A DNA stretch of 64,000 bases from Sinohyriopsis cumingii. Its lineage: Eukaryota > Mollusca > Bivalvia > Unionida > Unionidae. Position numbers and translations under genes: made by a program. Below the pieces are notes generated by a model, which worked only from the letters and a program-made list of their open reading frames with translations, did no database searches and had not been told where the DNA came from. Of this stretch, positions 1 through 64,000 are shown in pieces. Where the stretch lies: the NCBI GenBank assembly GCA_028554795.2, contig CM068824.1, positions 157,402,789 through 157,466,788 of the forward strand. The letters are read 5' to 3'. Each line of letters opens with the position of its first letter. Positions within the stretch are counted from its first letter, which is position 1.

Positions 1-860
1 TGACCTAAAGTTTTTCCAATCTCCATGGATGAATCCATACATCTATCTCAACACGACACAACGCCAAAGCCAACACAACTTTCGAAACGATTTCTTCAGG
101 CTATAGAACAATAGAATGTTCAGAAAAACAAGTGAAAATATTAGGCATCGTAAGAAAATCGAAATCGTTAATCACGAACATCGAGGAGATTAGATCGTGC
201 CAACGAAGATTTCATCATCATGAAATGCTTTGACGAAGAACGCATCGCCATCGAATACAGAAAATCGAATATTCTGCTGGACAAACCTATCTACGTCGGA
301 GCAGTCGTGCTCGGTCTGTCCAAAACGCTCATGCTGGAATTTCACTACGACTTCATCAAGTGTAAGTATGGTGATAAAGCCAAACTGCGCATGACTGATA
401 CCGACACGCTCGTGTATGAAATTCAAGCAAACGATGTCTACGCAGACATGTATCAACATCCGGAGCTCTTCGACCACAGCGATTATCCTACAGACCATCC
501 CATCTACTGCGATGAAAAGTGGTAGGAAAATTCAAATATGAAGCTTGTGGAGTACCCATCAAGTAATTTATAGGACTTTGATCCAAAACGTACTACATTG
601 CACGCGACGATGGTATACTCATGAAAAAAGCCAACGAAGTCAAACACACGGTCACTGCCCAAATAGCCACCAAAATAAGTATCACAAACAGTCATTACAT
701 GGACATCTCCATTACTACTCCATGAGAATCTTTTGATGAAAATGACACTAGATCTCCACCACACTCATCAACAACAAAGGATTATGCCCCATTGATGATA
801 AACGTTACTCAACCGATGGCATTCGTACATTTGCTCATGGTCACAAAGACATAGAAAGAC
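1..860 (+). pseudogene. Decayed C-terminal part of a Polinton-type DNA polymerase B (different lineage from the 28952 gene)
   Basis: Conceptual translation in shifting frames gives a recognisable palm-domain remnant. A DFF-L-N-N-x-MF-KT-ENIR-like block lies near 88-155. The longest open piece (220-525) holds KPIYVGAVVLGLSKTLMLEF and then the motif C triad DTDT near 393-410. Further on, GKFKYEACGVPIK is at about 525-570 and a DDKRYSTDGIRTFAHGH-like C-terminal block at about 788-846. In-frame stops and frameshifts separate these pieces, so it is a dead gene. The 5' part lies beyond the left edge of the window. The residues around motif C resemble the other major Polinton polymerase type and are unlike the 28952-32992 polymerase, which reads YFDTDSCIY there. 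So this is a separate, older insertion. Family assignment rests on motif recognition. Confidence 0.8.
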
Positions 861-1309
861 AAAAAGTGAGCAAGAGCCACACTAGTATAGTGTTATGGTG
901 AACTAGAACCCCATGGTTTCCTAAAGAGGTTTTGTATCCGTTAAATCGAACCATAAAACACTCCTTATGGACCGGTGAGCCAAAAAACCAATTTTCCTAT
1001 ACTACATTTGTGTCTTGAATAGCTACTTGACACAAGAATTTGTCACGTGTTTCATTAGTATAGCTTGTTGCTTAATAAAGCACATTCAGCTGCAAATTAT
1101 ATTTTTCTAACAGAAGCAACAATAAATTGTGTCATATTTATATCGGTGATAGTGTATATTGGTCACTGAAAACATCGTGTTTATATGGTCGCTGAAAAAG
1201 CCAGAGCAAAATAAATTTAAATAAAATTAAGTATAAACGACAAAGAAACAATAGTGTTACTATAAAAGAGTATAAAAACGATTTAAATAAAATCCACAGT
1301 TCATTTGAA

Positions 1310-2540
1310 AATGACGTGATGAGGAAAGTTTCTTATGGGCAACTACGCATTTGTTTGAAGAATACGTCAGTTCTAACGGATCTCGCTTGGTAATTTAGAT
1401 AATCCATTTTATAAAGTCAGATGGTGAAACATCATCTCTCTCTGCCCATTGTCTTGTCTTGTAAAAAGTAAAAGAGTATTGTAACCCAAATTTGAAACTT
1501 TCAACTTCTTTCCTCAGCTAATGAAGACTCATTTAACTCCCACCTAATGAAATGTGTATTCAGTGTAACTAGTTTGGGCACCTGTACAGAATGATGTATC
1601 ACTATTAAACTAATCAAATAACACCTACGTGCTGTCGGCCAACTTCGCTAGCCGAAGTTCCGATATGATAACCGTACCTACACCTTGGCGGATCGAACTG
1701 ATATTTTAGTGCTTTATCCTAGTAACATGTACTGCAGTTCATCAGTTGCCTCCCTTAGTATATAATGCCATCTAACCCATGGCGTGTAACATCGGTGCCG
1801 TATATACGGGCCGAACATGGTATATACAATTAACTTAAAAAGAATACTTTGTTAAGCGATTACGTGTGTATTTGAGTGAAGGGTGTTCGTTCAAACACGG
1901 ACCGGCAGTTGAAAATTGTTTATTTTTCAATCCATTAAAGCTTTGTGCTCCCCTTATTTGAACAGATAAATTTTGATTGGATGCGGTGTTTTGCTGTTGT
2001 GTACAATGAAATTCACAGCCCCGAAGCAAATAAATATCTGCTTGATATGCCAAGGTTTAAATAAGGTTATCGTATCGTAACTTTGGCTAGCGAAGACAGG
2101 AGGTAGGCTTGAGGTAGGTGTTTCCCTTATTTCCTCAAGACAGCATTCGTTGTTAACTGAATGGTTGGTAAATGCACGACTACAACAAATAATTGTTATA
2201 TAATGGGCTAACAATCACACATTCACTAAACCCTAATTTCACACATGTCTGGTTTTACTTGCTTCACATTTGTCTGACCCGTCAGTATGCCATTCCATGC
2301 CATAGACCGGGTATTCACGCCATGCACCAAACGACCCAAACACCTAATACACATAATTATTTCTATCTCAAATTACTGAACACGCATACATGAAAATATC
2401 CCATGAACTCCTTATGTTAAGAAAATTGGATAAGTTGACTTTACGAAACCAATCCGTGCTACCATAATGTCGTATGCATACTTTACGTATGACGCCTGCT
2501 TCAAGTAAATGGCTAATTATTCAGTTTGCGAAATGTCTTC
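1310..2540. repeat. Dispersed repeat family A, copy 1
   Basis: This stretch shares many collinear blocks with 47575-48510 and partly with 18300-18905. One block is 'ttatgggcaa-tacgca', then 'ttggtaatttaga-aatcca', a short TC tract, 'agctaatgaagact', 'cctaattt', 'cccaaacacctaa' and 'ttatgttaagaaa', in the same order. No coding potential is visible. It may be a non-autonomous transposable element. The ends are approximate because no terminal repeats were resolved by eye. Confidence 0.55.
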
Positions 2541-3530
2541 CCAACACCTACTTTCCATAAACAAAAAATAATAAAAAAATTCTAACATTGATATGAACAG
2601 GAGCCTAAATAAGATATCCAACCGCCACGTTTGCTACAATATGCATATTTATTGCACCAGAAATACATGTCACTCTTTTGCACATCATCCCTTGGCATTT
2701 CTTCTCCTCTTTCTAGGATTTCATTTTCTCGATTTTATGCTCGAATTTGGATTTCAAGTGTCCGTTAATAATCTATGAAAGACTAAATATCGTTTTTGTA
2801 AACTAAGATGGTTACTTTTCTAAGCCATTTGAAACTTCGAGAGTTTAAACAGGACCAGTAATATTGTATCAATATATAACAGAACATGCATCATTTGATG
2901 AACTAGATAAATACATAAAAACACATTCTCTTCACATGCAATCTAAGGTATACGTACTTGTAAAGAGCTAAGATACTCTTTACAAATAAGCTTAGAATAC
3001 ATGGTTAGTAGGACGCAGTACGACAAATACTGATCCTGCAGTGTCCTTCCAATCAACATACATTTACTTACATTGCAGCAGACACATGCATATGCAAAGT
3101 TATGTACACTATTTCTTTTCTCTCACCAAACAAATATGTATTCATATATATGTAATTTTTTCTAGCTTTTCAGCCGACAAATATCTTTGCATATAAATGC
3201 TAACATTTTCTGCTTATAGTAGACAGATATATTTGTAGATGTTTTTAGGTTTTCAACAGGTTCATATGTATGGATATGTCTGTAGATTGTTCCTTTCTTT
3301 TGAGCAGAGGTATTTAGATTTTTCTGAATTAGCAACAACGATGTATGTATGAAGACGAAGTTGTTCTTTCTATTTTTCGATAAAAACATATGGATGCATG
3401 TGTATGTAGATTGTTCTGTTCTTTTTCAGAGTACATGCGTATTCATGTAGATTCCTGTATAGTGTTGCAACATAAACATATGTATGCAAAGGCATGTTGA
3501 TTTCTCTGGTGTTTTTCCAGTCGAGACATA

Positions 3531-3581
<51 letters not shown>

Positions 3582-6500
3582 TTTTTTTCCCCCTGGATTT
3601 CGAGCATATATATGTATGCTAATATTTATAGCCAATACTACAAATTTATCTCTCAACATTTGGTGATAATTACATAGTTCGCATTGTGATGAAGGGAAAA
3701 TTATTTGGACCATCGTCTATGTGAAGCTTTTCCCTTTGAATATATGGTTTCCGTTTATCGGTGGCTTATGTGTGTCTTGTAAAATTTGTGATACTTTGGG
3801 AATATTTGAAAATGAAGTTTCTTTTTTTTTTGTATCTCTTCTATCCTTGTGTCAATTTATAACTTTTTGAAAAACCCTTATGGGAATAAAGTTGCACAAA
3901 GTAAACTACATATTCACATAATTTCACTGAGGTACGTATGATTATAATAAACTGTGCTGAACTATCTTAACCAGTCTAAATTGTTGTGAAACAATGATCA
4001 ATCCGAAAAAAACACTAGATTTCTGACTGCTAGAAAGGAAAGCAACAAGCCATTAACCAGGGCCGCTACAAGTTAACATTATGGGAATTTGGATAATGAA
4101 GATGTGAGTAGTGTTGCCCTAATCCAGAGTGGTGTACCTAAAAAAAAATAACCTTTTATTAATTTATTAGTGACCAGAGATTAATTAGGTGACTTAGTTT
4201 CTAGCATAGTTCCCTTCTGTTTGATAGACGTAAATTCGAACTAATGAAGGAAGTAAGCATACAACTTGTAAACAGACCGTGGGAGTTAAAAGACACATTG
4301 ACTCAATGAACTTTGAAAATAACCAGTTATGAGAGAATAAGAGGACTCAAGGAAAGAAAACAAAAAAACTATATGTGTGTGTGTGTGTGTGTGAATGTGT
4401 GTTAGTTTTCACTAAAGGAAAGGAAAAAACGGGTTAGTACATTTGGTGTTTTTTGTGTTATTTGTTTTTAACTGCAATGTATTCATGTTAAAATTTAATA
4501 ACTAAACCAACATTCTTCTGTAGAACAGAAATCCTGTGGCTCTATATTGGGCAAAATCATACACATGATGAGTGGTGCATGAAATTGCACTACACTTATC
4601 GATTTTTGAAACATGTTGTGTTCGTGTGTGCAAAAAGTGTATCCAAAGTTGTGTTTGAGTGCATTTCATGTTTCATGGTAACCGTTGTATGATGCATGTT
4701 TATATAAGCTCTATGATTTTATTCAAAAACATAATTAAATAATGGATATCAAGATTTTAAATTTTATCAATGAACGTTTGGGGTTTACACAGTCCCAAAT
4801 TCAAACGAAGAGATATTTTCAAACAAAAGAATGCATCCGATGTATGTTTGCAGCGGATACATAGTCCTAGATACAATCTTGCAGCTTCCTTTAAGGTATG
4901 ATAATTAAATATGATTCACTTAAACTCATTTGTGTGCTATATAAAACTTTTCCTGGATTAGGCGCCTTTCGAAAGTGAAGATAGTTTATGCCAAACACTG
5001 GTTTCTTACCAGATATTTGGAAAATGTTGTGGTACACTGTTATTAAAATTAGGAAAAGACATATTCAAAGAAATGTCTAAATCAATTAAAATATATTTTG
5101 GTGTGATGTTGTCATGATTTATCATAATGGAAATATAAACCTTCGATATTCTTAATTTAGTAACTATAGCTAATTTTAAATCATGCGCAGTCTGGGGATA
5201 AAACGGTCTTGTGCTTATATAAGATCTTTATAATGCAGAAAGATCTCTATTAAGTTTTGAAGAAATGAAACAAGCAACACAAACTAATAATTGTAAACAG
5301 TACTTTGCTCTTATCGCAAAGATATCACGCGTGTTTGTGTCTGTGTGTGTGTGAATTAGAACTACGATATAAAATTGTGGACTGGTATTATTGAGTATCA
5401 AGATAAGTATTTTGACTTGATGCATTTTAACCAAAAAGTCAACCAGCACTTACTGTTCTATATATACAAATATGGTGAAGTAATATCGATAGCTTGAGTA
5501 AACGTTTTTATAAAACGAAATGTTTAACATGACTATCAAACATAAAGTTTTTAACATTACCAGATCAATCTGTTAGTGTTTATTTTCACCTTCGCTACCT
5601 GTGATTTATACACCCAAATCTCCATAACTATCTATGGAGTTTTAGATACGGGCCATTCTTGTCGAGCGTGCTTACTTACATTGCCAGACAGACGTATTTT
5701 GAGGCACACTGCCTGAAATATTGTAAGCATACAATACTCCCCAAGAAACTCTTGTGCGTTTTGAGGCAATGTTGATGATAGGACAAATTGTACATCATGC
5801 CTTTTTCATTTTTAATGTTTTATTTTATTTGTTATTTATCTACATTTACAGAATTTCAACATCATTACGTTTGGTTTTTATCTTGTTGTACTTAATTGTA
5901 CATTAGTTCCTAAGGATATACCTTCATAAATGTTTGCACATTTTAATTTTTCATTTTTTGGACCTTAACGTTTTGTCAGCACTTCACAGAAACTTTTGTG
6001 ATTAGATGAAGTTAAAAGCTACTACAGCCTAATACCAGATTATAAATTCCAGACTGCCAATACAATAATCACTTGTTGTCACTCAGAGCTAAAATACTTT
6101 TTTAGTAACCTAGATGATTTAGTAATTAATTATTATCTTTTCAAATGCCCTTTTCCTCAACCATTGCAATATATCATCCGAAAAATGTACATTCAAAATT
6201 CGTTTTAACTCGGAAGATTATGATTCACTAAATCAACAATATACAATGTTTTTGAAACAAATTGTCAGGCTGCATTGCAAGAAAATATGCAGATAAAAAT
6301 AATGTAATATGATCTGGTCCTTGATTTATATTCATAAGGAGATTATGTGCGCCTACCAATATATTCATAATGTGTGTACAACCAGATCTAACAACCAGAT
6401 CTAAAATATTTAAGTGTTGTCTAGAATGGGCAGCACTGTTAGATGTACATCAACTGTTCCGATAATCTTATCAATATAGCTCAATATAATATACCATAAA

Positions 6501-6944
6501 CTTATTGTTTATATGACTTTGTATTCCATTCTCATGCAGACGAAATTATTAGCAATAGAAGATCAAAGTTCAAAGTTCTTGCCGTAAGTAACGACATGGG
6601 GGGGGAAGGGTAAAAATCTATTGTAACATACATTCATTTTAACTGACATCAACGTGCCAGACACGAACCGAAGCCACTATTAACCCAGTGTGTACACTTT
6701 AAATTTGAGACTTATACAGTCTTAGACGATACAGACGATTACACAATAGGATGTTTCTCAACACAGATGCAAATAGTCCTCAGGCAGAAAGGTAAGTTGG
6801 TGCACAACAGCCATACAGATTTCTCCGAAATCGTGAAAAACAAGAAAAAGTCAGTGCGCAGTCGGGATTTGTGTGTCAGAAATGACAATAATACAAACTT
6901 GCATTCGAACTCTCAAGACATATATCATCAATTCATTTTGACCG
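2541..6944. other. AT-rich non-coding DNA
   Basis: No gene is recognisable on either strand. The short open frames have no domain, splice or codon signal. The stretch contains a TA microsatellite (3531-3577), short TG tracts near 4374-4392 and 5339-5352, and otherwise unstructured AT-rich sequence. Confidence 0.5.
3531..3577. repeat. TA microsatellite
   Basis: Uninterrupted TA dinucleotide run. Confidence 0.95.
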
Positions 6945-7275
6945 CTCAGGTGGCTTAGTGGTTAGAACGTCCGCCTCGGATGCGGGAGGTATTGGGTTCG
7001 ATCCCCGGCAGAGTCATGCCAAAGGCTTACAAAAATGGTACAAACAGCTGCCTCGCTTGGCGCTCAGCATCAAGAGGGATGTGTTAGGACTGGTCGGCCT
7101 GGTGTCAGGATCATGTGACTGGGTGGGCCATCATGCTAGATGTCTGCGGCATGATGCCCCAGTTCTAGACATCACAACAAACTGCCACATTGCAGACATC
7201 TTAGCGATATGACTGACAAACTGTTAAAGCTACGTAAAAAATCCAAATCACACACACACATCACATCAATTCATT
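6945..7275 (+). mobile_element. tRNA-derived SINE
   Basis: The 5' head looks like a tRNA gene. There is an A-box-like tggcttagtggttag near 6952-6966 and a perfect B-box ggttcgatccc near 6995-7006, with a foldable anticodon arm between them. About 250 bp of non-tRNA body follow, including ctgcctcgcttggcgctcag at about 7050, and a CA-rich tail ends near 7268. The internal Pol III promoter and simple tail are those of a tRNA-headed SINE. The body resembles the conserved central domain I remember from mollusc SINEs, but this was not checked against a library. The strand follows the tRNA head. Confidence 0.8.
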
Positions 7276-10200
7276 TTGTAGGGCCGAGAGAATATGTGCC
7301 AATAGCTTAGTAGACAGGCAATACACAAAGTAAATTATATTATTATATATGCAATAGGTTCTGAAGTAGAACATACAGGTGAATAAAGTCATCTCCCACT
7401 CACCCACCCAACACTTCCATCTCTCTCTGTCCCTCTCTCTCTCTCTCTCTCTCTCTCTCAGAGAGTTTAAAATTGTCAAACTGAACTGCTGGTTAGAATA
7501 GGGCATCTTCAGTATGTTTTGGGCACTCACCAAGTGACTTTACACCCGGTACAGATAGCAAAAACAACCCCACAATTTTTGGTCCTTAGCCAGTGCCTTG
7601 AAACAAATCTTTTTAGAACCAGTGACTTTTCAAAGATCCCATATTCATTTTTCTTTTCTAAACATAAAAGCATATACCAACCTATATTGTGCAGTCCTTG
7701 TCCCACGCACCCGAGATTCCAATGAGACCAATGAGGCATAATATTGGCCTGGATGAGCTTAGCCTAACTTGTTCGTCATTTGCTGCGGTGTCACATTTTA
7801 AGGTGAGATGTGTGTTTTTGTGCTTTCCACTCACACTAACTTCATGATTTAAATCTTAACAGCGCATATGCGTTTTATCTTTTACAAAATATAAATCTTT
7901 ATCTAAATTCATTACAAAGTAGCACATTTGCACGCTCAAACAAGACTGAAATGTCCGCAGAGTTGCATTTTTACAGGAACGCTCTTAACAGGGGTTTGAA
8001 GAGTTAACTCTCCATCAACACACAGCTTTGTGCAATGAAAATTTAACGATGTACTCTGTCTTTCTCCCTATGTCATTTTCTAAATTCACATTGATAGAGT
8101 TATAATTGTTGCATAGATAAGGTAGTGGCACAAATGAATGCAGCACAAATTCCTTCACAGCTGGAATGTTTACTCACGCCAACAGATTAACTGTTAGGAG
8201 ATTTAGAAATTATGGCACGTATACATCCTAATAAATACCAACGAGATTTGCGTCGCATCCACAAATTAGATTTTGGAAGACAGCTGACTTTCGTATAAAG
8301 TAAGGAAGAATGCATAATATGTGTAACTATCAGTTCCACGCATTTGAATTTTCCCTAACTGCAAATCGAAAATATTAAGATAAAATGCAATCAAAGTCTT
8401 AAGGTAATGTAAAATCGTGTAGTTTTAATTGGTGTTATATGACATAGCTAGAATGAAGAGAACTTGAGAGAAAAGTTTTGTCTTCTGTAAGGTACTAATC
8501 AAGTCAGTTCTTATATTGCATCAATGACATTAAAATAAAAAGGTAAAACAAGAAACGCACTTGATGCATTCACCACCAAAGTTCATAATATTTTCATTCC
8601 ACTAAGGTTAAAATGTAAGGCTAATGCATGTATATCAGAAAGGTTCATTTCTTTATACGTGTCCTGACTGTTTCGATTATTTAGGTCATTCAACCAATAC
8701 ATCAATCTCGTTCATAATAATTTTGTTTATAGATTTTATTTCATCCACAAAATGAAGAAATCAATCTGAGTCAAGCATGGACTGACAATTTCAAATTACG
8801 TGCTGACATAAGCGCATGCTTACTCGACAAATATATTTCTCTATATTTTGTTTATACTATTGACAAATGTATGCTTACAAATTGTGGAGTATAATTTCAC
8901 TGGTATCAAAAATCTGAAATATTTCCAAATTTGGCTACGTCACATTGATATCTTGCTGTTTTTTCTTATTTTCTACCTCAAAATCGAAATTCAACTGCAG
9001 TTTCACGCCACGTCTTTATCCTGCTCCTAACACTATTCGACGAATTCACTAGGATATAATAAATAAAGATTTGTTGCGACAACGAGACGTATAAAATTGG
9101 ATCCAAAGCACTGTCCTAACACATACTAAATTGAGTATATGATTAAGATCAAAAAGCGGAGGCACTAGTACGGGCAAAACAAGAACAAGGCTATAACCAT
9201 CAGAAATGCAAATCGAGAAAAAATGTTGATCATTTACCTTTGATCCTCACACACAATCCACATTCCCTGCAAGTAGGTTGAATCATTCAAACCTACTAGC
9301 CTACCACTAAATGTTGCTAAATTTTCAAAAATGATCTTCCCTATTCAATCAGCTGAAGCGTACCGCAGATAAAATAAACCAGAATATATAGCTGTCAAAG
9401 GAAAAATGAATTGAAACAAAACCCCAAAACACATTTGCACATCCGAACTTTGCAAGGACAATATTTTAACAATTTGCTTGTCATTCATGAATCCTGGAAT
9501 ATTTTCCAGTCCAATTATATGTCTTTCGTAAATGTTGTACTTTTGACCCTGAGTCACGAGATTACTCGTGCATCATATCACAAGTCTTCCGTTATGTGTT
9601 CTACTGCCATTTTGTTTTACCCAAAAAAACTACGTACACACGTGTGTGTGTGTGTGAGTGTGTGAATGTGTGCGTGCGTGTGTGTGTGTGTGTTTATGTG
9701 GGTATAAGTGTGTGTGTATATTTAGTAAATTTCAACAAATGTTTTATTTCCCCAGACCACAAAGCGGAAAGCAAAAAGAGCGTTTATTATTGTAAACTAA
9801 ATCCGATTTAGTCCAAGAAAAATCTGTCACAAGTCCAAAAGTACAGCGTATTTCGAATGAACTTCAGTAGTGTTCCGAGTGAGTTCAAATTCTGAAAGTT
9901 CAGATCGAATAATACTTAGATGCTAACAGCCTCGATGTATCTAATGCCATAATACAAAATGTCTCAACATGAAATCACAATAATCGCAAAATATTTGATT
10001 TAGTCCGAAACCATTAATGAGCACTTTGTGATTCCAATGCATATTTTAAATGAATACATCATCTCAAACTAAAATTGAACACTGCTAAACAAACGGTTCC
10101 ACTTCAGATGTTAAGATAAGAATTAGGAATCCTGCGTAAACATTCTTGATATAGAAGACCAGAATGAGAGTAAAATGTCCGTTTCTAGAACGTCCTTACT

Positions 10201-10423
10201 TGTCAGGAAGTTAACATAAATGATAAGAAGAACATGGCAAATATCAGGTACACAAGGAAGTCACAAGGAGAAAATTCATTTCCTGAATTCAAATCCAAGT
10301 AAACATATTTAGATTCAAATAATAATTATCTTAAAATATATTATACAATAGTAAGCAAAAATTACCTATGTAATGTGTTGTTTGCAACAAATACATTAGT
10401 CAGGTAGGTCCAAACTCCTACCG
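7276..10423. other. Non-coding DNA with simple repeats
   Basis: No supported gene. It holds a TC tract (7433-7460) and a GT-rich microsatellite (9641-9715). Open frames here are short and low-complexity or lack any recognisable product. Confidence 0.5.
9641..9715. repeat. Imperfect GT microsatellite
   Basis: TG/GT dinucleotides with scattered interruptions. Confidence 0.9.
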
Positions 10424-10639
<216 letters not shown>

Positions 10640-10682
10640 ATGCTTTTAAAAAAAGTAACATGAAAAAATGAAGACAACAACC

Positions 10683-10990
10683 TTTGTAAAATCTAACAAA
10701 TAATTTATTTCTATAGTACACAAAGTGAAAAATGAGAAGAAAGAACTTACGGTATTGCTAATTAAATCTAAATTGTAATCCAGTAATTAAAAGTAACAAG
10801 TCCTATCAATGAAAAGTTCTAAGTGAATCTCAGTATGTACGCTGTATCAATGATATACCTTGAGATGTATACATTTTCATTGAAAGGAAACGAAGCTTGG
10901 CGAGATTAATTTTAAAGAAATATTTATTCAACGAGTGGTATATCGTTGATACTGAGTACAAAATGTACATCTATTTTATTAATACTACAT
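10683..10990 (-). repeat. LTR-like fragment related to the Gmr1-like retrotransposon LTR
   Basis: The start of this stretch matches the copies near 12255 and 54665: (a)atctaacaaataatttattt, then a purine-rich gap and aagaacttacgg. After about 100 bp the similarity fades. It is probably a diverged partial solo LTR of the family whose coding copy lies at 54.6-59.4 kb. The strand is inferred from that copy. Confidence 0.45.
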
Positions 10991-12194
10991 AACAATACAC
11001 ATATTTGCCCTTTTAACGGAGTTTACATTTTAACTACAGGCAACTATGTATTGGCCGAGTGAATGAACTCCTCTCATTCCTTCCGAATGTGTCCTCTACA
11101 AAATGTAGTTCTGTGGATTTTGTTGCTATTTACAATCACCTTTGCATATTGATAAGTTGGTTGCTCTATTTTTTAATTTCTATTTTTCTATTTTTATTCG
11201 CATTGATTAAATCAATATAAGGTACATTTATGATTTAAATGAAGAAAGCGGGGCACTACAAACACGTGGTTACCAACACGATTTACATGAACGCTCAGCC
11301 ATTCACGTACCCGCGCATGGCAACTAGTGTGGAATAGAATCTAAGCGAAATGACAAACAACAAGAAGTAATTAACATATTTCACTATATTTACAGTTGAT
11401 CTAAGTCATAGTTCTGCTTTAATAACTGCCACTACCAACCATAAGACTCTCTCTCCCTCTCTAATTATTATATTCAGAGCGAGTATGGTATGGTTTTCTC
11501 CCGATGTGAAAACTGGAATTATTTAAGGTTGTTGCAAAATGAACTAAGTATATTAGCAACTGATGTAGCAACGACTGACATAGCAATATACCGTTTATTT
11601 TGCTCCTTTTTGCCAAGATGAAATACCTCCGATATTTAAACAGGAAAATGATTATTTTTCTTTTCATTGTATACCCATCTAACAAGCGAATTGAAGCTCC
11701 TATAATTTTATCTCTCTTCATTCTTTTACCACCCAAAGTTCCTAAGATTTCGCAAATTGTAATCATATTTTACACTGATCATAAAACTCTACAGTTTAAG
11801 GGAACAGTAGGTGTAGGATGACCTAATTCGATGCAATAAATCGCAATCTTGACGTATTGTAAATAATATTTTCCTATCCGACCACATTACAGGTCCGACC
11901 AATTCAAATAATACACTGAGTTTTTATAATTGCTGACGAGGCTCTGCAGGTGCCATAATATCGTTGAGGGACAAACGGTAGTGTGCTGCTCTGGTTCAGA
12001 ATGCAGTCGTTATTCTGGTGAAAATGTATGCATGTGATTTTAACATGTGCAAATATAGGAATATAATATTGGAAAAGCATTTCACCAATAACGTTATATA
12101 TTTGGGCATTATAATAGGATATAACCTCAGCAAAAAGATCCTTTTCAATTTGTGTTGGAATGTTCCTTGGCTTCTTTACTGTATTTAAATGTGG

Positions 12195-13110
12195 GGATAG
12201 TCTTAGGCTCGAATAAACAGTGACAAAAGAAAGGGTGAAAACAATAAGCTTTGAAACATTTAACAAATAATATATATCCCTGGAAAAACACTGTACAAAT
12301 TGAAAAAATAAGAACTTGCGGTTTTAAAAATTTTATCCAAAAATAATCCAAGAGTAATCCACGAATCAAATTTTAGATGTCCTATTACTGAAATGTTCTA
12401 ATGAATTCAAGTTCAAGTCCCGACGAACAATTCAAATTGGAAGGTGATGAGGTATACTGTAGTCAGTATAGTGCTGATGTGTACATTCATTTGGTATTCC
12501 ACAGTCAATAATATTTCCGGTGTTTGAATTTCCGAATAAAACTTAATTAAATATCATTGTCCAAGGATTATGTATGAGCACACAAGTATTTCCAGAGAAA
12601 CGAATTCATCTTTTAGAATCAAAAAAATAAAATAAAACTCAAAAACTCAAAACTGGACACAGTAGAAGAAAACAACATAACATCAAGTGTTTAAAAGCCC
12701 AAACTAAAACTATTTCACAAAACATCTCTATTAAATCTAACTTCTGCGCCATTTCGGAAATGCCTGAATTGCGAAATAGAGGGCCACGTTATCATGTCTA
12801 CATCTGTAAGTCACGTATTCCCAACATGACCCTGATAAAAACTAATCATTTTACTCCAAGAATAAAATTAAAATAAAATTTTATTTACTTGTCTCGGTGA
12901 TAACTGAATCAAGGTCGGGACTAAGTCAAAAATAGAAAGTTTCTATTATTAAGTATTTATGAAAAGAGTAAAGTCAAAATGAATTTTCTGGAAAATATCA
13001 AATTACTAGTAAACAAAATTATATTATTTTGACATAATGAAATCAAAAATAAAAAGATTTTGAAACTTACAAACAACTAAATTAAATCAAATATAAATTA
13101 AATCAAATAC
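12195..13110 (-). repeat. Solo LTR (or LTR plus 3' UTR) of the Gmr1-like retrotransposon family
   Basis: It is collinear over about 900 bp with 54612-55520. Shared blocks include ttaggctcgaat, aataatccaagagtaatcca, tttccagagaaacgaatt and, at the far end, taaattaaatcaaatataaa. There is no coding sequence beside it, so it is best explained as a solo LTR. Divergence is high, with many indels, so it is old. The exact ends and any target duplication were not resolved. Confidence 0.65.
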
Positions 13111-16100
13111 ACATAGCAATAGAAATACATACCAATTAAACAGTACGCCAATTAAAATCTTCGATCAGGTGTTGATACAAGCTATAGTAAACTCATGATT
13201 ATACACAAACAGTAGACACTTACCCTATAACTGTCTACATGAATACATCTCCTCGACATGGAAAAAGAAAATGTTTTTATGTAGCTAATAAAGGCCAATG
13301 GTTTCCTGCTTACTCTCAGGGAGATATCTTAGAGGCTCAGACTGTAAACTACGTGGCGTCATAGTGATATATTTTACCTGCAAACTCTTTCATTCAGAAC
13401 GGGCTTACATCAAATCTGTTTTCAGAAAATATGCCATGTAGTTGAATCGTCTGTTATTAAAGTTTGGGAACAATCCCTTCAGGCATGCATTTCAATTATA
13501 TTTACATAAGGAAAACTTCCACAAGAGCTTTTTACACTGGTAAGCTGATAAATAGGAATCTCTGATTACACATGCATGATTGCGAATTCATATCAATTTA
13601 CTGAACGCTAACCTGTTCAGGAACCAATTTTCATTTAACTACGGTTGTTCATGTGGCGGCCAGAAACTGCTAAAATCATCTTTGATACAACAGTTTTCAG
13701 AACTGTACTATAGGAACACTATCCTTCCACATTGATAGATCCACAGTATGTTTTGAAACTGATATAAGTATTTCTGGATTCTATCATTTGGAAGTTTAAG
13801 AACTTTATGTCAGTCTTATAACCTTTATTACTCAACGTGTATTCATTTAGTATTTGAACATACATGTAATTTTTGTCAGGCATTTATATCAAACGGAACA
13901 GAACAGATGGATTCAAATTGTATAATTGTGTATGTGTCTTATTCCATTGCAGATAGATGTGTACGGAGCACGTCAATTGCTCTTTTTTTGAGGATAATAA
14001 CTATTAATATTGGTTAACGATCTTCCTCTACCCTACAAGAATAGCTTTTTTTTTGTAATGTCCTCAGTGACTTTATTGCGTGGCTAATGTGCTTAGGCAA
14101 CTATCTATAGGGAGATTTCGCATTCGTAGAAAACTTGAAAACTAGTTTGAAGCATAATACTCGCATGACTTTTAAGTTTTCATAGAAACTCGATTAGATT
14201 AACGGAACTTTGATCACTTTATTTATCTATTTTTCCTTGTTCACAGGTATTAGACTACTGTCGGTCTGAGCCTGTAGACTTTTGTTCGCACTCTTCAGTG
14301 TCAAACTAACTAATACCACTTACAATGTAATCTGACTCTCAAATGATTCCTCAAGCGAGCAATTTTCCTAGCCATTCCTTCATATTGCCGCACGTCTCTC
14401 CTCTCCAGTCTCTGTTTGACACGATTCAAATTATGTTTTACATTAGTCCCTGATGTATAAAATATGTAGAATGAAAGTTAGTTTATGGTACAGAATAAGT
14501 CCAATAAAGTGCGTATCCCATACAACAAGAATCAATAGTCTTTTGGGTCATCCTGAATTATATGTAACTGACAGAATTGCATCAAAACAGTATAAAGTGT
14601 GAAAAGTAGAATCTGTCTTCTTCTGACCATTTTCGATTTCACTTTGTCATATCTGTGAGCACCTTTCATTAGTATGCATACTTATTGACTGATAGCAGCA
14701 ATAATGAACAATCAATTACTACATTAATACATTTCACTGTGCTATTAATTTCTTTGTTAAATGGGATGACTGATTATATGCGCCCCTGAGGTACACTGAT
14801 ATCCTTGGGATAGCTTTTGGAAAGTGTTGTCCCTAGCATGACTACAAAATTTCTATATTTTCAAATCTTGAATATTAAGTTAGGTATGTCGCCCCTGAAA
14901 TGTTAATTCATTACGCCTTCTTTATGTGTGGTGTCATAAGCTTTCCTCAGGTCCAAAATATGGTAACCATATGTTCTATCGTTTTGACAGCTTCCCTTAA
15001 AAAACCTCAAACATCTGAGTAGACGGTCTGTTATGCAATCTGTCCTCTAAACTGCTGATACCTTGGTGCTTACAATATTAGAGCTATCTATCATTTAACA
15101 TTCATTCCATGCTTTGGTTATACATTGTTTTCGTGATATGGTCCAAAACGTCGAAAAGCGTCGGCATGCTCCTCACCAGGTTTGGCTGCTGTGATAATTC
15201 TTGCTTCTACTCACGACGATAAAATATTAAAGAATCAATAGAAAAACTTGCTAGTTTGCTGAACATGCAACATTTAAAGTTAATGCTAAGCCCATATAGG
15301 TCGTTTCAGAATTTTACACTGAAGATACAAATCAAAACAAACCAATGATTTTTGTAAAAAGCATACATGTGAGATTTTGACTGCAGTAATCAGGTTAATT
15401 CCTGATGCAACTGGTGGTTTTTATACTGAACCAACACTGTCACCAACCCCTAAATTTTACATTCATTTTTGACAAGAAATAGCTATTTCGAATATTTTTC
15501 TGTGACAAGGCGGCTAAAAGAATCAGTATGTGCCTTATGCATGAATAAAGTTCACTAGTACTAAAACAAATTAGCATACTTTTCATCACCCCTCAACAAT
15601 CTAGATTTTTAGATATTTACCTCTGCAGCAGACGCACATAAATACGTAAGCCAAGTCGGCAGTTCATTTGCAGCCCAAGTTACGCATTTGATCTCCTATG
15701 CTCATCTAACTGTGACAGGCAGTCACCAACAAGGCAAACTATTTCCAAGCCTAACTCAATGTAAATCTAAACCACATAATAGATTTAGTTTATGTGTGAA
15801 TTTGTAAAAGCTAGGCTTGTGATAATTAAGTTCATGCTTTCTACCTTAAAAATTAGGGGGGTGTCAAAATACGAAACTATCCAGTGAGACCTAATGTTCG
15901 TGGCATCTCCTCACAGACTGAATAAATGTATACGGCAGTATATGTAACATATTTTAGGATATATTCGTGCTGATGGAGAGGGAGAAGGGAGAAAAGAAGG
16001 GAGAGGAGGAAGAAATATAATAAAACGAATAATAAACATATAATTAGGCCTAAATATGGAAACACAAATTTGAATAAAAGACATGTGGGAAAATATATAC

Positions 16101-16825
16101 CCTAAACGGAGACCAAAAAAACAACATTGTTCCTAAAGTAATATTAAATCTATGGGGGCACAATTGTTTCCTTTGGAAACGTTTCAATATCTCAGTCTGA
16201 ACTATAAACTAAAATGAGCTATACAAAGGTTTTACCGCTCAGATCTATTTCTTGGTTTTCTATATATTTCTTGGGTTACCAATTACAATATACATTTATA
16301 TTATTTTTTTCTGGATTATACATTCTAGGGTCCATATATTCAGTGTATTCGTTGCTTGAGGTATGCTAACCATAACAGAAAGATGGGCTTATTGAAGTGT
16401 TTATCATCACATCAGTACATGAAAGGCTGTATGTGGTAATGTATCTTGCTCTGACTGATATGTTTAACACTCGAAACGGTTGTAGCCCAACAGCTGAATC
16501 CGATACACTACACTGGCAGTATTTGTTAAATTCGCTTGCGCGTATTTACTTAGGTGTAGCTGTTTTAGCATTAAGTCTACATGCAAAGCAGTACACGCTT
16601 CTTTTCAAACCTTCTCCGGGGTGTCTGCATCGGAGCCAGAGTACCGATATTGTGGGAGGTTTGATTCACTTATTTGATAAAACGACCTCAACCGATGTAG
16701 CAAAAAATGTTTAAACCAAAGAACCAGCAAAGTTGCTCATATTCCTGAATAAAGCACAATTTACTACATTTGTCGAACTCAAAAATAGAGACAAGAAGCA
16801 TTTTTATGTAGCATGATATCACAAA
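13111..16825. other. AT-rich non-coding DNA
   Basis: I see no gene, RNA or structured repeat here. The longest open frames have no recognisable domain and no flanking splice signals that I trust. Confidence 0.45.
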
Positions 16826-16970
<145 letters not shown>

Positions 16971-17284
16971 AGTATTACGAATTTTCAGATAAAGATCACC
17001 TTATGATTACAATGTCACAGTTGTCACATTATATTTGAAATATAAATCATATTCAACTGAGTATACTATTCTTAGGTGTAGAATAAAATAATTTCTGATT
17101 ATGATGACTTCAAATCTTTGTACAATCCGATAAAAGTAAAAGTCATTCATTAAATTATTCCCATATTCTTCTTGACTGCAACAATTTTAATTATATATTT
17201 GTTACCATAAGTGATAGATCCAGAAGACTTTCTCCGCAAATTCAAACCCCTTACTGTATTAAAACTTCGAAACTTTTAATTGGG

Positions 17285-17985
17285 TTAACCGGGACGTTTT
17301 TGTGCATTACTGCGGTACACAGACTTACTCATGGACGTAACCTAAATGATACAACGGACCTGGGATTACGTAATACTCTACATATTAGAGTACTCATTAC
17401 AGGGGATGCAAGTTTATGAATCAAGATCAGTCAATTCCAAAACAATTCCTTTTTCGGAATATTTGGAATGACGTTAAATCTAGTTATGTTTCATAAATAT
17501 TAACATGCTGGGGAGGTTTGATCATTTGAGAAGCATCTAGAACATAACAGCATACAGTGAGTTTGGGGGTGGGTGGGGTTTATTGGCGGGGTTGGGGGTT
17601 CTAGTTGGGGGATGTTTTCCTCCAAGGATACAGTATTAGTCAACAGAACCAGCATTTATTTTAAGACATTTTTTTTTACAATTATCAATTTCTATCAAAC
17701 TTCTTGAGACTGTATTAGCTTAGCAAAGGACATTGGCGTATTTCAAATTATTTAAAGTCGATATAAAAAAATATCCCAACCATGTGTATATGATTAAAAC
17801 TCAAAAGTCTAATTTAGATTATATGTACCAGAGTCACATTCACAACGTTTGACATATAACTTTTCATCTCGATAGATATATAATTCAATGGCAGTGTCGA
17901 ATCGCTGTAATGTTGTCAGAAAATATTTAAAAGAAAAGCCTGGAGTATTAAATACCGTCAGCAGTTGACGAAATCATACATTTGG
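17285..17985. repeat. Dispersed repeat family B, long copy
   Basis: The first part matches 22535-22735 (ttactccggtaaacagactaactca-like, cctgggattacgta/cctgggcttaggta, aaggtcagtcgatt-like). The second part matches 25190-25590 (atattagtca-cag-accagcatt, atatc-aa-catgtgtatat, gttgtcagaaa-tattta). The two half-copies at 22.5 and 25.2 kb together make up this one, so it is a single family of at least 700 bp. A G-rich segment sits at the join near 17558-17610. Confidence 0.55.
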
Positions 17986-18133
17986 TTGTAATGTCTGAAA
18001 TAATGCCTGACATGCCAAAGAATGAGGATTCCACAACTTTCGCCTCCGAATTTTAGGTAGATACAGTAAAAGGAATTATTAGAAAAGTAATTTATGCATT
18101 TTCGAAATGTAATGAAATTGAAGAAATGTTCCG

Positions 18134-18198
<65 letters not shown>
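18134..18198. repeat. TC microsatellite
   Basis: About 65 bp of nearly pure TC. In family A copies a TC tract occurs at the corresponding place (about 1433 and 47695). Confidence 0.95.
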
Positions 18199-18201
<3 letters not shown>

Positions 18202-18299
18202 TACCAAGGAAACCCGGTTCATCATATTCGAGTGCGCTCAAAAATATAATGTTGCTGTCTTATACGGGGGAAGAGATTTTGTTGCCTTAGGGGAAGAAT

Positions 18300-18905
18300 A
18301 TCGCAACCCGGTTTTATTATTTCCAAACTCCTTACTTAGCTAATGAAGATTCTCTATGTTTTGGTCTACTACAATGTCCACTCAATGCAACTACTTTTGA
18401 CAAATGAAGTATGATGACCTATCCACGATATATTGTTTTATGCAAGGGGCAACACTACAAAGTGAATCAAACATAATCTGCTAGAGGCTGTCTTGATGTC
18501 CACAATTTGCCTAGTTCAAAGAAACTAAAGATAACAGATGCGGTCAGCGGAAGGGTACTTCAATGCCCAGATAACACACGCAGACTGTTTTTCTAACTAA
18601 CTAACAACAACACATTCACTAGACCCTAATTTCACATATGTATGGTTTTACTTGCTTTTCATTTGTATGGGGCATCTATAAAACCTTTCATGCCGTAGAC
18701 CTGTACTTCACCCCACGCACCTTCAAACACGACCCAAACACCTAATGCGCATAATTATGTCTACCTCAAGTTACTAAACACGTATAAGTGAAAAATATCC
18801 CAAGAATTCCTTACGCTGAAAAATTAAGAAGGGTTGATGTAACGAAATTAATCCGCGATATTAAAAAATCTTGGGAATGCTTTAGATTATGACGTCTACT
18901 TCTAG
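18300..18905. repeat. Dispersed repeat family A, copy 2 (partial)
   Basis: Blocks shared with copy 1 include agctaatgaagat, acacattcacta-accctaattt, ggttttacttgctt, cccaaacacctaatgcgcat and ttactaaacacgtata. They are in the same order and orientation as 2210-2460. Confidence 0.55.
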
Positions 18906-19429
18906 CAAAGTCTTGGGAATGCTTTAGGGATAATATTAAGCATTCAGATTCATTCCTATTTCTGGAGTCATTCACATTTTTTGTGCTCCTGATGTAAGTC
19001 TGCAGACGTATTTTGTGTTGTACTTAGATATTTTTCCAGAAGAAAAACATTTTTTTTGGACTGTTCAGTGGTGATAGAAAGTGCTCTTTATTTGGAAAAA
19101 AATATTATTCTGAAACAGTTATAAATTATACGAACAATTTCTAGACTACGCCACGATTTTAGGATGACCAGTACATTTCCGGCATTGTAATTATATGGGA
19201 CTTTTCATTCGTTTAGGACTTTAAATGACTTTTGTAAGGACAAATTTGTATTCACATCCTTATACTGTAAGTTACTTTCAAATTGTTAATTTATCTCTTA
19301 ATAATTAAATTGGTTAATGAGGTTTACAAAACGTGATGGTTTCGCTTCTTTTTTGTCATTCAAGTTTGTGACCATAGAGTCGTAACAATATTTAATGATC
19401 TCTAACCTAGCATAAATCGTTCCGGGCGA

Positions 19430-20021
19430 TGACAATGTCGAAGTGGAATCAGATGACGGTGTGTTAGGCCAGCTGAGAGAGAGCGCCAACATCGATACGG
19501 ATTTTGTACCGCCTGTCAACGAATATCTACTTGTAAATGTTGTACAGTCAAATGTAATTATGCAAAGGATCAGATATAAATTGATATATGTGGTCACCCA
19601 AAAACACCAATACCCACTGGGGTCGTCTTGGAAAATAGCATTAGCAAGCAGAAACGTACAGTCGCTGACTACGCCGCTGTACGTTAAAATATCCAGGGAT
19701 TGATTCTGCAATTGTTAAGTGGAATTCACTGACCAATCGATCGCGATAAAATGACTCGTCAATTACATTAAATCTCAAAAAAATATCTATACCGGCAAAA
19801 GATAAACCAAGACTAATATTCACAAAAGACGCATTTCTCCATGCAACAGTTCATGGGAAAAAACTAAAACGATCGTTGACGACACAAAAAGGGGATTAAT
19901 CAATGTAGTTCTATGCAAATCTAAAAGCCTACAAACAATCGCTGAAGACGTAAATGTTGCACAGGAAAATATTCTCCATAATTGTAAGACAGTTGTACCA
20001 GTAAAGACGTATATTTGATTG

Positions 20022-20073
<52 letters not shown>

Positions 20074-20441
20074 GCATTTGACTGAGAAGCGTTTAGGCAA
20101 GGTCTTTCCGTCCAGCAATTGAACTTCGGGATGACTTTTTTAATAGAAGAATTGTGATGGACTCTCATAGCTTACGACGCAAGAATATAACTGCAGTGTG
20201 ACAATAGCTGCGAGATAAAATCGAAACGAAACCAGTTTTACTCGGGTTTGTGTTTGCGGATGCTGTTTGTGGACTCGCCGGGGCATTCACCGTAGGCCTT
20301 GTAGTGACGGGAATCCAAACTATGACGACTACGATAGGCACGCCAGTTGAATTCGCCATAGTAACCGGTGCTACAAGCGGCTCTGGAAAATACTTTCGTT
20401 GTGGCTGCACTCGAGAATACACGTCTTTACGGAAATTCTGA
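19430..20441 (+). pseudogene. Unidentified decayed protein-coding gene, cut by a GT microsatellite
   Basis: Locally the base composition is richer in GC and the plus strand keeps long open stretches. One (19443-19703) starts MESDDGVLGQLRESANIDTD. A later one ends in a hydrophobic, glycine-rich segment (GFVFADAVCGLAGAF, GLVVTG, about 20245-20310) followed by TTTIGTPVEFAIVTGATSG. In the second part the frame runs back through two close stops (TGA and TAG near 20197-20205) into an ELRDDFFNRRI-like stretch, so the frame existed before the stops. A GT microsatellite (20026-20072) interrupts it. I do not recognise the family. The LINE remnant lies just downstream on the other strand. It could be a host pseudogene or part of another mobile element. 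Confidence 0.3.
20026..20072. repeat. GT microsatellite
   Basis: Pure GT run within the unidentified decayed gene. Confidence 0.95.
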
Positions 20442-20622
20442 CAGCGGCACAAAACAACCTTAACATGGTTAGATATCGAATAAAAAACCCTTACCACAAC
20501 ATAATCTGAGACATTTTTAGCCGAAATGGAAAGTTCTGGCGACTCCGTGAGCAAATATGAACAGCTACCAGAAGAGCAGAAACAAAACAGGGATGTGATG
20601 TACAGGCAATAAAAGTAGACAG

Positions 20623-22380
20623 TTAATAATAATAATAATAATAATGAGGACTTTGTATAGCGCCTAATATTTAGAAGCTCTAAGCGCTTTACAACATTAG
20701 ACAACACCTATAGGATAAGAAACATAATCATAATATTACAAAAACAAACAACACGAAATTAGAAAAACATTAAAACATAAAAAACATGCTGAGAATATTT
20801 CAGGTAGGAAACATTATTAGGTCTTTAAGTTTGTTCTTGTAGTCGAAATAAGTGAATTTTGAGATCCCTCTTCAATGTGATCACTGTGTCTTTGTGTCTA
20901 AGTTCAGTGGGCAATTCATACCACGTTGCTGGGCCCTGGTATGCAAAAGAACGCTGTCCATATGACTTTGTTTTCATAGTGGGAATAATGAGTATACGAT
21001 TGTCAGAAGAGGAGCGTAAGTATCTTGCTGGTGTGTACACATGGGTGAGGTCAGATAGGTATGTTGGACTGTAGTCCGACAGTGAAATGTAGCACAGAGA
21101 ACAAATTTTGTGTTTGATTCTGGATCGAATGGATAGCCAGTGTGGGGTACAGAGCAGCGGGGAGGTGTGCTCTGATCGTGGTACTCTAAGTATGATCCGA
21201 GCAGCTGTGTTTTGAACTTTTTGAAGTTTCTGGAGTAGATATTGAGATGAACCAGACAGAGTTGAGTTACAGTAGTCCAGTCTTGAAAGTACTAATGAAT
21301 ACACAAGTGTCTTAGTGGCATCAACTGAAAGATATTTGCGAATTGAGCTGATGCGTCTCAGCTCAAGATATGCAGCCTTGCATATGTTCATGACATGTTG
21401 GTGCAATGTGAGAGTACTGTCCAGAGTAACACCTAGGTTTCGTACTGATTGTGTGAATTTAATGTTGGCGTTGCTGATATTTATTGTTTGAGGTAAGATA
21501 TGTGAATGAGAAAGTCTTTGTGTTGTGATCAGAATGGCCTCAGTTTTATCATCATTCATCTGCAGCTTGTTACAAGTCATCCATGATTTCACATCAGAAA
21601 TGCACATCTCTACACCTTGGATGGTAGCATCAACTTCAGTTGGGTGGCTAGATTTGTATATTTGGGTGTCATCAGCGTACAGTTGGTGAGACACTGGATG
21701 ATGATCTATGACACTTGAGAGCGACTGAGTGTACAGAATGAAGAGAACAGGTCCAAGAACAGACCCCTGTGGAACACCACAACATAGATCAACTGGGCTG
21801 GAGTGTATTCCATTTGCAGATATAATCTGTGTCATGTTGACCAAGTAGGACTTGAACCACAGTAAGGCTGTATCATGAATGCCAAATACATGCTGGAGAC
21901 GGTGAAGCAATATATCATGGTCTATTGTGTCAAATGCTACAGACAAATCAAGGAGGGTGATGCCTAATCTTTCCGCTATCCAAAGCAGAGAGAATGTCAT
22001 TAACTACTTTTAGAAGAGTAGTTTCAGTACTGTGGCAAGGGTGATATGCAGATTGTACATTGCTAAAAAGACTATTTGAATTTAGATGAGATACAAACTG
22101 GGATAGAACAACCTTTTCTAAGATTTTTGAAATGAATGGGAGATTAGAAACTGGGCGGTAGTTCTTTAAATCGTTATGGCCTAGTGTTGGTTTCTTCAGC
22201 AGAAGCTTTACAATGGCAGTTTTAAAAAATGATGGGAATTCCCCAGATGAGAGAGAGGTATTAATAACATCAGTTAGTTTAGGCAATACTGGATCTAAGC
22301 ACTCAAGCAGCAGTGATGTTTGAATTGGATTAACAGGTGTAGCTTCCAGCGAGTGGCTCCCTGGTTGGGTTTTATACATT
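20623..22380 (-). mobile_element. 5'-truncated L2/CR1-like LINE
   Basis: A minus-strand reverse-transcriptase frame is followed at its 3' side (low coordinates) by a conserved LINE tail, gtaaagcgcttagagc then ggcgctatacaaagt. It ends in an (ATT)n run (20623-20645, plus strand AAT repeats). This 3' hairpin-like tail with a trinucleotide microsatellite is characteristic of L2/CR1 clade LINEs. The element begins near 22380, inside the RT domain, so the endonuclease and 5' UTR are missing, as expected from incomplete target-primed reverse transcription. Confidence 0.85.
20825..22379 (-). pseudogene. LINE reverse transcriptase (frameshifted)
   Basis: The N-terminal piece (21948-22379) carries YRPVSNLPFISKILEKVV and SAYHPCHSTETTLLKV, RT motifs 1 and 2. 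The larger piece (20825-22000) carries DLSVAFDTIDHDILLHRL (motif A, catalytic Asp), GVPQGSVLGPVLFILY (motif B) and the intact catalytic YADDTQIY (motif C). It then has the thumb region and a C-terminal QRSFAYQGPATWYELP block typical of L2/CR1-like elements. The pieces are in different frames and overlap near 21950-22000, so a frameshift separates motifs 2 and A. Because of the truncation and frameshift it cannot make a full ORF2 protein. Confidence 0.85.
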
Positions 22381-22534
22381 CAAGTCACACATGCGGCTCA
22401 CACGCGGATACAATCGTGCTGCTCTCTCGTATCTAAATGTTACGTGGTATAAAAGGCATCGACAAAAGGTAACGGAAATCTAAAAGTCCTATTCTCACAC
22501 TAATAATTGTATTAAAAGCTCGAACGCTTCACTG

Positions 22535-22735
22535 ATGTTAACTGTCTCGTTGCTGTGTGTTACTCCGGTAAACAGACTAACTCAGAGGATGTAAACAAAA
22601 GGACCTATTAACCTGGGCTTAGGTACCTATCGGTGTCTTCATTTCAGAGGATACACCTTTAGTAATTAAGGTCAGTCGATTATAAAAGACACCAAACTAT
22701 GTAGGTACTGTGTTTATTTGGGAACACCTTCCTGA
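22535..22735. repeat. Dispersed repeat family B, 5' half copy
   Basis: Matches about 17285-17490 (ggtaaacagactaactcagagga, cctgggcttaggtacct, aaggtcagtcgatt). Confidence 0.5.
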
Positions 22736-25178
22736 CTAAGATTAAACTCGAGCGAAGATAGCGGTGTAAAGCCTATCAGCGCATTTGCAAGGGGAAAATT
22801 GTTTACAATCTCTAACACTTACGTTCTGTAAACCTTAAAATGTTACCCTGCAAATCAGATAAATTTTCATGGCAGTCTAGAAGTTTAACTGTGCAATATT
22901 GTGTTAAGCAAGATGCAATTTTGCAACCAGCTAATTTTCATGCACAAAATGTAATGTATCATGTCATCCTGACTTAACGTAACTTTTCAAAAGAAAGAAA
23001 ACTTTTTCCAGTATAAAATTATTACCATCAACATTTCTTTGTCAATACTTACAATATATGAGGTTTCCAGAAGTATATTTGCTAGGGTAACTTTGAAACA
23101 TTAAAGCTTCTAAAAGCTATCATGAACATTAAGATAAAATGTTGGAGAAGGGAAGATGTGGTTTAATAATGTGCACAGAATATGTAATACAAAATTGTGT
23201 GTAAGAGTTTCAGTGCTAATTTAGTAAAATAAATAATCTTGTGAAAGAAAGTCCATGTAATATGGATATACCATTTCTGGATATTTAAGATGAATATGAA
23301 ACATGTAACAATCGACCGTATTAAGATTTTAAGCATTTCTAGTGCATATTTAAGGTATTCAACAATGAAAGCCAACAAATATGAAATAAAAGGATTCGTG
23401 ACAATGCGGTAGTATCTTCTGCCACAAAACTGAACAATGGACATTTATGACTCAACCAAAATTAGAAAAATTATGTTTTTCTACATCTAATTTATTAAGG
23501 CATATGGAAGGGTACAACTCATATATTTTACTGTTTCCTTTCACGTGTCTCATCGTCTTGGAGTTTAAAAGGGCTTAGTAACCATACAGCATCTTTACTA
23601 AAATTCTCTCATTAAGTGCCACGTAATTACGTTTATCAAAATATTGTTAGCTGTATCAGCAGATATTTTTTACAGCATCATTAGCACAGAATAAAACAAC
23701 TTAGATTCAGAATAAAAGATTCAAATAACTCCAAGGCGCAAAAGGAATGGGGTCTTCGTATGTTTTAAATACACCATTACACGCACACCCAAAATGATTT
23801 TTAAATTAAAAAGATATTCCAAACACGGCTGTGAGATGTCTCATTATATACCAAACAATAACTAAATTTATGTTGAAAGACCTAAAATGATGTCAAGTTA
23901 TACATCAATTATTTAAAACTTAAATTAAATATTCTCCAACATATCAATTTATTTTAAAATGTGTTATGACATATTAAAGAAAGGCTAGAATTTAAAGACC
24001 CGTAGATTCAATTATGCCTTATCTAGAGATATTTCATCGCTCTTTAAAAACAATAATCTTTTACTGCTCTAATGTTGCTTCTTTCTGATGGCTGGTGGGG
24101 GGAGTGGGGACAGCCTAAGTCGCTTATCGGTCCAGCGTAAAATGTAAGCTTGATACATACTGAAAATCGGCCGAAATGAAAATTCTAAGTTGTCTTATGA
24201 ACCAAAAGCTGCTGAAAACTGATTATACACGTAGAAATCTGACTGAACCCTGAGTCATTACTTAATACTGAATTATACGCCATATCCGTATGTGAGTACA
24301 ACATTCAGTGAGCAAATTCATGCGACAGATAGACGTAGACGCTAAAACCGTTACTCAACAAAGCTCCAACTGAAAAGACGTGCATTATGGAATATCACGT
24401 TTCTGTGCGTGCTAAAGTAATACCATGCACATTTGAAAAACTTAAAACATGCGGAATTCAATGATGTGGGTGGTCTACGGATATTCACTACCTTATTACA
24501 GTTGTGTCCATACACCTGAAGATTGCGGCTGAGGTTGTGTTGTTGTTAAGAAAATGGTAAATACTGTATACCTCTGGGAGATTTAATACCAATGAACTGG
24601 ATTCTCTGTCAGTGGAACTAAGCATTTAAAATGTACAGCTGTATATTAAATTGTGTATGATACATAGATCACAGACCATCTTGTATGTTCCAATGTATCT
24701 TCGGAGAGAAACAGATACGGATCAGCTGCAACAAACAAGCGCTGCTTAATCTGCGAGAATATGACCGCCGTTTGGCTGTCGGAGCCAGCTTTGCTATTAA
24801 TCAGAAGTTAGAATTCGAGCCAAACCATGTCTCCAGACATGCACAAGATGTTCATTGCAAAATGTTGGTGAAACGTTTAACTTTAGAAAAGAATGAATAA
24901 CCACAGTTGTCAATTTCATCAATGCAAACTCGGTAGCCACAACGTAACTGGACATTATTAGATTTCAGCAATAAGCTACTGATTGAGTCTAACCCAGTGT
25001 GTACAAATGTAGAACACACACGGATGATACCTGATTCACCAGAAATGTGATCCTTATACACAGTCTAACCTGGAATTAGATTAAATCGGCTTGGTTCTCC
25101 TTTTCTCCTTAAGGATACCATGCATTTGCTGGAATCAGCTGGTTTTTCGTAATTATGCAAAAGCCAGGTCTTGCTTAA

Positions 25179-25180
<2 letters not shown>
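22736..25180. other. AT-rich non-coding DNA
   Basis: No recognisable gene or RNA. An open stretch at 24685-24900 (plus) has no domain that I can identify. Confidence 0.45.
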
Positions 25181-25214
<34 letters not shown>

Positions 25215-25590
25215 ATGTGGGAGTAGGGAGTCCGAGTTACCCGAAAAATATTGTATCAGTCAGCAGGACTAGCATTAATTCACACTTTTAGTAACAATAA
25301 TCGATACGTCACGCTCAAGCCTTCCCGGTTTCGATTAGCCACGAGAATTAGATCAAATGCATTATGGATATTTGATATTAAGTTTAAATTTAAAAATATC
25401 AAAATCATGTGTATATAAAGTAAGCTTTAAAGTCGACTCTAGGTTCAACGCACCAATGTCATATTTTCACAATTTTACATGTAATTTTAATCTCGCCAGA
25501 CAGATATTTCAATTATTTACCGTCAAGAAGAGCAACTAATCGTTGTCAGAAACTATTTAGAGGAGGGTTGTGCCTGACGTAAGTAATTCA
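25181..25590. repeat. Dispersed repeat family B, 3' half copy with poly-T tract
   Basis: A poly-T run (25181-25213) precedes sequence matching 17610-17985 (attgtatcagtcagcaggactagcatt, aatatcaaaatcatgtgtatat, gttgtcagaaactattta). The poly-T could be the A-tail of a retroposed copy read from the other strand. Confidence 0.5.
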
Positions 25591-25921
25591 AATCAGAAAA
25601 TATTAAAATTATATACCTAATTATAATTTCGGAAAACAATTGTCAAAGAATCAGGGTTGTACAAAGTTTGCATTTGAACTGTAGAGAGATACAAAAAAAT
25701 ACCGCAATTATGTTCAAGGTCAACAACAAATTATAGTTCCAGGGCAGGCGCCTGACACCATTTTAATAAATCAGTTCCGTCTGCCAGGTGCTTACGCTGA
25801 TTTATGTCACGATAGGAGGAGATAATATTCATTACATTATTATTAGAAAAAATAATTATCTTGAGATAAAATTAAATGAGTCACTTCAAATATAATCGCA
25901 GCTCACCTCCCCGAAATGTCC

Positions 25922-25923
<2 letters not shown>

Positions 25924-25971
<48 letters not shown>
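25924..25971. repeat. GT microsatellite
   Basis: Pure GT run. Confidence 0.95.
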
Positions 25972-26422
25972 AGATTATAGATGATAATTTTATATTTGAT
26001 AATTAGATGTTTTGTATGTTCCCTCATTCCTCTTCAGTCCTGCTCTTCACCCCGTCCTATTTCGAGTGAATTCTTTTGCTCGTTTAATTTGTGTCCCCGT
26101 ACTGGCGTCGCTCATGTGCACAAAACCAATATATAAATTATAAATTACATATTTGACTTTACATAAGACAACTTCAGTATGACTACTTAGCATGGCCTAA
26201 TAACCTACTATCACCCAGTGGAAATACATGCATATCTCTATCAACTGCTATATTGGGGATCATGGTGGGGAAAGGCAATTGTCTTTTTGATCAACCCGTA
26301 AATGGTATATTATATGTGCCTTGATACGAAATTAATACTACGCAATAAAATAATACAAAATGGACACCATGGCAAATACTGAAAACAAATGGATACCTCT
26401 GTTACACAGTTTTCATACTTAC

Positions 26423-26513
26423 GTTCATAGTCATCCACAACTGGTAAAATGGAACCAGGAAGTAAGGAATGATCACTAGAACCTTGCGATATTTTCGATA
26501 GTAACACAGCCAT
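26423..26513 (-). CDS. Putative first coding exon of a host gene (partial)
   Basis: On the minus strand an ATG in good Kozak context (gaagcaATGG) opens a 30-codon frame, MAVLLSKISQGSSDHSLLPG and then SILPVVDDYE. It ends at a strong splice donor (AAC|GTAAGTAT, intron starting at 26422, phase 1). Upstream, the minus strand contains aagatgga in the putative leader or promoter. The following exons should lie at lower coordinates, but I could not identify them. I do not recognise the protein. The Polinton's left end is only about 200 bp upstream, so it inserted in or near this gene's 5' UTR or promoter. The call rests on start context, codon quality and donor. It could also be a chance open frame. 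Confidence 0.5.
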
Positions 26514-26701
26514 TGCTTCAAATTCTACGTCAATTTCGTTCCCACTAAGGCCTTACGTACACATCAGATGAGGTAAGTTGATAGTATGATTCATAAAAGA
26601 TTCTCGAACGTTCAATTGCGAACCTCCATCTTGCAGTTACGTATTTTTTGTGTTTATTTCTCGGATTATTCCCAGATTTTTTTACATACATCAAACGCAA
26701 T

Positions 26702-26707
26702 AATGCG
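26702..26707. repeat. Target-site duplication, left copy
   Basis: AATGCG immediately precedes the left terminus and is repeated at 47226-47231. Six bp is the duplication length known for Polintons. Confidence 0.9.
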
Positions 26708-27022
26708 AGTAGTGAATGGGGTCACCCTACGTACAATGGGAATTAGCATTACAGACACCCCTGGGTCACTCTACGTACAATGGAAATTTAACATGGCGAA
26801 AAATCGTGGGTCACTCTACGAACAAGGGGAATTTAACATGGCAATAAATCGTGGGTCATTCTACGTACAAGGGGAATTTAACATGGGGAATAGAGTTAAG
26901 GCTTGTTTAGGGATTTTTTTTTTAAAAACAATTTTTTTTTTAAAAAAAAAAAGGGGGTAGGCAATTGAAAGGCTATCTCTTTTCGAGAAATATGGCTGGT
27001 CCTGAAAAGGGCCTTTGGGTTT
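26708..27022 (+). repeat. Left terminal inverted repeat
   Basis: It starts AGTAGTGAATGG and is the reverse complement of 46911-47225 over its full length, with about six substitutions and small homopolymer-length differences. The outer half consists of about four tandem units of 44-45 bp, each starting gggtcactctacgtacaa or similar (26720, 26764, 26809, 26854). The inner part has T/A homopolymers and ends with the histone-like hairpin on the minus strand (26998-27013). Confidence 0.95.
26998..27013 (-). terminator. Histone-type 3' stem-loop in left TIR, after the 27038-27271 gene
   Basis: Minus strand: GGCCCT-TTTC-AGGACC, with one C-A mismatch in the six-bp stem, followed by agcca and then ctcgaaaagagata about 13 nt later. 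It begins about 25 nt beyond the stop of the minus-strand 77-aa gene. It is the partner of the perfect hairpin at 46920-46935. Confidence 0.6.
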
Positions 27023-27037
27023 ATGTTAATGTATTCA

Positions 27038-27271
27038 TTAACATAAAGGGCACCGCATTGGTCTTCTTCTTGTCCTTAGGCTGCGTCTCACTGTTGGCCC
27101 ATAAATCAGCACTCTTTTCAGGCATCCTTGTCTTTCAACGTAGATCCTACGTATCCACAGACTGGTGTTTGTCCTGTGGACAACGGTCCACTTGGATCGG
27201 ACATACATGAGCATGTCCGTCCTAAACATCATGGAAGACACAAGGGTGGATGACTCAACTGTGGTCCACAT
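27038..27271 (-). CDS. Small basic protein of unknown function, 77 aa
   Basis: This is the leftmost gene of the Polinton, read outward. The ATG at 27271 (cttcaagATGtgg) lies 45 nt downstream of a TATA box (tataaata, minus strand, 27316-27323), which supports a real gene with this start. The product begins MWTTVESSTLVSSMMFRTDM. It becomes strongly basic at the C-terminus (RRSLRTRRRPMRCPLC), suggesting nucleic-acid binding or nuclear localisation, although no domain is recognised. The stop is followed within 30 nt by a histone-type stem-loop in the TIR, as for the other terminal genes. It could be an early accessory gene. The function is unknown, and a chance frame is not excluded. Confidence 0.5.
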   Translation of the reverse strand: MWTTVESSTLVSSMMFRTDMLMYVRSKWTVVHRTNTSLWIRRIYVERQGCLKRVLIYGPTVRRSLRTRRRPMRCPLC

Positions 27272-27315
27272 CTTGAAGCGACGAGAACAGGTGAATCAAT
27301 GCAGTGAACTGCGCT

Positions 27316-27323
27316 TATTTATA
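27316..27323 (-). promoter_or_regulatory. TATA box of the leftward 77-aa gene
   Basis: tataaata on the minus strand, 45 nt upstream of the ATG at 27271. TATA-to-ATG spacing is about 45-57 nt for most genes with a clear TATA box in this element. Confidence 0.6.
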
Positions 27324-27421
27324 GGCAGAGGAAGAATTGAAACGGATTGAGTTCATTCACCAATCCGAACACGCGTTACAAAATTCAGTCAGCTCGCATC
27401 CAATCCGAAGAGAGCAGTCTG

Positions 27422-27443
27422 TGACGTCACGTGGTCTATATAG
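27422..27443 (+). promoter_or_regulatory. Promoter with CRE, E-box and TATA
   Basis: A perfect CRE palindrome TGACGTCA (27422-27429) overlaps a CACGTG E-box (27428-27433). A TATATAG box follows at 27437-27443, 48 nt before the ATG at 27491. The cluster suggests response to host signalling or growth factors (inference). Confidence 0.65.
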
Positions 27444-27490
27444 ATTCGCTAGCGCTTGTGTGCAGTCAAATTATGCGACAGTAATTCAAC

Positions 27491-28057
27491 ATGACGGAAA
27501 TTCAGAAAACGATCCATTGGGGTGCACCAGCAGGGGAGACTGCCCAAGGGAACCCGGACTTACTTTCAGAAGAGGTGAATTGGGATTTTGTGGATTTTCT
27601 CTCCTCGCAAGAATTTGTTCCGGAACCTTCGTTACCTTCTTCATTACCGCAAGTGGAGAATTTTGGACAGAGACAGAAAGAAGAATTGGAGAAATTTATA
27701 CAACAACAAAAGGAAGCGGAACAGGCTTTTCTCCTACAGCAACAGCAGCAAGAAGAAGAGGTAAGAAAAAAACAACAGCAAGAAGAAGTAGCAGCAAAGA
27801 AACAAGAGGGTGAAAATCAAACGGTCACGGTACTGTTGGACATTTTAGCGGAGTTAAGAAGTCTGAAACAAATGTATCAGACTTCTTTATCACGACCGAA
27901 GAGAATACGACCTTCCCGAGCTAAACACGTCAACCCTGTGACTAAGCCTACCGTACCACCCTTAGTGATTTCAACCCAATCATCATCAGCATTACGCAGT
28001 CCAGAAGTAGGCCTTGGCCGTGGCAAAGGCTTAAGGCAGTTAAAATTGATTGCTTGA
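27491..28057 (+). CDS. Q/E-rich coiled-coil protein, 188 aa, unknown function
   Basis: The acidic N-terminus (residues 1-55) contains EEVNWDFVDFLSSQEF, which looks like an acidic/aromatic activation or docking segment. Residues about 55-115 are a Q/E/K-rich coiled coil (EQAFLLQQQQQEEEVRKKQQ). Residues about 118-135 form a leucine-rich helix (VTVLLDILAELRSLKQM), and the tail is basic and S/P-rich. The start is chosen because it is the first ATG after the CRE/TATA promoter. The stop is 25 nt upstream of a perfect histone-type stem-loop. An AATAAA also sits just before the stem-loop (28075-28080), so polyadenylation is an alternative. No family is recognised. The layout resembles viral transcriptional regulators, but that is inference only. 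Confidence 0.75.
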   Translation: MTEIQKTIHWGAPAGETAQGNPDLLSEEVNWDFVDFLSSQEFVPEPSLPSSLPQVENFGQRQKEELEKFIQQQKEAEQAFLLQQQQQEEEVRKKQQQEEVAAKKQEGENQTVTVLLDILAELRSLKQMYQTSLSRPKRIRPSRAKHVNPVTKPTVPPLVISTQSSSALRSPEVGLGRGKGLRQLKLIA

Positions 28058-28082
28058 ACTCACCCCTACACCGAAATAAAAA

Positions 28083-28098
28083 GGCCCTTTTCAGGGCC
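28083..28098 (+). terminator. Histone-type 3' stem-loop after the 27491 gene
   Basis: GGCCCT-TTTC-AGGGCC is a perfect 6-bp stem with a 4-nt loop, flanked by aaaaa upstream and acccaca downstream. This matches the replication-dependent histone mRNA 3' element. A purine block (cgaaaagaaa, 28111-28120) lies 12 nt further, where the histone downstream element that pairs with U7 snRNA would be. Confidence 0.75.
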
Positions 28099-28322
28099 AC
28101 CCACATTTCTCGAAAAGAAATACAATTTCAATTTGCCAATAACTCAAAAAAACAACCCACCCATTTTACCCCTATAGTACGTGTCTGTGTATGAGTGCGT
28201 GAGTGTACGTTCTTATTTTAAAATCATAACTCAAAGACACTTACCTTATATCATTCATTAATTTTTCTATGAATATTTACAATCCAATTCACAATTCACA
28301 ACGGAACACTTTAATTAAAAGT

Positions 28323-28817
28323 TCATTGACTTCTTCTTTCTCCTTGTTTAGTCTCTCTGTTTTTGAATTTTTTCACCGTCACACTCTTTTCCTCTTCTTC
28401 CTCCTCGCTTTCTTCCCTTCTTCTTTTCTTCTCCTGTTTCTTTTTCTTCACCTGTCTGCTTTCTTCCTCTGAAAAATCCCTCTCTTCTTCCGAAGAATCC
28501 CTCTCTTCTTCTGAAGAATTCCTTTTTTCTTCTGACTCCTCTTGTTTCTTTTCTGGGCAATCTGGAGACCAATGTCCTTTTTCTTTGCAATAATAACAGG
28601 TATCTTGACTTTTGTCTTTTTTAGCCCCTGTTTTTGTTCTTTTTTGACGGTTTGGACACTCTGAAGACCAATGTCCTTTCTTCTGACAGATATAGCAAGT
28701 ATCTTGACTTTTATCTCGAAAGGAAGGAGAGTAGTCCGTAGGCTGGTCTGAAGAGAATTTTCTAATGACCCCTCGCAAAGCTCTGACGAAACGTTCGATT
28801 TGGTTAGTCTCTTCCAT
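28323..28817 (-). CDS. CCHC zinc-knuckle protein, 164 aa
   Basis: Two zinc knuckles of the form CX2CX4HX4C are present: CYICQKKGHWSSEC and CYYCKEKGHWSPDC. They are separated by a basic linker. An E/S-rich acidic tail with repeated SSEEERD units follows, and then a K/R-rich end. Knuckles of this type bind single-stranded nucleic acid in retroviral nucleocapsids and CNBP-like proteins. The start at 28817 is the first ATG after a TATA box (28871-28880, minus strand). The longer open frame upstream begins only at a GTG and spans the promoter. The gene is divergent from the polymerase, with back-to-back TATA boxes. It may be captured, but the source is not identifiable. Confidence 0.8.
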   Translation of the reverse strand: MEETNQIERFVRALRGVIRKFSSDQPTDYSPSFRDKSQDTCYICQKKGHWSSECPNRQKRTKTGAKKDKSQDTCYYCKEKGHWSPDCPEKKQEESEEKRNSSEEERDSSEEERDFSEEESRQVKKKKQEKKRRREESEEEEEEKSVTVKKFKNRETKQGERRSQ

Positions 28818-28870
28818 CGTTGTGCTCAGCTTGAGAGTGAAATTAATAGTGAAAGGACAAGACACACACC

Positions 28871-28903
28871 CTTTTATATACGCTGGTCTGCCATGACTAT
28901 AAA
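28871..28903. promoter_or_regulatory. Bidirectional promoter between zinc-knuckle and polymerase genes
   Basis: The minus-strand TATA (tatataaaag, 28871-28880) lies 54 nt from the ATG at 28817. The plus-strand TATA (tataaa, 28898-28903) lies 49 nt before the polymerase ATG at 28952. The two cores are 17 bp apart. Confidence 0.7.
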
Positions 28904-28951
28904 TTAGTCTATGGTGTTTAAACTTGAGTCATTTGACGTTTTGCACTCAAG

Positions 28952-31900
28952 ATGAAACGATCCTATTCATTTGAGAAGAAAGAAGAAGAAGAAAGTAAGA
29001 GGCAGAAACGTGATCTATCGCCTCGTACCAGGACTGAAATCTTGGCACAAATTCATGCCAGTGATTTTGAAGAGGACATGAGTGAACCAGAATTCGAACC
29101 CTCTAAACGAAGTTCACCACCCTTAGTCAACCCTGAAAAATACTATTCCATTCGAGAGACGGAAAAGCGCTCCTCTAGAAAATTTAGAACCACGGCTTAC
29201 AAATACACGGTGAAGTTTAAAGATTTCAAGGCTGAAGTGCCGTTAGAGAAAGCAGAAGTGTTCATCACTGGGGTGTGGGATTCTTTGCTCACCGCACTCA
29301 AGCGACAATGTCAACCCAAAGAAGACGATCACTTGAGACTTTCCATACAACACGACGGTTTGAAATCCCCTGTTTGGATCGAGTTTAGCACCCCTGCAGA
29401 ATTGACTGCTTCCAAAGTCATGGACAAGATTCAACACGTACAACAATCTAATGATCAGTTTGACATCACCGATGGTAAAGCCACACTGGACATGACCCAC
29501 GTCTCTCATCCTCAAGGGACTGGACGCAAAAAGATGTTATTGGTGGACGACCTTCGCAACACCAAAACGAGTCTCGTCCGAATTAACAACCCTCATGACC
29601 AGATGTGTTTAGCCCGTGCCATCGTGGTGGGACGAACCTATGTCAACAAGAACGACACGGTACAATGGAAAGGAACCTGGAACACTATTCAACGTTCCGA
29701 TCGAGCCAAACAACGAAACGAAGCAGAACTCCTTTTGCAACAAGCCGGACTGTCCAAAGATACACCCTGTGGCATTCCTGAGATGCAAAAATTACAAGAT
29801 GTCCTAGCTCCACGATACACCTTGAAAGTGCACCCTCAAGAAATGCGCGGGCCTCTGTTGTTTCGAGGCCAAGAATTTAAGGACGGAAAATACGTTCACC
29901 TTTATCATCACGATGAACATTTCGATACCATTACCAGTATCACTGGATTCCTAGGATATGTTTATTATTGTGAGAAATGTGATTATGGTTATAACAATCG
30001 AGAGCAACACAAACATTGTGGATGGAAATGCTCAGGATGTTTGGCCTCTCCACCCTGTCTGAGTGAAGAACCAGTGCCTTGTTCAACTTGTCTGCGCACG
30101 TTTGTCAGCCCTACCTGTTACCAACAACACTTGAAGACGCAAGGTTCACAGAAGAAATGCGCTTGTCAACTGCTGAGATTGTGCCCTACGTGTAGACAAG
30201 GCATACGTACCAATAGTACCAAGGCACACGTATGTTCAGGAAAGAAAAAATGTCACATTTGTCACCACATCGTGGACTTGGAAAACCAATGTTACGTGCA
30301 AAAATACCAACCCCCACCAGAGAAAGAGGACGGTCACAAGAAGAAAGGCAATTTCATCTTTTTCGATTTCGAATGCATGCAAGAGACCGGCATTCACATT
30401 CCTAATTTCTGCGTGGCTCATCGAGCGTGCGAGAAGTGCATTCAAGAACCTATCTTCAGTCATTGCCCTCACTGCAGCAAGATTCCTGGAGGGCGTGAAA
30501 AAATCTTTCGGGGACCCAACACGTTAGCCGATTTTGCCCAATGGGTTTTAGACCCCATCGACAAGACGTGGAGCCAAGAGGACATCGAACGTTACGGAGA
30601 TTGTCATCGTCATGCCACGGTGATGGCTCTCAATTTCTCCGGATACGATGGACAGTTTCTTTTGAGGTACTATACGGAACAAGGCACCGAACGTCCTAAA
30701 GTGACTTTGAACGGAGCCAAAATCATTTTCATGCAAGTGGGACAAGTACAGTTTAAAGATTCGATGAGCTATTTGGCCATGCCTTTGAGTCGAATGCCTA
30801 AAACGTTTGGAATGACAGAAATGGCTAAAGGGTACTTTCCACACTTTTTCAATACGGAAGCCAATCAACACGCTGTTCTACCCCATTTGCCTGAGGCTCA
30901 CTATTACGACCCCGACAACATGCGTACCGAACAACGAGAAGCTTTCTACGCTTGGTACCAGGCTCACGCCTCGGACCCTTTCGACTTTCACGAAGAAATG
31001 CTAAAGTATTGTCGTTCCGACGTGGACATTTTACGACGTTGCTGTGGAAAATTTCGAGAACTGTTCATGGAACACGGAGGGGTCGATCCTTTGAAAGAAG
31101 CTTGCACCATTGCCAAAGCGTGTTCTTTAGTGTACCGCCAACGATTCATGCCTGAAAACACCGTGGCTGTCATCAGTCCTCAAACGACCCACTATGTCAA
31201 GCGTCAATACTCGGTCAAAGCCCTACGTTGGTTACATTACTTGTGCGACAAGGAAGACAAATGGATTCAGCATGCCCGCAACGGAGGAGGCGAAAAGACC
31301 ATCGGAACGTATTCGGTCGATGGCTGGGACTTAGAAAACCCCAAGATCGTGTACGAGTTTAACGGTTGCTTATTTCACGGATGTCCCGTCTGTTACCCTG
31401 ACCGTGGTACTAGAAATCAGTTTTTGCAACGAACCATGGAAGACTTGTACCAGGACACTTGTCAGCGACGCCTAAAGTTGGAACAGGAAGGATACCAAGT
31501 GGTGGAAATGTGGGAACACGAGTACGCTCACCGTATGAAAACCGATCCCGAGTTTAAACGTGCCGTGGAAAGTTACAAGCTGATGGACCCCCTAAACCCG
31601 AGGGATAGTTTGTACGGAGGAAGGACCAATGCCACCTGTTTGCTGTACCAAGCCGACGAAGAGAAAGGAGAAGAAATCAAATACTTGGACGTGTGTTCGT
31701 TGTATCCTTACGTGTGCAAATATTGTCCCTTTCCTGCAGGGTACCCACAATTGTTCACGGAACACATCGACCTGAAAAACATTCGATAATACGAAGGCTT
31801 GATCAAGTGTAAAGTTTTGCCTCCCACGAACCTATACCATCCCGTCTTACCTCACCATTGTCAAGGCAAACTGATGTTTCCATTGTGCCGTACTTGTGCC

Positions 31901-32992
31901 GAAACGTGCAACCAGGACCAACCTTGTCAGCACAGCCAGGAAGAACGGGCCTTGACGGGAACCTGGGTCAGCGTAGAATTGTTCAAGGCTCTGGACATGG
32001 GATACCAACTGTTAGAAGTGTACGAAATTTGCCACTTTCCCAAGACACATCAGTACCACAAGGGTGATCCCAGTCAGAAAGGCATTTTCGCCGACTACGT
32101 GGATGCCTTTTTGAAACTGAAGCAAGAAGCCAGCGGCTATCCTTCCTGGTGTCACACTCCCGAAGACCAAATACAATTCAAAGAGAAATACTACGAACAA
32201 GAAGGCATCACTTTAGACCACATCGAGAAAAACGAAGGCAGACGGTCGTTTACCAAAGTGATGTTAAATTGCTTGAGGGGTAAAATGGCACAACGTCCGT
32301 GTTTACCCAAGACGGAATATTTGACAGAACCTTCCCGCTACTTCCAGATGATTCACGACAAAACCAAATACATGAAACACGTGGATGTCGTTCGAGAGGA
32401 TTTGATCTTGGTCAATTACGAAGAAGATCTGGACTTTGTACAAGACGACCCTTTTGGAAATGTCATCATTGCGGCTTACGTGACAGCCCATGCTCGCTTA
32501 AAATTGTACGAAGCTTTAGAACTGTTAGGGGAACGCGTCCTGTACTTTGACACGGACAGTTGCATTTACATCCATCACCCGATTCAACATCACCCTGACA
32601 TCGAAGGAGACCGTTTAGGAGCCTGGACAGACGAGCATCCCGACGACAAGATTCTAAGTTTCGTCAGTGGCGGTCCCAAAAATTACGGCTACGAATACCG
32701 GGACAAACAAGGAGAAGTGCACACGACGTGCAAAGTGAAAGGACTGACTCTGAATTATCGTACCAGTCCAGTGGTCAACTTTGGGGTATTGAAAGAAGCC
32801 TTGCAATCGGGAGAGGATGGAAACTTTAAAGTGACCACCTATCAACCGAACAAGATTGTACGTTTACCCACTCACCACATCGTCAGTCGGCCCCTAGAAA
32901 AAGTCTATCAAATCGTGTACCAGAAGCGAGTGAGACTTCTCAATCATTTCACCTTACCGTATGGACATGTTGGTATAAAACATTGGTTGTAA
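28952..32992 (+). pseudogene. polB: Protein-primed family B DNA polymerase, full length but with one in-frame stop
   Basis: This is the replicative polymerase of the Polinton. Codon numbering runs from the ATG at 28952 (about 1346 codons). A Cys-rich zinc-ribbon region lies at about 340-440. The 3'-5' exonuclease has motifs DFE (FIFFDFECMQ, about 468), NFSGYDGQFL (about 560) and YCRSDVDIL (about 686). A GTYSVDGWD...YEFNGCLFHGC segment (about 787-815) resembles the nuclease-like insertion of Polinton polymerases. Palm motif A is LDVCSLYP (about 912), motif B KVMLNCLRGK (about 1102) and motif C YFDTDS (about 1199). A TAA at 31787-31789, between motifs A and B, interrupts an otherwise uninterrupted frame. 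Without readthrough the product lacks motifs B and C. There is no frameshift, so the inactivating change is recent. No other polymerase copy in the window could replace it. Confidence 0.95.
32974..32980 (+). promoter_or_regulatory. TATA box of the BIR gene
   Basis: TATAAAA inside the last codons of the polymerase, 37 nt before the ATG at 33017. Confidence 0.55.
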
Positions 32993-33016
32993 GAGGATAG
33001 TTACCCTACCAGAAAG

Positions 33017-33475
33017 ATGACTTCGCCACAGCAAGAATCGAGTGAGAAACCCGATGAGAACTCCAAGTTCAAACCCTACCATTTTTCAGTCTTCTTACCT
33101 GACTATTGTGATTGTGCCCGTCGATTGGACACGTTTCAGAAATGGCCTACGGATAGGGAAGGATTACCTTCTTCGCATGTTTTAGCTAGAACAGGATTTG
33201 TCTACTTGGGACCTGAGTCAGGATTGGGATACGAGGTACAGTGTTTCGCTTGCCGACTGATGTTACGAATGGATCTATGTATCTATAAAGATTCAGCTAT
33301 TCTGGAACATACTCGATGGTCTCCGCACTGCCCTTACCTTTCTATGGCCTTTCCACCCATCACACTACGGTACAATGTTGACGGTACCTTAGAGACGGTA
33401 CCTTCCAGAACAAGACATAAAAAACGTAAAAAAGGAAAGATGTACAAGCTGCAGACTGCATTGCGACTAGTATAA
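33017..33475 (+). CDS. BIR-domain (IAP-like) protein, 152 aa
   Basis: A single BIR domain spans about residues 35-110. RRLDTFQKWP is at the start, LARTGFVYLG in the middle, and the zinc ligands are C76 and C79 (CFAC), H98 (LEH) and C105 (SPHC). The spacing CX2CX18HX6C fits the family. The tryptophan normally found a few residues after the second cysteine is replaced (LMLRMDL), so peptide binding may differ. A basic tail (RHKKRKKGK, about 133-141) follows. BIR proteins of baculoviruses and animals block caspases or act in ubiquitin pathways. There is no RING domain here, so simple binding or decoy action is more likely (inference). The gene sits directly after polB with its own TATA box and is intact. 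Confidence 0.88.
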   Translation: MTSPQQESSEKPDENSKFKPYHFSVFLPDYCDCARRLDTFQKWPTDREGLPSSHVLARTGFVYLGPESGLGYEVQCFACRLMLRMDLCIYKDSAILEHTRWSPHCPYLSMAFPPITLRYNVDGTLETVPSRTRHKKRKKGKMYKLQTALRLV

Positions 33476-33478
33476 AAA
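33471..33478 (+). promoter_or_regulatory. TATA box before the 33536 frame
   Basis: TATAAAAA, overlapping the stop codon of the BIR gene and about 60 nt before the ATG at 33536. Confidence 0.6.
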
Positions 33479-33535
33479 GGGGGGCTATGGTCAAGACCGA
33501 TAGTTCATTGTGACTACCAAGACCGAGCGAACAAG

Positions 33536-33841
33536 ATGAATACTTTCAGAGAAACACAAAGCAAGTTGTTTAGAAAGGCACAATTCAAGTATGAGGCTTC
33601 GGAAGTGGAATGCGATTGTGAGCCTTGCGATGGGTACGATGCTGTACGTTGTGACCTTAGCGATGCCGTAAAGCATCATGGGAACTTTAGTGTCACTGCC
33701 CCTATCATGGAAAGTGATGCTGTGCGTGTCAAACCTGAGGGATGCGAAAGCGATGCCGCTCGTCCTCTTAGACATTTTACCGGGTTTAAAGGGGAATGTT
33801 CACCTTCACGTCTACCCCCTACGGATGTCATCCAGCCCTGA
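33536..33841 (+). CDS. Short Cys-containing protein of unknown function, 101 aa
   Basis: The frame follows a good TATA box (33471). It begins MNTFRETQSKLFRKAQFKYE and contains a CDCEPCDGYDAVRC cluster. No domain is recognised. It ends 14 nt before the start of the decayed second BIR gene but is in another frame, so it may be the 5' part of that gene separated by a frameshift, or an independent small gene. Confidence 0.4.
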   Translation: MNTFRETQSKLFRKAQFKYEASEVECDCEPCDGYDAVRCDLSDAVKHHGNFSVTAPIMESDAVRVKPEGCESDAARPLRHFTGFKGECSPSRLPPTDVIQP

Positions 33842-33855
33842 GCAAACTCCTGTTC

Positions 33856-34167
33856 ATGTCACCCAACCCTCATCGAAACGAACCTGTGAAAGACGAATAT
33901 TCGTTCCCTGTGCGTTTGTCGGAATACTGCGACTTTGAAAATCGTCTTCAATCGTTCAAAGGAACATGACCTAAGTATCTGGGAGGACCGACCCCCGAAG
34001 AATTAGCCAGAGCCGGATTTTTCTACTAGGGCGAAGGAGATAAAGTCAAGTGCTTCAGTTGCGGTGTGTCACTTCACCACTGGGAACCGTAAGATTCGGT
34101 CTACGTAGAACATGCCCGATGGTCACCGAATTGTCATTACTTACCCTTAGTGGGACCGAGACATTGA
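33856..34167 (+). pseudogene. Second BIR-domain gene, inactivated by three in-frame stops
   Basis: One continuous frame of 103 codons encodes a BIR domain: FPVRLSEYCDFENRL at the start, ELARAGFFY, zinc ligands CFSC, the conserved tryptophan (LHHWEP) and VEHARWSPNC. Stops occur at 33967-33969 (TGA), 34027-34029 (TAG) and 34090-34092 (TAA), with no indel. The pattern around the tryptophan is closer to the BIR consensus than in the intact 33017 gene. It is a paralogue that has been lost in this copy. Confidence 0.85.
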
Positions 34168-34192
34168 AGTAACTTCTTACCATAATCTGTTC

Positions 34193-34648
34193 ATGGATAC
34201 TTTACAAGAGAACATTCGTGCTTTGCCTGTGGAGTTGAGAGAACGCATTTACCGAGAGCTGGTCAAAATACAAGTGAAACGTAAAGAACAATTGCATCCG
34301 TTACGTCACCGGTGTTTGAACCACTGGTACCTGAAGGCTATACAAGGATTGATTCAATTGAAAGTGTTCCATCGGACAGACATTGATCAACGATCCTCTA
34401 GTTTTAAAAAGGATTGGTTTGGTATGGACGATTCTACCTACATCATTGTAAACGTACTGCATCGAATTCCAGAGGAAGAGTTAACGAATTACCAACATCT
34501 TGAACACAATGTCAACTTGGTGAAAGAGGAAACTTCTGAACGAATTGTAATGTGTAGATTAGTGACTAAACGATTTAAATTCGACACTGAAGTAACACCA
34601 TGTTTGTGCAAAGAGTACATTTCTTGTGTCAGACCAAAGAGGATTTAG
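34193..34648 (+). CDS. F-box-like family protein, copy 1, 151 aa
   Basis: The N-terminus (residues 1-35: MDTLQENIRALPVELRERIY then RELVKIQVKRK) has the LPxELrerIyreL pattern of an F-box-like helix-turn-helix. The rest is helical with a conserved EEELTNYQHL block (about 95-105) and a C-terminal half rich in aromatic residues and cysteine. The same N-terminus is repeated at 34661 and 34896. F-box proteins link targets to SCF ubiquitin ligases, and viruses often carry them. The match covers only the short helical core, so the function is inferred. No TATA box is evident. Confidence 0.6.
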   Translation: MDTLQENIRALPVELRERIYRELVKIQVKRKEQLHPLRHRCLNHWYLKAIQGLIQLKVFHRTDIDQRSSSFKKDWFGMDDSTYIIVNVLHRIPEEELTNYQHLEHNVNLVKEETSERIVMCRLVTKRFKFDTEVTPCLCKEYISCVRPKRI

Positions 34649-34660
34649 TATGACCTATTC

Positions 34661-34933
34661 GTGGATACTTTGCTAGAGAACATTCGTGCTTTGCCTGTGG
34701 AGTTGAGAGAACGCATTTACCGAGAACTGATCAAAATACAAGTGAAACGCAAACTCAAAGTGATTCATCCGTTTTTAAATTATGCTATGTTCCAAAGTAC
34801 AAGAAGACTGATTATGAGTGGATATTACATTAGGCACAAAGTTAAACGAGGCTATTGGCCACCACCCAACGATTCCAAAAACAGTGTATATACTTATGGA
34901 TACTTTACAAGAGAACATTTTGGGCTTGCCTGA
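34661..34933 (+). pseudogene. F-box-like family, copy 2, truncated
   Basis: The frame repeats copy 1 (ENIRALPVELRERIYRELIK) but its start codon is GTG where copies 1 and 3 have ATG. It runs out after 90 codons in unrelated residues and overlaps the start of copy 3. It is probably a decayed tandem duplicate. Confidence 0.6.
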
Positions 34934-35420
34934 GGAGTTGAGAGAAAGGATTTACCGAGAGCTGGTCAAAATACAAGTGAAACGTAAAGAACAATTGCAT
35001 CCGTTACGTCACCAGATCTTTAACCACTGGTACCTGAATGGTATAAGAGGACTGATTCGTCAGAAATTTTTTCAGTGGTCAGACCTTGTTGAACACTTCC
35101 AGTTTGTGAATGATGATGGACCAGACGTTCGTAATTTTGGTTACTTCGAGATTCACTTACTGCAACGTATTGAGGAAGACGAGTTAAAGGATTACCAACA
35201 TTTGTTACATGCAATCTGCTTAGAAAAAGACGAAACATCTAGACAAACTCTGACGTTTCAGTTACAGTATGTAACATTTAAATTCCCTACTGGAGAACGA
35301 ACGTGTTTGGTTAGAAATTACCTTTATTGCTTCCGAAACAAAGACACTATAAAATCAAGTTGCCATGCCACGGATTATGTCACATATCATTCAACAGATT
35401 CCGTGGAAGGAACTCAATGA
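34896..35420 (+). CDS. F-box-like family protein, copy 3, 174 aa
   Basis: Begins MDTLQENILGLPEELRERIY. The first 100 or so bp are almost identical at DNA level to copy 1 (34193) and copy 2. The middle and C-terminal halves (EEDELKDYQHLLHAI, FKFPTGERTC) align with copy 1 but have diverged. The duplicated block with diverged tails suggests tandem duplication followed by selection or gene conversion at the N-terminus. An upstream in-frame ATG at 34818 lies in the copy 2 remnant. The start at 34896 matches the family. Confidence 0.6.
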   Translation: MDTLQENILGLPEELRERIYRELVKIQVKRKEQLHPLRHQIFNHWYLNGIRGLIRQKFFQWSDLVEHFQFVNDDGPDVRNFGYFEIHLLQRIEEDELKDYQHLLHAICLEKDETSRQTLTFQLQYVTFKFPTGERTCLVRNYLYCFRNKDTIKSSCHATDYVTYHSTDSVEGTQ

Positions 35421-35559
35421 CCATATTCAAACCGTGGATCATTACCATCAATTATTACAAGAATTTTATCCATTCAATTTGGGACGACAAGTGGTGTGTG
35501 TCTTAGTGACTTGTTTTCTGGGATTTCGTTTACCAGCCGATTCTTTGTGGACTCTTTAA
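35365..35559 (+). pseudogene. F-box-like family, copy 4, C-terminal fragment
   Basis: The frame (SHIIQQIPWKELNDHIQ near the start) resembles the EIHLLQRIEEDELKDYQHL part of copy 3. It lacks the N-terminal F-box-like segment. It overlaps the end of copy 3 and reads into the next gene's leader. Confidence 0.4.
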
Positions 35560-35579
35560 GATCAGTACTTACCACCTCA

Positions 35580-36132
35580 ATGGCCTTAAATGGTCACGAA
35601 AAACTCCTTTTGCTCAAAGCCTTGCGTTTTCATCTGGATACTTCTCGACCTCAACAGGAAAAAAAGATTCGTCAACTTTTAGCTACCCAAGACGTGTATG
35701 ACGATGTGTGTGTAGCTTGTGACTTACACCCCCATTGGACAGATGTTCGTGATTGGAAAAAAGGGGGTTTTGAGGCTTGGACCCAAGAAGTGGCCCAGTA
35801 TGCACAAGAGTTGTTCAAGGAAAAAAGTTACTTTTCAACCTGTGTTAGTGACGGTGCCAGAAGAACCCGTCACCGAGAACAACCACTCGTTTCAGGACAG
35901 GACTGTCATGGACATGCCTGAAAGGTCATTCCGGGAGGACACTTGTGTGACAATACCTCATGTAGAGACTGTAAGAACATTACACACTGTCCCTAGGACA
36001 TCTTGGTTACCCAAAACATGTTGTACAGAGACTTGTTTATATTCCACTTTGATCGTTTTAATGTGTTTTTTATTCCTGTACATCACTATTTGGGTTTTAT
36101 GTATTTTTGTCTTTCGTGTTGTTCATATTTGA
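35580..36132 (+). pseudogene. Putative single-pass membrane protein split by a frame change at an A-run
   Basis: The first frame (35580-35921, from MALNGHEKLLLLKALRFHLD) is helical and ends soon after a run of six A (35821-35826). The second frame, in phase from 35821 to the stop at 36132, continues with VTFQPVLVTVPEEPV and ends in a hydrophobic segment (STLIVLMCFLFLYITIWVL) that would span a membrane. An AATAAA (36140-36145) follows the second stop. The arrangement suggests one gene of about 180 codons with a one-base insertion in the A-run. No family is recognised. Confidence 0.5.
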
Positions 36133-36139
36133 AACATTC

Positions 36140-36145
36140 AATAAA
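36140..36145 (+). terminator. Poly(A) signal
   Basis: AATAAA eight nt after the stop at 36132 and before the ATPase promoter. Confidence 0.6.
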
Positions 36146-36160
36146 CGTGTTCTGAAAAAG

Positions 36161-36168
36161 TATATAAA
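36161..36168 (+). promoter_or_regulatory. TATA box of the packaging ATPase gene
   Basis: TATATAAA, 47 nt before the ATG at 36215. Confidence 0.7.
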
Positions 36169-36214
36169 CTCTTGTCTTGTTTGTTTTCGTGTCACAAGTG
36201 ACATTTCTCACACT

Positions 36215-36958
36215 ATGGCTACCTCTACTGTCTCTGCTCCCTCTTCCTCTACTGTCAAAGTCATCGACGAACACTTAGATCGTACCAGTTGGGAGGCTTT
36301 GTATCTTCGCCATCCCTTTAACATGCTCATTGCTGGACCTAGCGGTTCAGGCAAAACCGAATTCGTCAAACGTTTGATCGAACAAAAACATCATTTGATC
36401 GATCGGCCACCTCAACGGATCGTGTGGTGTTACAAAGAGTGGCAATCGGCGTACAACCTCTTGCGAGAAAGTCAAGGCGATTCCATCGTGTTTGTGGAAG
36501 GCATTCCTAAAGAAGACGACGGCATCGTCTCTGACTCCCGTCAAACCCATTTGGTCATTTTCGACGACATGTTAGGAGAAGACGAAGAAGAAATTAAATT
36601 GTGGTTCACGCGCAAAGGGCATCACCGTAATGCCAGTGTCGTTTACATCACCCAAAATTTGTTTCAACAAAGTAAAGCCCATCGCACCATCAGTCTCAAT
36701 GCGCATTACGTGGTCTTGTTTAAAAGCCCTCGAGATAAATCGCAAGTACAAGTCTTAGCCAAACAGTTAGGAACGCCTTGGCTGACTCAGGCGTACGACG
36801 ATGCCACTCAAACGCCACACGCCTATTTACTCGTCGATTTGAAACCTACGACTCCCGAGGATTTGCGATTTCGTACCCACTTGTTTCACCACTGGTGCCA
36901 AGACGGAGGGCCTGTCCTGTACACGTCTCCGTCCTCGACTTCATTTCACGCCACATAA
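36215..36958 (+). CDS. Genome-packaging ATPase (FtsK/HerA-type), 247 aa
   Basis: Walker A GPSGSGKTE is at residues 41-49. Walker B LVIFDDML is at 113-120, and a sensor-like VVYITQNLF at 142-150. This is the A32-like packaging ATPase found in Polintons, virophages and related dsDNA viruses, which pumps DNA into the capsid. The start at 36215 is the first ATG after the TATA box; an earlier in-frame ATG at 36107 lies upstream of the TATA box. The length is normal for the Polinton family and the frame is intact. Confidence 0.95.
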   Translation: MATSTVSAPSSSTVKVIDEHLDRTSWEALYLRHPFNMLIAGPSGSGKTEFVKRLIEQKHHLIDRPPQRIVWCYKEWQSAYNLLRESQGDSIVFVEGIPKEDDGIVSDSRQTHLVIFDDMLGEDEEEIKLWFTRKGHHRNASVVYITQNLFQQSKAHRTISLNAHYVVLFKSPRDKSQVQVLAKQLGTPWLTQAYDDATQTPHAYLLVDLKPTTPEDLRFRTHLFHHWCQDGGPVLYTSPSSTSFHAT

Positions 36959-36966
36959 AAAAAATC

Positions 36967-36973
36967 TATAAAA
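36967..36973 (+). promoter_or_regulatory. TATA box of the 37014 gene
   Basis: TATAAAA, 41 nt before the ATG at 37014. Confidence 0.65.
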
Positions 36974-37013
36974 ACCTCAGAACCTTTTCGTCTGTCTCAC
37001 ACACAGTGTGAAC

Positions 37014-37964
37014 ATGACGTCCCTTCAGTCGCATCTTCCCGTCAAATTGATTCGTGCCTTGTATGGCATCAGTCGAGAAAAAAATCCACAAACACGAGCT
37101 CGTGTCTTAGAAGCTAGTCTCAAAGAAGTCTTACGATGGTTCACGGTGACGACACGTCAAATACTCCAAGGAATCATTCAGATTCCTCATCAAACCAAAC
37201 GCTTTTTCGATCGAAACAAAGTCGCTTTGGTCCAACTGGCCGATCCCCGCATCGACACTCAAACCAAAAAACAAATCATTTTGAAACCTGGAGGGAGCGG
37301 TACTCTAGGAGGGGTCATCATTCGCTCTCTCTTAAGATGGGATCCTAATGCCCCCAAAGTTATACCCAAGACAAAAGTCCAACGAAGTCCCAAGAAGAAA
37401 AAGTAAAAGACCAGGTCCCCAAGGAGAACTTCTCCAGTGGCGGGACCCTCCTCTTACCAGACACCACCCCGGAAAAAGAAAAGAAGCCCCCAGAAAAAGA
37501 AACAGAGAAAAAGTCCCCAGAAAAAGAAAAGTCCACAGAAGAAAACTAGTCGCAAGAGAGGCACTTAGGCCAGGACGCAACCTTACACTCGCAAACCACG
37601 ACCTGCCACGGCAGTGACTGCGTCTCCGGCATCCTCACGTTTATCCACTTCTCCGTTGATGACACCCAGAACTGAAGAGTACTTGGAGACGTTGATTACA
37701 CCAAGAACTTCTCCGTTGATGACCCCCAAAAGAACGTCCCCAGTGGCAGGACCCTCCAATTTAGTGGCAGTGGCTGCTGCTCACAAAGTACCTTCTCCTA
37801 AAATCAAAGTTCAAGAAAGATCGCAAATGTTACAAAGTTTACTGGATTTGTCCAAGCAAGAACTGGCTCGATTTAGTCCGTTACGTACCCCTGCACGACG
37901 TGTCATGCCTGTCCTCAAACTGATACGACGTAAAGACAATCAGTGGCGACGCGTTCCAGTATAA
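37014..37964 (+). pseudogene. Basic core-type virion protein, one frame broken by two stops
   Basis: The N-terminal domain (residues 1-130) has HLPVKLIRALYGISREKN and ends in a glycine-rich ILKPGGSGTLGGVII motif. The tail is highly basic and S/P/K-rich. TAA at 37404-37406 and TAG at 37566-37568 interrupt it, but the frame is continuous. A TSPVAGPS element occurs between the two stops and again beyond the second (near 37735), showing that both parts belonged to one protein of about 316 codons. The N-terminal part resembles the small conserved Polinton protein with a K-rich, glycine-rich C-terminus. The tail looks like a DNA-condensing core protein. If only the first part is translated, it is a 130-aa protein. 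Confidence 0.7.
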
Positions 37965-37967
37965 AAA
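37959..37967 (+). promoter_or_regulatory. TATA box of the 38024 gene
   Basis: TATAAAAAA overlaps the stop of the preceding gene, 57 nt before the ATG at 38024. Confidence 0.6.
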
Positions 37968-38023
37968 AGGCCTGTGACCAAGTAGGGTATCAGTGTTTTT
38001 TTGGTGCTCCTGAAGACTCAAAG

Positions 38024-38410
38024 ATGTCACCCTCCAGAAAACCCCAAGGAAAGAAAAGGAAAGGACTGCCACCACGTTTAGCCAAACATGGGGACATGTT
38101 ATCTGTCCTGTCCAAAGCTTCTCCACCCCTACGAAAAAAACTCATTCAAACAGCCTCCAAAGAGGTCATCGATACCGTGTGAGAATGTTGTTTGAACGTC
38201 TTGAAAGGCACGATCCCTTTGTCCAAACACCAGAAACAATGCTTAAGCAAATATCGTCACGTTCTTCGCCAAATGGTTCGAAAGAAAACTCCCATTCGTC
38301 AAAAAAAGAAGATGTTAGTGCAACGTGGAGGCATTTTACCTCTCTTGTTAGGCCCCATACTGAAAGGAGTCTTGGGAACCATGTTGGGAGGACTAGTGGG
38401 AGCAAGATAA
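38024..38410 (+). pseudogene. Small conserved Polinton protein (basic, glycine-rich C-terminus), one in-frame stop
   Basis: Residues 1-52 are basic (MSPSRKPQGKKRKGLPPRLA) and end at a TGA (38180-38182). The same frame continues with LNVLKGTIPLSKHQKQCL, a K-rich helix, and then MLVQRGGILPLLLGP with a hydrophobic end. The LNVLKGxIPLS...K..L..QRGG pattern is that of a short protein present in most Polintons, probably a virion or core component. The total is 128 codons. The stop splits the conserved core, so the gene is likely inactive. Confidence 0.75.
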
Positions 38411-38415
38411 AAAGG
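38406..38415 (+). promoter_or_regulatory. TATA-like box of the 38460 gene
   Basis: gataaaaagg, about 50 nt before the ATG at 38460. Confidence 0.5.
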
Positions 38416-38459
38416 CCTTCGGAAGTCCCAAGATCTCAGAATCGACCCCTGACAACCCC

Positions 38460-39089
38460 ATGGAAGGACGAAAACTAGCTTTAGTGCCTTACAAACGATG
38501 GATGGAATACCATCGGTGGCAAGAACAACGCACCCCGCATTTACCTCCCAATCCCAATTTGAGCGAAATGTCCCAGTTACAACACGAATTGCAGTCCTTA
38601 ATGGATCGCCAAGATTTGTCCGAAACAGAAAAATCACAAAAGTACGGTCAACTCTTGCAACGACTGCAACTCTTTCACCAGAAAGCTTTAGACGAAACAG
38701 CTCTGCCCACTCTGAAAGATTTTAAGACATTGATGAAAAGTTCAGCACCAGTACCAGTACCAGTACCAGTCCCACCACTACCAGTGACCAAGACAGAAAA
38801 AGGAAAAGAAGAAGAAGAAGAAGGGTTTCAAACTCCACCAGAAAAAGTACGCAAGTTAACAACACCACCTACCTCCAGAATTGGATGGATTAAAAAGATG
38901 ATGGCCACCCCTTCTTCATCACAAGAGAAAAAGAAAGTGAAGACAAAAGTGAAACAAGAACCGATATCCCCCGCTCAGACATCCTCCTCTTCAACACCTA
39001 TTGCCGGTCGCACACGCAAAGCATTGCAATCCAAGAAAATACCCCAAGAGAAAAAGATTAGCATCCTACAAGAGTGGGTGTCTTATTAA
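38460..39089 (+). CDS. Conserved Polinton protein of the LVPY type, 209 aa
   Basis: The N-terminus MEGRKLALVPYKRWMEYHRW has the K-x-x-LVP start seen in a Polinton protein usually encoded just before the integrase. A helical segment (SLMDRQDLSETEKSQKYGQL, about 47-66; then LLQRLQLF) follows. A PV-repeat linker (PVPVPVPVPPLPV, about 97-109) leads to a basic tail rich in K, S and P. The function is unknown; it is probably virion-associated. The frame is intact and ends 17 nt before the integrase ATG. Confidence 0.75.
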   Translation: MEGRKLALVPYKRWMEYHRWQEQRTPHLPPNPNLSEMSQLQHELQSLMDRQDLSETEKSQKYGQLLQRLQLFHQKALDETALPTLKDFKTLMKSSAPVPVPVPVPPLPVTKTEKGKEEEEEGFQTPPEKVRKLTTPPTSRIGWIKKMMATPSSSQEKKKVKTKVKQEPISPAQTSSSSTPIAGRTRKALQSKKIPQEKKISILQEWVSY

Positions 39090-39106
39090 CACACAAACAC
39101 AAAAAA

Positions 39107-40405
39107 ATGGAAAAAGTCTTATCCAGCATTTACTACGATCCCTCGCATCCTGCAGGTTACGCAGGAGTTCAAAAATTGTATCATACTGCCAAAACGCGAC
39201 TGAAAAGTCTCCGTTTACCTCAAGTGCAACGATGGTTACAAGAACAAGCTACCTACACTTTACACAAACCCATTCGACGCAAGTTTGCCAGAAGTCGCAC
39301 CCGAGTGGAAGGCATCGATCATCAATGGCAAGCCGATTTAGCCGATGTCTCTCATTTGGCCAGCTACAATCGTGGCTACAAATATTTGTTTTGTGTCATC
39401 GACGTCTTTTCCAAATTTGCCTGGGTCGTGCCCTTGACTTCCAAATCGAGCAGCGAGTTAGTGCGAGCCCTGCAACGGGTGCTGAAACAAAGCGGTCGTC
39501 ACCCTCTTCGATGGCAAACGGACAAAGGTACCGAATTTCTGAACCAAGCTTTCCAAAAAGAATTAAAGAAACGTGACATTCATTTTTTTACCACCGAGAA
39601 TCCGGAAACCAAAGTCAGCATTGTGGAACGTTTTCAACGCACTTTGAAAGAACGCATGTGGAAATATTTTACGCATCACCACACTCTGAAGTACATCGAC
39701 ATCTTACCGCACCTGGTGCAAGCGTACAACCAATCTTACCATCGAAGCATCGGACGTGCCCCGCAAGACGTGACTCCCGAGAACGAAGTGTTGGTGTTTG
39801 AGCGCCTGTTTGGTACGTCCCCGACGAGGGCTGTCCCCAAGAAAAGTGGTGAGTTGGCCGTAGGAGATTGGGTGCGCATTGGCAAAACCAAACGCACTTT
39901 CGACAAAGGTTACTTACCTAACTGGACAACCGAATTGTTTCGTGTCACTGGACGAGTGCATGGCCGTCATCCTGCCGTCTATAAATTGAAAGACATGAAC
40001 GGAGAAGTGCTCAAAGGAACGTTTTATTTGCCCGAGTTACAACGTGTCACCAAAAAAGAAGACGACGTGTACGACATAGAAAGCATTCTCGAACGCAGAA
40101 CCCGTAAAGTGGGCAAACGACGTGTCAAAGAAGTCAAAGTACGTTGGAAAGGATATCCACCCAGTCTCGATTCTTGGATCGACGCTTCGCAAGTCATCGA
40201 CTATAAAAAGAAGAGACCATCATGCCTTTTGACACAGACGCAGCTACGTCGACCACTCCTTCTTCACCTAGTTCTTCTGTGCAAGATTTACAAAAACAAC
40301 CCTTGTGGGTGTGGTGTGGAGAACGTGTGCCTAAAAGGCAAATCGTCTTTTTCTGCCAAATCTTCGTGGTGTATTGTGTCATCGGGGCAGCCATCGCCAA
40401 TTTGA
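39107..40405 (+). CDS. int: Retroviral-type integrase with chromodomain, 432 aa
   Basis: The catalytic core shows D77 (HQWQADLAD), D139 (WQTDKGTEF) and E174 (KVSIVERFQRTL), a DD(34)E triad. GDWVRIGKTKRTFDKGY (about 252) begins an SH3-like C-terminal region. A chromodomain follows at about 320-365 (YDIESILERR, VKVRWKGY, DSWIDASQVI). This enzyme inserts the element, giving 6-bp target duplications, and the chromodomain may guide it to chromatin marks. The start at 39107 is used because the earlier in-frame codons overlap the previous gene. The last 60 or so residues, after the chromodomain, are unlike the rest and overlap the next gene by 184 nt. The original stop has probably been lost. Confidence 0.95.
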   Translation: MEKVLSSIYYDPSHPAGYAGVQKLYHTAKTRLKSLRLPQVQRWLQEQATYTLHKPIRRKFARSRTRVEGIDHQWQADLADVSHLASYNRGYKYLFCVIDVFSKFAWVVPLTSKSSSELVRALQRVLKQSGRHPLRWQTDKGTEFLNQAFQKELKKRDIHFFTTENPETKVSIVERFQRTLKERMWKYFTHHHTLKYIDILPHLVQAYNQSYHRSIGRAPQDVTPENEVLVFERLFGTSPTRAVPKKSGELAVGDWVRIGKTKRTFDKGYLPNWTTELFRVTGRVHGRHPAVYKLKDMNGEVLKGTFYLPELQRVTKKEDDVYDIESILERRTRKVGKRRVKEVKVRWKGYPPSLDSWIDASQVIDYKKKRPSCLLTQTQLRRPLLLHLVLLCKIYKNNPCGCGVENVCLKGKSSFSAKSSWCIVSSGQPSPI

Positions 40406-40626
40406 GTTTGCAACAAGGAGACAAACAATTGTGGACCATTTTATTGAGCAGTTGCGTCGGTTACCTGCTTCCCAATCCCTCCCTGAAATTCTCTTCCAAC
40501 GGGAACCTTGTGTCCCGTGCCAGTGCCAGTCACCACTCCAACCACAACCTGAACCCCATTTTGGGCGGAGACACGCCTCTGACGTCCACTAACCCCTCGG
40601 ACAGCCACAGAACTCTGGAATTATGA
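40222..40626 (+). CDS. Conserved Polinton transmembrane protein, 134 aa
   Basis: The N-terminus is polar and S/T-rich. Two hydrophobic segments follow: QIVFFCQIFVVYCVIGAAIA (about 40-60) and LWTILLSSCVGYLLP (about 70-84). The C-terminal tail is polar. The QIVFFCQ...NLSL...LWTxLLSSCxGYLLPNP pattern is shared by membrane proteins in most Polintons, just upstream of the penton gene. A recognisable remnant of the same gene is at 54050-54378. The role is unknown, possibly envelope or entry related. The frame is intact and overlaps the penton start by 4 nt (ATGA). Confidence 0.85.
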   Translation: MPFDTDAATSTTPSSPSSSVQDLQKQPLWVWCGERVPKRQIVFFCQIFVVYCVIGAAIANLSLQQGDKQLWTILLSSCVGYLLPNPSLKFSSNGNLVSRASASHHSNHNLNPILGGDTPLTSTNPSDSHRTLEL

Positions 40627-41550
40627 GTCACCAAAACCAATTTTACTTAACTTTACCCAGTGACAGTTCCATGGAGGTGTTTCCCCACAACACGTTGTGC
40701 TGTTACACGGCCAAATTACCTCAAGCCATCCCCTTAGATCACGAAACCCATTGGGAAGTGGCTTTAGTGGAAATCATTCACCCGACCCAAGTCCTCAATG
40801 TTCTTCCCAATCAAAATTTTTTTGATGTGGAAGTTCATGACGAGCAAGTGCAAGAGTACTTGGATAAGAATACCAAATATGACAAGAAAACCCGTACACA
40901 AAACCAAAAGTGGACCTACCACTTGTTCATTCCCCCAGGCTATTATTTTAGTGGTCAACATTTGGTCAGCACCATAGCCACCAGGTTTAATAGCGTGTTT
41001 CTGAAAGCTTTGGAGAGTGTCAGAAAAAGTGTCACCATGGAATACCACAAAGCAGCTCGTCGCTTCTCGATGAGATTTGACGGGAGTAAAATCCTGTCCA
41101 TTTTATTTTGTCCTGAATTGTATGACATGTTGGGCGGAGACATGAACATGAGAATGGTCATGATGAAGAAAAACGAATTACCCATCGTTTACGACAACGA
41201 GTCATTTATCAAGTTATTTTGTACCCCGGTAGAACTGAACCAAGGATTGAATTTGATGTTCGTGTATTCCGATGTGGTGGAGTACAACGTGGTGGTGACA
41301 CACCTCCGTGCCGTTACTGCGTGTCATTCCTTTCAAAGTGGATTCTGCCACGAACGCTAACGAGGAAGGTGGAAACACTTATCACGTCCACCGCGAATTT
41401 GTACATCCTCACTATTTGCCTGTCAGCAAGTCGTATTTGGACACGGTCAACATTACTATAAAAGGAGATTTGGGACAAAATATTCCATTCACCAAAGGAA
41501 AAGTCACGGTGAAACTCCATTTTCGAAAACGGTTCTCTCACGATTCGTAA
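40623..41550 (+). pseudogene. Penton-like minor capsid protein, frameshifted near the C-terminus
   Basis: The first frame (40623-41360) begins MSHQNQFYLTLPSDSSMEVF and carries the minor capsid pattern (WEVALVEIIHP about 41, FIPPGYYFS about 102, ELNQGLNLMFVYSDVVE about 205). The last domain strand is in another frame, ending at 41550: PLLRVIPFKV and then FVHPHYLPVSKSYL and GKVTVKLHF. This block should follow VYSDVVE directly, so one or more indels near 41290-41310 broke the gene. Penton-like single-jelly-roll proteins form the five-fold vertices of Polinton capsids. The truncated product would lack its final beta strands. Confidence 0.9.
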
Positions 41551-41553
41551 GTC

Positions 41554-41970
41554 ATGTATCCAGTGTACCGAGGGGTTGCTCGACAGAGAGGACACGGTTT
41601 AGGAGATATGTTAAAATCGGCCTTTCGTTCCGTGGCCCCGGTGTTGAAACCGATGGTGACACGCGGATTGCACGCCTTGAAAGATGCGGCACTGACACAA
41701 GGCAAAGAATTTCTCCAAAATGTCATCATCGACAAACAAAACCCTAAAGAAGCCTTCATGAGGGCAGGCAAAAATGTCTTGCTGCAAACGGGCAAAGACA
41801 TTTTGGGTCACCGAGAAACACCTATAAATGCCCTGCACGCATCCGAGTCAGGCATTCAGCAAGGACAAGGCAGAAAGAGACGACGAAGAAAATACCCTTT
41901 CACCAGACTTCAAGCGAGAAAGGCCAAGAAAAGAAGAACCGTTCGAGACTTAGACGTTTTCGATTATTGA
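41554..41970 (+). CDS. Conserved small Polinton virion protein, 138 aa
   Basis: MYPVYRGVARQRGHGLGDML is followed by a helical FRSVAPVLKPMVTRGLHAL segment (about 25-45), an acidic-to-neutral middle and a strongly basic tail (GRKRRRRKYPF, KAKKRRTVRD). The YRG-xxxxRGHGxGxxLxxxFRSxxPxLK start is a widely conserved motif of a Polinton gene lying between the two capsid genes. It is compared in the literature with adenoviral pVI-like minor proteins (my recollection). It lies four nt after the penton frame. A TATA box (41458-41464) sits about 95 nt upstream. Confidence 0.8.
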   Translation: MYPVYRGVARQRGHGLGDMLKSAFRSVAPVLKPMVTRGLHALKDAALTQGKEFLQNVIIDKQNPKEAFMRAGKNVLLQTGKDILGHRETPINALHASESGIQQGQGRKRRRRKYPFTRLQARKAKKRRTVRDLDVFDY

Positions 41971-41983
41971 GACACAGAGAAAA

Positions 41984-43285
41984 ATGATGCACCGAGAATC
42001 TTGCGCTTGCTCCAAGACGGAACTGGACCTGTTTGCCATGCCCCCCACGATGATGACCATGCAAGAATCCCAATGGGTGGAATTTCACCCCGTCTCCTCA
42101 CTGACCGATTCCGCTCCCATCGAGTTCGAAATCAAAGGACAGCCCGAAGATTACATCGATCTGAATAGCAGTTACTTGTACTTGAAAGTCAAAGTTCTAG
42201 ATAAGGATAATGGTGGAGTAGATGACACTGAGAATATAGCCCCCGTCAACAATTTCATGCATTCCTTGTTCAGCTCAGTGGACTTGTACTTGAATAACAA
42301 ACTGGTCAGCAGCAGCATGGATACTTACCCTTACCGTGCCTACCTAGAAAATCTCTTGACGTACGGAATAGATGCCAAGAACACTCATCTCAATGCTTGT
42401 GTGCTATGGGAACCTGACGAAGCGACCAAGTTTGACATAATAGATAAAGACAATGACGGCTTTGAGGAAAGACGAAACAAAATCCTAGATGGACAGAGTT
42501 TAGAACTGATGGATCGTTTGCATTTGGACATGTGGTTGCAAGAGAAATATTTGCTGAACGGGGTAAATATCCACTTGAGACTGAATCGCAGCAGTGCCGC
42601 TTTCCATTTGTTGGCTGATACTGCTGCTGACACTCCTAAAAGCAAAATCGAGGAGGCCAAACTCTACGTACGACGCGTGGAAGTGTTACCCAAAGTGGGA
42701 AACGACATCAGTCAGACGTTGAGCAGAACGACCGCCAAGTATCCGATACGTCGCGTGGAAGTGAAAACCTTCACCATTCCCAAGGGACAGCGATCCATGA
42801 TCGAAGATCATCTGTTCCAAGGACAGTTACCCAAACGTTTAATCCTTGGTATGGTTGAGAATTCAGCCTTCAACGGAGCCTTCGCTGAAAATCCTTTCCA
42901 CTTTCGACACTTTGACGTGTCCAAGATCGAGGTCAGTCGCGATGGCAAGACCTTGTGTACACGACCTTTCGAACCTGACTTTACCAAGAAGAATTACTTG
43001 AGATCGTACTTGTCCCTGTACGAAGCCACGGGCCAGTTAGGAACCAACACCAGTCACGGCATTACGTACGAGGATTATGCAGGAGGCTATGCTTTGTGGG
43101 CTTTCGATTTCACTCCTGACCAAGGCAGCGACGAGGGACATTTCCACCCTATAAAATTCGGCCAGATTCGTGTGGAACTTCAGCTTATTAATGCTCTACC
43201 ACACACGGTGAACGTCATCCTGTATGCCGAATTTGATAATACGATAGAAATCAACAGTTTGAGAGAAGTCATTCTAGATTACTAG
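41984..43285 (+). CDS. mcp: Major capsid protein, double jelly roll, 433 aa
   Basis: It forms the hexon-like capsomers of the Polinton particle. Diagnostic blocks in order are LDLFAMPP (about 14-21), QWVEFHPVSSLTDSAPIEF (about 30-48), YIDLNSSYLYLKVKV (about 57-71), PVNNFMHSLFSSVDLYLN (about 86-103), TYPYRAYLENLLTYG (about 112-126), NGAFAENPFHFRHFD (about 298-312), ITYEDYAGGYALWAFDFTPD (about 356-375) and ALPHTVNVILYAEFDN (about 408-423). The length is normal for the family. The frame is intact, with no stop or shift, although neighbouring genes are broken. Confidence 0.95.
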   Translation: MMHRESCACSKTELDLFAMPPTMMTMQESQWVEFHPVSSLTDSAPIEFEIKGQPEDYIDLNSSYLYLKVKVLDKDNGGVDDTENIAPVNNFMHSLFSSVDLYLNNKLVSSSMDTYPYRAYLENLLTYGIDAKNTHLNACVLWEPDEATKFDIIDKDNDGFEERRNKILDGQSLELMDRLHLDMWLQEKYLLNGVNIHLRLNRSSAAFHLLADTAADTPKSKIEEAKLYVRRVEVLPKVGNDISQTLSRTTAKYPIRRVEVKTFTIPKGQRSMIEDHLFQGQLPKRLILGMVENSAFNGAFAENPFHFRHFDVSKIEVSRDGKTLCTRPFEPDFTKKNYLRSYLSLYEATGQLGTNTSHGITYEDYAGGYALWAFDFTPDQGSDEGHFHPIKFGQIRVELQLINALPHTVNVILYAEFDNTIEINSLREVILDY

Positions 43286-43290
43286 AAGCC

Positions 43291-43779
43291 ATGGAAGACT
43301 GTTATCCCTCTTTACCTAGTGAAGAAACTTTGGACATGAAATGTGAGGAGACTGTGGAAGAAGAAGAAGAAGTGATCATGATGAAGTCAAGATGGCCAGA
43401 ACAAGAAGCCCATTTAGTCTCCTGTTTTGCCAAACACTTGGTGGAAAAAATGACGGAATTGATCAAGAAAAATTGTCATGGATGTCAAAACGATCATCCC
43501 AGTCAAATTCAACACGATAAATGCCTGATGTTGAGTCAAGAAGAAAAATTGGACGAGTATCTGGACGAAGCTTGGAGTCTCATCTCGAACAAAGACGTGT
43601 TGCATCAGTGGTATAAAGACTTGCGTGAACATTCATGTCCACCATTAACCACTCAAGAGATCCATCGTATCGAAGCTCTCCTGAATCAGAGTGAGGAAAC
43701 AGAACGAATAACCGTTTATTCGTCAGACATTTTCAAGCAAAAAGTCAGGATCGAATTGACAACTTATTATTACCTGTGA
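43291..43779 (+). CDS. Conserved Polinton protein with C-x2-C...HPSQ...H-x-C motif, 162 aa
   Basis: An acidic N-terminus (EETVEEEEEV) is followed by a helical middle. A small Cys/His cluster, CHGCQNDHPSQIQHDKCL (about 62-79), may bind zinc. The C-terminal half is helical and acidic. The CxGCxxDHPSQxxHxCLM pattern recurs in Polinton and adintovirus-like genomes next to the capsid or protease genes, from memory of the family. The function is unknown. The gene sits six nt after the major capsid gene and is probably co-expressed with it. Confidence 0.7.
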   Translation: MEDCYPSLPSEETLDMKCEETVEEEEEVIMMKSRWPEQEAHLVSCFAKHLVEKMTELIKKNCHGCQNDHPSQIQHDKCLMLSQEEKLDEYLDEAWSLISNKDVLHQWYKDLREHSCPPLTTQEIHRIEALLNQSEETERITVYSSDIFKQKVRIELTTYYYL

Positions 43780-43804
43780 AGAAGAAAAAAGCACACACAA
43801 ATCA

Positions 43805-44353
43805 ATGGATACCTGGGAACTTTATTACCTTTTGAACCACAGTTCGTATACGGCTTCTTGGAATCCTGTCGTCTGTGCTAAAGATGAACTCCCTCATCGC
43901 AAACCTAAAGACCATCAAGCTTACGTGATCAACATGGACGACAGTCATCTCCCAGGAACCCACTGGGTAGCCGTTTACTTTCCTCAAGAAGGATGTGTGG
44001 AATATTTCGATTCGTACGGATTGCCCCCTTTGGAAGACGATATCATCGACTTTATGAGAAGAAATGCTCAAACCACCCGATTCAATAATGTGAAATTACA
44101 AGGCACAGATTCCTTGGTGTGTGGACAGTACTGTGTGTATTTTCTGCATCATCGCAGCCTGGGCTATTCCTTAGAACATTTAGTGACTCATTTTGATCCT
44201 CGTTCTTCTTCAAGAAATGATGTGAAAGTAGATCGATGGTTTTGTGACCATTATGCTTATCTTTTGTCTCAAGCTAGGAAACGTAGTGTCCATCAATGGC
44301 CTAATGATTTTCAACAGTGGAAATCACAACGTTGTCAGCCCTGTTTAAAGTAG
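43805..44353 (+). CDS. Adenain-like maturation cysteine protease, 182 aa
   Basis: The catalytic set is visible: H53 (GTHWVAVYF), D69 (EYFDSYG), oxyanion Q99 (KLQGTDS) and nucleophile C106 (LVCGQYCVYF). The Q-to-C spacing of seven matches adenovirus protease. It belongs to the Ulp1/adenain (C5/C48) superfamily and would cleave virion precursor proteins. The frame is intact and of usual length. An AATAAA at 44463-44468 may end its transcript. A decayed homologue is recognisable at 60470-60860. Confidence 0.95.
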   Translation: MDTWELYYLLNHSSYTASWNPVVCAKDELPHRKPKDHQAYVINMDDSHLPGTHWVAVYFPQEGCVEYFDSYGLPPLEDDIIDFMRRNAQTTRFNNVKLQGTDSLVCGQYCVYFLHHRSLGYSLEHLVTHFDPRSSSRNDVKVDRWFCDHYAYLLSQARKRSVHQWPNDFQQWKSQRCQPCLK

Positions 44354-44592
44354 ACTGTCAATTGCCAAAAAATGTTAGTGATTTGAAAAAATTGTTTGAT
44401 GTTATATTGTTGGATTATTGTTAAAAATGTTAGAGTTGTTGTTTAGTGTTAAGTGATTTTTGAATAAAAATGTTGTGTTTTGAAAAAAATGCCTTTGTCT
44501 TTTGTTTAGCTATAAGAATGTTGGATTGATGCTCTTTCATTTCTTACTATCCCTCTCATGACACTCATTGAACGTTGCGGCTCGAAAACCGT
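44354..44592 (+). other. AT-rich spacer with poly(A) signal
   Basis: Non-coding. AATAAA at 44463-44468 is 110 nt after the protease stop. The first of the duplicated promoter motifs of the right arm begins at 44593. Confidence 0.6.
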
Positions 44593-44633
44593 GTGGGGGA
44601 TGTTTTCCTTCACGTCCGCGCTTTGACTTTAAG
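44593..44633 (+). promoter_or_regulatory. Cassette promoter 1 (gggggatgttttccttcacg motif)
   Basis: The motif gggggatgttttccttcacg followed by tccgcgcttt and a weak TATA (tttaag, 44627-44633) lies 55 nt before the ATG at 44688. Near-identical copies precede the 45546 and 46298 genes. Confidence 0.6.
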
Positions 44634-44687
44634 AACCGGGGTTGTTTCCAGTCTAACCATCCATTGTCGACTCATCCTCCTAAGAAG

Positions 44688-45059
44688 ATGTGCTCCAAAC
44701 TAGCTAAGCTCAACGAAGCCTACGTGAATTTGCATAGGGTCAGACACAGTCTGATACCGAAGCCAGAAGAAATAGAGAATGTGAGAATGTTAAAAATCAC
44801 TGAAGACCTGATAGAAGAGCTCTTCAGAGAAGAAATGAACAGGGAAAAAGAAGAATGGACAGAGAAGTACAGACTTCAGAGACAGCAGCAACAGCAGCAA
44901 CAGCAGCAACAACAACAACAACAGCAGCAGCAACCTGAAGCTGACAGAGGCTTTGTCGATTGTCGTATCGACACCAAAGAGTTCTTCTTCTCTTTTCGAA
45001 GAAGCAGACCTATCGCCAGAAAGTCTATCCTCAGAGGACATCGCATTCTTAGAAACTAA
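44688..45059 (+). CDS. Coiled-coil protein of right-arm cassette 1, 123 aa
   Basis: Begins MCSKLAKLNEAYVNLHRVRH. A charged helix (LIEELFREEMNREKEEW) leads into a polyglutamine run of 19 (CAG/CAA codons, about 44883-44932 with one arginine interruption before it) and an acidic/aromatic tail. An earlier in-frame ATG (44568) lies upstream of the duplicated promoter motif, so 44688 is preferred. It shares its N-terminal pattern (SKLxxL...HLxxxR) with the 45546 gene. The stop is 27 nt before a histone-type stem-loop. The function is unknown. Confidence 0.65.
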   Translation: MCSKLAKLNEAYVNLHRVRHSLIPKPEEIENVRMLKITEDLIEELFREEMNREKEEWTEKYRLQRQQQQQQQQQQQQQQQQQPEADRGFVDCRIDTKEFFFSFRRSRPIARKSILRGHRILRN

Positions 45060-45086
45060 AACAGAATGCCATAGCAAACACAAAAC

Positions 45087-45102
45087 AGCCCTTTTCAGGG
45101 CT
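45087..45102 (+). terminator. Histone-type 3' stem-loop after cassette 1
   Basis: AGCCCT-TTTC-AGGGCT, with 6-bp complementary stem, followed by acccca and, 11 nt on, agaaaagaaata. Confidence 0.7.
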
Positions 45103-45404
45103 ACCCCAATACTCTAGAAAAGAAATAACTATTAATTTGCCAATGTGTGTAGGTAGAGTAGTGTGAATATAAACACTAACTCTTTTATAAAAAATGTGAG
45201 GGTATGTGTTAGAGTGTTTGTAAGTGTTAACGTAAGTTGGTGTGGATAGTAGATTAATATGATGTTTTTCTTGGTGTTTGAGGTGTATATTTGGGGTTAG
45301 ATTGGATTGCTTTGCGTATGTAAATAGTCTATTGAAGTGATTCATGAAAAATTTTTTACCATAGTAATGGGTAGTATAAAAATGTGAGTGAGTGTTTCTT
45401 TTAG

Positions 45405-45495
45405 GTCCGCGCGTTGTTTGGTCATGATCTAGGTAAGATCAATTTTATGTTCTTAGGGGGATGTTTTCCATCACTTCCGCGCTTTCAGTATAAAT
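45405..45495 (+). promoter_or_regulatory. Cassette promoter 2
   Basis: It contains a tccgcgcgttgt element, a GATCT-aggta-AGATC inverted repeat, the gggggatgttttccatcac motif and a TATA box (45489-45495). The TATA box is 51 nt before the ATG at 45546. It is nearly identical to 46157-46249. Confidence 0.65.
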
Positions 45496-45545
45496 TGAAA
45501 CTCGCTCGGCAGTCTAGCTACCCTTGTTGATTGATCAACACAAGA

Positions 45546-45794
45546 ATGAATAGCAGAATAAGCAAACTTCTTGAACTCCAGATACATCTGGAATATGCCA
45601 GGCGCCTGTTAAATGAACTGGCCGCGGAGGCTATAGTAGAAGAGGAAAGAATAAAGAAGGAAGAGGAGGAGAGAAGACAGAGGGAAGAGGAGGAAAAGAA
45701 AATAGAAGAGAGGATGTCGTACAATATTCCCGAAACAGAGGATTGGGTGTTGAAGCGAATCATCCTCCCTCTGCGCTCCCCAGAAGAAAGGTGA
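45546..45794 (+). CDS. Coiled-coil protein of right-arm cassette 2, 82 aa
   Basis: MNSRISKLLELQIHLEYARR begins a continuous charged coiled coil (IVEEERIKKEEEERRQREEE). A short tail (YNIPETEDWVLKRIILPLRS) follows. The start is the first ATG after the TATA box. A histone-type stem-loop lies 94 nt downstream, after a poly-A tract. It is a paralogue of the 44688 gene by context and N-terminal pattern. The function is unknown. Confidence 0.6.
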   Translation: MNSRISKLLELQIHLEYARRLLNELAAEAIVEEERIKKEEEERRQREEEEKKIEERMSYNIPETEDWVLKRIILPLRSPEER

Positions 45795-45887
45795 AAGGAG
45801 ACTGGGGAAGAAGATGCGTGTGTGGCGCCAGGCCAGGAAGGTGCAACCATTAGACAGGTGCATCTAGAGTTGAAAAAAAAAAAAAAC

Positions 45888-45903
45888 AGCCCTTTTAAGG
45901 GCT
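45888..45903 (+). terminator. Histone-type 3' stem-loop after cassette 2
   Basis: AGCCCT-TTTA-AGGGCT, followed by accca and a caagaaaagaaataa purine block. Confidence 0.65.
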
Positions 45904-46138
45904 ACCCAATACTCAAGAAAAGAAATAACCATCTATTTGCCAATTTGTGTAGGTAGAGTAGTGTGAATATAAACACTGACTCTTTTTTAAAAGTGGGAGT
46001 GTATGTGTTTGTGTGTTAGTGTTTGTGTTTGTAACGGTTCACGTAAGTTAGTGTGAATAGTAGATTATGGGTTTCTTTATTGTTTCTTAGCGTATGTGGA
46101 GAGTATAGTCAGGGTTTTTATTATATGAAATGAGAAAG

Positions 46139-46249
46139 TAGGGGGATATTTTCCTTCACGTCCGCGCGTTGTTAGGTCATGATCTAGGTAAGATCAATTT
46201 TATGTTTCAGGGGGATGTTTTCCTTCACGTCCGCACTTTCAGTATAAAA
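46139..46249 (+). promoter_or_regulatory. Cassette promoter 3 (motif present twice)
   Basis: gggggatattttccttcacg at 46141 and gggggatgttttccttcacg at about 46210 flank the GATCT-aggta-AGATC inverted repeat. TATAAAA at 46243-46249 is 49 nt before the ATG at 46298. Confidence 0.65.
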
Positions 46250-46297
46250 CTAACAGTGTTGGCCATTGGAGCCCATTCTACGGAATAAGCAAACAAG

Positions 46298-46896
46298 ATG
46301 ATGCCAGCAGCTTCAGCTTTATACAACGATCTTATGGAAAGTTGGTATTGGATGGTGGATGGATTGAGTGTAGCAGAAAGGGTTGAAAAGGAATGGAGGT
46401 ATGCAGTGACAAAAGACTTCGTCTCAAAACAAGTAACCAGCCTCCACTTATCCGTCAATATTGTAAAAGAAATGATAGAGGATGAGGAGAAGAGAATCAG
46501 AGGTTTAATTAACCTACCGTATGTGAAAGTGGGTAAGATAAAAGAAGCGATAGTTCATGTGACGAGTGCAAGGTGCTTTCTAGAAGACATTGTAGAATGG
46601 ACAGATTGGTGTTTCGCGAAGTGGGGGTTAGAAAAACTTAAGAAAGCGGAAGAAGTAATGAGGAATGTGCTGACCGAAGAGGTCAAGAAGATCAAAGAAA
46701 AGTGGTCAAAGGAAAGAAAAGAAGAAGAAAATAGAAAAAAAAGGATGAACTAGAAAAATTGAACACAAACTGGATGAAAATCCAAGAGAAGTTCCGGGCC
46801 ATGGGCCACCCGGACTGGCTGCCGGAAACAGAAAAGAAGAAGAAGAAAGGAATGATGGACACAATAAGAGGATGGTGGAAGAAGTTAAGAAGTTAA
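46298..46896 (+). CDS. Coiled-coil protein of right-arm cassette 3, C-terminus in a shifted frame
   Basis: The first frame (46298-46753, 151 aa) is helical: MMPAASALYNDLMESWYWMV, then an amphipathic middle and a K/E-rich end. It meets a run of eight A (46735-46742). The frame one base back continues with coiled-coil-like residues (KLNTNWMKIQEKFRAMG) to a TAA at 46894-46896. That stop is 23 nt before the stem-loop, the spacing seen in other terminal genes, so the longer product is probably the ancestral one. The zero frame reads A|AAA|AAA at the run, a heptamer that can support -1 slippage. A simple indel is equally possible. The function is unknown. Confidence 0.6.
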
Positions 46897-46910
46897 AAGA
46901 AGAAGAAGAA

Positions 46911-47225
46911 AAACCCAAAGGCCCTTTTCAGGGCCAGCCATATTTCTCGAAAAGAGATAGCCTTTCAATTGCCTACCCCTTTTTTTTTTTAAAAAAAATT
47001 GTTTTAAAAAAAAAAAAAATCCCTAAACAAGCCTTAACTCTATTCCCCATGTTAAATTCCCTTTGTACGTAGAGTGACCCACGATTTATTGCCATGTTAA
47101 ATTCCCCTTGTACGTAGAGTGACCCACGATTTTTCGCCATGTTAAATTTCCATTGTACGTAGAGTGACCCAGGGGTGTCTGTAATGCTAATTCCCATTGT
47201 ACGTAGGGTGACCCCATTCACTAGT
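46911..47225 (-). repeat. Right terminal inverted repeat
   Basis: Reverse complement of 26708-27022. It ends ...CCATTCACTAGT. The terminal bases differ from the left end at one position (second base). Confidence 0.95.
46920..46935 (+). terminator. Histone-type 3' stem-loop in right TIR
   Basis: GGCCCT-TTTC-AGGGCC perfect hairpin preceded by cccaaa and followed by agcca and, about 12 nt later, cgaaaagagata. It is part of the TIR, so both ends of the element carry this outward-facing processing signal. Confidence 0.75.
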
Positions 47226-47231
47226 AATGCG
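47226..47231. repeat. Target-site duplication, right copy
   Basis: AATGCG, identical to 26702-26707. Confidence 0.9.
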
Positions 47232-47574
47232 GCAACCTTTTGCACGAAAAAAAAACGTCTTGTCAGTTAACAGTCACATATTAAGTTCCTGAATTGGACC
47301 TTAAAAAAAATGATGGCTCTTGTTTATGATAGTTTGTAGTTTAATAACATGCACTGGACTGAACATAATAGTTTTGTAACAGAGGAAACAATTTCTTGTC
47401 ATATGTCTGTCAGTGATCGCGTCCATAAAGTCACTGAAGACATAGTGCATATATGGCCATTGAGACAGGCAGAGTGGAGCAAATTAAACTTCAAAGGTGT
47501 ACGTGACAGAGAAATTAATAGCAATGAATAAAATAGTATGAACGATTGAGGAAAAATATTCAACAATGCACCAA

Positions 47575-47690
47575 CATTGGGGGTGATGAGGGGTTTTCTT
47601 TATGGGCAAAATACGCAATTTCGGACGATATATCAGTTCAAGAGGATATATTGGTAATTTAGAAAATCCATCTTGTAAAATTCAGATCGT

Positions 47691-47733
<43 letters not shown>

Positions 47734-48510
47734 TCTCAATCTGAAGAAACATAGTTAGTCAATAAGCATGGTAATTTTGTGCAGTAAAATGTACAATCGC
47801 GTTGCTTATACAGAAAAACAGATCGATCCGCGGTAAATAAAATTGTATTGCCTTATAAAAAGCAAAAATATTTTTGTGACATGATTTCCTAATTCCAGAA
47901 TCAGTTACTAAGCAAATGAAGACTGTTTCCTGTGTGAGCTGATAAAATGTATATTTAAAGTAATTAGCTTTCACACATGCACAAAATGACGTTTCTTCAA
48001 GGGTCTCACTACCGGACGATACAAACAAAACCTGCGTGAGTCAATGTTCCCCTGTTTTCGAGGATGCCAAGAAAACCGTCCTTCTCAATTGGCAGGTTTC
48101 TAAATACCCCAATATTAAAACTAAATTCCCTCTCGACCCTTATTGCACACTTGCATAGTTTTCCTTACTTGACATCTGTCATCACTAAGCTTTCCGATGC
48201 CTTAGATCGGTACTTCGCGCCTCTTATCACCAATCACAACCCAAACATCTAAGATAAAGAAGTATTACTATCTCTATTTATTAAACATATATGCGTGAAA
48301 ATTTGCCAACAATACTTTATGTTAAGAAATTAGGGAGGTTCGATTTTGCGGAATTAATCAGTGCTATCATACTTTCTTGTAAATATAATAGTTTATGACT
48401 TCTACTCCTTGTAATTGGCTAATTACTTAATTTGAGAAACATTCTCAACACAGACTTTCCGTAATCGAACAAGTAATCACAAAACTCTAAGAACGTTTTC
48501 AATAGATACG
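47575..48510. repeat. Dispersed repeat family A, copy 3
   Basis: Collinear with 1310-2540. Shared blocks are tttatgggcaaaatacgcaa, ttggtaatttagaaaatcca, a TC run (47695-47728), agcaaatgaagact, cccaaacatctaa, tttatgttaagaaatta and ttggctaattactta. Confidence 0.55.
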
Positions 48511-48540
48511 TAAATGAAAGTATTACGTCTCCTAGGTTTT

Positions 48541-48662
48541 GTTGTTGTTGTTGTTGTTATAGGGTTTAACGCCATTTTCATCACACGATAGGCTATACAT
48601 GGTGGCCAGTATTAATGGTGGAGCAAGAACCCGGGAAATCACCGGAAAGAACCACCGACCCT
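48541..48662 (-). mobile_element. SINE, 5'-truncated copy
   Basis: On the minus strand it ends in atggcgttaaaccctat and a (AAC)n tail (GTT repeats at 48541-48557). It matches the 3' half of the full copy at 49650-49897 (gccagtattaatggtgga, accaccgaccc). Confidence 0.75.
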
Positions 48663-49030
48663 ATATAGCATTCGAAATACTTTTCATACTTTATGATCAG
48701 CGTTCCATCTGCCTCTCTTTCTCATCTTTATCCAATCTTTTACCTCATACTTGTTTTTTCCTTGTCTGCATCCCGAAATTTCCGTTACCAGTATCCTTGT
48801 TTAACGTATGCAAAACTATACATATTTGCAAACAAATACGTTCACCTATCTAATCCGTTTAAAACTTGGAGAGCTAGTGCTTTCAAACAAAAAGAAACAA
48901 AGGAATACTCATTGGTCATCATAGGTGGCAAGACAACTTAATATACTTGGAATATTCTTTCTAGTCCTATGTCACCGCGTGTCTGTTTGCTTCACTGGAT
49001 TTTATTTATTCAATTGTGCTTGTTATTGAA

Positions 49031-49032
<2 letters not shown>

Positions 49033-49101
<69 letters not shown>
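49033..49101. repeat. TA microsatellite
   Basis: Pure TA run. Confidence 0.95.
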
Positions 49102-49103
<2 letters not shown>

Positions 49104-49413
49104 CAAATATTTTGCCAATAATACTCTTTACTTAGTATTGCTTTACTGGCAATATATTGCTAAAGAAATGGAAGCTAAGTGTTTTCCCAAGGAAACAAAG
49201 AGGCAGCCAGCCATCACAGGCATCGACCCAATGACCTTTGGATGAGTGTGTTCTGATACGCTATTTCCTGAAAAAAATTGTGATGTAACTGTAAATGTCT
49301 TGGAAAGATATTTCAGTAGAAAATAATATCGATGCACAATGTTTGTAGTTATCTACTAATAAAATAACAAAATGATAATAATTATAAGTTCGTTGATTTT
49401 AGGACTCTCCAAA

Positions 49414-49495
49414 ATGACGTGGAAGTTTATCATTCTGCTAATAACGGCAGTCTCGTTCTTATCTATTGTCAGAAGCCAGTACGAGCCCTATGGTG
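49414..49495 (+). CDS. Exon 1 (signal peptide) of an F-type-lectin-like secreted or receptor protein
   Basis: The ATG at 49414 opens MTWKFIILLITAVSFLSIVR and then SQYEPYG, a classic signal peptide with probable cleavage after the VRS region. The exon ends at a consensus donor (GGTG|GTAAGT, phase 1). The next exon (50274) is in matching phase. Together they fit the start of a secreted or type I membrane protein with an N-terminal fucolectin-like domain. Confidence 0.75.
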
Positions 49496-49503
49496 GTAAG
49501 TAG

Positions 49504-50010
49504 AAATGTTATGTCATAGCCTATCTAAATGTTATGACACTAAACAAGTAGTAAATTATGTGTTGACACAAAAATGTACAAGTCTTAACGTGGTAAAGCC
49601 AAATGTCATTGTACAACCTATCTACATGGTATGACAGTAAACATTTAGTTGTTGTTGTAGTAGGGTTTAACGCCATTTTTCAGCACAAGATAGGCTATAC
49701 ATGGCAGCCAGTATAATTGGTGGAGGAAGAACCCTGGAAAACCCCGGGAAGAACCACCGACCCACGATAAGCTACTGGCAGGCTTTCTCACGTACCAACG
49801 TTAGCCGAGGCTGAGACTCGAACTCACGCAGACAGAGGTGAGATGGCAGTGATCCGTAACGGTGAGCGCTTTAGACCACTCGGCCACTCGGGGCCCCTAA
49901 ACATTTAGTACCTTATGTGATGTCACAAAAAGTGAAAGTCTTATCGTGGTAAAGCCAAATGTCATGGCATTGCTTATCTAGATGTTATAACACTAAACGA
50001 GCAGTAAATT
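49504..50010. repeat. Tandem repeat of about 97 bp in intron 1, split by a SINE
   Basis: Units start aaatgttatgtcatagccta (49504), aaatgtcattgtacaaccta (49601) and aaatgtcatggcattgctta (about 49958). They share gtggtaaagcc at the unit end. The middle unit is interrupted by the SINE at 49650-49897. Confidence 0.75.
49650..49897 (-). mobile_element. Full-length tRNA-derived SINE with 12-bp target duplication
   Basis: The minus strand starts ggggccccgagtggccgagt, with an A box (tggccgagtggtct) and a B box (gagttcgagtctc) as in a Leu/Ser-type tRNA. A body follows, and the 3' end is atggcgttaaaccctac plus an AAC tail. The flanks carry the direct repeat TAAACATTTAGT (49638-49649 and 49898-49909). 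The intact duplication indicates a fairly recent insertion. Confidence 0.9.
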
Positions 50011-50273
50011 GCATATTTAGATAACATTGTGTAGCAATCTACATGGACGTTTAACGCATGATATTAGAAGTCATAGTTCCACTAGCAAAATGAATTATTT
50101 CAGATAGATATAAGTCATCAGTGGATTAGAGGTAGAATATTTATAGATGCCTGTATACTTATAAGATTGTTATTATTCATAAATTCATAAATGACGCGTC
50201 GTTATCGTATGCCTTTAAAAATTATGTACATCCAATGTTATTTCCTTCAATCCTGGAATCAATTTCGATGCAG

Positions 50274-50492
50274 AAAATCTTGCACTTGGAAAAGCTGCAA
50301 ATCAGTCTACTACCTATACAGACGATGATGGAATTATGTACAATGCGTCACTTGGGGTAGATGGCCTGAATTCTACAAAGTTCACTGACAAAACCTGCAG
50401 TCACACTGGTGTAGGGTCGAATTACTCCTGGTGGACAGTGGATCTCGATGGATTCTACTTTACTAAATTCATCAGAATATATCAAAGGAAGG
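50274..50492 (+). CDS. Exon 2, N-terminal half of an F-type lectin (F5/8 C-like) domain
   Basis: It follows an acceptor (ttcgatgcag|AAAATC) and ends at a donor (AAGG|GTAAGA). It is phase 1 at both ends, 219 nt long, and joins exon 1 in frame. The product has NLALGKAANQSTTY, LGVDGLNSTKFTDKTCSHTG, WWTVDLDGFYFTKF and IRIYQRKG, the pattern of fucolectin-type domains (NLAxGKxAxQSSTY...AVDG...CSHT...WWxVDL...xxIxR). Such modules start many secreted lectins and MEGF-like receptors in molluscs. The later exons were not found before 53.5 kb, so the gene is incomplete here or broken. Confidence 0.8.
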
Positions 50493-50590
50493 GTAAGAAT
50501 ATTATAATATATTAGCATGCTCTTTAGTTAAGATTTTGTTAAAAGCATTCTCTCTCTCTCTCATTGTCTCTGTCTATGTCTCTGTCTCTG

Positions 50591-50628
<38 letters not shown>

Positions 50629-50648
50629 TCTCTATGTCTCTGTCTCTG

Positions 50649-50688
<40 letters not shown>

Positions 50689-53574
50689 TTTAAACTATGC
50701 TCACCGTTCTTAGGCTTCCTCACAAGATGTACAATAACGATAGGCTCGAGTCAAATGTAGTATTAATTACCAGCCAGTCTATGTTGAATGTCCCAGATGT
50801 CGAGTGCATCTTTCAGAACTGGTGAAGACAGATATGCTTAATTCTAAATTGTGGTGGCCTTGGTTCATCTTAATTTCCATATGAATCCGTTGCTGTTTCG
50901 TTTATTATTATTCTTTTTTTTTTTTGCCATAATAGATAGGGCCACTATCATACAAGAACGAATAGCAAAAGAGGAAATCATTTTCTGGTCACACACATCC
51001 CAGGATTATACACACCAATTAGTTACAACGTTCAAGCCAATTTTATTTTTAGAAGTCGGTATAAACGTTTTAACTCGGCATACTGGGATACTTTAAACTA
51101 AACTTATCAAATTCTGTCAATTTGTTTGAGAACAAACCGTTCACAATAAATTTTTAGTGACCAAATATAATTACAGATTTTCACTAAATTTGGACTAATA
51201 TACCCTTTTCATATTCTGTGAATGTTTCTCAAATGAAGATAAATACAGCGACGAATTGCGAAGCGTGATGTTAGGGAGCAAACCAGCTTAATATAAGCTA
51301 TTGAAAAATCACTAGTAAAGAGCAATCATACTCACTGCCATCATTAGCTTTTATTGCAGACAAGATTTCATTTTTTTTTTAAATTAGCTTACATGGACCC
51401 ACTAATTTTCAAACCTTTCAAGATTTAACTTTACCGCATGTATCTTTTAAGCAGGAGAGTTATTTGGTATGTCCCCTGTGTGTTGTCCAAGATCTATTTA
51501 ATTCATCCTCAATCAGTTATATCAAGTAGATGCATTGAAAAGCAAATAATCATATTAACAGATAAGAAAATGATATTGACTGCAATGTTCCAACTGGGAG
51601 AAGGTCGTTTATATTGGATTGCCGACAATGTTAACAGTTTATTATGTGTAACCGAGGACAACCGGTTAAGAAGATAATTGTTTATTGCTTGATCTTTGGG
51701 GTATAAAACCGTTGAGTGACCTCACACTTGAGCTCAATGGTGTTTTTTTGTTTTCACGCACATAGTAATGAAACTGAGAACTCGTTCACTGGCAAGTACT
51801 TTGTTTCTATATGCAGAACAATGTGCATTAAAAATGGCATATTGTAAATCACCCTAGTTTATTATTTTTGTACTTTATGTTTCCTGTTCGAAGGCACAGG
51901 TCCCTAAACTGGACCTCTTCCCTCTCCGATTTATCCTTAACTCTTGTACAAATTATTTTGCATCATGATTAATGGCAATTGTCGCTATTTCAATTTAAGG
52001 TTAGTTAAGAGAAAATGCACATTTATGGACGGATGTTTTTCTTTCACTTTAAATTAATGGCGACTATATTTGATGTCTGATCGACTTAAGTTTGAAAATC
52101 TCAAAAAAAGTTGATGCTATAATACTCTTTGTCCAGTGTAATCAGCTTATGTTGGGGACTTTTGAAAAGAATTCTAATGACGCACATAATTGATAGGAAA
52201 ATTATACTATCCCTACATCGTTAAAATGTACATCAATTGTCATTTAAACATCGTTGAATTTCATGAGTGGCCTTTGAGAAGTAATTAGTTGTGAATGTTG
52301 TACTATTTATTTATTTATTTTTGCTGCCGTATCTGATGGGGGATCAGCACTGATTGAACTTTATGTTATGTACGAAAAACGTAATGCTAACTGGTTGAGA
52401 GACCCATTTTAGACAAAGTTATTTACATGTTTTATCTCCCCTTTACAAACGCACAGAAGCTTTTGTTATGAGACCGCGTCAACTATTCTAAATTTGTAAT
52501 GACAAGTTTGATGTAATAGTTTGCGTTTCAGTGTTGTTATATGTAGAGAGCAAAGAAAATGTGTGTATAAGGTTTATATTTATGACTCATATGAAGAGTT
52601 CCTGTCGTTAATACTGGCCGCCATGTATAGCCTATCGTGTGATTTAAAATGGCATTAAACCTTACAACAACAACAACTGTGGTTGAGACTCAATTACGTA
52701 TGCAGGTTACTCTTTACACAAGTGTACCTATTTGTAATTTATGCTGAGACGTGTGAGATAAGTGTTATGTGTAGAAAGAGGATTCAAGTTTGCATTTAAG
52801 GCATTGATTATACACACATATGAAGGACAGTAAACATTTATTTCAAATTAACCGTTTGTGTATTTATAAGCATTTGCCTGACAATACTCACTGATTTTCC
52901 ATACATTTTTTCTTACTTTTATTAAGATCTATGTGGAAGGCATGAGCTGAACATATCGCTCCCCTTATTTTGAGGTCTTCTAGTTTGTTTCGCTTTCAAG
53001 TAACATAAATCTGTTTTTCTCTGACCAACAACAAATGTGAAGGGATCATAATGCGTTAACCTTTTCTGCCTATTTGTCCGTCATTCCATCCACTATAGAT
53101 TAATTAAATTTTGCATTAAATAAGGTCAGTTGCTCAGACAGTCTTGCGTATAGTGTCCTACTATTTAATGTATGGATATAGAAGAGAACTAAATGGTGAA
53201 GGCAAAGGGTTCCTTTACTGTGTCGTAGCTTATTCATTCATGTCGTTTACTTGAAAAATTACTTATTCTTACCTTAACATCCCAAGCGAAATGGGTCTTC
53301 ATCTAAAATATATTCCTACACATAAACATGTCAATATGATGAAGTAACGTAAAAGAAACGTTAAATGAAGACGAGCGTGACGCTGTGAAATACAGCAAGA
53401 AGGATACGGGGTCTTGAACCACCAACGAAAGTGATAATGTGACCGTGCCAAACACTAGATATCATATCATGATCTCTGTAAGAACCAAAAGTTCACACCA
53501 AAAGCAAAATGAAAACTAATCGTTCCAGAATCACAACTAACAGAGTACGTATAAGTATGGATTAGAACGGAATA
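50493..53574. other. Intron or intergenic DNA
   Basis: Contains a TC-rich microsatellite (50545-50685) and a SINE 3' end (52608-52678). I looked for the continuation of the lectin domain and found no convincing exon. Confidence 0.45.
52608..52678 (+). mobile_element. SINE 3' fragment
   Basis: gccgccatgtatagcctatc, aaaatggcattaaaccttac and an (AAC)n tail match the 3' end of the 49650-49897 SINE in the opposite orientation. Confidence 0.7.
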
Positions 53575-53830
53575 CAACTTTCCAGTGACTCTGCGTGAGT
53601 ATTGCATATTACCAGTCAACTGAACACCTTCAAAGCGAAATAACCGGAGTATCTGGAAGTTCCCACTACTCGTCGATTGTCAAGTGGAGTAGAATTTATA
53701 CGTTTAGAGAAGGACATAAAGTGAGTTGTTTCAGTCGTTGTGTGAAACTCTGTAAATGGGAACATGATGATATAGCTTGACAAGAACACGCCAATGATCT
53801 CCGAGCTGCCATTGTCTTCGCTTGGTCGCT
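53575..53830 (+). pseudogene. BIR-domain relic
   Basis: Across two frames it reads FPVTLREYC (as FPVRLSEYC in the 33856 gene). After a shift it reads FREGHKVSCFSRCVKLCKWE, HDDIA, a TGA, and QEH. CFSRC and EH preserve zinc ligands and KW the conserved tryptophan. It is closer to the second than to the first BIR gene of the intact element. Confidence 0.7.
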
Positions 53831-54049
53831 CCAGAACGTGTCTAAGGACTTTCAATTTTGACATAACAGAAACAGCATAAAATAGCCATTGCTATCTCCG
53901 CGCCATAACATGACAGGTGGAGGAATGTCATGTGATCTAAAGATCCAATAAAGTATCAACGAAAATGCCTTTAAACATTTGGTCACCACCATCCTTATCA
54001 TCACAACAGGAGACATAGAACAAAACAAAAAAGACAAAACCATGGATTG

Positions 54050-54378
54050 ATACAACAACAACAATGGTTGGTGTGGAGCAGGGAACGTTTTGCCATAAAT
54101 TAAATTGCATGTTTGTGTCAGATGGGAGCAGCTATCGGAAACTTGAGTTCCCAACATGGCGAAAAGCTTCACTGAACCATTTTTGATCAGTTTTATTGGC
54201 TTTCTTCTTCCATGCGCATACTTCAAATATACCAGTGGTATCAGTAGCAGCAATGGCATATTCAGACCAGGTCATCACAAGATGCAGCACAACAGTTACA
54301 GCAACCTATTGGAAGAGCTAGAAAGTAATCATTTGATATTTGACGCTTCTTCCTTGACACATCCATTTAAATGTGAAT
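54050..54378 (+). pseudogene. Relic of the Polinton transmembrane protein
   Basis: In one frame it reads Q-W-L-V-W...RERFAIN, stop, IACLCQ, MGAAIGNLSSQHGEKLH. It continues in another frame with SFIGFLLPCAYFKYTSG. These align with GERVPKRQIVFFCQ, IGAAIANLSLQQGDKQLW and SCVGYLLPNPSLKFSS of the gene at 40222. Two stops and one frameshift are present. Confidence 0.75.
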
Positions 54379-54385
54379 AATCAAT

Positions 54386-54570
54386 TCTATTTTACTTGAG
54401 TTTAAATGACATTTCTATGGATATATTTCTCACGAGCACATTGTATTGATTCACCTCAACATTACCACACTCCCCAACACTATTACCTATAACGATGATA
54501 ATCATGAAGAAGGTAGCACGTGTCACGTCCATCGACTATTTGTTTATTCTCACTATGTTCTTGTCATTCA
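54386..54570 (+). pseudogene. Relic of the penton-like protein with internal deletion
   Basis: NQFYFT, a stop and, after a one-base shift, SLNDISMDIFLTSTLY match the start of the 40623 gene. About 50 nt later GSTCHVHRLFVYSHYVLV matches its C-terminal block NTYHVHREFVHPHYLPVS. So about 650 bp of the middle are deleted. Confidence 0.75.
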
Positions 54571-54611
54571 AGAGTGTGCAAATTGGAATTAAAGATATTG
54601 TTTTATTTATG

Positions 54612-55520
54612 TTTTTAGGCTCGAATGAACAGTAACACAGGAAATAGTGAAAACAACAAGCTTTGCAAAATTTAACAAATAATTTATTTCCCTGGAAATA
54701 AATACTGTAAAAATGAAGAAAAAAAGAACTTACGGTTTTAAGAATCAAATTCAAAAATAATCCAAGAATAATCCACGAATATAATTTTAGAAGTGCTAAT
54801 AATAAAATGTCCTAATGATTTCAAGTTCGAGTCCCAACGACGAATCCAAGATGGAAGGTGATGACATATGTTGTATCCTGTACTGTGTTGAAGTAAACAG
54901 TTCCTTGTAAAAACACAAGATATAATCCGGTGTTTGAATTAATGAAATTTCTTTGTTCAACAATTTAGCGAGACCACTCAAAATATTTCCAGAGAAACGA
55001 ATTAATATTTTAGGATCCAAATAATTCAGATAAACATTAAAATGTAATTAACGAAATGATACAACAAAAGAAACACCTTTACGTTTCATTGTTTAGAAGC
55101 CCGACTGCGGTTATTTCTTCAAAACAATGGTTATACAGTAATTTTAAGGCGCATAATGGTACCCGTATGAGGGTCACGTGATCACGTTTACATCACATAC
55201 GCAAACCATGTCCCTAACGAAAACCAATCGTTGTACTCTAAGAATAAAATAAAAAAGTTATTTACTTCAATAAAATGATATACAAGCCTAGGGTCACTTA
55301 TTCAATACAGCCTCTATCTCATCCTTATTATTCCCACAATAAAAAATCAATTTAAAAATAACTTTTTCACGTGAACAGTCAGGGTCAAACTATATTCTGA
55401 AAAAGTATCGAGTTCCTAATAAACGGAACTACATTATTTTAAGATATAATGAAATTAAAAATAAAAGATTTAAAAACTTACAAACAATTAAATTAAATCA
55501 AATATAAATTAAATCAAAAA
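54612..55520 (-). repeat. 3' LTR (approximate) of the Gmr1-like element
   Basis: Collinear with 12195-13110. The first part also resembles 10683-10780. It lies directly downstream of the RNase H remnant. The boundaries may include some 3' UTR. Confidence 0.6.
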
Positions 55521-55599
55521 TACGTAAAATCTCCCCATAAAGAACAAGAAAGATGTATATGAAAAGCATTTTGTTTACCACAGACTAATTATACATGAG

Positions 55600-55991
55600 G
55601 CTAAAAGAAAAACAAAAAACGAACTCTTATGAATTATACACAGTGTACATGAAATATTACATTTCAACACACGAGGGAGTGGATTTGATATTAAATTATC
55701 TTTTCCCTTGATGTTCATGATGTCAAGATTATATTCATGTAACAACAAACTCCACCTGAGAAGTCTTTGATTATATTTTTTCATCTTGCCGATGAAAGAA
55801 AGAGGATTGTGGTCACTAAATACAATAATCGAAGAAGGAGCTAAATTTATGTAAACTTCAAAATGTTGCAAAGCCAATATCAAAGTTAAACATTCCTTCT
55901 CGATTGTTGAATACTTTCTTTGGTGCTTATTTAATTTCTTACAAAAATTACACACTGGATGATCAATACCATTTTCAACTTCTTGAATCAA
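55600..55991 (-). pseudogene. RNase H domain of the Gmr1-like element
   Basis: The frame holds KLNKHQRKYSTIEKECLTLI, ALQHFEVY, VFSDHNPLSFIGKMKKYNQR, LLRWSLLLHEYNLDI and KGKDN. This is the RNase H/connection region that follows RT in Ty3/gypsy elements. It lacks the true N-terminal start. Confidence 0.85.
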
Positions 55992-56299
55992 AACTCCTCC
56001 AACGCCAACATTACTTGCATAAACAGACAGTTTAAAAGATTGGCTGAAATTTCTTACAATTGTAAGAACCGGCGCTTTTTAAATATCAACAGAAAGTTTA
56101 AATGATTGGCTGAAATTTGAAGCTGTAGAACTAGCGCGCTTTTAATTGTGGCTTTTAACTTATCAAAAGCATTCTAAACATTTTTCAGTCCAAAGGAACT
56201 TGTTTGCTTTACTAAAACAAATTGTCAGGGGTTCAGCAATTATAGAAAAATACGAACACAATTTCCGTTAACACTGAGCCATACCTAAAAGTCTCATCA

Positions 56300-57161
56300 G
56301 TTGCTTTTTACTTACAGGCACAGGGAATTCAGAGATAGCCTTGACCTTAGCATATATAGGTTTAATTTGTCCATGTCCCACGATATGTCCTAGAGAAGTT
56401 ATACTAGGACGGCAGAACTCACTTTTGGATAATTTATATATAAGAATATCCGAATGGTTGCTAAATGTTCTTTCCAGGTATCGTTGTAGATATGATCGAT
56501 GTAAGCATTATAATTGTCTAGACCAGAGGTAATCATATTCATGTGACGTTGAAATGTACTCGGCGACCTTTTCATCCCAAACGGCATTACTTTATATTGG
56601 TAAAGTCCATCTGGAGTCACGAATGCCAAATTATTTTTTTTGATCTTTCCGTTAGTGGAATTTGCCAAAATCCTTTCAGATGGTCAAATTTCGTGACATA
56701 CTTGGCATTCCTGATCTTATCAATACAGTCATCGATCCTTGGTAATGGGAATGAATCTGTTTTTCACACTAATCACCTTCCTATAGCCAGTGCACATGCG
56801 GAAAGTTTTATCTGGTTTTGGAACAAGAATGCATAGTGAACTCCAATCACTTTTACTGAGCTCTATAAAATCATTCACCAGCAAATACCGATTTTTTTCA
56901 ATTTTTCCTGTTTGAGAGGGTTTATCCTGTACGGGTGTTGTTTAAAAGATTCGGAAAGTACACTTTCAACGTCATGGAAAAGTTTCTTCGTTCTTGTAGG
57001 AACATCTGGAAATAAGTGCTCATATTCAAATAATAACTGTTTAAGTTCATTTCTTTCTTGCACTTGAAAATGTGAACGTTTCTGGTCCAGATATTTAATA
57101 ATTTCTGAATTCCAAAGATTTGCCGCTCAAATATCAGTAGAATCCGATGATATTCCTTCAC
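56300..57161 (-). pseudogene. Reverse transcriptase of the Gmr1-like element
   Basis: Pieces in three frames are LFPDVPTRTKKLFHDVES with KQHPYRINPLKQEKLKK (56875-57063), SDWSSLCILVPKPDKTFRMC, KFDHLKGFWQIPLT (motif A) and FVTPDGLYQYKVMPFGMKRS with STFQRHMN (motif B). The catalytic motif C reads YIDH instead of YxDD (near 56490), so the enzyme would be dead even without the stops. Confidence 0.85.
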
Positions 57162-57254
57162 TTAAATCTTCAATGAGGGGGACAGGTACAACTAAATTAA
57201 TTGCATGTTTAACCTGGCTATCTATTTCAATATTCTGGTACTCCTATAATCTAT

Positions 57255-58183
57255 TTAGATCCCAGGAGCACTAATATTATAATTTAACTCATTATTTTTC
57301 TTCTTAACGTTGTATGGGCCGTTATGTCTAAACTGAGGAAATATTTGAAGAATGAGCAACAGAGACAGAGCCCAACTATTACCAGAGTCAAAAGTTCTCT
57401 CTGTATTAGTTCTGTCAAACCATAATTTCACTTTTGACTTGACCTGCTGAATGCCAAATTCAAACATAATAGGCTAGAAAATTTCAGACCTAAACTTCAA
57501 CCCTTGACCTGATTGGATACATTTGGGAAGGTCAAATGAGTTTTTAAAACAACTTTATCAAAGTTTAAATATTCCTCAAAAGATTGCCTCTGGAAACCTT
57601 GTTGAAGAACACATAATGTTCAACAGGTATTAGTTGCCTGACATGTTCTTAGGTAAGGGACGAACACAATCCACCATAATTCTACCAAATGGATCGTCAA
57701 AGGCAGGAATAGGTTGTAGATAAGCCTTAGGTATCTTCTGATTGGATTTCCCTTACATTTGACAAGAATGACAAGATCTACAGTATTTATCAACATCACT
57801 TTTGATTTTTGGTCAATAGAAGTGAATCAAGATCTTGTGATAAAATTTACTAATACCTAAATGACCAGCCAAAAGTTTCCATTTTCTCATAACAATTCCA
57901 CTTTTAATGAAATAATAAACAGGTACTTCTGTGGCTTCACTAATGGCTCTTTGAGACAAACACGAGGTCCCATGATCTTTTTTTCGATGACAAGTGATCA
58001 TCGTTTGTTGCCCCGGCTAGAATAAACAGAATGCGTAGTTAAAATAGGATCACTGTGATCAATACCTTTGAATTGATCCAAACAATGAGTGAAAGTGGCC
58101 TCATCAAAGGCCTGACCAATACATTTGTCAGCTGAAGGTAAACATTTATGATCAACACCATTCTCAAGAGCTTTCTTTGCCAT
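57255..58183 (-). pseudogene. Integrase of the Gmr1-like element, upstream of RT
   Basis: HLGISKFYHKILIHFYWPK and CRSCHSC (57740-57890) form the HHCC-type zinc-binding module. A GRIMVDCVRPLPKN-like start of the core (about 57660) follows. The terminal GPY-type module is KVKLWFDRTNTERTFD then HNGPYNVKKKNNELNY (57255-57467). Most of the catalytic core between them is missing or unreadable. Confidence 0.75.
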
Positions 58184-58375
58184 AGCTCTAGTAACTGCAC
58201 AAGCTGGAGATACATCAGGGAATTATTTTTCTAGTGGATCGACTTTCTGATCCAAACAAGGCTTGTCGGTTACACGTGGATTAACAACAACCTGATCTCT
58301 AGCTAGGTCGGTGCCAAGTAGCAAATGAATATCCTCAACGGGTAACGGAGACACTGTTCCGATTGTCACGGGTCA

Positions 58376-58570
58376 TCAGGCTAAGTCGGATGACAAATTA
58401 ACACAATGGAGAGGAACATTAACAAACCCGCACTCTATTCCCTGAATAATAACACCCTCATTAGAAGAATGCTTCTCAGAAAAAGTAAATGTACCTGACA
58501 AAAAATGACTCTGAGAAGTTTCTGTGTCCCTTAAAATTTTAATAACGATAGGATTGACCGAATCACCCAA
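58376..58570 (-). pseudogene. Aspartic protease-like segment of the Gmr1-like element
   Basis: ILRDTETSQSHFLSGTFTFS and EGVIIQGIECGFVNVPLH match the retropepsin-like segment of Gmr1-type elements. The usual DTG is DTE here. Confidence 0.65.
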
Positions 58571-58654
58571 GAGTGATTTAGAACTCTTCCATAATAAAAT
58601 CAGACGGGTTTATTAGACCCAACACATTTATTGCTTTGAATACATGACCGTGAC

Positions 58655-59420
58655 CTTCACCTCTTAGAAATAAGAACCTTTGGAAAATGCATATTATGAT
58701 TCTGATGCCTATTTTTCAATTTGTAGGAATCATAAATAACGTGTCCTTTTTTCTTGCAACAGGTACACGTAGGAAGAGACAAGGATCTTGAATCAAACTT
58801 ATCAGAAGATTGATTTTTAGAAATTGTGCCAGTTTGAATTTTAGAAGGGCTTGTATAAGACTTAAATACCTTTCTGCCAGAAGACTGTTGAGTAGAAATT
58901 TTATCTACAGAAAGAACTTTACGAGTTAACGAATACTCAGCAGCAGCAAGAACAGCATTTTCCAAGATTTTAATCTGTCACTATGGACACAGTTTTTGAA
59001 CTCTTCAGGTAATACAAGTTGTTTGAGATTTGTATCATCTTGTTCAACTCTCTTGGCTATGCACCATCAATCAAAAAACTGCTCTTTTTCTCTAGCAAAT
59101 TTGACAAAAGTTTGTCGAGCTTCTTTTCTATAGTTTCTGAATTTGCCGATAAGCTTCAGGGACTAACTCGAAACCCATTAAGATGCATTACTTAACCACT
59201 TCATAGTTACCACTTTGGTGAACTGACTGTGAGCTGTAAATATCACTAGTCTTACCAGTGATTACACGTTGTAACAAATGAGTCCAATGCGCTATTGGCC
59301 ATTTCAGATTTTCAGCAACTTGTTCTAAACGAACAAAATATATGCCTACTTTTTTTCTCTAAAAGGGGGCACTAACCTAATATTCTTTGGAAGATCAAAA
59401 CTTAAATTTGGATTTGAAGT
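58655..59420 (-). pseudogene. Gag of the Gmr1-like element with zinc knuckle
   Basis: The minus strand reads LPKNIRLVPPFREKKVGIYF, LEQVAENLKWPIAHWTHLL and ELVPEAYRQ. After several stops and shifts it reads AEYSLTRKV and a knuckle CTCCKKKGHVIYDSYK, where the last ligand position is Tyr rather than Cys. The pattern is that of SCAN-like gag domains. Confidence 0.75.
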
Positions 59421-60469
59421 ATGAATGTGCTTTTCACTTCCTATTTCCATTTATGTCATTCTGCATTGATATTACCTCTCTTTCTCTTTTTCTTCCTTAT
59501 CTATTTGTTTTTTTTTTTTTGTAACTGCATTTGTCTTATTTGTCTCTTCTTTCTTCCTAGCTTTGAGTTCAATGCTGTTCTTGTTTATCATTTGATTAGG
59601 TTTTTTCTGGAACATTCTTTGGCGCCATAGGTCAAGCGAAATGTTTTATAAATAGGGTTTGAAAAACAAATAATTCATTTCTGTTCTCGATCAGTCTGTG
59701 GGAATCCATTGCAGTTGTGCTGTTTAAACCCAAGTTAATTCAATAGTAATTATCAATTTAAACTATTCATTGGAATTACAAATGCCACGTTGACTGTTTG
59801 GATTGATACATAACTTATGATATTGTGACAAGAAAGTATTCAAAGACATTTCGGATTGCATCATTGGTATATCAGGACATTCTAGACTATTGTTATTTTA
59901 AGATATTCATGACCATTGTAATTCGTTTGAAACATTCTATATTTTTTTACTTTTCATAGGGCAGTTAGGGTTATTGTGAATTTAATTCACAATAATGTAG
60001 AGTCTTTTAAATTTGTAATTCGTACTCGTGGGAAATAAATTACTTACAGATTTTTACTCACAATGTTGGTTTCACTTCCTTTGTGTTACACCTTTTAAGA
60101 CCTAGACTCCTAAAGCGATGAAAACGACACAATGCGTTCAATGATATCCAATGTCTTCATTTCAGCATTTCTAAGAAAACACTCACCTGTGAAGATCAGG
60201 CTTTCTGCACCCGACACTATGCAATGTTTTTTTGTTTCTTTGGTTTAAATTTCGCATCAAAGCATTGATCATCTCCACAGTTTAGAATCATGACAACTTC
60301 GTGTATGGATTTAGTTTTCTCAGACTCTCGAGAACACTGTAAATATAATATTGGTTGCAGAATTTGACATGTAACAATCTCAGAGAAGTGATAAATAAAG
60401 TACCTACACGAACATAAGCCACAGGAGTCGTAGTCACAACGCCAATGTGTTGGAGATGCTGGAAACGAT

Positions 60470-60860
60470 TGCGTATAAGGAGTATGATGAAATCTAGCAG
60501 TTTTTGCCGATGATAATCTGCTTTACAGAACTTCCAACGATTTCGAGCCTATGTCATTAACACTAACAACAGTTATTGACAGGAAAATGATTGATAGTTC
60601 TCTATTTTCAGCACAGCAACATAGTGAAATATTTTGACTCATATGGATGACTACGATCAAAGACTTTGTTAGATGACAATGCCCTTTCTCCTGAATTAAA
60701 TAATGTTAGATTTCACGGATCATACTACATCGTGTATGGACAATATTATGTGTATTATCTTCATTAACAACGTATAGGGTTATCTTTCTCCTGTATATTG
60801 ATGATTTGGACACCATTTCCATAGAAAATATGACAAACTATAATGGTGTTTACAGGAGTA
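60470..60860 (+). pseudogene. Relic of the adenain-like protease
   Basis: Across shifting frames it reads ADDNLLYRTSNDFE, AYVINTNNSY, LIVLYFQHSNIVKYFDSYG, NNVRFHGSYYIVYGQYYVYY, LH and a stop. These match DELPHRKPKDHQ, AYVINMDDSH, WVAVYF...VEYFDSYG and NNVKLQGTDSLVCGQYCVYF of the 43805 gene. The first, catalytic Cys position is Tyr. Confidence 0.8.
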
Positions 60861-63628
60861 TTATAGTTTTTCATTTTTCTCACAGGTCCTGCATTTTACT
60901 TATTTAATCGTTAATTGTCTTGGGTATTGCTATAGACCCTGCCAACCCTTAGATGTTGCATGAAACTTACCCTTAAAATACGGACATGAGGAATAAATGC
61001 AAAAGTGACGAAAATATGATTGGTGAGGTAAAAGTCGGATAAATGGCTTGTACCTCAGATATTTTAGACTGCATACATTTTTTCATACAAAGCGTGCGCA
61101 TAATCAACCTGTTGATCATAGAATTTTTAGAAATGGTGTCCAACAAACGGTGAGTGTTCAAGACTAAATAGAAATAAGCCAATTAAAAGTGTTAATATTC
61201 AGTACAGAAGAATCAAAAATAGCATTTATATTCTTCTGAATAAAAGCAGTAAGGCACTTAATTACGTTTATTGGACGTTTATGTATGTAAAGTATTAACC
61301 CTTCCCTGTATATGTATGATTATGTGTTCGATAGTTAGTCTTATTATGTAAGCTACTCCCTTCCTTTTGTATATGCATTGGATTGTTAATCTAATTTATA
61401 CTCACTTATGCACATGTTGAATGTATGCGCGTTTCCCCTCCAAGGATGTTCGTTTCCTTTAGTGCATCTCACTCTGTGTTTGTCCATTCATGGTCGGATT
61501 GGTCCACATAGCGCCCCATAATGTTAAATTTATATAAAGGTCACATACAAACCCGTAATGTTAATGGTTCCCATAATGTTAAACACTTTACACCATATCA
61601 ATGTCATCTGAATTGTTAATATCTATACGTCATAATACTAGCCATGTTTCTCATAGCTTCGGGAAACCAAAATGTGATCAGGACATTATAACAAAATCAC
61701 CTATTGCAAAGCATGCCTGTACCAGTTGTTCACATGAGCAATAACAATCATCAATCCAAAGCATCCGATATTGTAACGTTAATCTTTTGATTTATGCCTT
61801 TAAGATAGAGGCTATAAAATATCAGGACCTTTCAATAGAAAAGTCAAATATTGAGCAGACACAAAGGTGTATTCGCTGATCAAGTGCATCTGTGGTTTCA
61901 CCTTTGGAACCCTAGAATGATGTGGCTCTTTCCTGTATGCTTGACGAGGACTGGACGCTTCTGTATTGAATTGAAATGAAACACTAAATAGTATATTCCA
62001 TCTGTTACACATGTGATCCTGGGATGTTATAATTGATCCTAGAAATAAACTAGGTACCGTAATCATTCTTGCACAGTTGACTTTGTGTCTATAATCCTCG
62101 GATCACGGTTTCGATACCTTCAATGGTCGGCTTCCCCGATGTACCCTTGCAATGGGCACTTATCTCCTATTTCCTTGGTATGATATCAGCAATAATGCGT
62201 TAAAATAAATTTTAGAAGTATATAACCAAACAACTTTACTTGTGATTGTGTAGAACACGATGATACATCAATCATCAAATTAAGGACTATCGTAAAATCA
62301 GTGCCAAAGAAATAAACTCAAACCTAAAAAGGAAAAACAATTATGTGAGGTGCGAGATATAGATTACGATGATATACCCCTGTATGCAGATTGCAACACA
62401 TAACGAAACTGACCACAATATCATGTTTCATTTCGTCGCTATGAAATGTGGTTGATCAATAAAACAAATTATCAAAAGTATCGGCCACATTATAACCTGC
62501 ATTTATTTTCATTGGGGTTTAGGACTGACAGTGATAAAGTTTTTAACTTAACGTTTAACAGTTTAACGAAGGGATCTTCAAAAAGAAACTTTAAAGAAAA
62601 TATTTTAAGTCTGAAATATATAAAACAGAGCCCTTATTGTCTTTGTACAGGCCTAGTATTGACCGAGCTGCAACTAATGGTGGAGTCATGATTATAGCAT
62701 CGCCAGTGCCTGTAATAATAAATTAAGCACTAAAGGAATTAGCACTGACAGACATGCATATGTCACCCACTATCATTATTCCATCATAAACAGTACCTTA
62801 ACAAATTACATAATACATAATGCTAAAAATTAATCAAAGACACTGAAGCATGAAATATACATTCAGTGAATTCGGTTTTGTTGTAACAGCATAGCAGTTC
62901 TAAAAATAAATCCAACACTGCAACGTTTGATGATTCTAGATGGGATAGTTTATGTATATATGTTAAGCCGATGTCATCCTAAGTTAAATAAGGTGAGGTA
63001 TAAGAGGAAGATGAACTGCTCTGTGTCATTTTCTCCCTGGGTCTTATAGTGGACATATATCTAACTAGTACATGAATGTCAGATTCAAAGCTTGATTAAT
63101 GTAACATAGAGCCCCGGACTCTTACATGCACATATCAAACATTTATTGTTTTACATATGCCTACAATTAAACTGTGTTATATAATTGATACATTTTAATT
63201 ATAAACTCGAGATTCTGTTTCATTTCAGTATCTAAAGAATGAACTCATGTTATGGATGCTCTACATATGTAATTCCTCCTAAATAAGGACTAAATCAAAC
63301 TTTAAAATGTACAATGACATTTGGTATCTTTTAAATAACAAAATGATCAATGATCGATGGTAAAACCCTGTAAATTTGTTTCACTTATATGATTGACATG
63401 AATATGACTATCTTGGATGCACCGTACATATTGTTGTTACTCTACATGTCTATTGAAGTAAAGGAAATGTGAGATAAATATTCATACTAAACGTGTTATA
63501 TTTTAAATCTTTACATCCTTTATATTAATGACTAAGTTTAAGGGCTGAGATCTAATCCAATTGATGTTCGTCAGAGTCATTTGTTTAACGAATTCATTTT
63601 CATCTAAAGAGATTAGCAGATGTAATAT
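60861..63628. other. AT-rich non-coding DNA
   Basis: Nothing recognisable as a gene, RNA or structured repeat. Confidence 0.45.
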
Positions 63629-64000
63629 ATCAAATGAAATTAAAGATATACAGTGTTACACCTCCCTATCAAATGAAATTAAAGATATACAGTGTTACAC
63701 CTCCCTATCAAATGAAATTAAAGACATAAAGTGTTACACCTCCCTATCAAATGAAATTAAAGACAAAGTGTTACACCTCCCTATCAAATGAAATTAAAGA
63801 CATAAAGTGTTGCACCTCCCTATCAAATGAAATTAAAGACATAAAGTGTTACACCTCCCTATCAAATGAAATTAAAGACATAAAGTGTTACACCTCCCTA
63901 TCAAATGAAATTAAAGACATAAAGTGTTGCACCTCCCTATCAAATGAAATTAAAGACATAAAGTGTTTCACCTCCCTATCAAATGAAATTAAAGACATAC
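63629..64000. repeat. 39-bp tandem satellite, about 9.5 copies, running off the window
   Basis: Units begin atcaaatgaaattaaaga at 63629, 63668, 63707, 63746, 63783, 63822, 63861, 63900, 63939 and 63978. All steps are 39 bp except one 37-bp unit. The unit length is a multiple of three, which creates an artificial open frame of 13-residue repeats until the 37-bp unit. The first two units (atatacagtg) differ from the later ones (acataaagtg). Confidence 0.97.

Follow-up and report, generated by a model that had tools for sequence, protein, structure and literature searches.

Analysis of a 64,000-nt stretch of Sinohyriopsis cumingii DNA (GCA_028554795.2, CM068824.1, positions 157,402,789-157,466,788, forward strand; here the window) revealed a Polinton (Maverick) element in which five genes, two at the left end and three at the right, are followed by a hairpin and a purine block that are, judged by their sequence, very probably copies of the type of replication-dependent histone 3' signal that the host uses. 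A further-reaching reading, to which a probability of about 0.6 is given, is that the Polinton has put a gene block at both of its ends under the host histone program, with a histone promoter box in front and 3' ends of the SLBP/U7 type, and that by its multiplication it now owns nearly all of the genome's histone-type 3' signals; the outer genes would then belong to the S-phase histone regulon and might assemble at the histone locus body.

By its DNA polymerase B, RVE integrase with chromodomain, A32-like packaging ATPase, capsid fold, TIRs, and 6-bp TSD, all shared with Polinton/Maverick elements, whose target duplication is 6 bp, the element is a Polinton. The AlphaFold2 model of the major capsid protein (MCP; pLDDT 78) matched in Foldseek the capsids of PBCV-1, iridovirus, Sputnik, and mavirus, which are of the double-jelly-roll kind; a sequence search of the PDB with MCP gave no match.

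26708..47225, Polinton (Maverick) element, 20,518 bp (TIRs, TSD, Pfam domains, capsid fold)
26702-26707 and 47226-47231, TSD AATGCG, 6 bp, flanking the Polinton
26710..27027, left TIR arm, 318 nt, 95% complementary to the right arm
46906..47223, right TIR arm, 95% complementary to the left arm
28952..32992, plus strand, DNA polymerase B, two ORFs, broken in this copy (PF03175 in both ORFs)
36215..36958, plus strand, packaging ATPase, A32-like (PF04665)
39107..40405, plus strand, RVE integrase with chromodomain (PF00665, PF00385)
41984..43285, plus strand, MCP (AlphaFold2 model, Foldseek)
43805..44353, plus strand, cysteine protease (PRO), weakly adenovirus-protease-like (PF00770, E 0.079, under the cut-off)

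The signals were scored with RF00032, which has a gathering score of 34 bits, and with a covariance model (R1) trained only on the 3' ends of the host H1, H2A, H2B, H3, and H4 genes. The five genes and their histone-type 3' signals are as follows.

27038..27271, minus strand, left-end gene, 77 aa, pI 11.6 (ORF table; matches in other copies)
26973..27018, minus strand, signal of the left gene, stem-loop 26998-27013 (RF00032 25.9 bits; R1 41.1 bits)
27491..28057, plus strand, gene C1, 188 aa (ORF table; 20 homologues)
28078..28123, plus strand, signal of C1, stem-loop 28083-28098 (RF00032 41.2 bits; R1 55.7 bits)
44688..45059, plus strand, gene A1, 123 aa (ORF table; copies)
45082..45128, plus strand, signal of A1, stem-loop 45087-45102 (RF00032 29.3 bits; R1 54.1 bits)
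45546..45794, plus strand, gene A2, 82 aa (ORF table; copies)
45883..45928, plus strand, signal of A2, stem-loop 45888-45903 (RF00032 31.5 bits; R1 52.8 bits)
46298..46753, plus strand, gene A3, 151 aa in this copy (ORF table; copies)
46915..46960, plus strand, right-end signal (A3), stem-loop 46920-46935 (RF00032 35.6 bits; R1 47.7 bits)

All five hairpins reported in an earlier note on this DNA are present, each signal on the strand of its gene and mostly a short distance behind it. The six-bp stems claimed for all five are perfect in four, the left stem (26998-27013, minus strand, GGCCCTTTTCAGGACC) carrying one internal mismatch, and the purine block, for which a distance of 11–14 nt had been given, begins with its GAAAAGA 13–14 nt after the stem. 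The two outermost hairpins lie inside the TIR arms and are one sequence in two places, behind two different genes. By the ORF table, the stem follows the stop by 24 nt at the left gene, 25 nt at C1, and 27 nt at A1, so that the distance of ∼25 nt proposed for four hairpins stands for three of the five; the A3 ORF stops at 46753 in this copy, leaving 166 nt to the hairpin, and the A3-homologous ORF of another copy (L004) ends 21 nt before its hairpin. The gap at A2 is 93 nt, where 94 nt had been given. The RF00032 search that the note had proposed gave significant matches at all five sites, with C1 and the right end above the gathering score and the remaining three below it at E values of 1.4e-5, 9.3e-5, and 1.8e-3 (the last at the left site); beyond these five, no match up to E 5 was found between 26000 and 48000. 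The window contains five instances of a loose stem-loop with [AG]AAAAGA after it, as compared with 0.01 instances per 64 kb in 100 Markov simulations, and a chance origin of the signals is ruled out by this simulation, the reversed-pattern controls, and the host-trained model.

Across the 64 kb, R1 scored the five sites at 41.1–55.7 bits, with the next match at 14.3, and scored its own training ends, the host histones, at 56–65 bits. The sites share with replication-dependent histone mRNA 3' ends (RF00032; SLBP, U7 snRNP) the 6-bp stem, a 4-nt UUU(C/A) loop, and an A-rich 5' flank, and with the five host histone genes a GAAAAGA-type block, which in the latter reads GAAAAG(A/G) and likewise lies 13–14 nt past the stem. 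The layout that the earlier note had recognized is supported at the level of sequence by both models, and in the comparison that it had suggested, the host histone genes match the Polinton sites in type of stem, loop, spacing, and purine block. Host stems read GGCCCT in four of five genes and GGTCCT in H1, and the host 3' signals contain CTAGAAAAGA in four of five and CCCGAAAAGG in H2A, whereas the outer stem pair, G-C in all five host ends, is A-U at A1 and A2. In an alignment of 17 rows (5 host and 12 element rows, with the mismatched left signal excluded and the rows picked after the variants had been seen), three of the six stem pairs were changed on both sides and 99% of cells were paired. 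Unlike histone ends, the Polinton signals stand behind non-histone genes of a virus-like element; Pfam gave no histone match for the four genes scanned (the left gene, C1, A1, and A3). A PHROG match of A1 was rejected, as it spans a low-complexity part of the protein.

The signals recur throughout the genome. A genome-wide RF00032 search yielded 75 scored places, and all 28 of those read carry matches to genes of this Polinton; one bacterial control also matched, under the cut-off. In 20 copies, sampled as every fifth of 97 MCP ranks, the signal at the A1 place downstream of MCP scored at least 42 bits with R1 in every case. One copy (L078) has lost one stem base behind A1. The right-end signal was clear in 7 of 10 sampled copies, weak in one, and absent from the examined stretch in two. 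The stem-loop and purine block contained no non-consensus cells (0/479, gaps set aside), against a variation of 3–6% in the comparison sites (third codon positions, 52/1579; 3' flank, 179/3030). Exact motifs numbered 54,887 genome-wide, host histone genes included, with none in the reversed control, and a first look at a histone search gave 662 histone candidates, or ∼1.2% of the motifs if each has one.

The upstream regions of A1–A3 and host histone promoters have a 23-bp box, GATGTTTTCC(A/T)TCACGTCCGCGC, in common.

44599..44621, plus strand, histone-promoter box before A1, differing from the host H2B box by a single base (T for A)
45460..45482, plus strand, histone-promoter box before A2, one mismatch
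46145..46167, plus strand, histone-promoter box 1 before A3, one mismatch
46214..46236, plus strand, histone-promoter box 2 before A3, one mismatch
45395..45415, plus strand, 21-mer also present, unchanged, upstream of host H4 (sequence comparison)

These four boxes are the only ones in the window, where none is expected, and lie 60–155 nt upstream of A1–A3; the window search found none before the left gene or C1. The W form of the box is found in host H2B without mismatch, in H1 with one mismatch, and in H2A, reversed, with four. A box is located upstream of A1 in 17 of 18 copies with a long enough stretch (up to four substitutions allowed), and the H2B form has 6,101 exact copies in the genome, H2B genes included, compared with none in the control. 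The Polinton shares the box and the H4 21-mer with host histone promoters, but differs from them in the pair of boxes before A3, in the lack of a box before the left and C1 genes, and in that the drive of A1–A3 is a predicted one. With a box in front and a signal behind, A1–A3 resemble complete histone-type genes, and the sharing of the box upstream of three of the five genes independently supports the S-phase part of the inference made in the earlier note. A candidate factor on the box is HINFP, with the motif ACGTCCGC; literature searches did not recover this motif.

For the left gene, A1, A2, and A3, no AATAAA or ATTAAA lies in the interval from the stop codon to the following gene or to the end of the element. 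C1 has AATAAA at 28075, just before the hairpin, and ATTAAA at 28314. Ordinary poly(A) signals lie downstream of the CCHC gene and the ORF at 35743, and PRO has AATAAA at 44463; the poly(A) contrast is incomplete, as several core genes, MCP and the integrase among them, lack their own AATAAA.

From the likeness, fixed positions, recurrence, and constraint of the signals, we infer binding, cleavage, timing, and benefit as follows. Host SLBP would bind the stem-loop at the Polinton gene ends and the GAAAAGA block would base-pair with U7 snRNP, with the histone cleavage complex cutting between the two, and non-polyadenylated messages would result for the left gene and C1 at the left end and for A1, A2, and A3 at the right. 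Through the box, A1–A3 would become active together with the histone genes at about S phase, and the outer genes would be made while the host replicates, by a poly(A)-independent route. Because the outer genes bear histone-type ends, three of them with a histone-promoter box, these data suggest that the Polinton times part of its program by the replication of the cell's DNA. To our knowledge, stem-loop 3' ends are treated as a private mark of replication-dependent histone genes; a mobile element whose genes bear this mark, along with a box from histone promoters, would demonstrate that a takeover of the histone regulon is possible. It offers a natural experiment on which sequence suffices for histone-type processing and on how cells tolerate SLBP/U7 sites in the tens of thousands beyond their own, and would also give a hint at the cell-cycle time of Polinton activity in an animal.

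The signals could be non-functional pieces of the histone repeat that recombination brought into the element, but this is improbable. The 23-bp box and the 21-mer, both common to the histone repeat, make capture at some point plausible; however, the signals stand behind Polinton genes, mostly close and without exception on the same strand as the gene, their flanks are unlike those of any host histone gene, the stem-loop and purine block are unchanged while their neighbours vary, and 11 complete five-signal sets were present among the first 100 places listed. A role of the hairpins in DNA (TIR recognition, replication, or packaging), with the histone likeness arising by convergence, would suit the two of five that lie in TIRs, but three are internal, orientation tracks the upstream gene, and we know of no DNA role for a purine block at histone spacing, making such a role highly improbable.

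A generic viral 3' end of the sort that follows the hairpin rule in mimivirus and its virophage, where the hairpin is the place of poly(A) addition, would accord with the kinship of Polintons to virophages, with the capsid matches, and with the placement of the hairpins after genes. It is rendered more doubtful still by the histone downstream element at histone spacing, by R1, in which only these sites rise above noise, and by the lack of a histone-type hairpin after MCP or PRO, the latter having AATAAA. Stem-loop hairpins in giant viruses are reportedly the subject of a published study (PMC5799277). The excess of 54,887 exact motifs over 662 first-look histone candidates could also point to an SLBP/U7 sponge that disturbs host histone supply, the signals then not chiefly being ends of element messages, but their positions behind genes and the upstream boxes point to gene expression, and this is considered the least likely explanation.

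The recurrence in related elements on which the earlier note made its reading depend holds among related copies, where the hairpins are also constrained. A scan of bacterial and archaeal genomes revealed four distant Polintons in MAG contigs (L030, L031, L032, and L033), and no histone-type signal was found in the pieces covered, which amount to 8–12 kb for L030, L032, and L033 and 21 kb of a 32-kb contig for L031. Because the hairpins are absent from these pieces, histone-type ends look like a lineage trait rather than a general Polinton trait. In IMG/VR, no relatives were found by MCP, MCP profile, or C1 profile, and exact hairpin or box patterns returned nothing; relaxing the hairpin pattern yielded four contigs, all lacking the purine block and taken for chance or terminators. 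The titles and abstract openings listed in the literature searches contained no account of histone-type ends in Polintons. An ncRNA scan of a PLV/virophage collection lists six histone 3' stem-loops (PMC12220804, 2025), an RNA element of the same kind, given in its section 16 as a bare count without gene context, downstream element, host comparison, or interpretation.

An intron-blind search for the SLBP RNA-binding domain gave no host match, the controls being likewise silent, and RF00066 found no U7 in the host genome or in any control genome. A U7 pattern gave 62 matches compared with 82 in the reversed control. Twenty of the 62 candidates were read and rejected: none has a U7-like 3' hairpin, the best RF00066 score among 14 of the 20 was 21 of 34 bits, and some resemble integrase genes by eye.

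The Polinton in the window spans 26708..47225 (20,518 bp), is bounded by TIRs, and has AATGCG as its 6-bp target duplication. Its genes include those for an A32-like ATPase, a chromodomain-bearing RVE integrase, and a capsid protein. The structure model of the capsid protein (pLDDT 78) matches the capsids of PBCV-1, iridovirus, Sputnik, and mavirus. Among the 120 capsid homologues listed, those with names come from Mercenaria, Crassostrea, Ostrea, Saccostrea, Littorina, and Batillaria, with one symbiont MAG. For the left-end gene C1, the protein database contains 20 homologues; one is 95% identical and the rest are 60-71% identical. PolB is split, and the insertion is therefore probably inactive; the capsid frames are free of stops in many other copies.

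28952-31789 and 31874-32992: PolB, two ORFs, broken in the window copy
33017-33475: BIR (inhibitor-of-apoptosis) domain protein, behind PolB

A short gene occurs in duplicate at 34193-34391 and 34896-35094 (84% DNA identity over 199 nt; no Pfam match), and the protein at the left end (27038-27271, minus strand) is very basic (pI 11.6, K+R 21%), possibly a nucleic-acid binder. A tandem array with a spacing of about 39 nt lies at the window end (63589-63997).

The earlier note had proposed histone-type 3' signals, each a stem-loop followed by a GAAAAGA purine block, at five sites of this element. The Rfam histone 3' stem-loop model (RF00032) recovered all five, at 41.2, 35.6, 31.5, 29.3, and 25.9 bits, with no further match in 26000-48000 up to E 5, and simulation predicts 0.01 hairpin-plus-purine sites per 64 kb, which bears the proposal out. 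The six-bp stem claimed for every hairpin is perfect in four, the stem of the left signal carrying a mismatch. The two TIR arms carry one signal sequence in duplicate. A conserved motif, AATT(T)GCC, is also seen 3' of the purine block at 28130-28139, 45134-45143, and 46966-46973, and in most of the copies compared.

The host histone genes are tandemly repeated, with a unit of about 8.27 kb judged from match spacing, and the named records closest to host H1 are from Mytilus and oysters. In the 10-kb pieces fetched, H3, H4, H2B, H2A, and H1 each end in a signal of the same kind; that of H2B reads GGCCCTTTTCAGGGCC, then 13 nt, then GAAAAGA, whereas the H1 stem is GGTCCT/AGGACC and the H2A purine block GAAAAGG. 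Histone genes of the bivalve Lucina are likewise described with a stem-loop and, in some, purine-rich elements (PMC6210712). A covariance model built from the five host ends alone scores those ends at 56-65 bits and the five Polinton sites at 55.7, 54.1, 52.8, 47.7, and 41.1 bits, with the next of 15 listed matches at 14.3. The comparison with host genes that the note had called for thus favors its reading: judged by sequence, the Polinton signals are close to the host's own, yet copies of no single host signal.

The hairpins also recur in related elements, as had been anticipated. A genome search with RF00032, in which only the best candidates were scored, gave 75 places, all above the cut-off, and the 28 examined (L001-L008 and L010-L029) all contain matches to genes of the window Polinton. 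When the signals for which the loci were fetched are left out, intact signals stand behind C1 in 8/9 cases, the left gene in 6/7, and the right-end genes A1, A2, and A3 in 4/4, 1/1, and 0/1, respectively; none stands behind the CCHC gene (0/6 rows, 5 loci), the protease gene PRO (0/1), or the capsid gene MCP (0/1). For a sample not chosen by its hairpins, 1 kb was fetched downstream of every fifth of the 97 ranked capsid copies (91-100% identity). The host-trained model scores at least 42 bits in all 20, and the signal pattern is present in 19 of them; L078 has lost one stem base, and L089, without a recognizable A1, carries a paired variant, AGCTCT/AGAGCT. In right-end stretches from ten of these copies, the signal is clear in seven, weak in one (20.7 bits), and absent from two. 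Pieces of four distant Polintons on MAG contigs (capsid identity 26-44%) are without such a signal, so that the trait looks, as far as tested, like a property of the window Polinton's lineage. On one Polinton-bearing contig, from a Bathymodiolus symbiont MAG, a weak twister-P1-like match was seen (L031:11734-11798; 28.9 bits against a cut-off of 67.2).

In an alignment of the window with 19 capsid-sampled copies (all but L089, whose A1 is unrecognizable), the stem-loop and purine block show no non-consensus cells in 479, gaps, and with them the lost L078 base, being set aside. The corresponding values are 40/1578, 25/1579, and 52/1579 for first, second, and third codon positions of A1 (p 1e-6 for third positions versus the signal) and 179/3030 for the 3' flank (p 4e-12), the p values serving only as guides because the copies are related. 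Across 17 host and element signals (rows picked after variants had been seen, the window's left signal with its mismatch excluded), three of the six stem pairs vary in both partners, and 99% of cells are paired.

A second likeness to histone genes, which the earlier note does not mention, lies upstream of A1-A3, where a 23-bp box, GATGTTTTCC(A/T)TCACGTCCGCGC, occurs at four sites with at most one mismatch. A search allowing up to three mismatches, for which 0 sites are expected, found it nowhere else in the window.

44599-44621: box, upstream of A1
45460-45482: box, upstream of A2
46145-46167 and 46214-46236: two boxes, upstream of A3

The host H2B upstream region carries the box with A where A1 has T, that of H1 carries it with one mismatch, and that of H2A carries it reversed with four. 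A 21-mer before A2, TTTCTTTTAGGTCCGCGCGTT (45395-45415), is common to the host H4 upstream region. Besides the hairpin and this 21-mer, the element holds two shared words of at least 15 letters, one of them of 18 letters at 37386 and without evident meaning; 20.5 kb of window left of the element hold none, and 16.7 kb right of it hold two, both simple-sequence. With up to four substitutions allowed, the box precedes A1 in 17 of the 18 capsid-sampled stretches that reach this place (L081 is the miss; L080, too short, and L089, lacking A1, are omitted), and a second box stands at the A2-promoter place, judged by position, in 19/20 copies. Genome-wide there are 6,101 occurrences of the 23-mer in its H2B form, those in host genes among them, and 0 of the reversed control. 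We take the box core, ACGTCCGC, to resemble the site recognized by HINFP/HiNF-P, a histone H4 factor. HiNF-P and NPAT are described as acting at H4 promoters (PMC5706932).

The motif GCCCTTTTNAGGGC followed after 13-19 nt by GAAAAGA occurs 54,887 times in the 2.9-Gb genome (reversed control, 0). This count includes the host histone genes, whose share is probably small; the histone search gave 662 candidates in a first look, which is not an exact gene count. Among the first 100 motif places listed, 55 belong to 11 sets in which all five signals are present, ordered and oriented as in the element. At five signals per element, the total points to some ten thousand copies or pieces of this Polinton family, a copy number that looks unusually high for one family; for Mercenaria, the genome paper tabulates 7,091 Maverick copies (PMC8905726).

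Taken together, the messages of the five signal-bearing genes are most likely cut by the host histone machinery. SLBP would bind the stem-loop and U7 snRNP the purine block, with cleavage between them, along the pathway outlined in PMC5706932, and A1-A3 would also be transcribed together with the histone genes; we infer binding, cleavage, and timing. Covariance and pattern searches found no host U7, and a search that disregards introns found no host SLBP. U7 is short and variable, the U7 covariance search was without a match in any control genome and the SLBP search matched no control, so these missing matches say little. The open-access literature searched yielded no description of histone-type ends in Polintons; one paper gives, as a count, six histone 3' stem-loops in a collection of PLVs and virophages (PMC12220804).

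The genes also differ in their poly(A) signals. Neither AATAAA nor ATTAAA lies behind the left gene, A1, A2, or A3, and one or the other follows each of PRO, the ORF at 35743, and the CCHC gene. Other core genes have neither close downstream, which makes the split between poly(A) and hairpin genes a tendency; C1 has one AATAAA directly before its hairpin and one ATTAAA further downstream.
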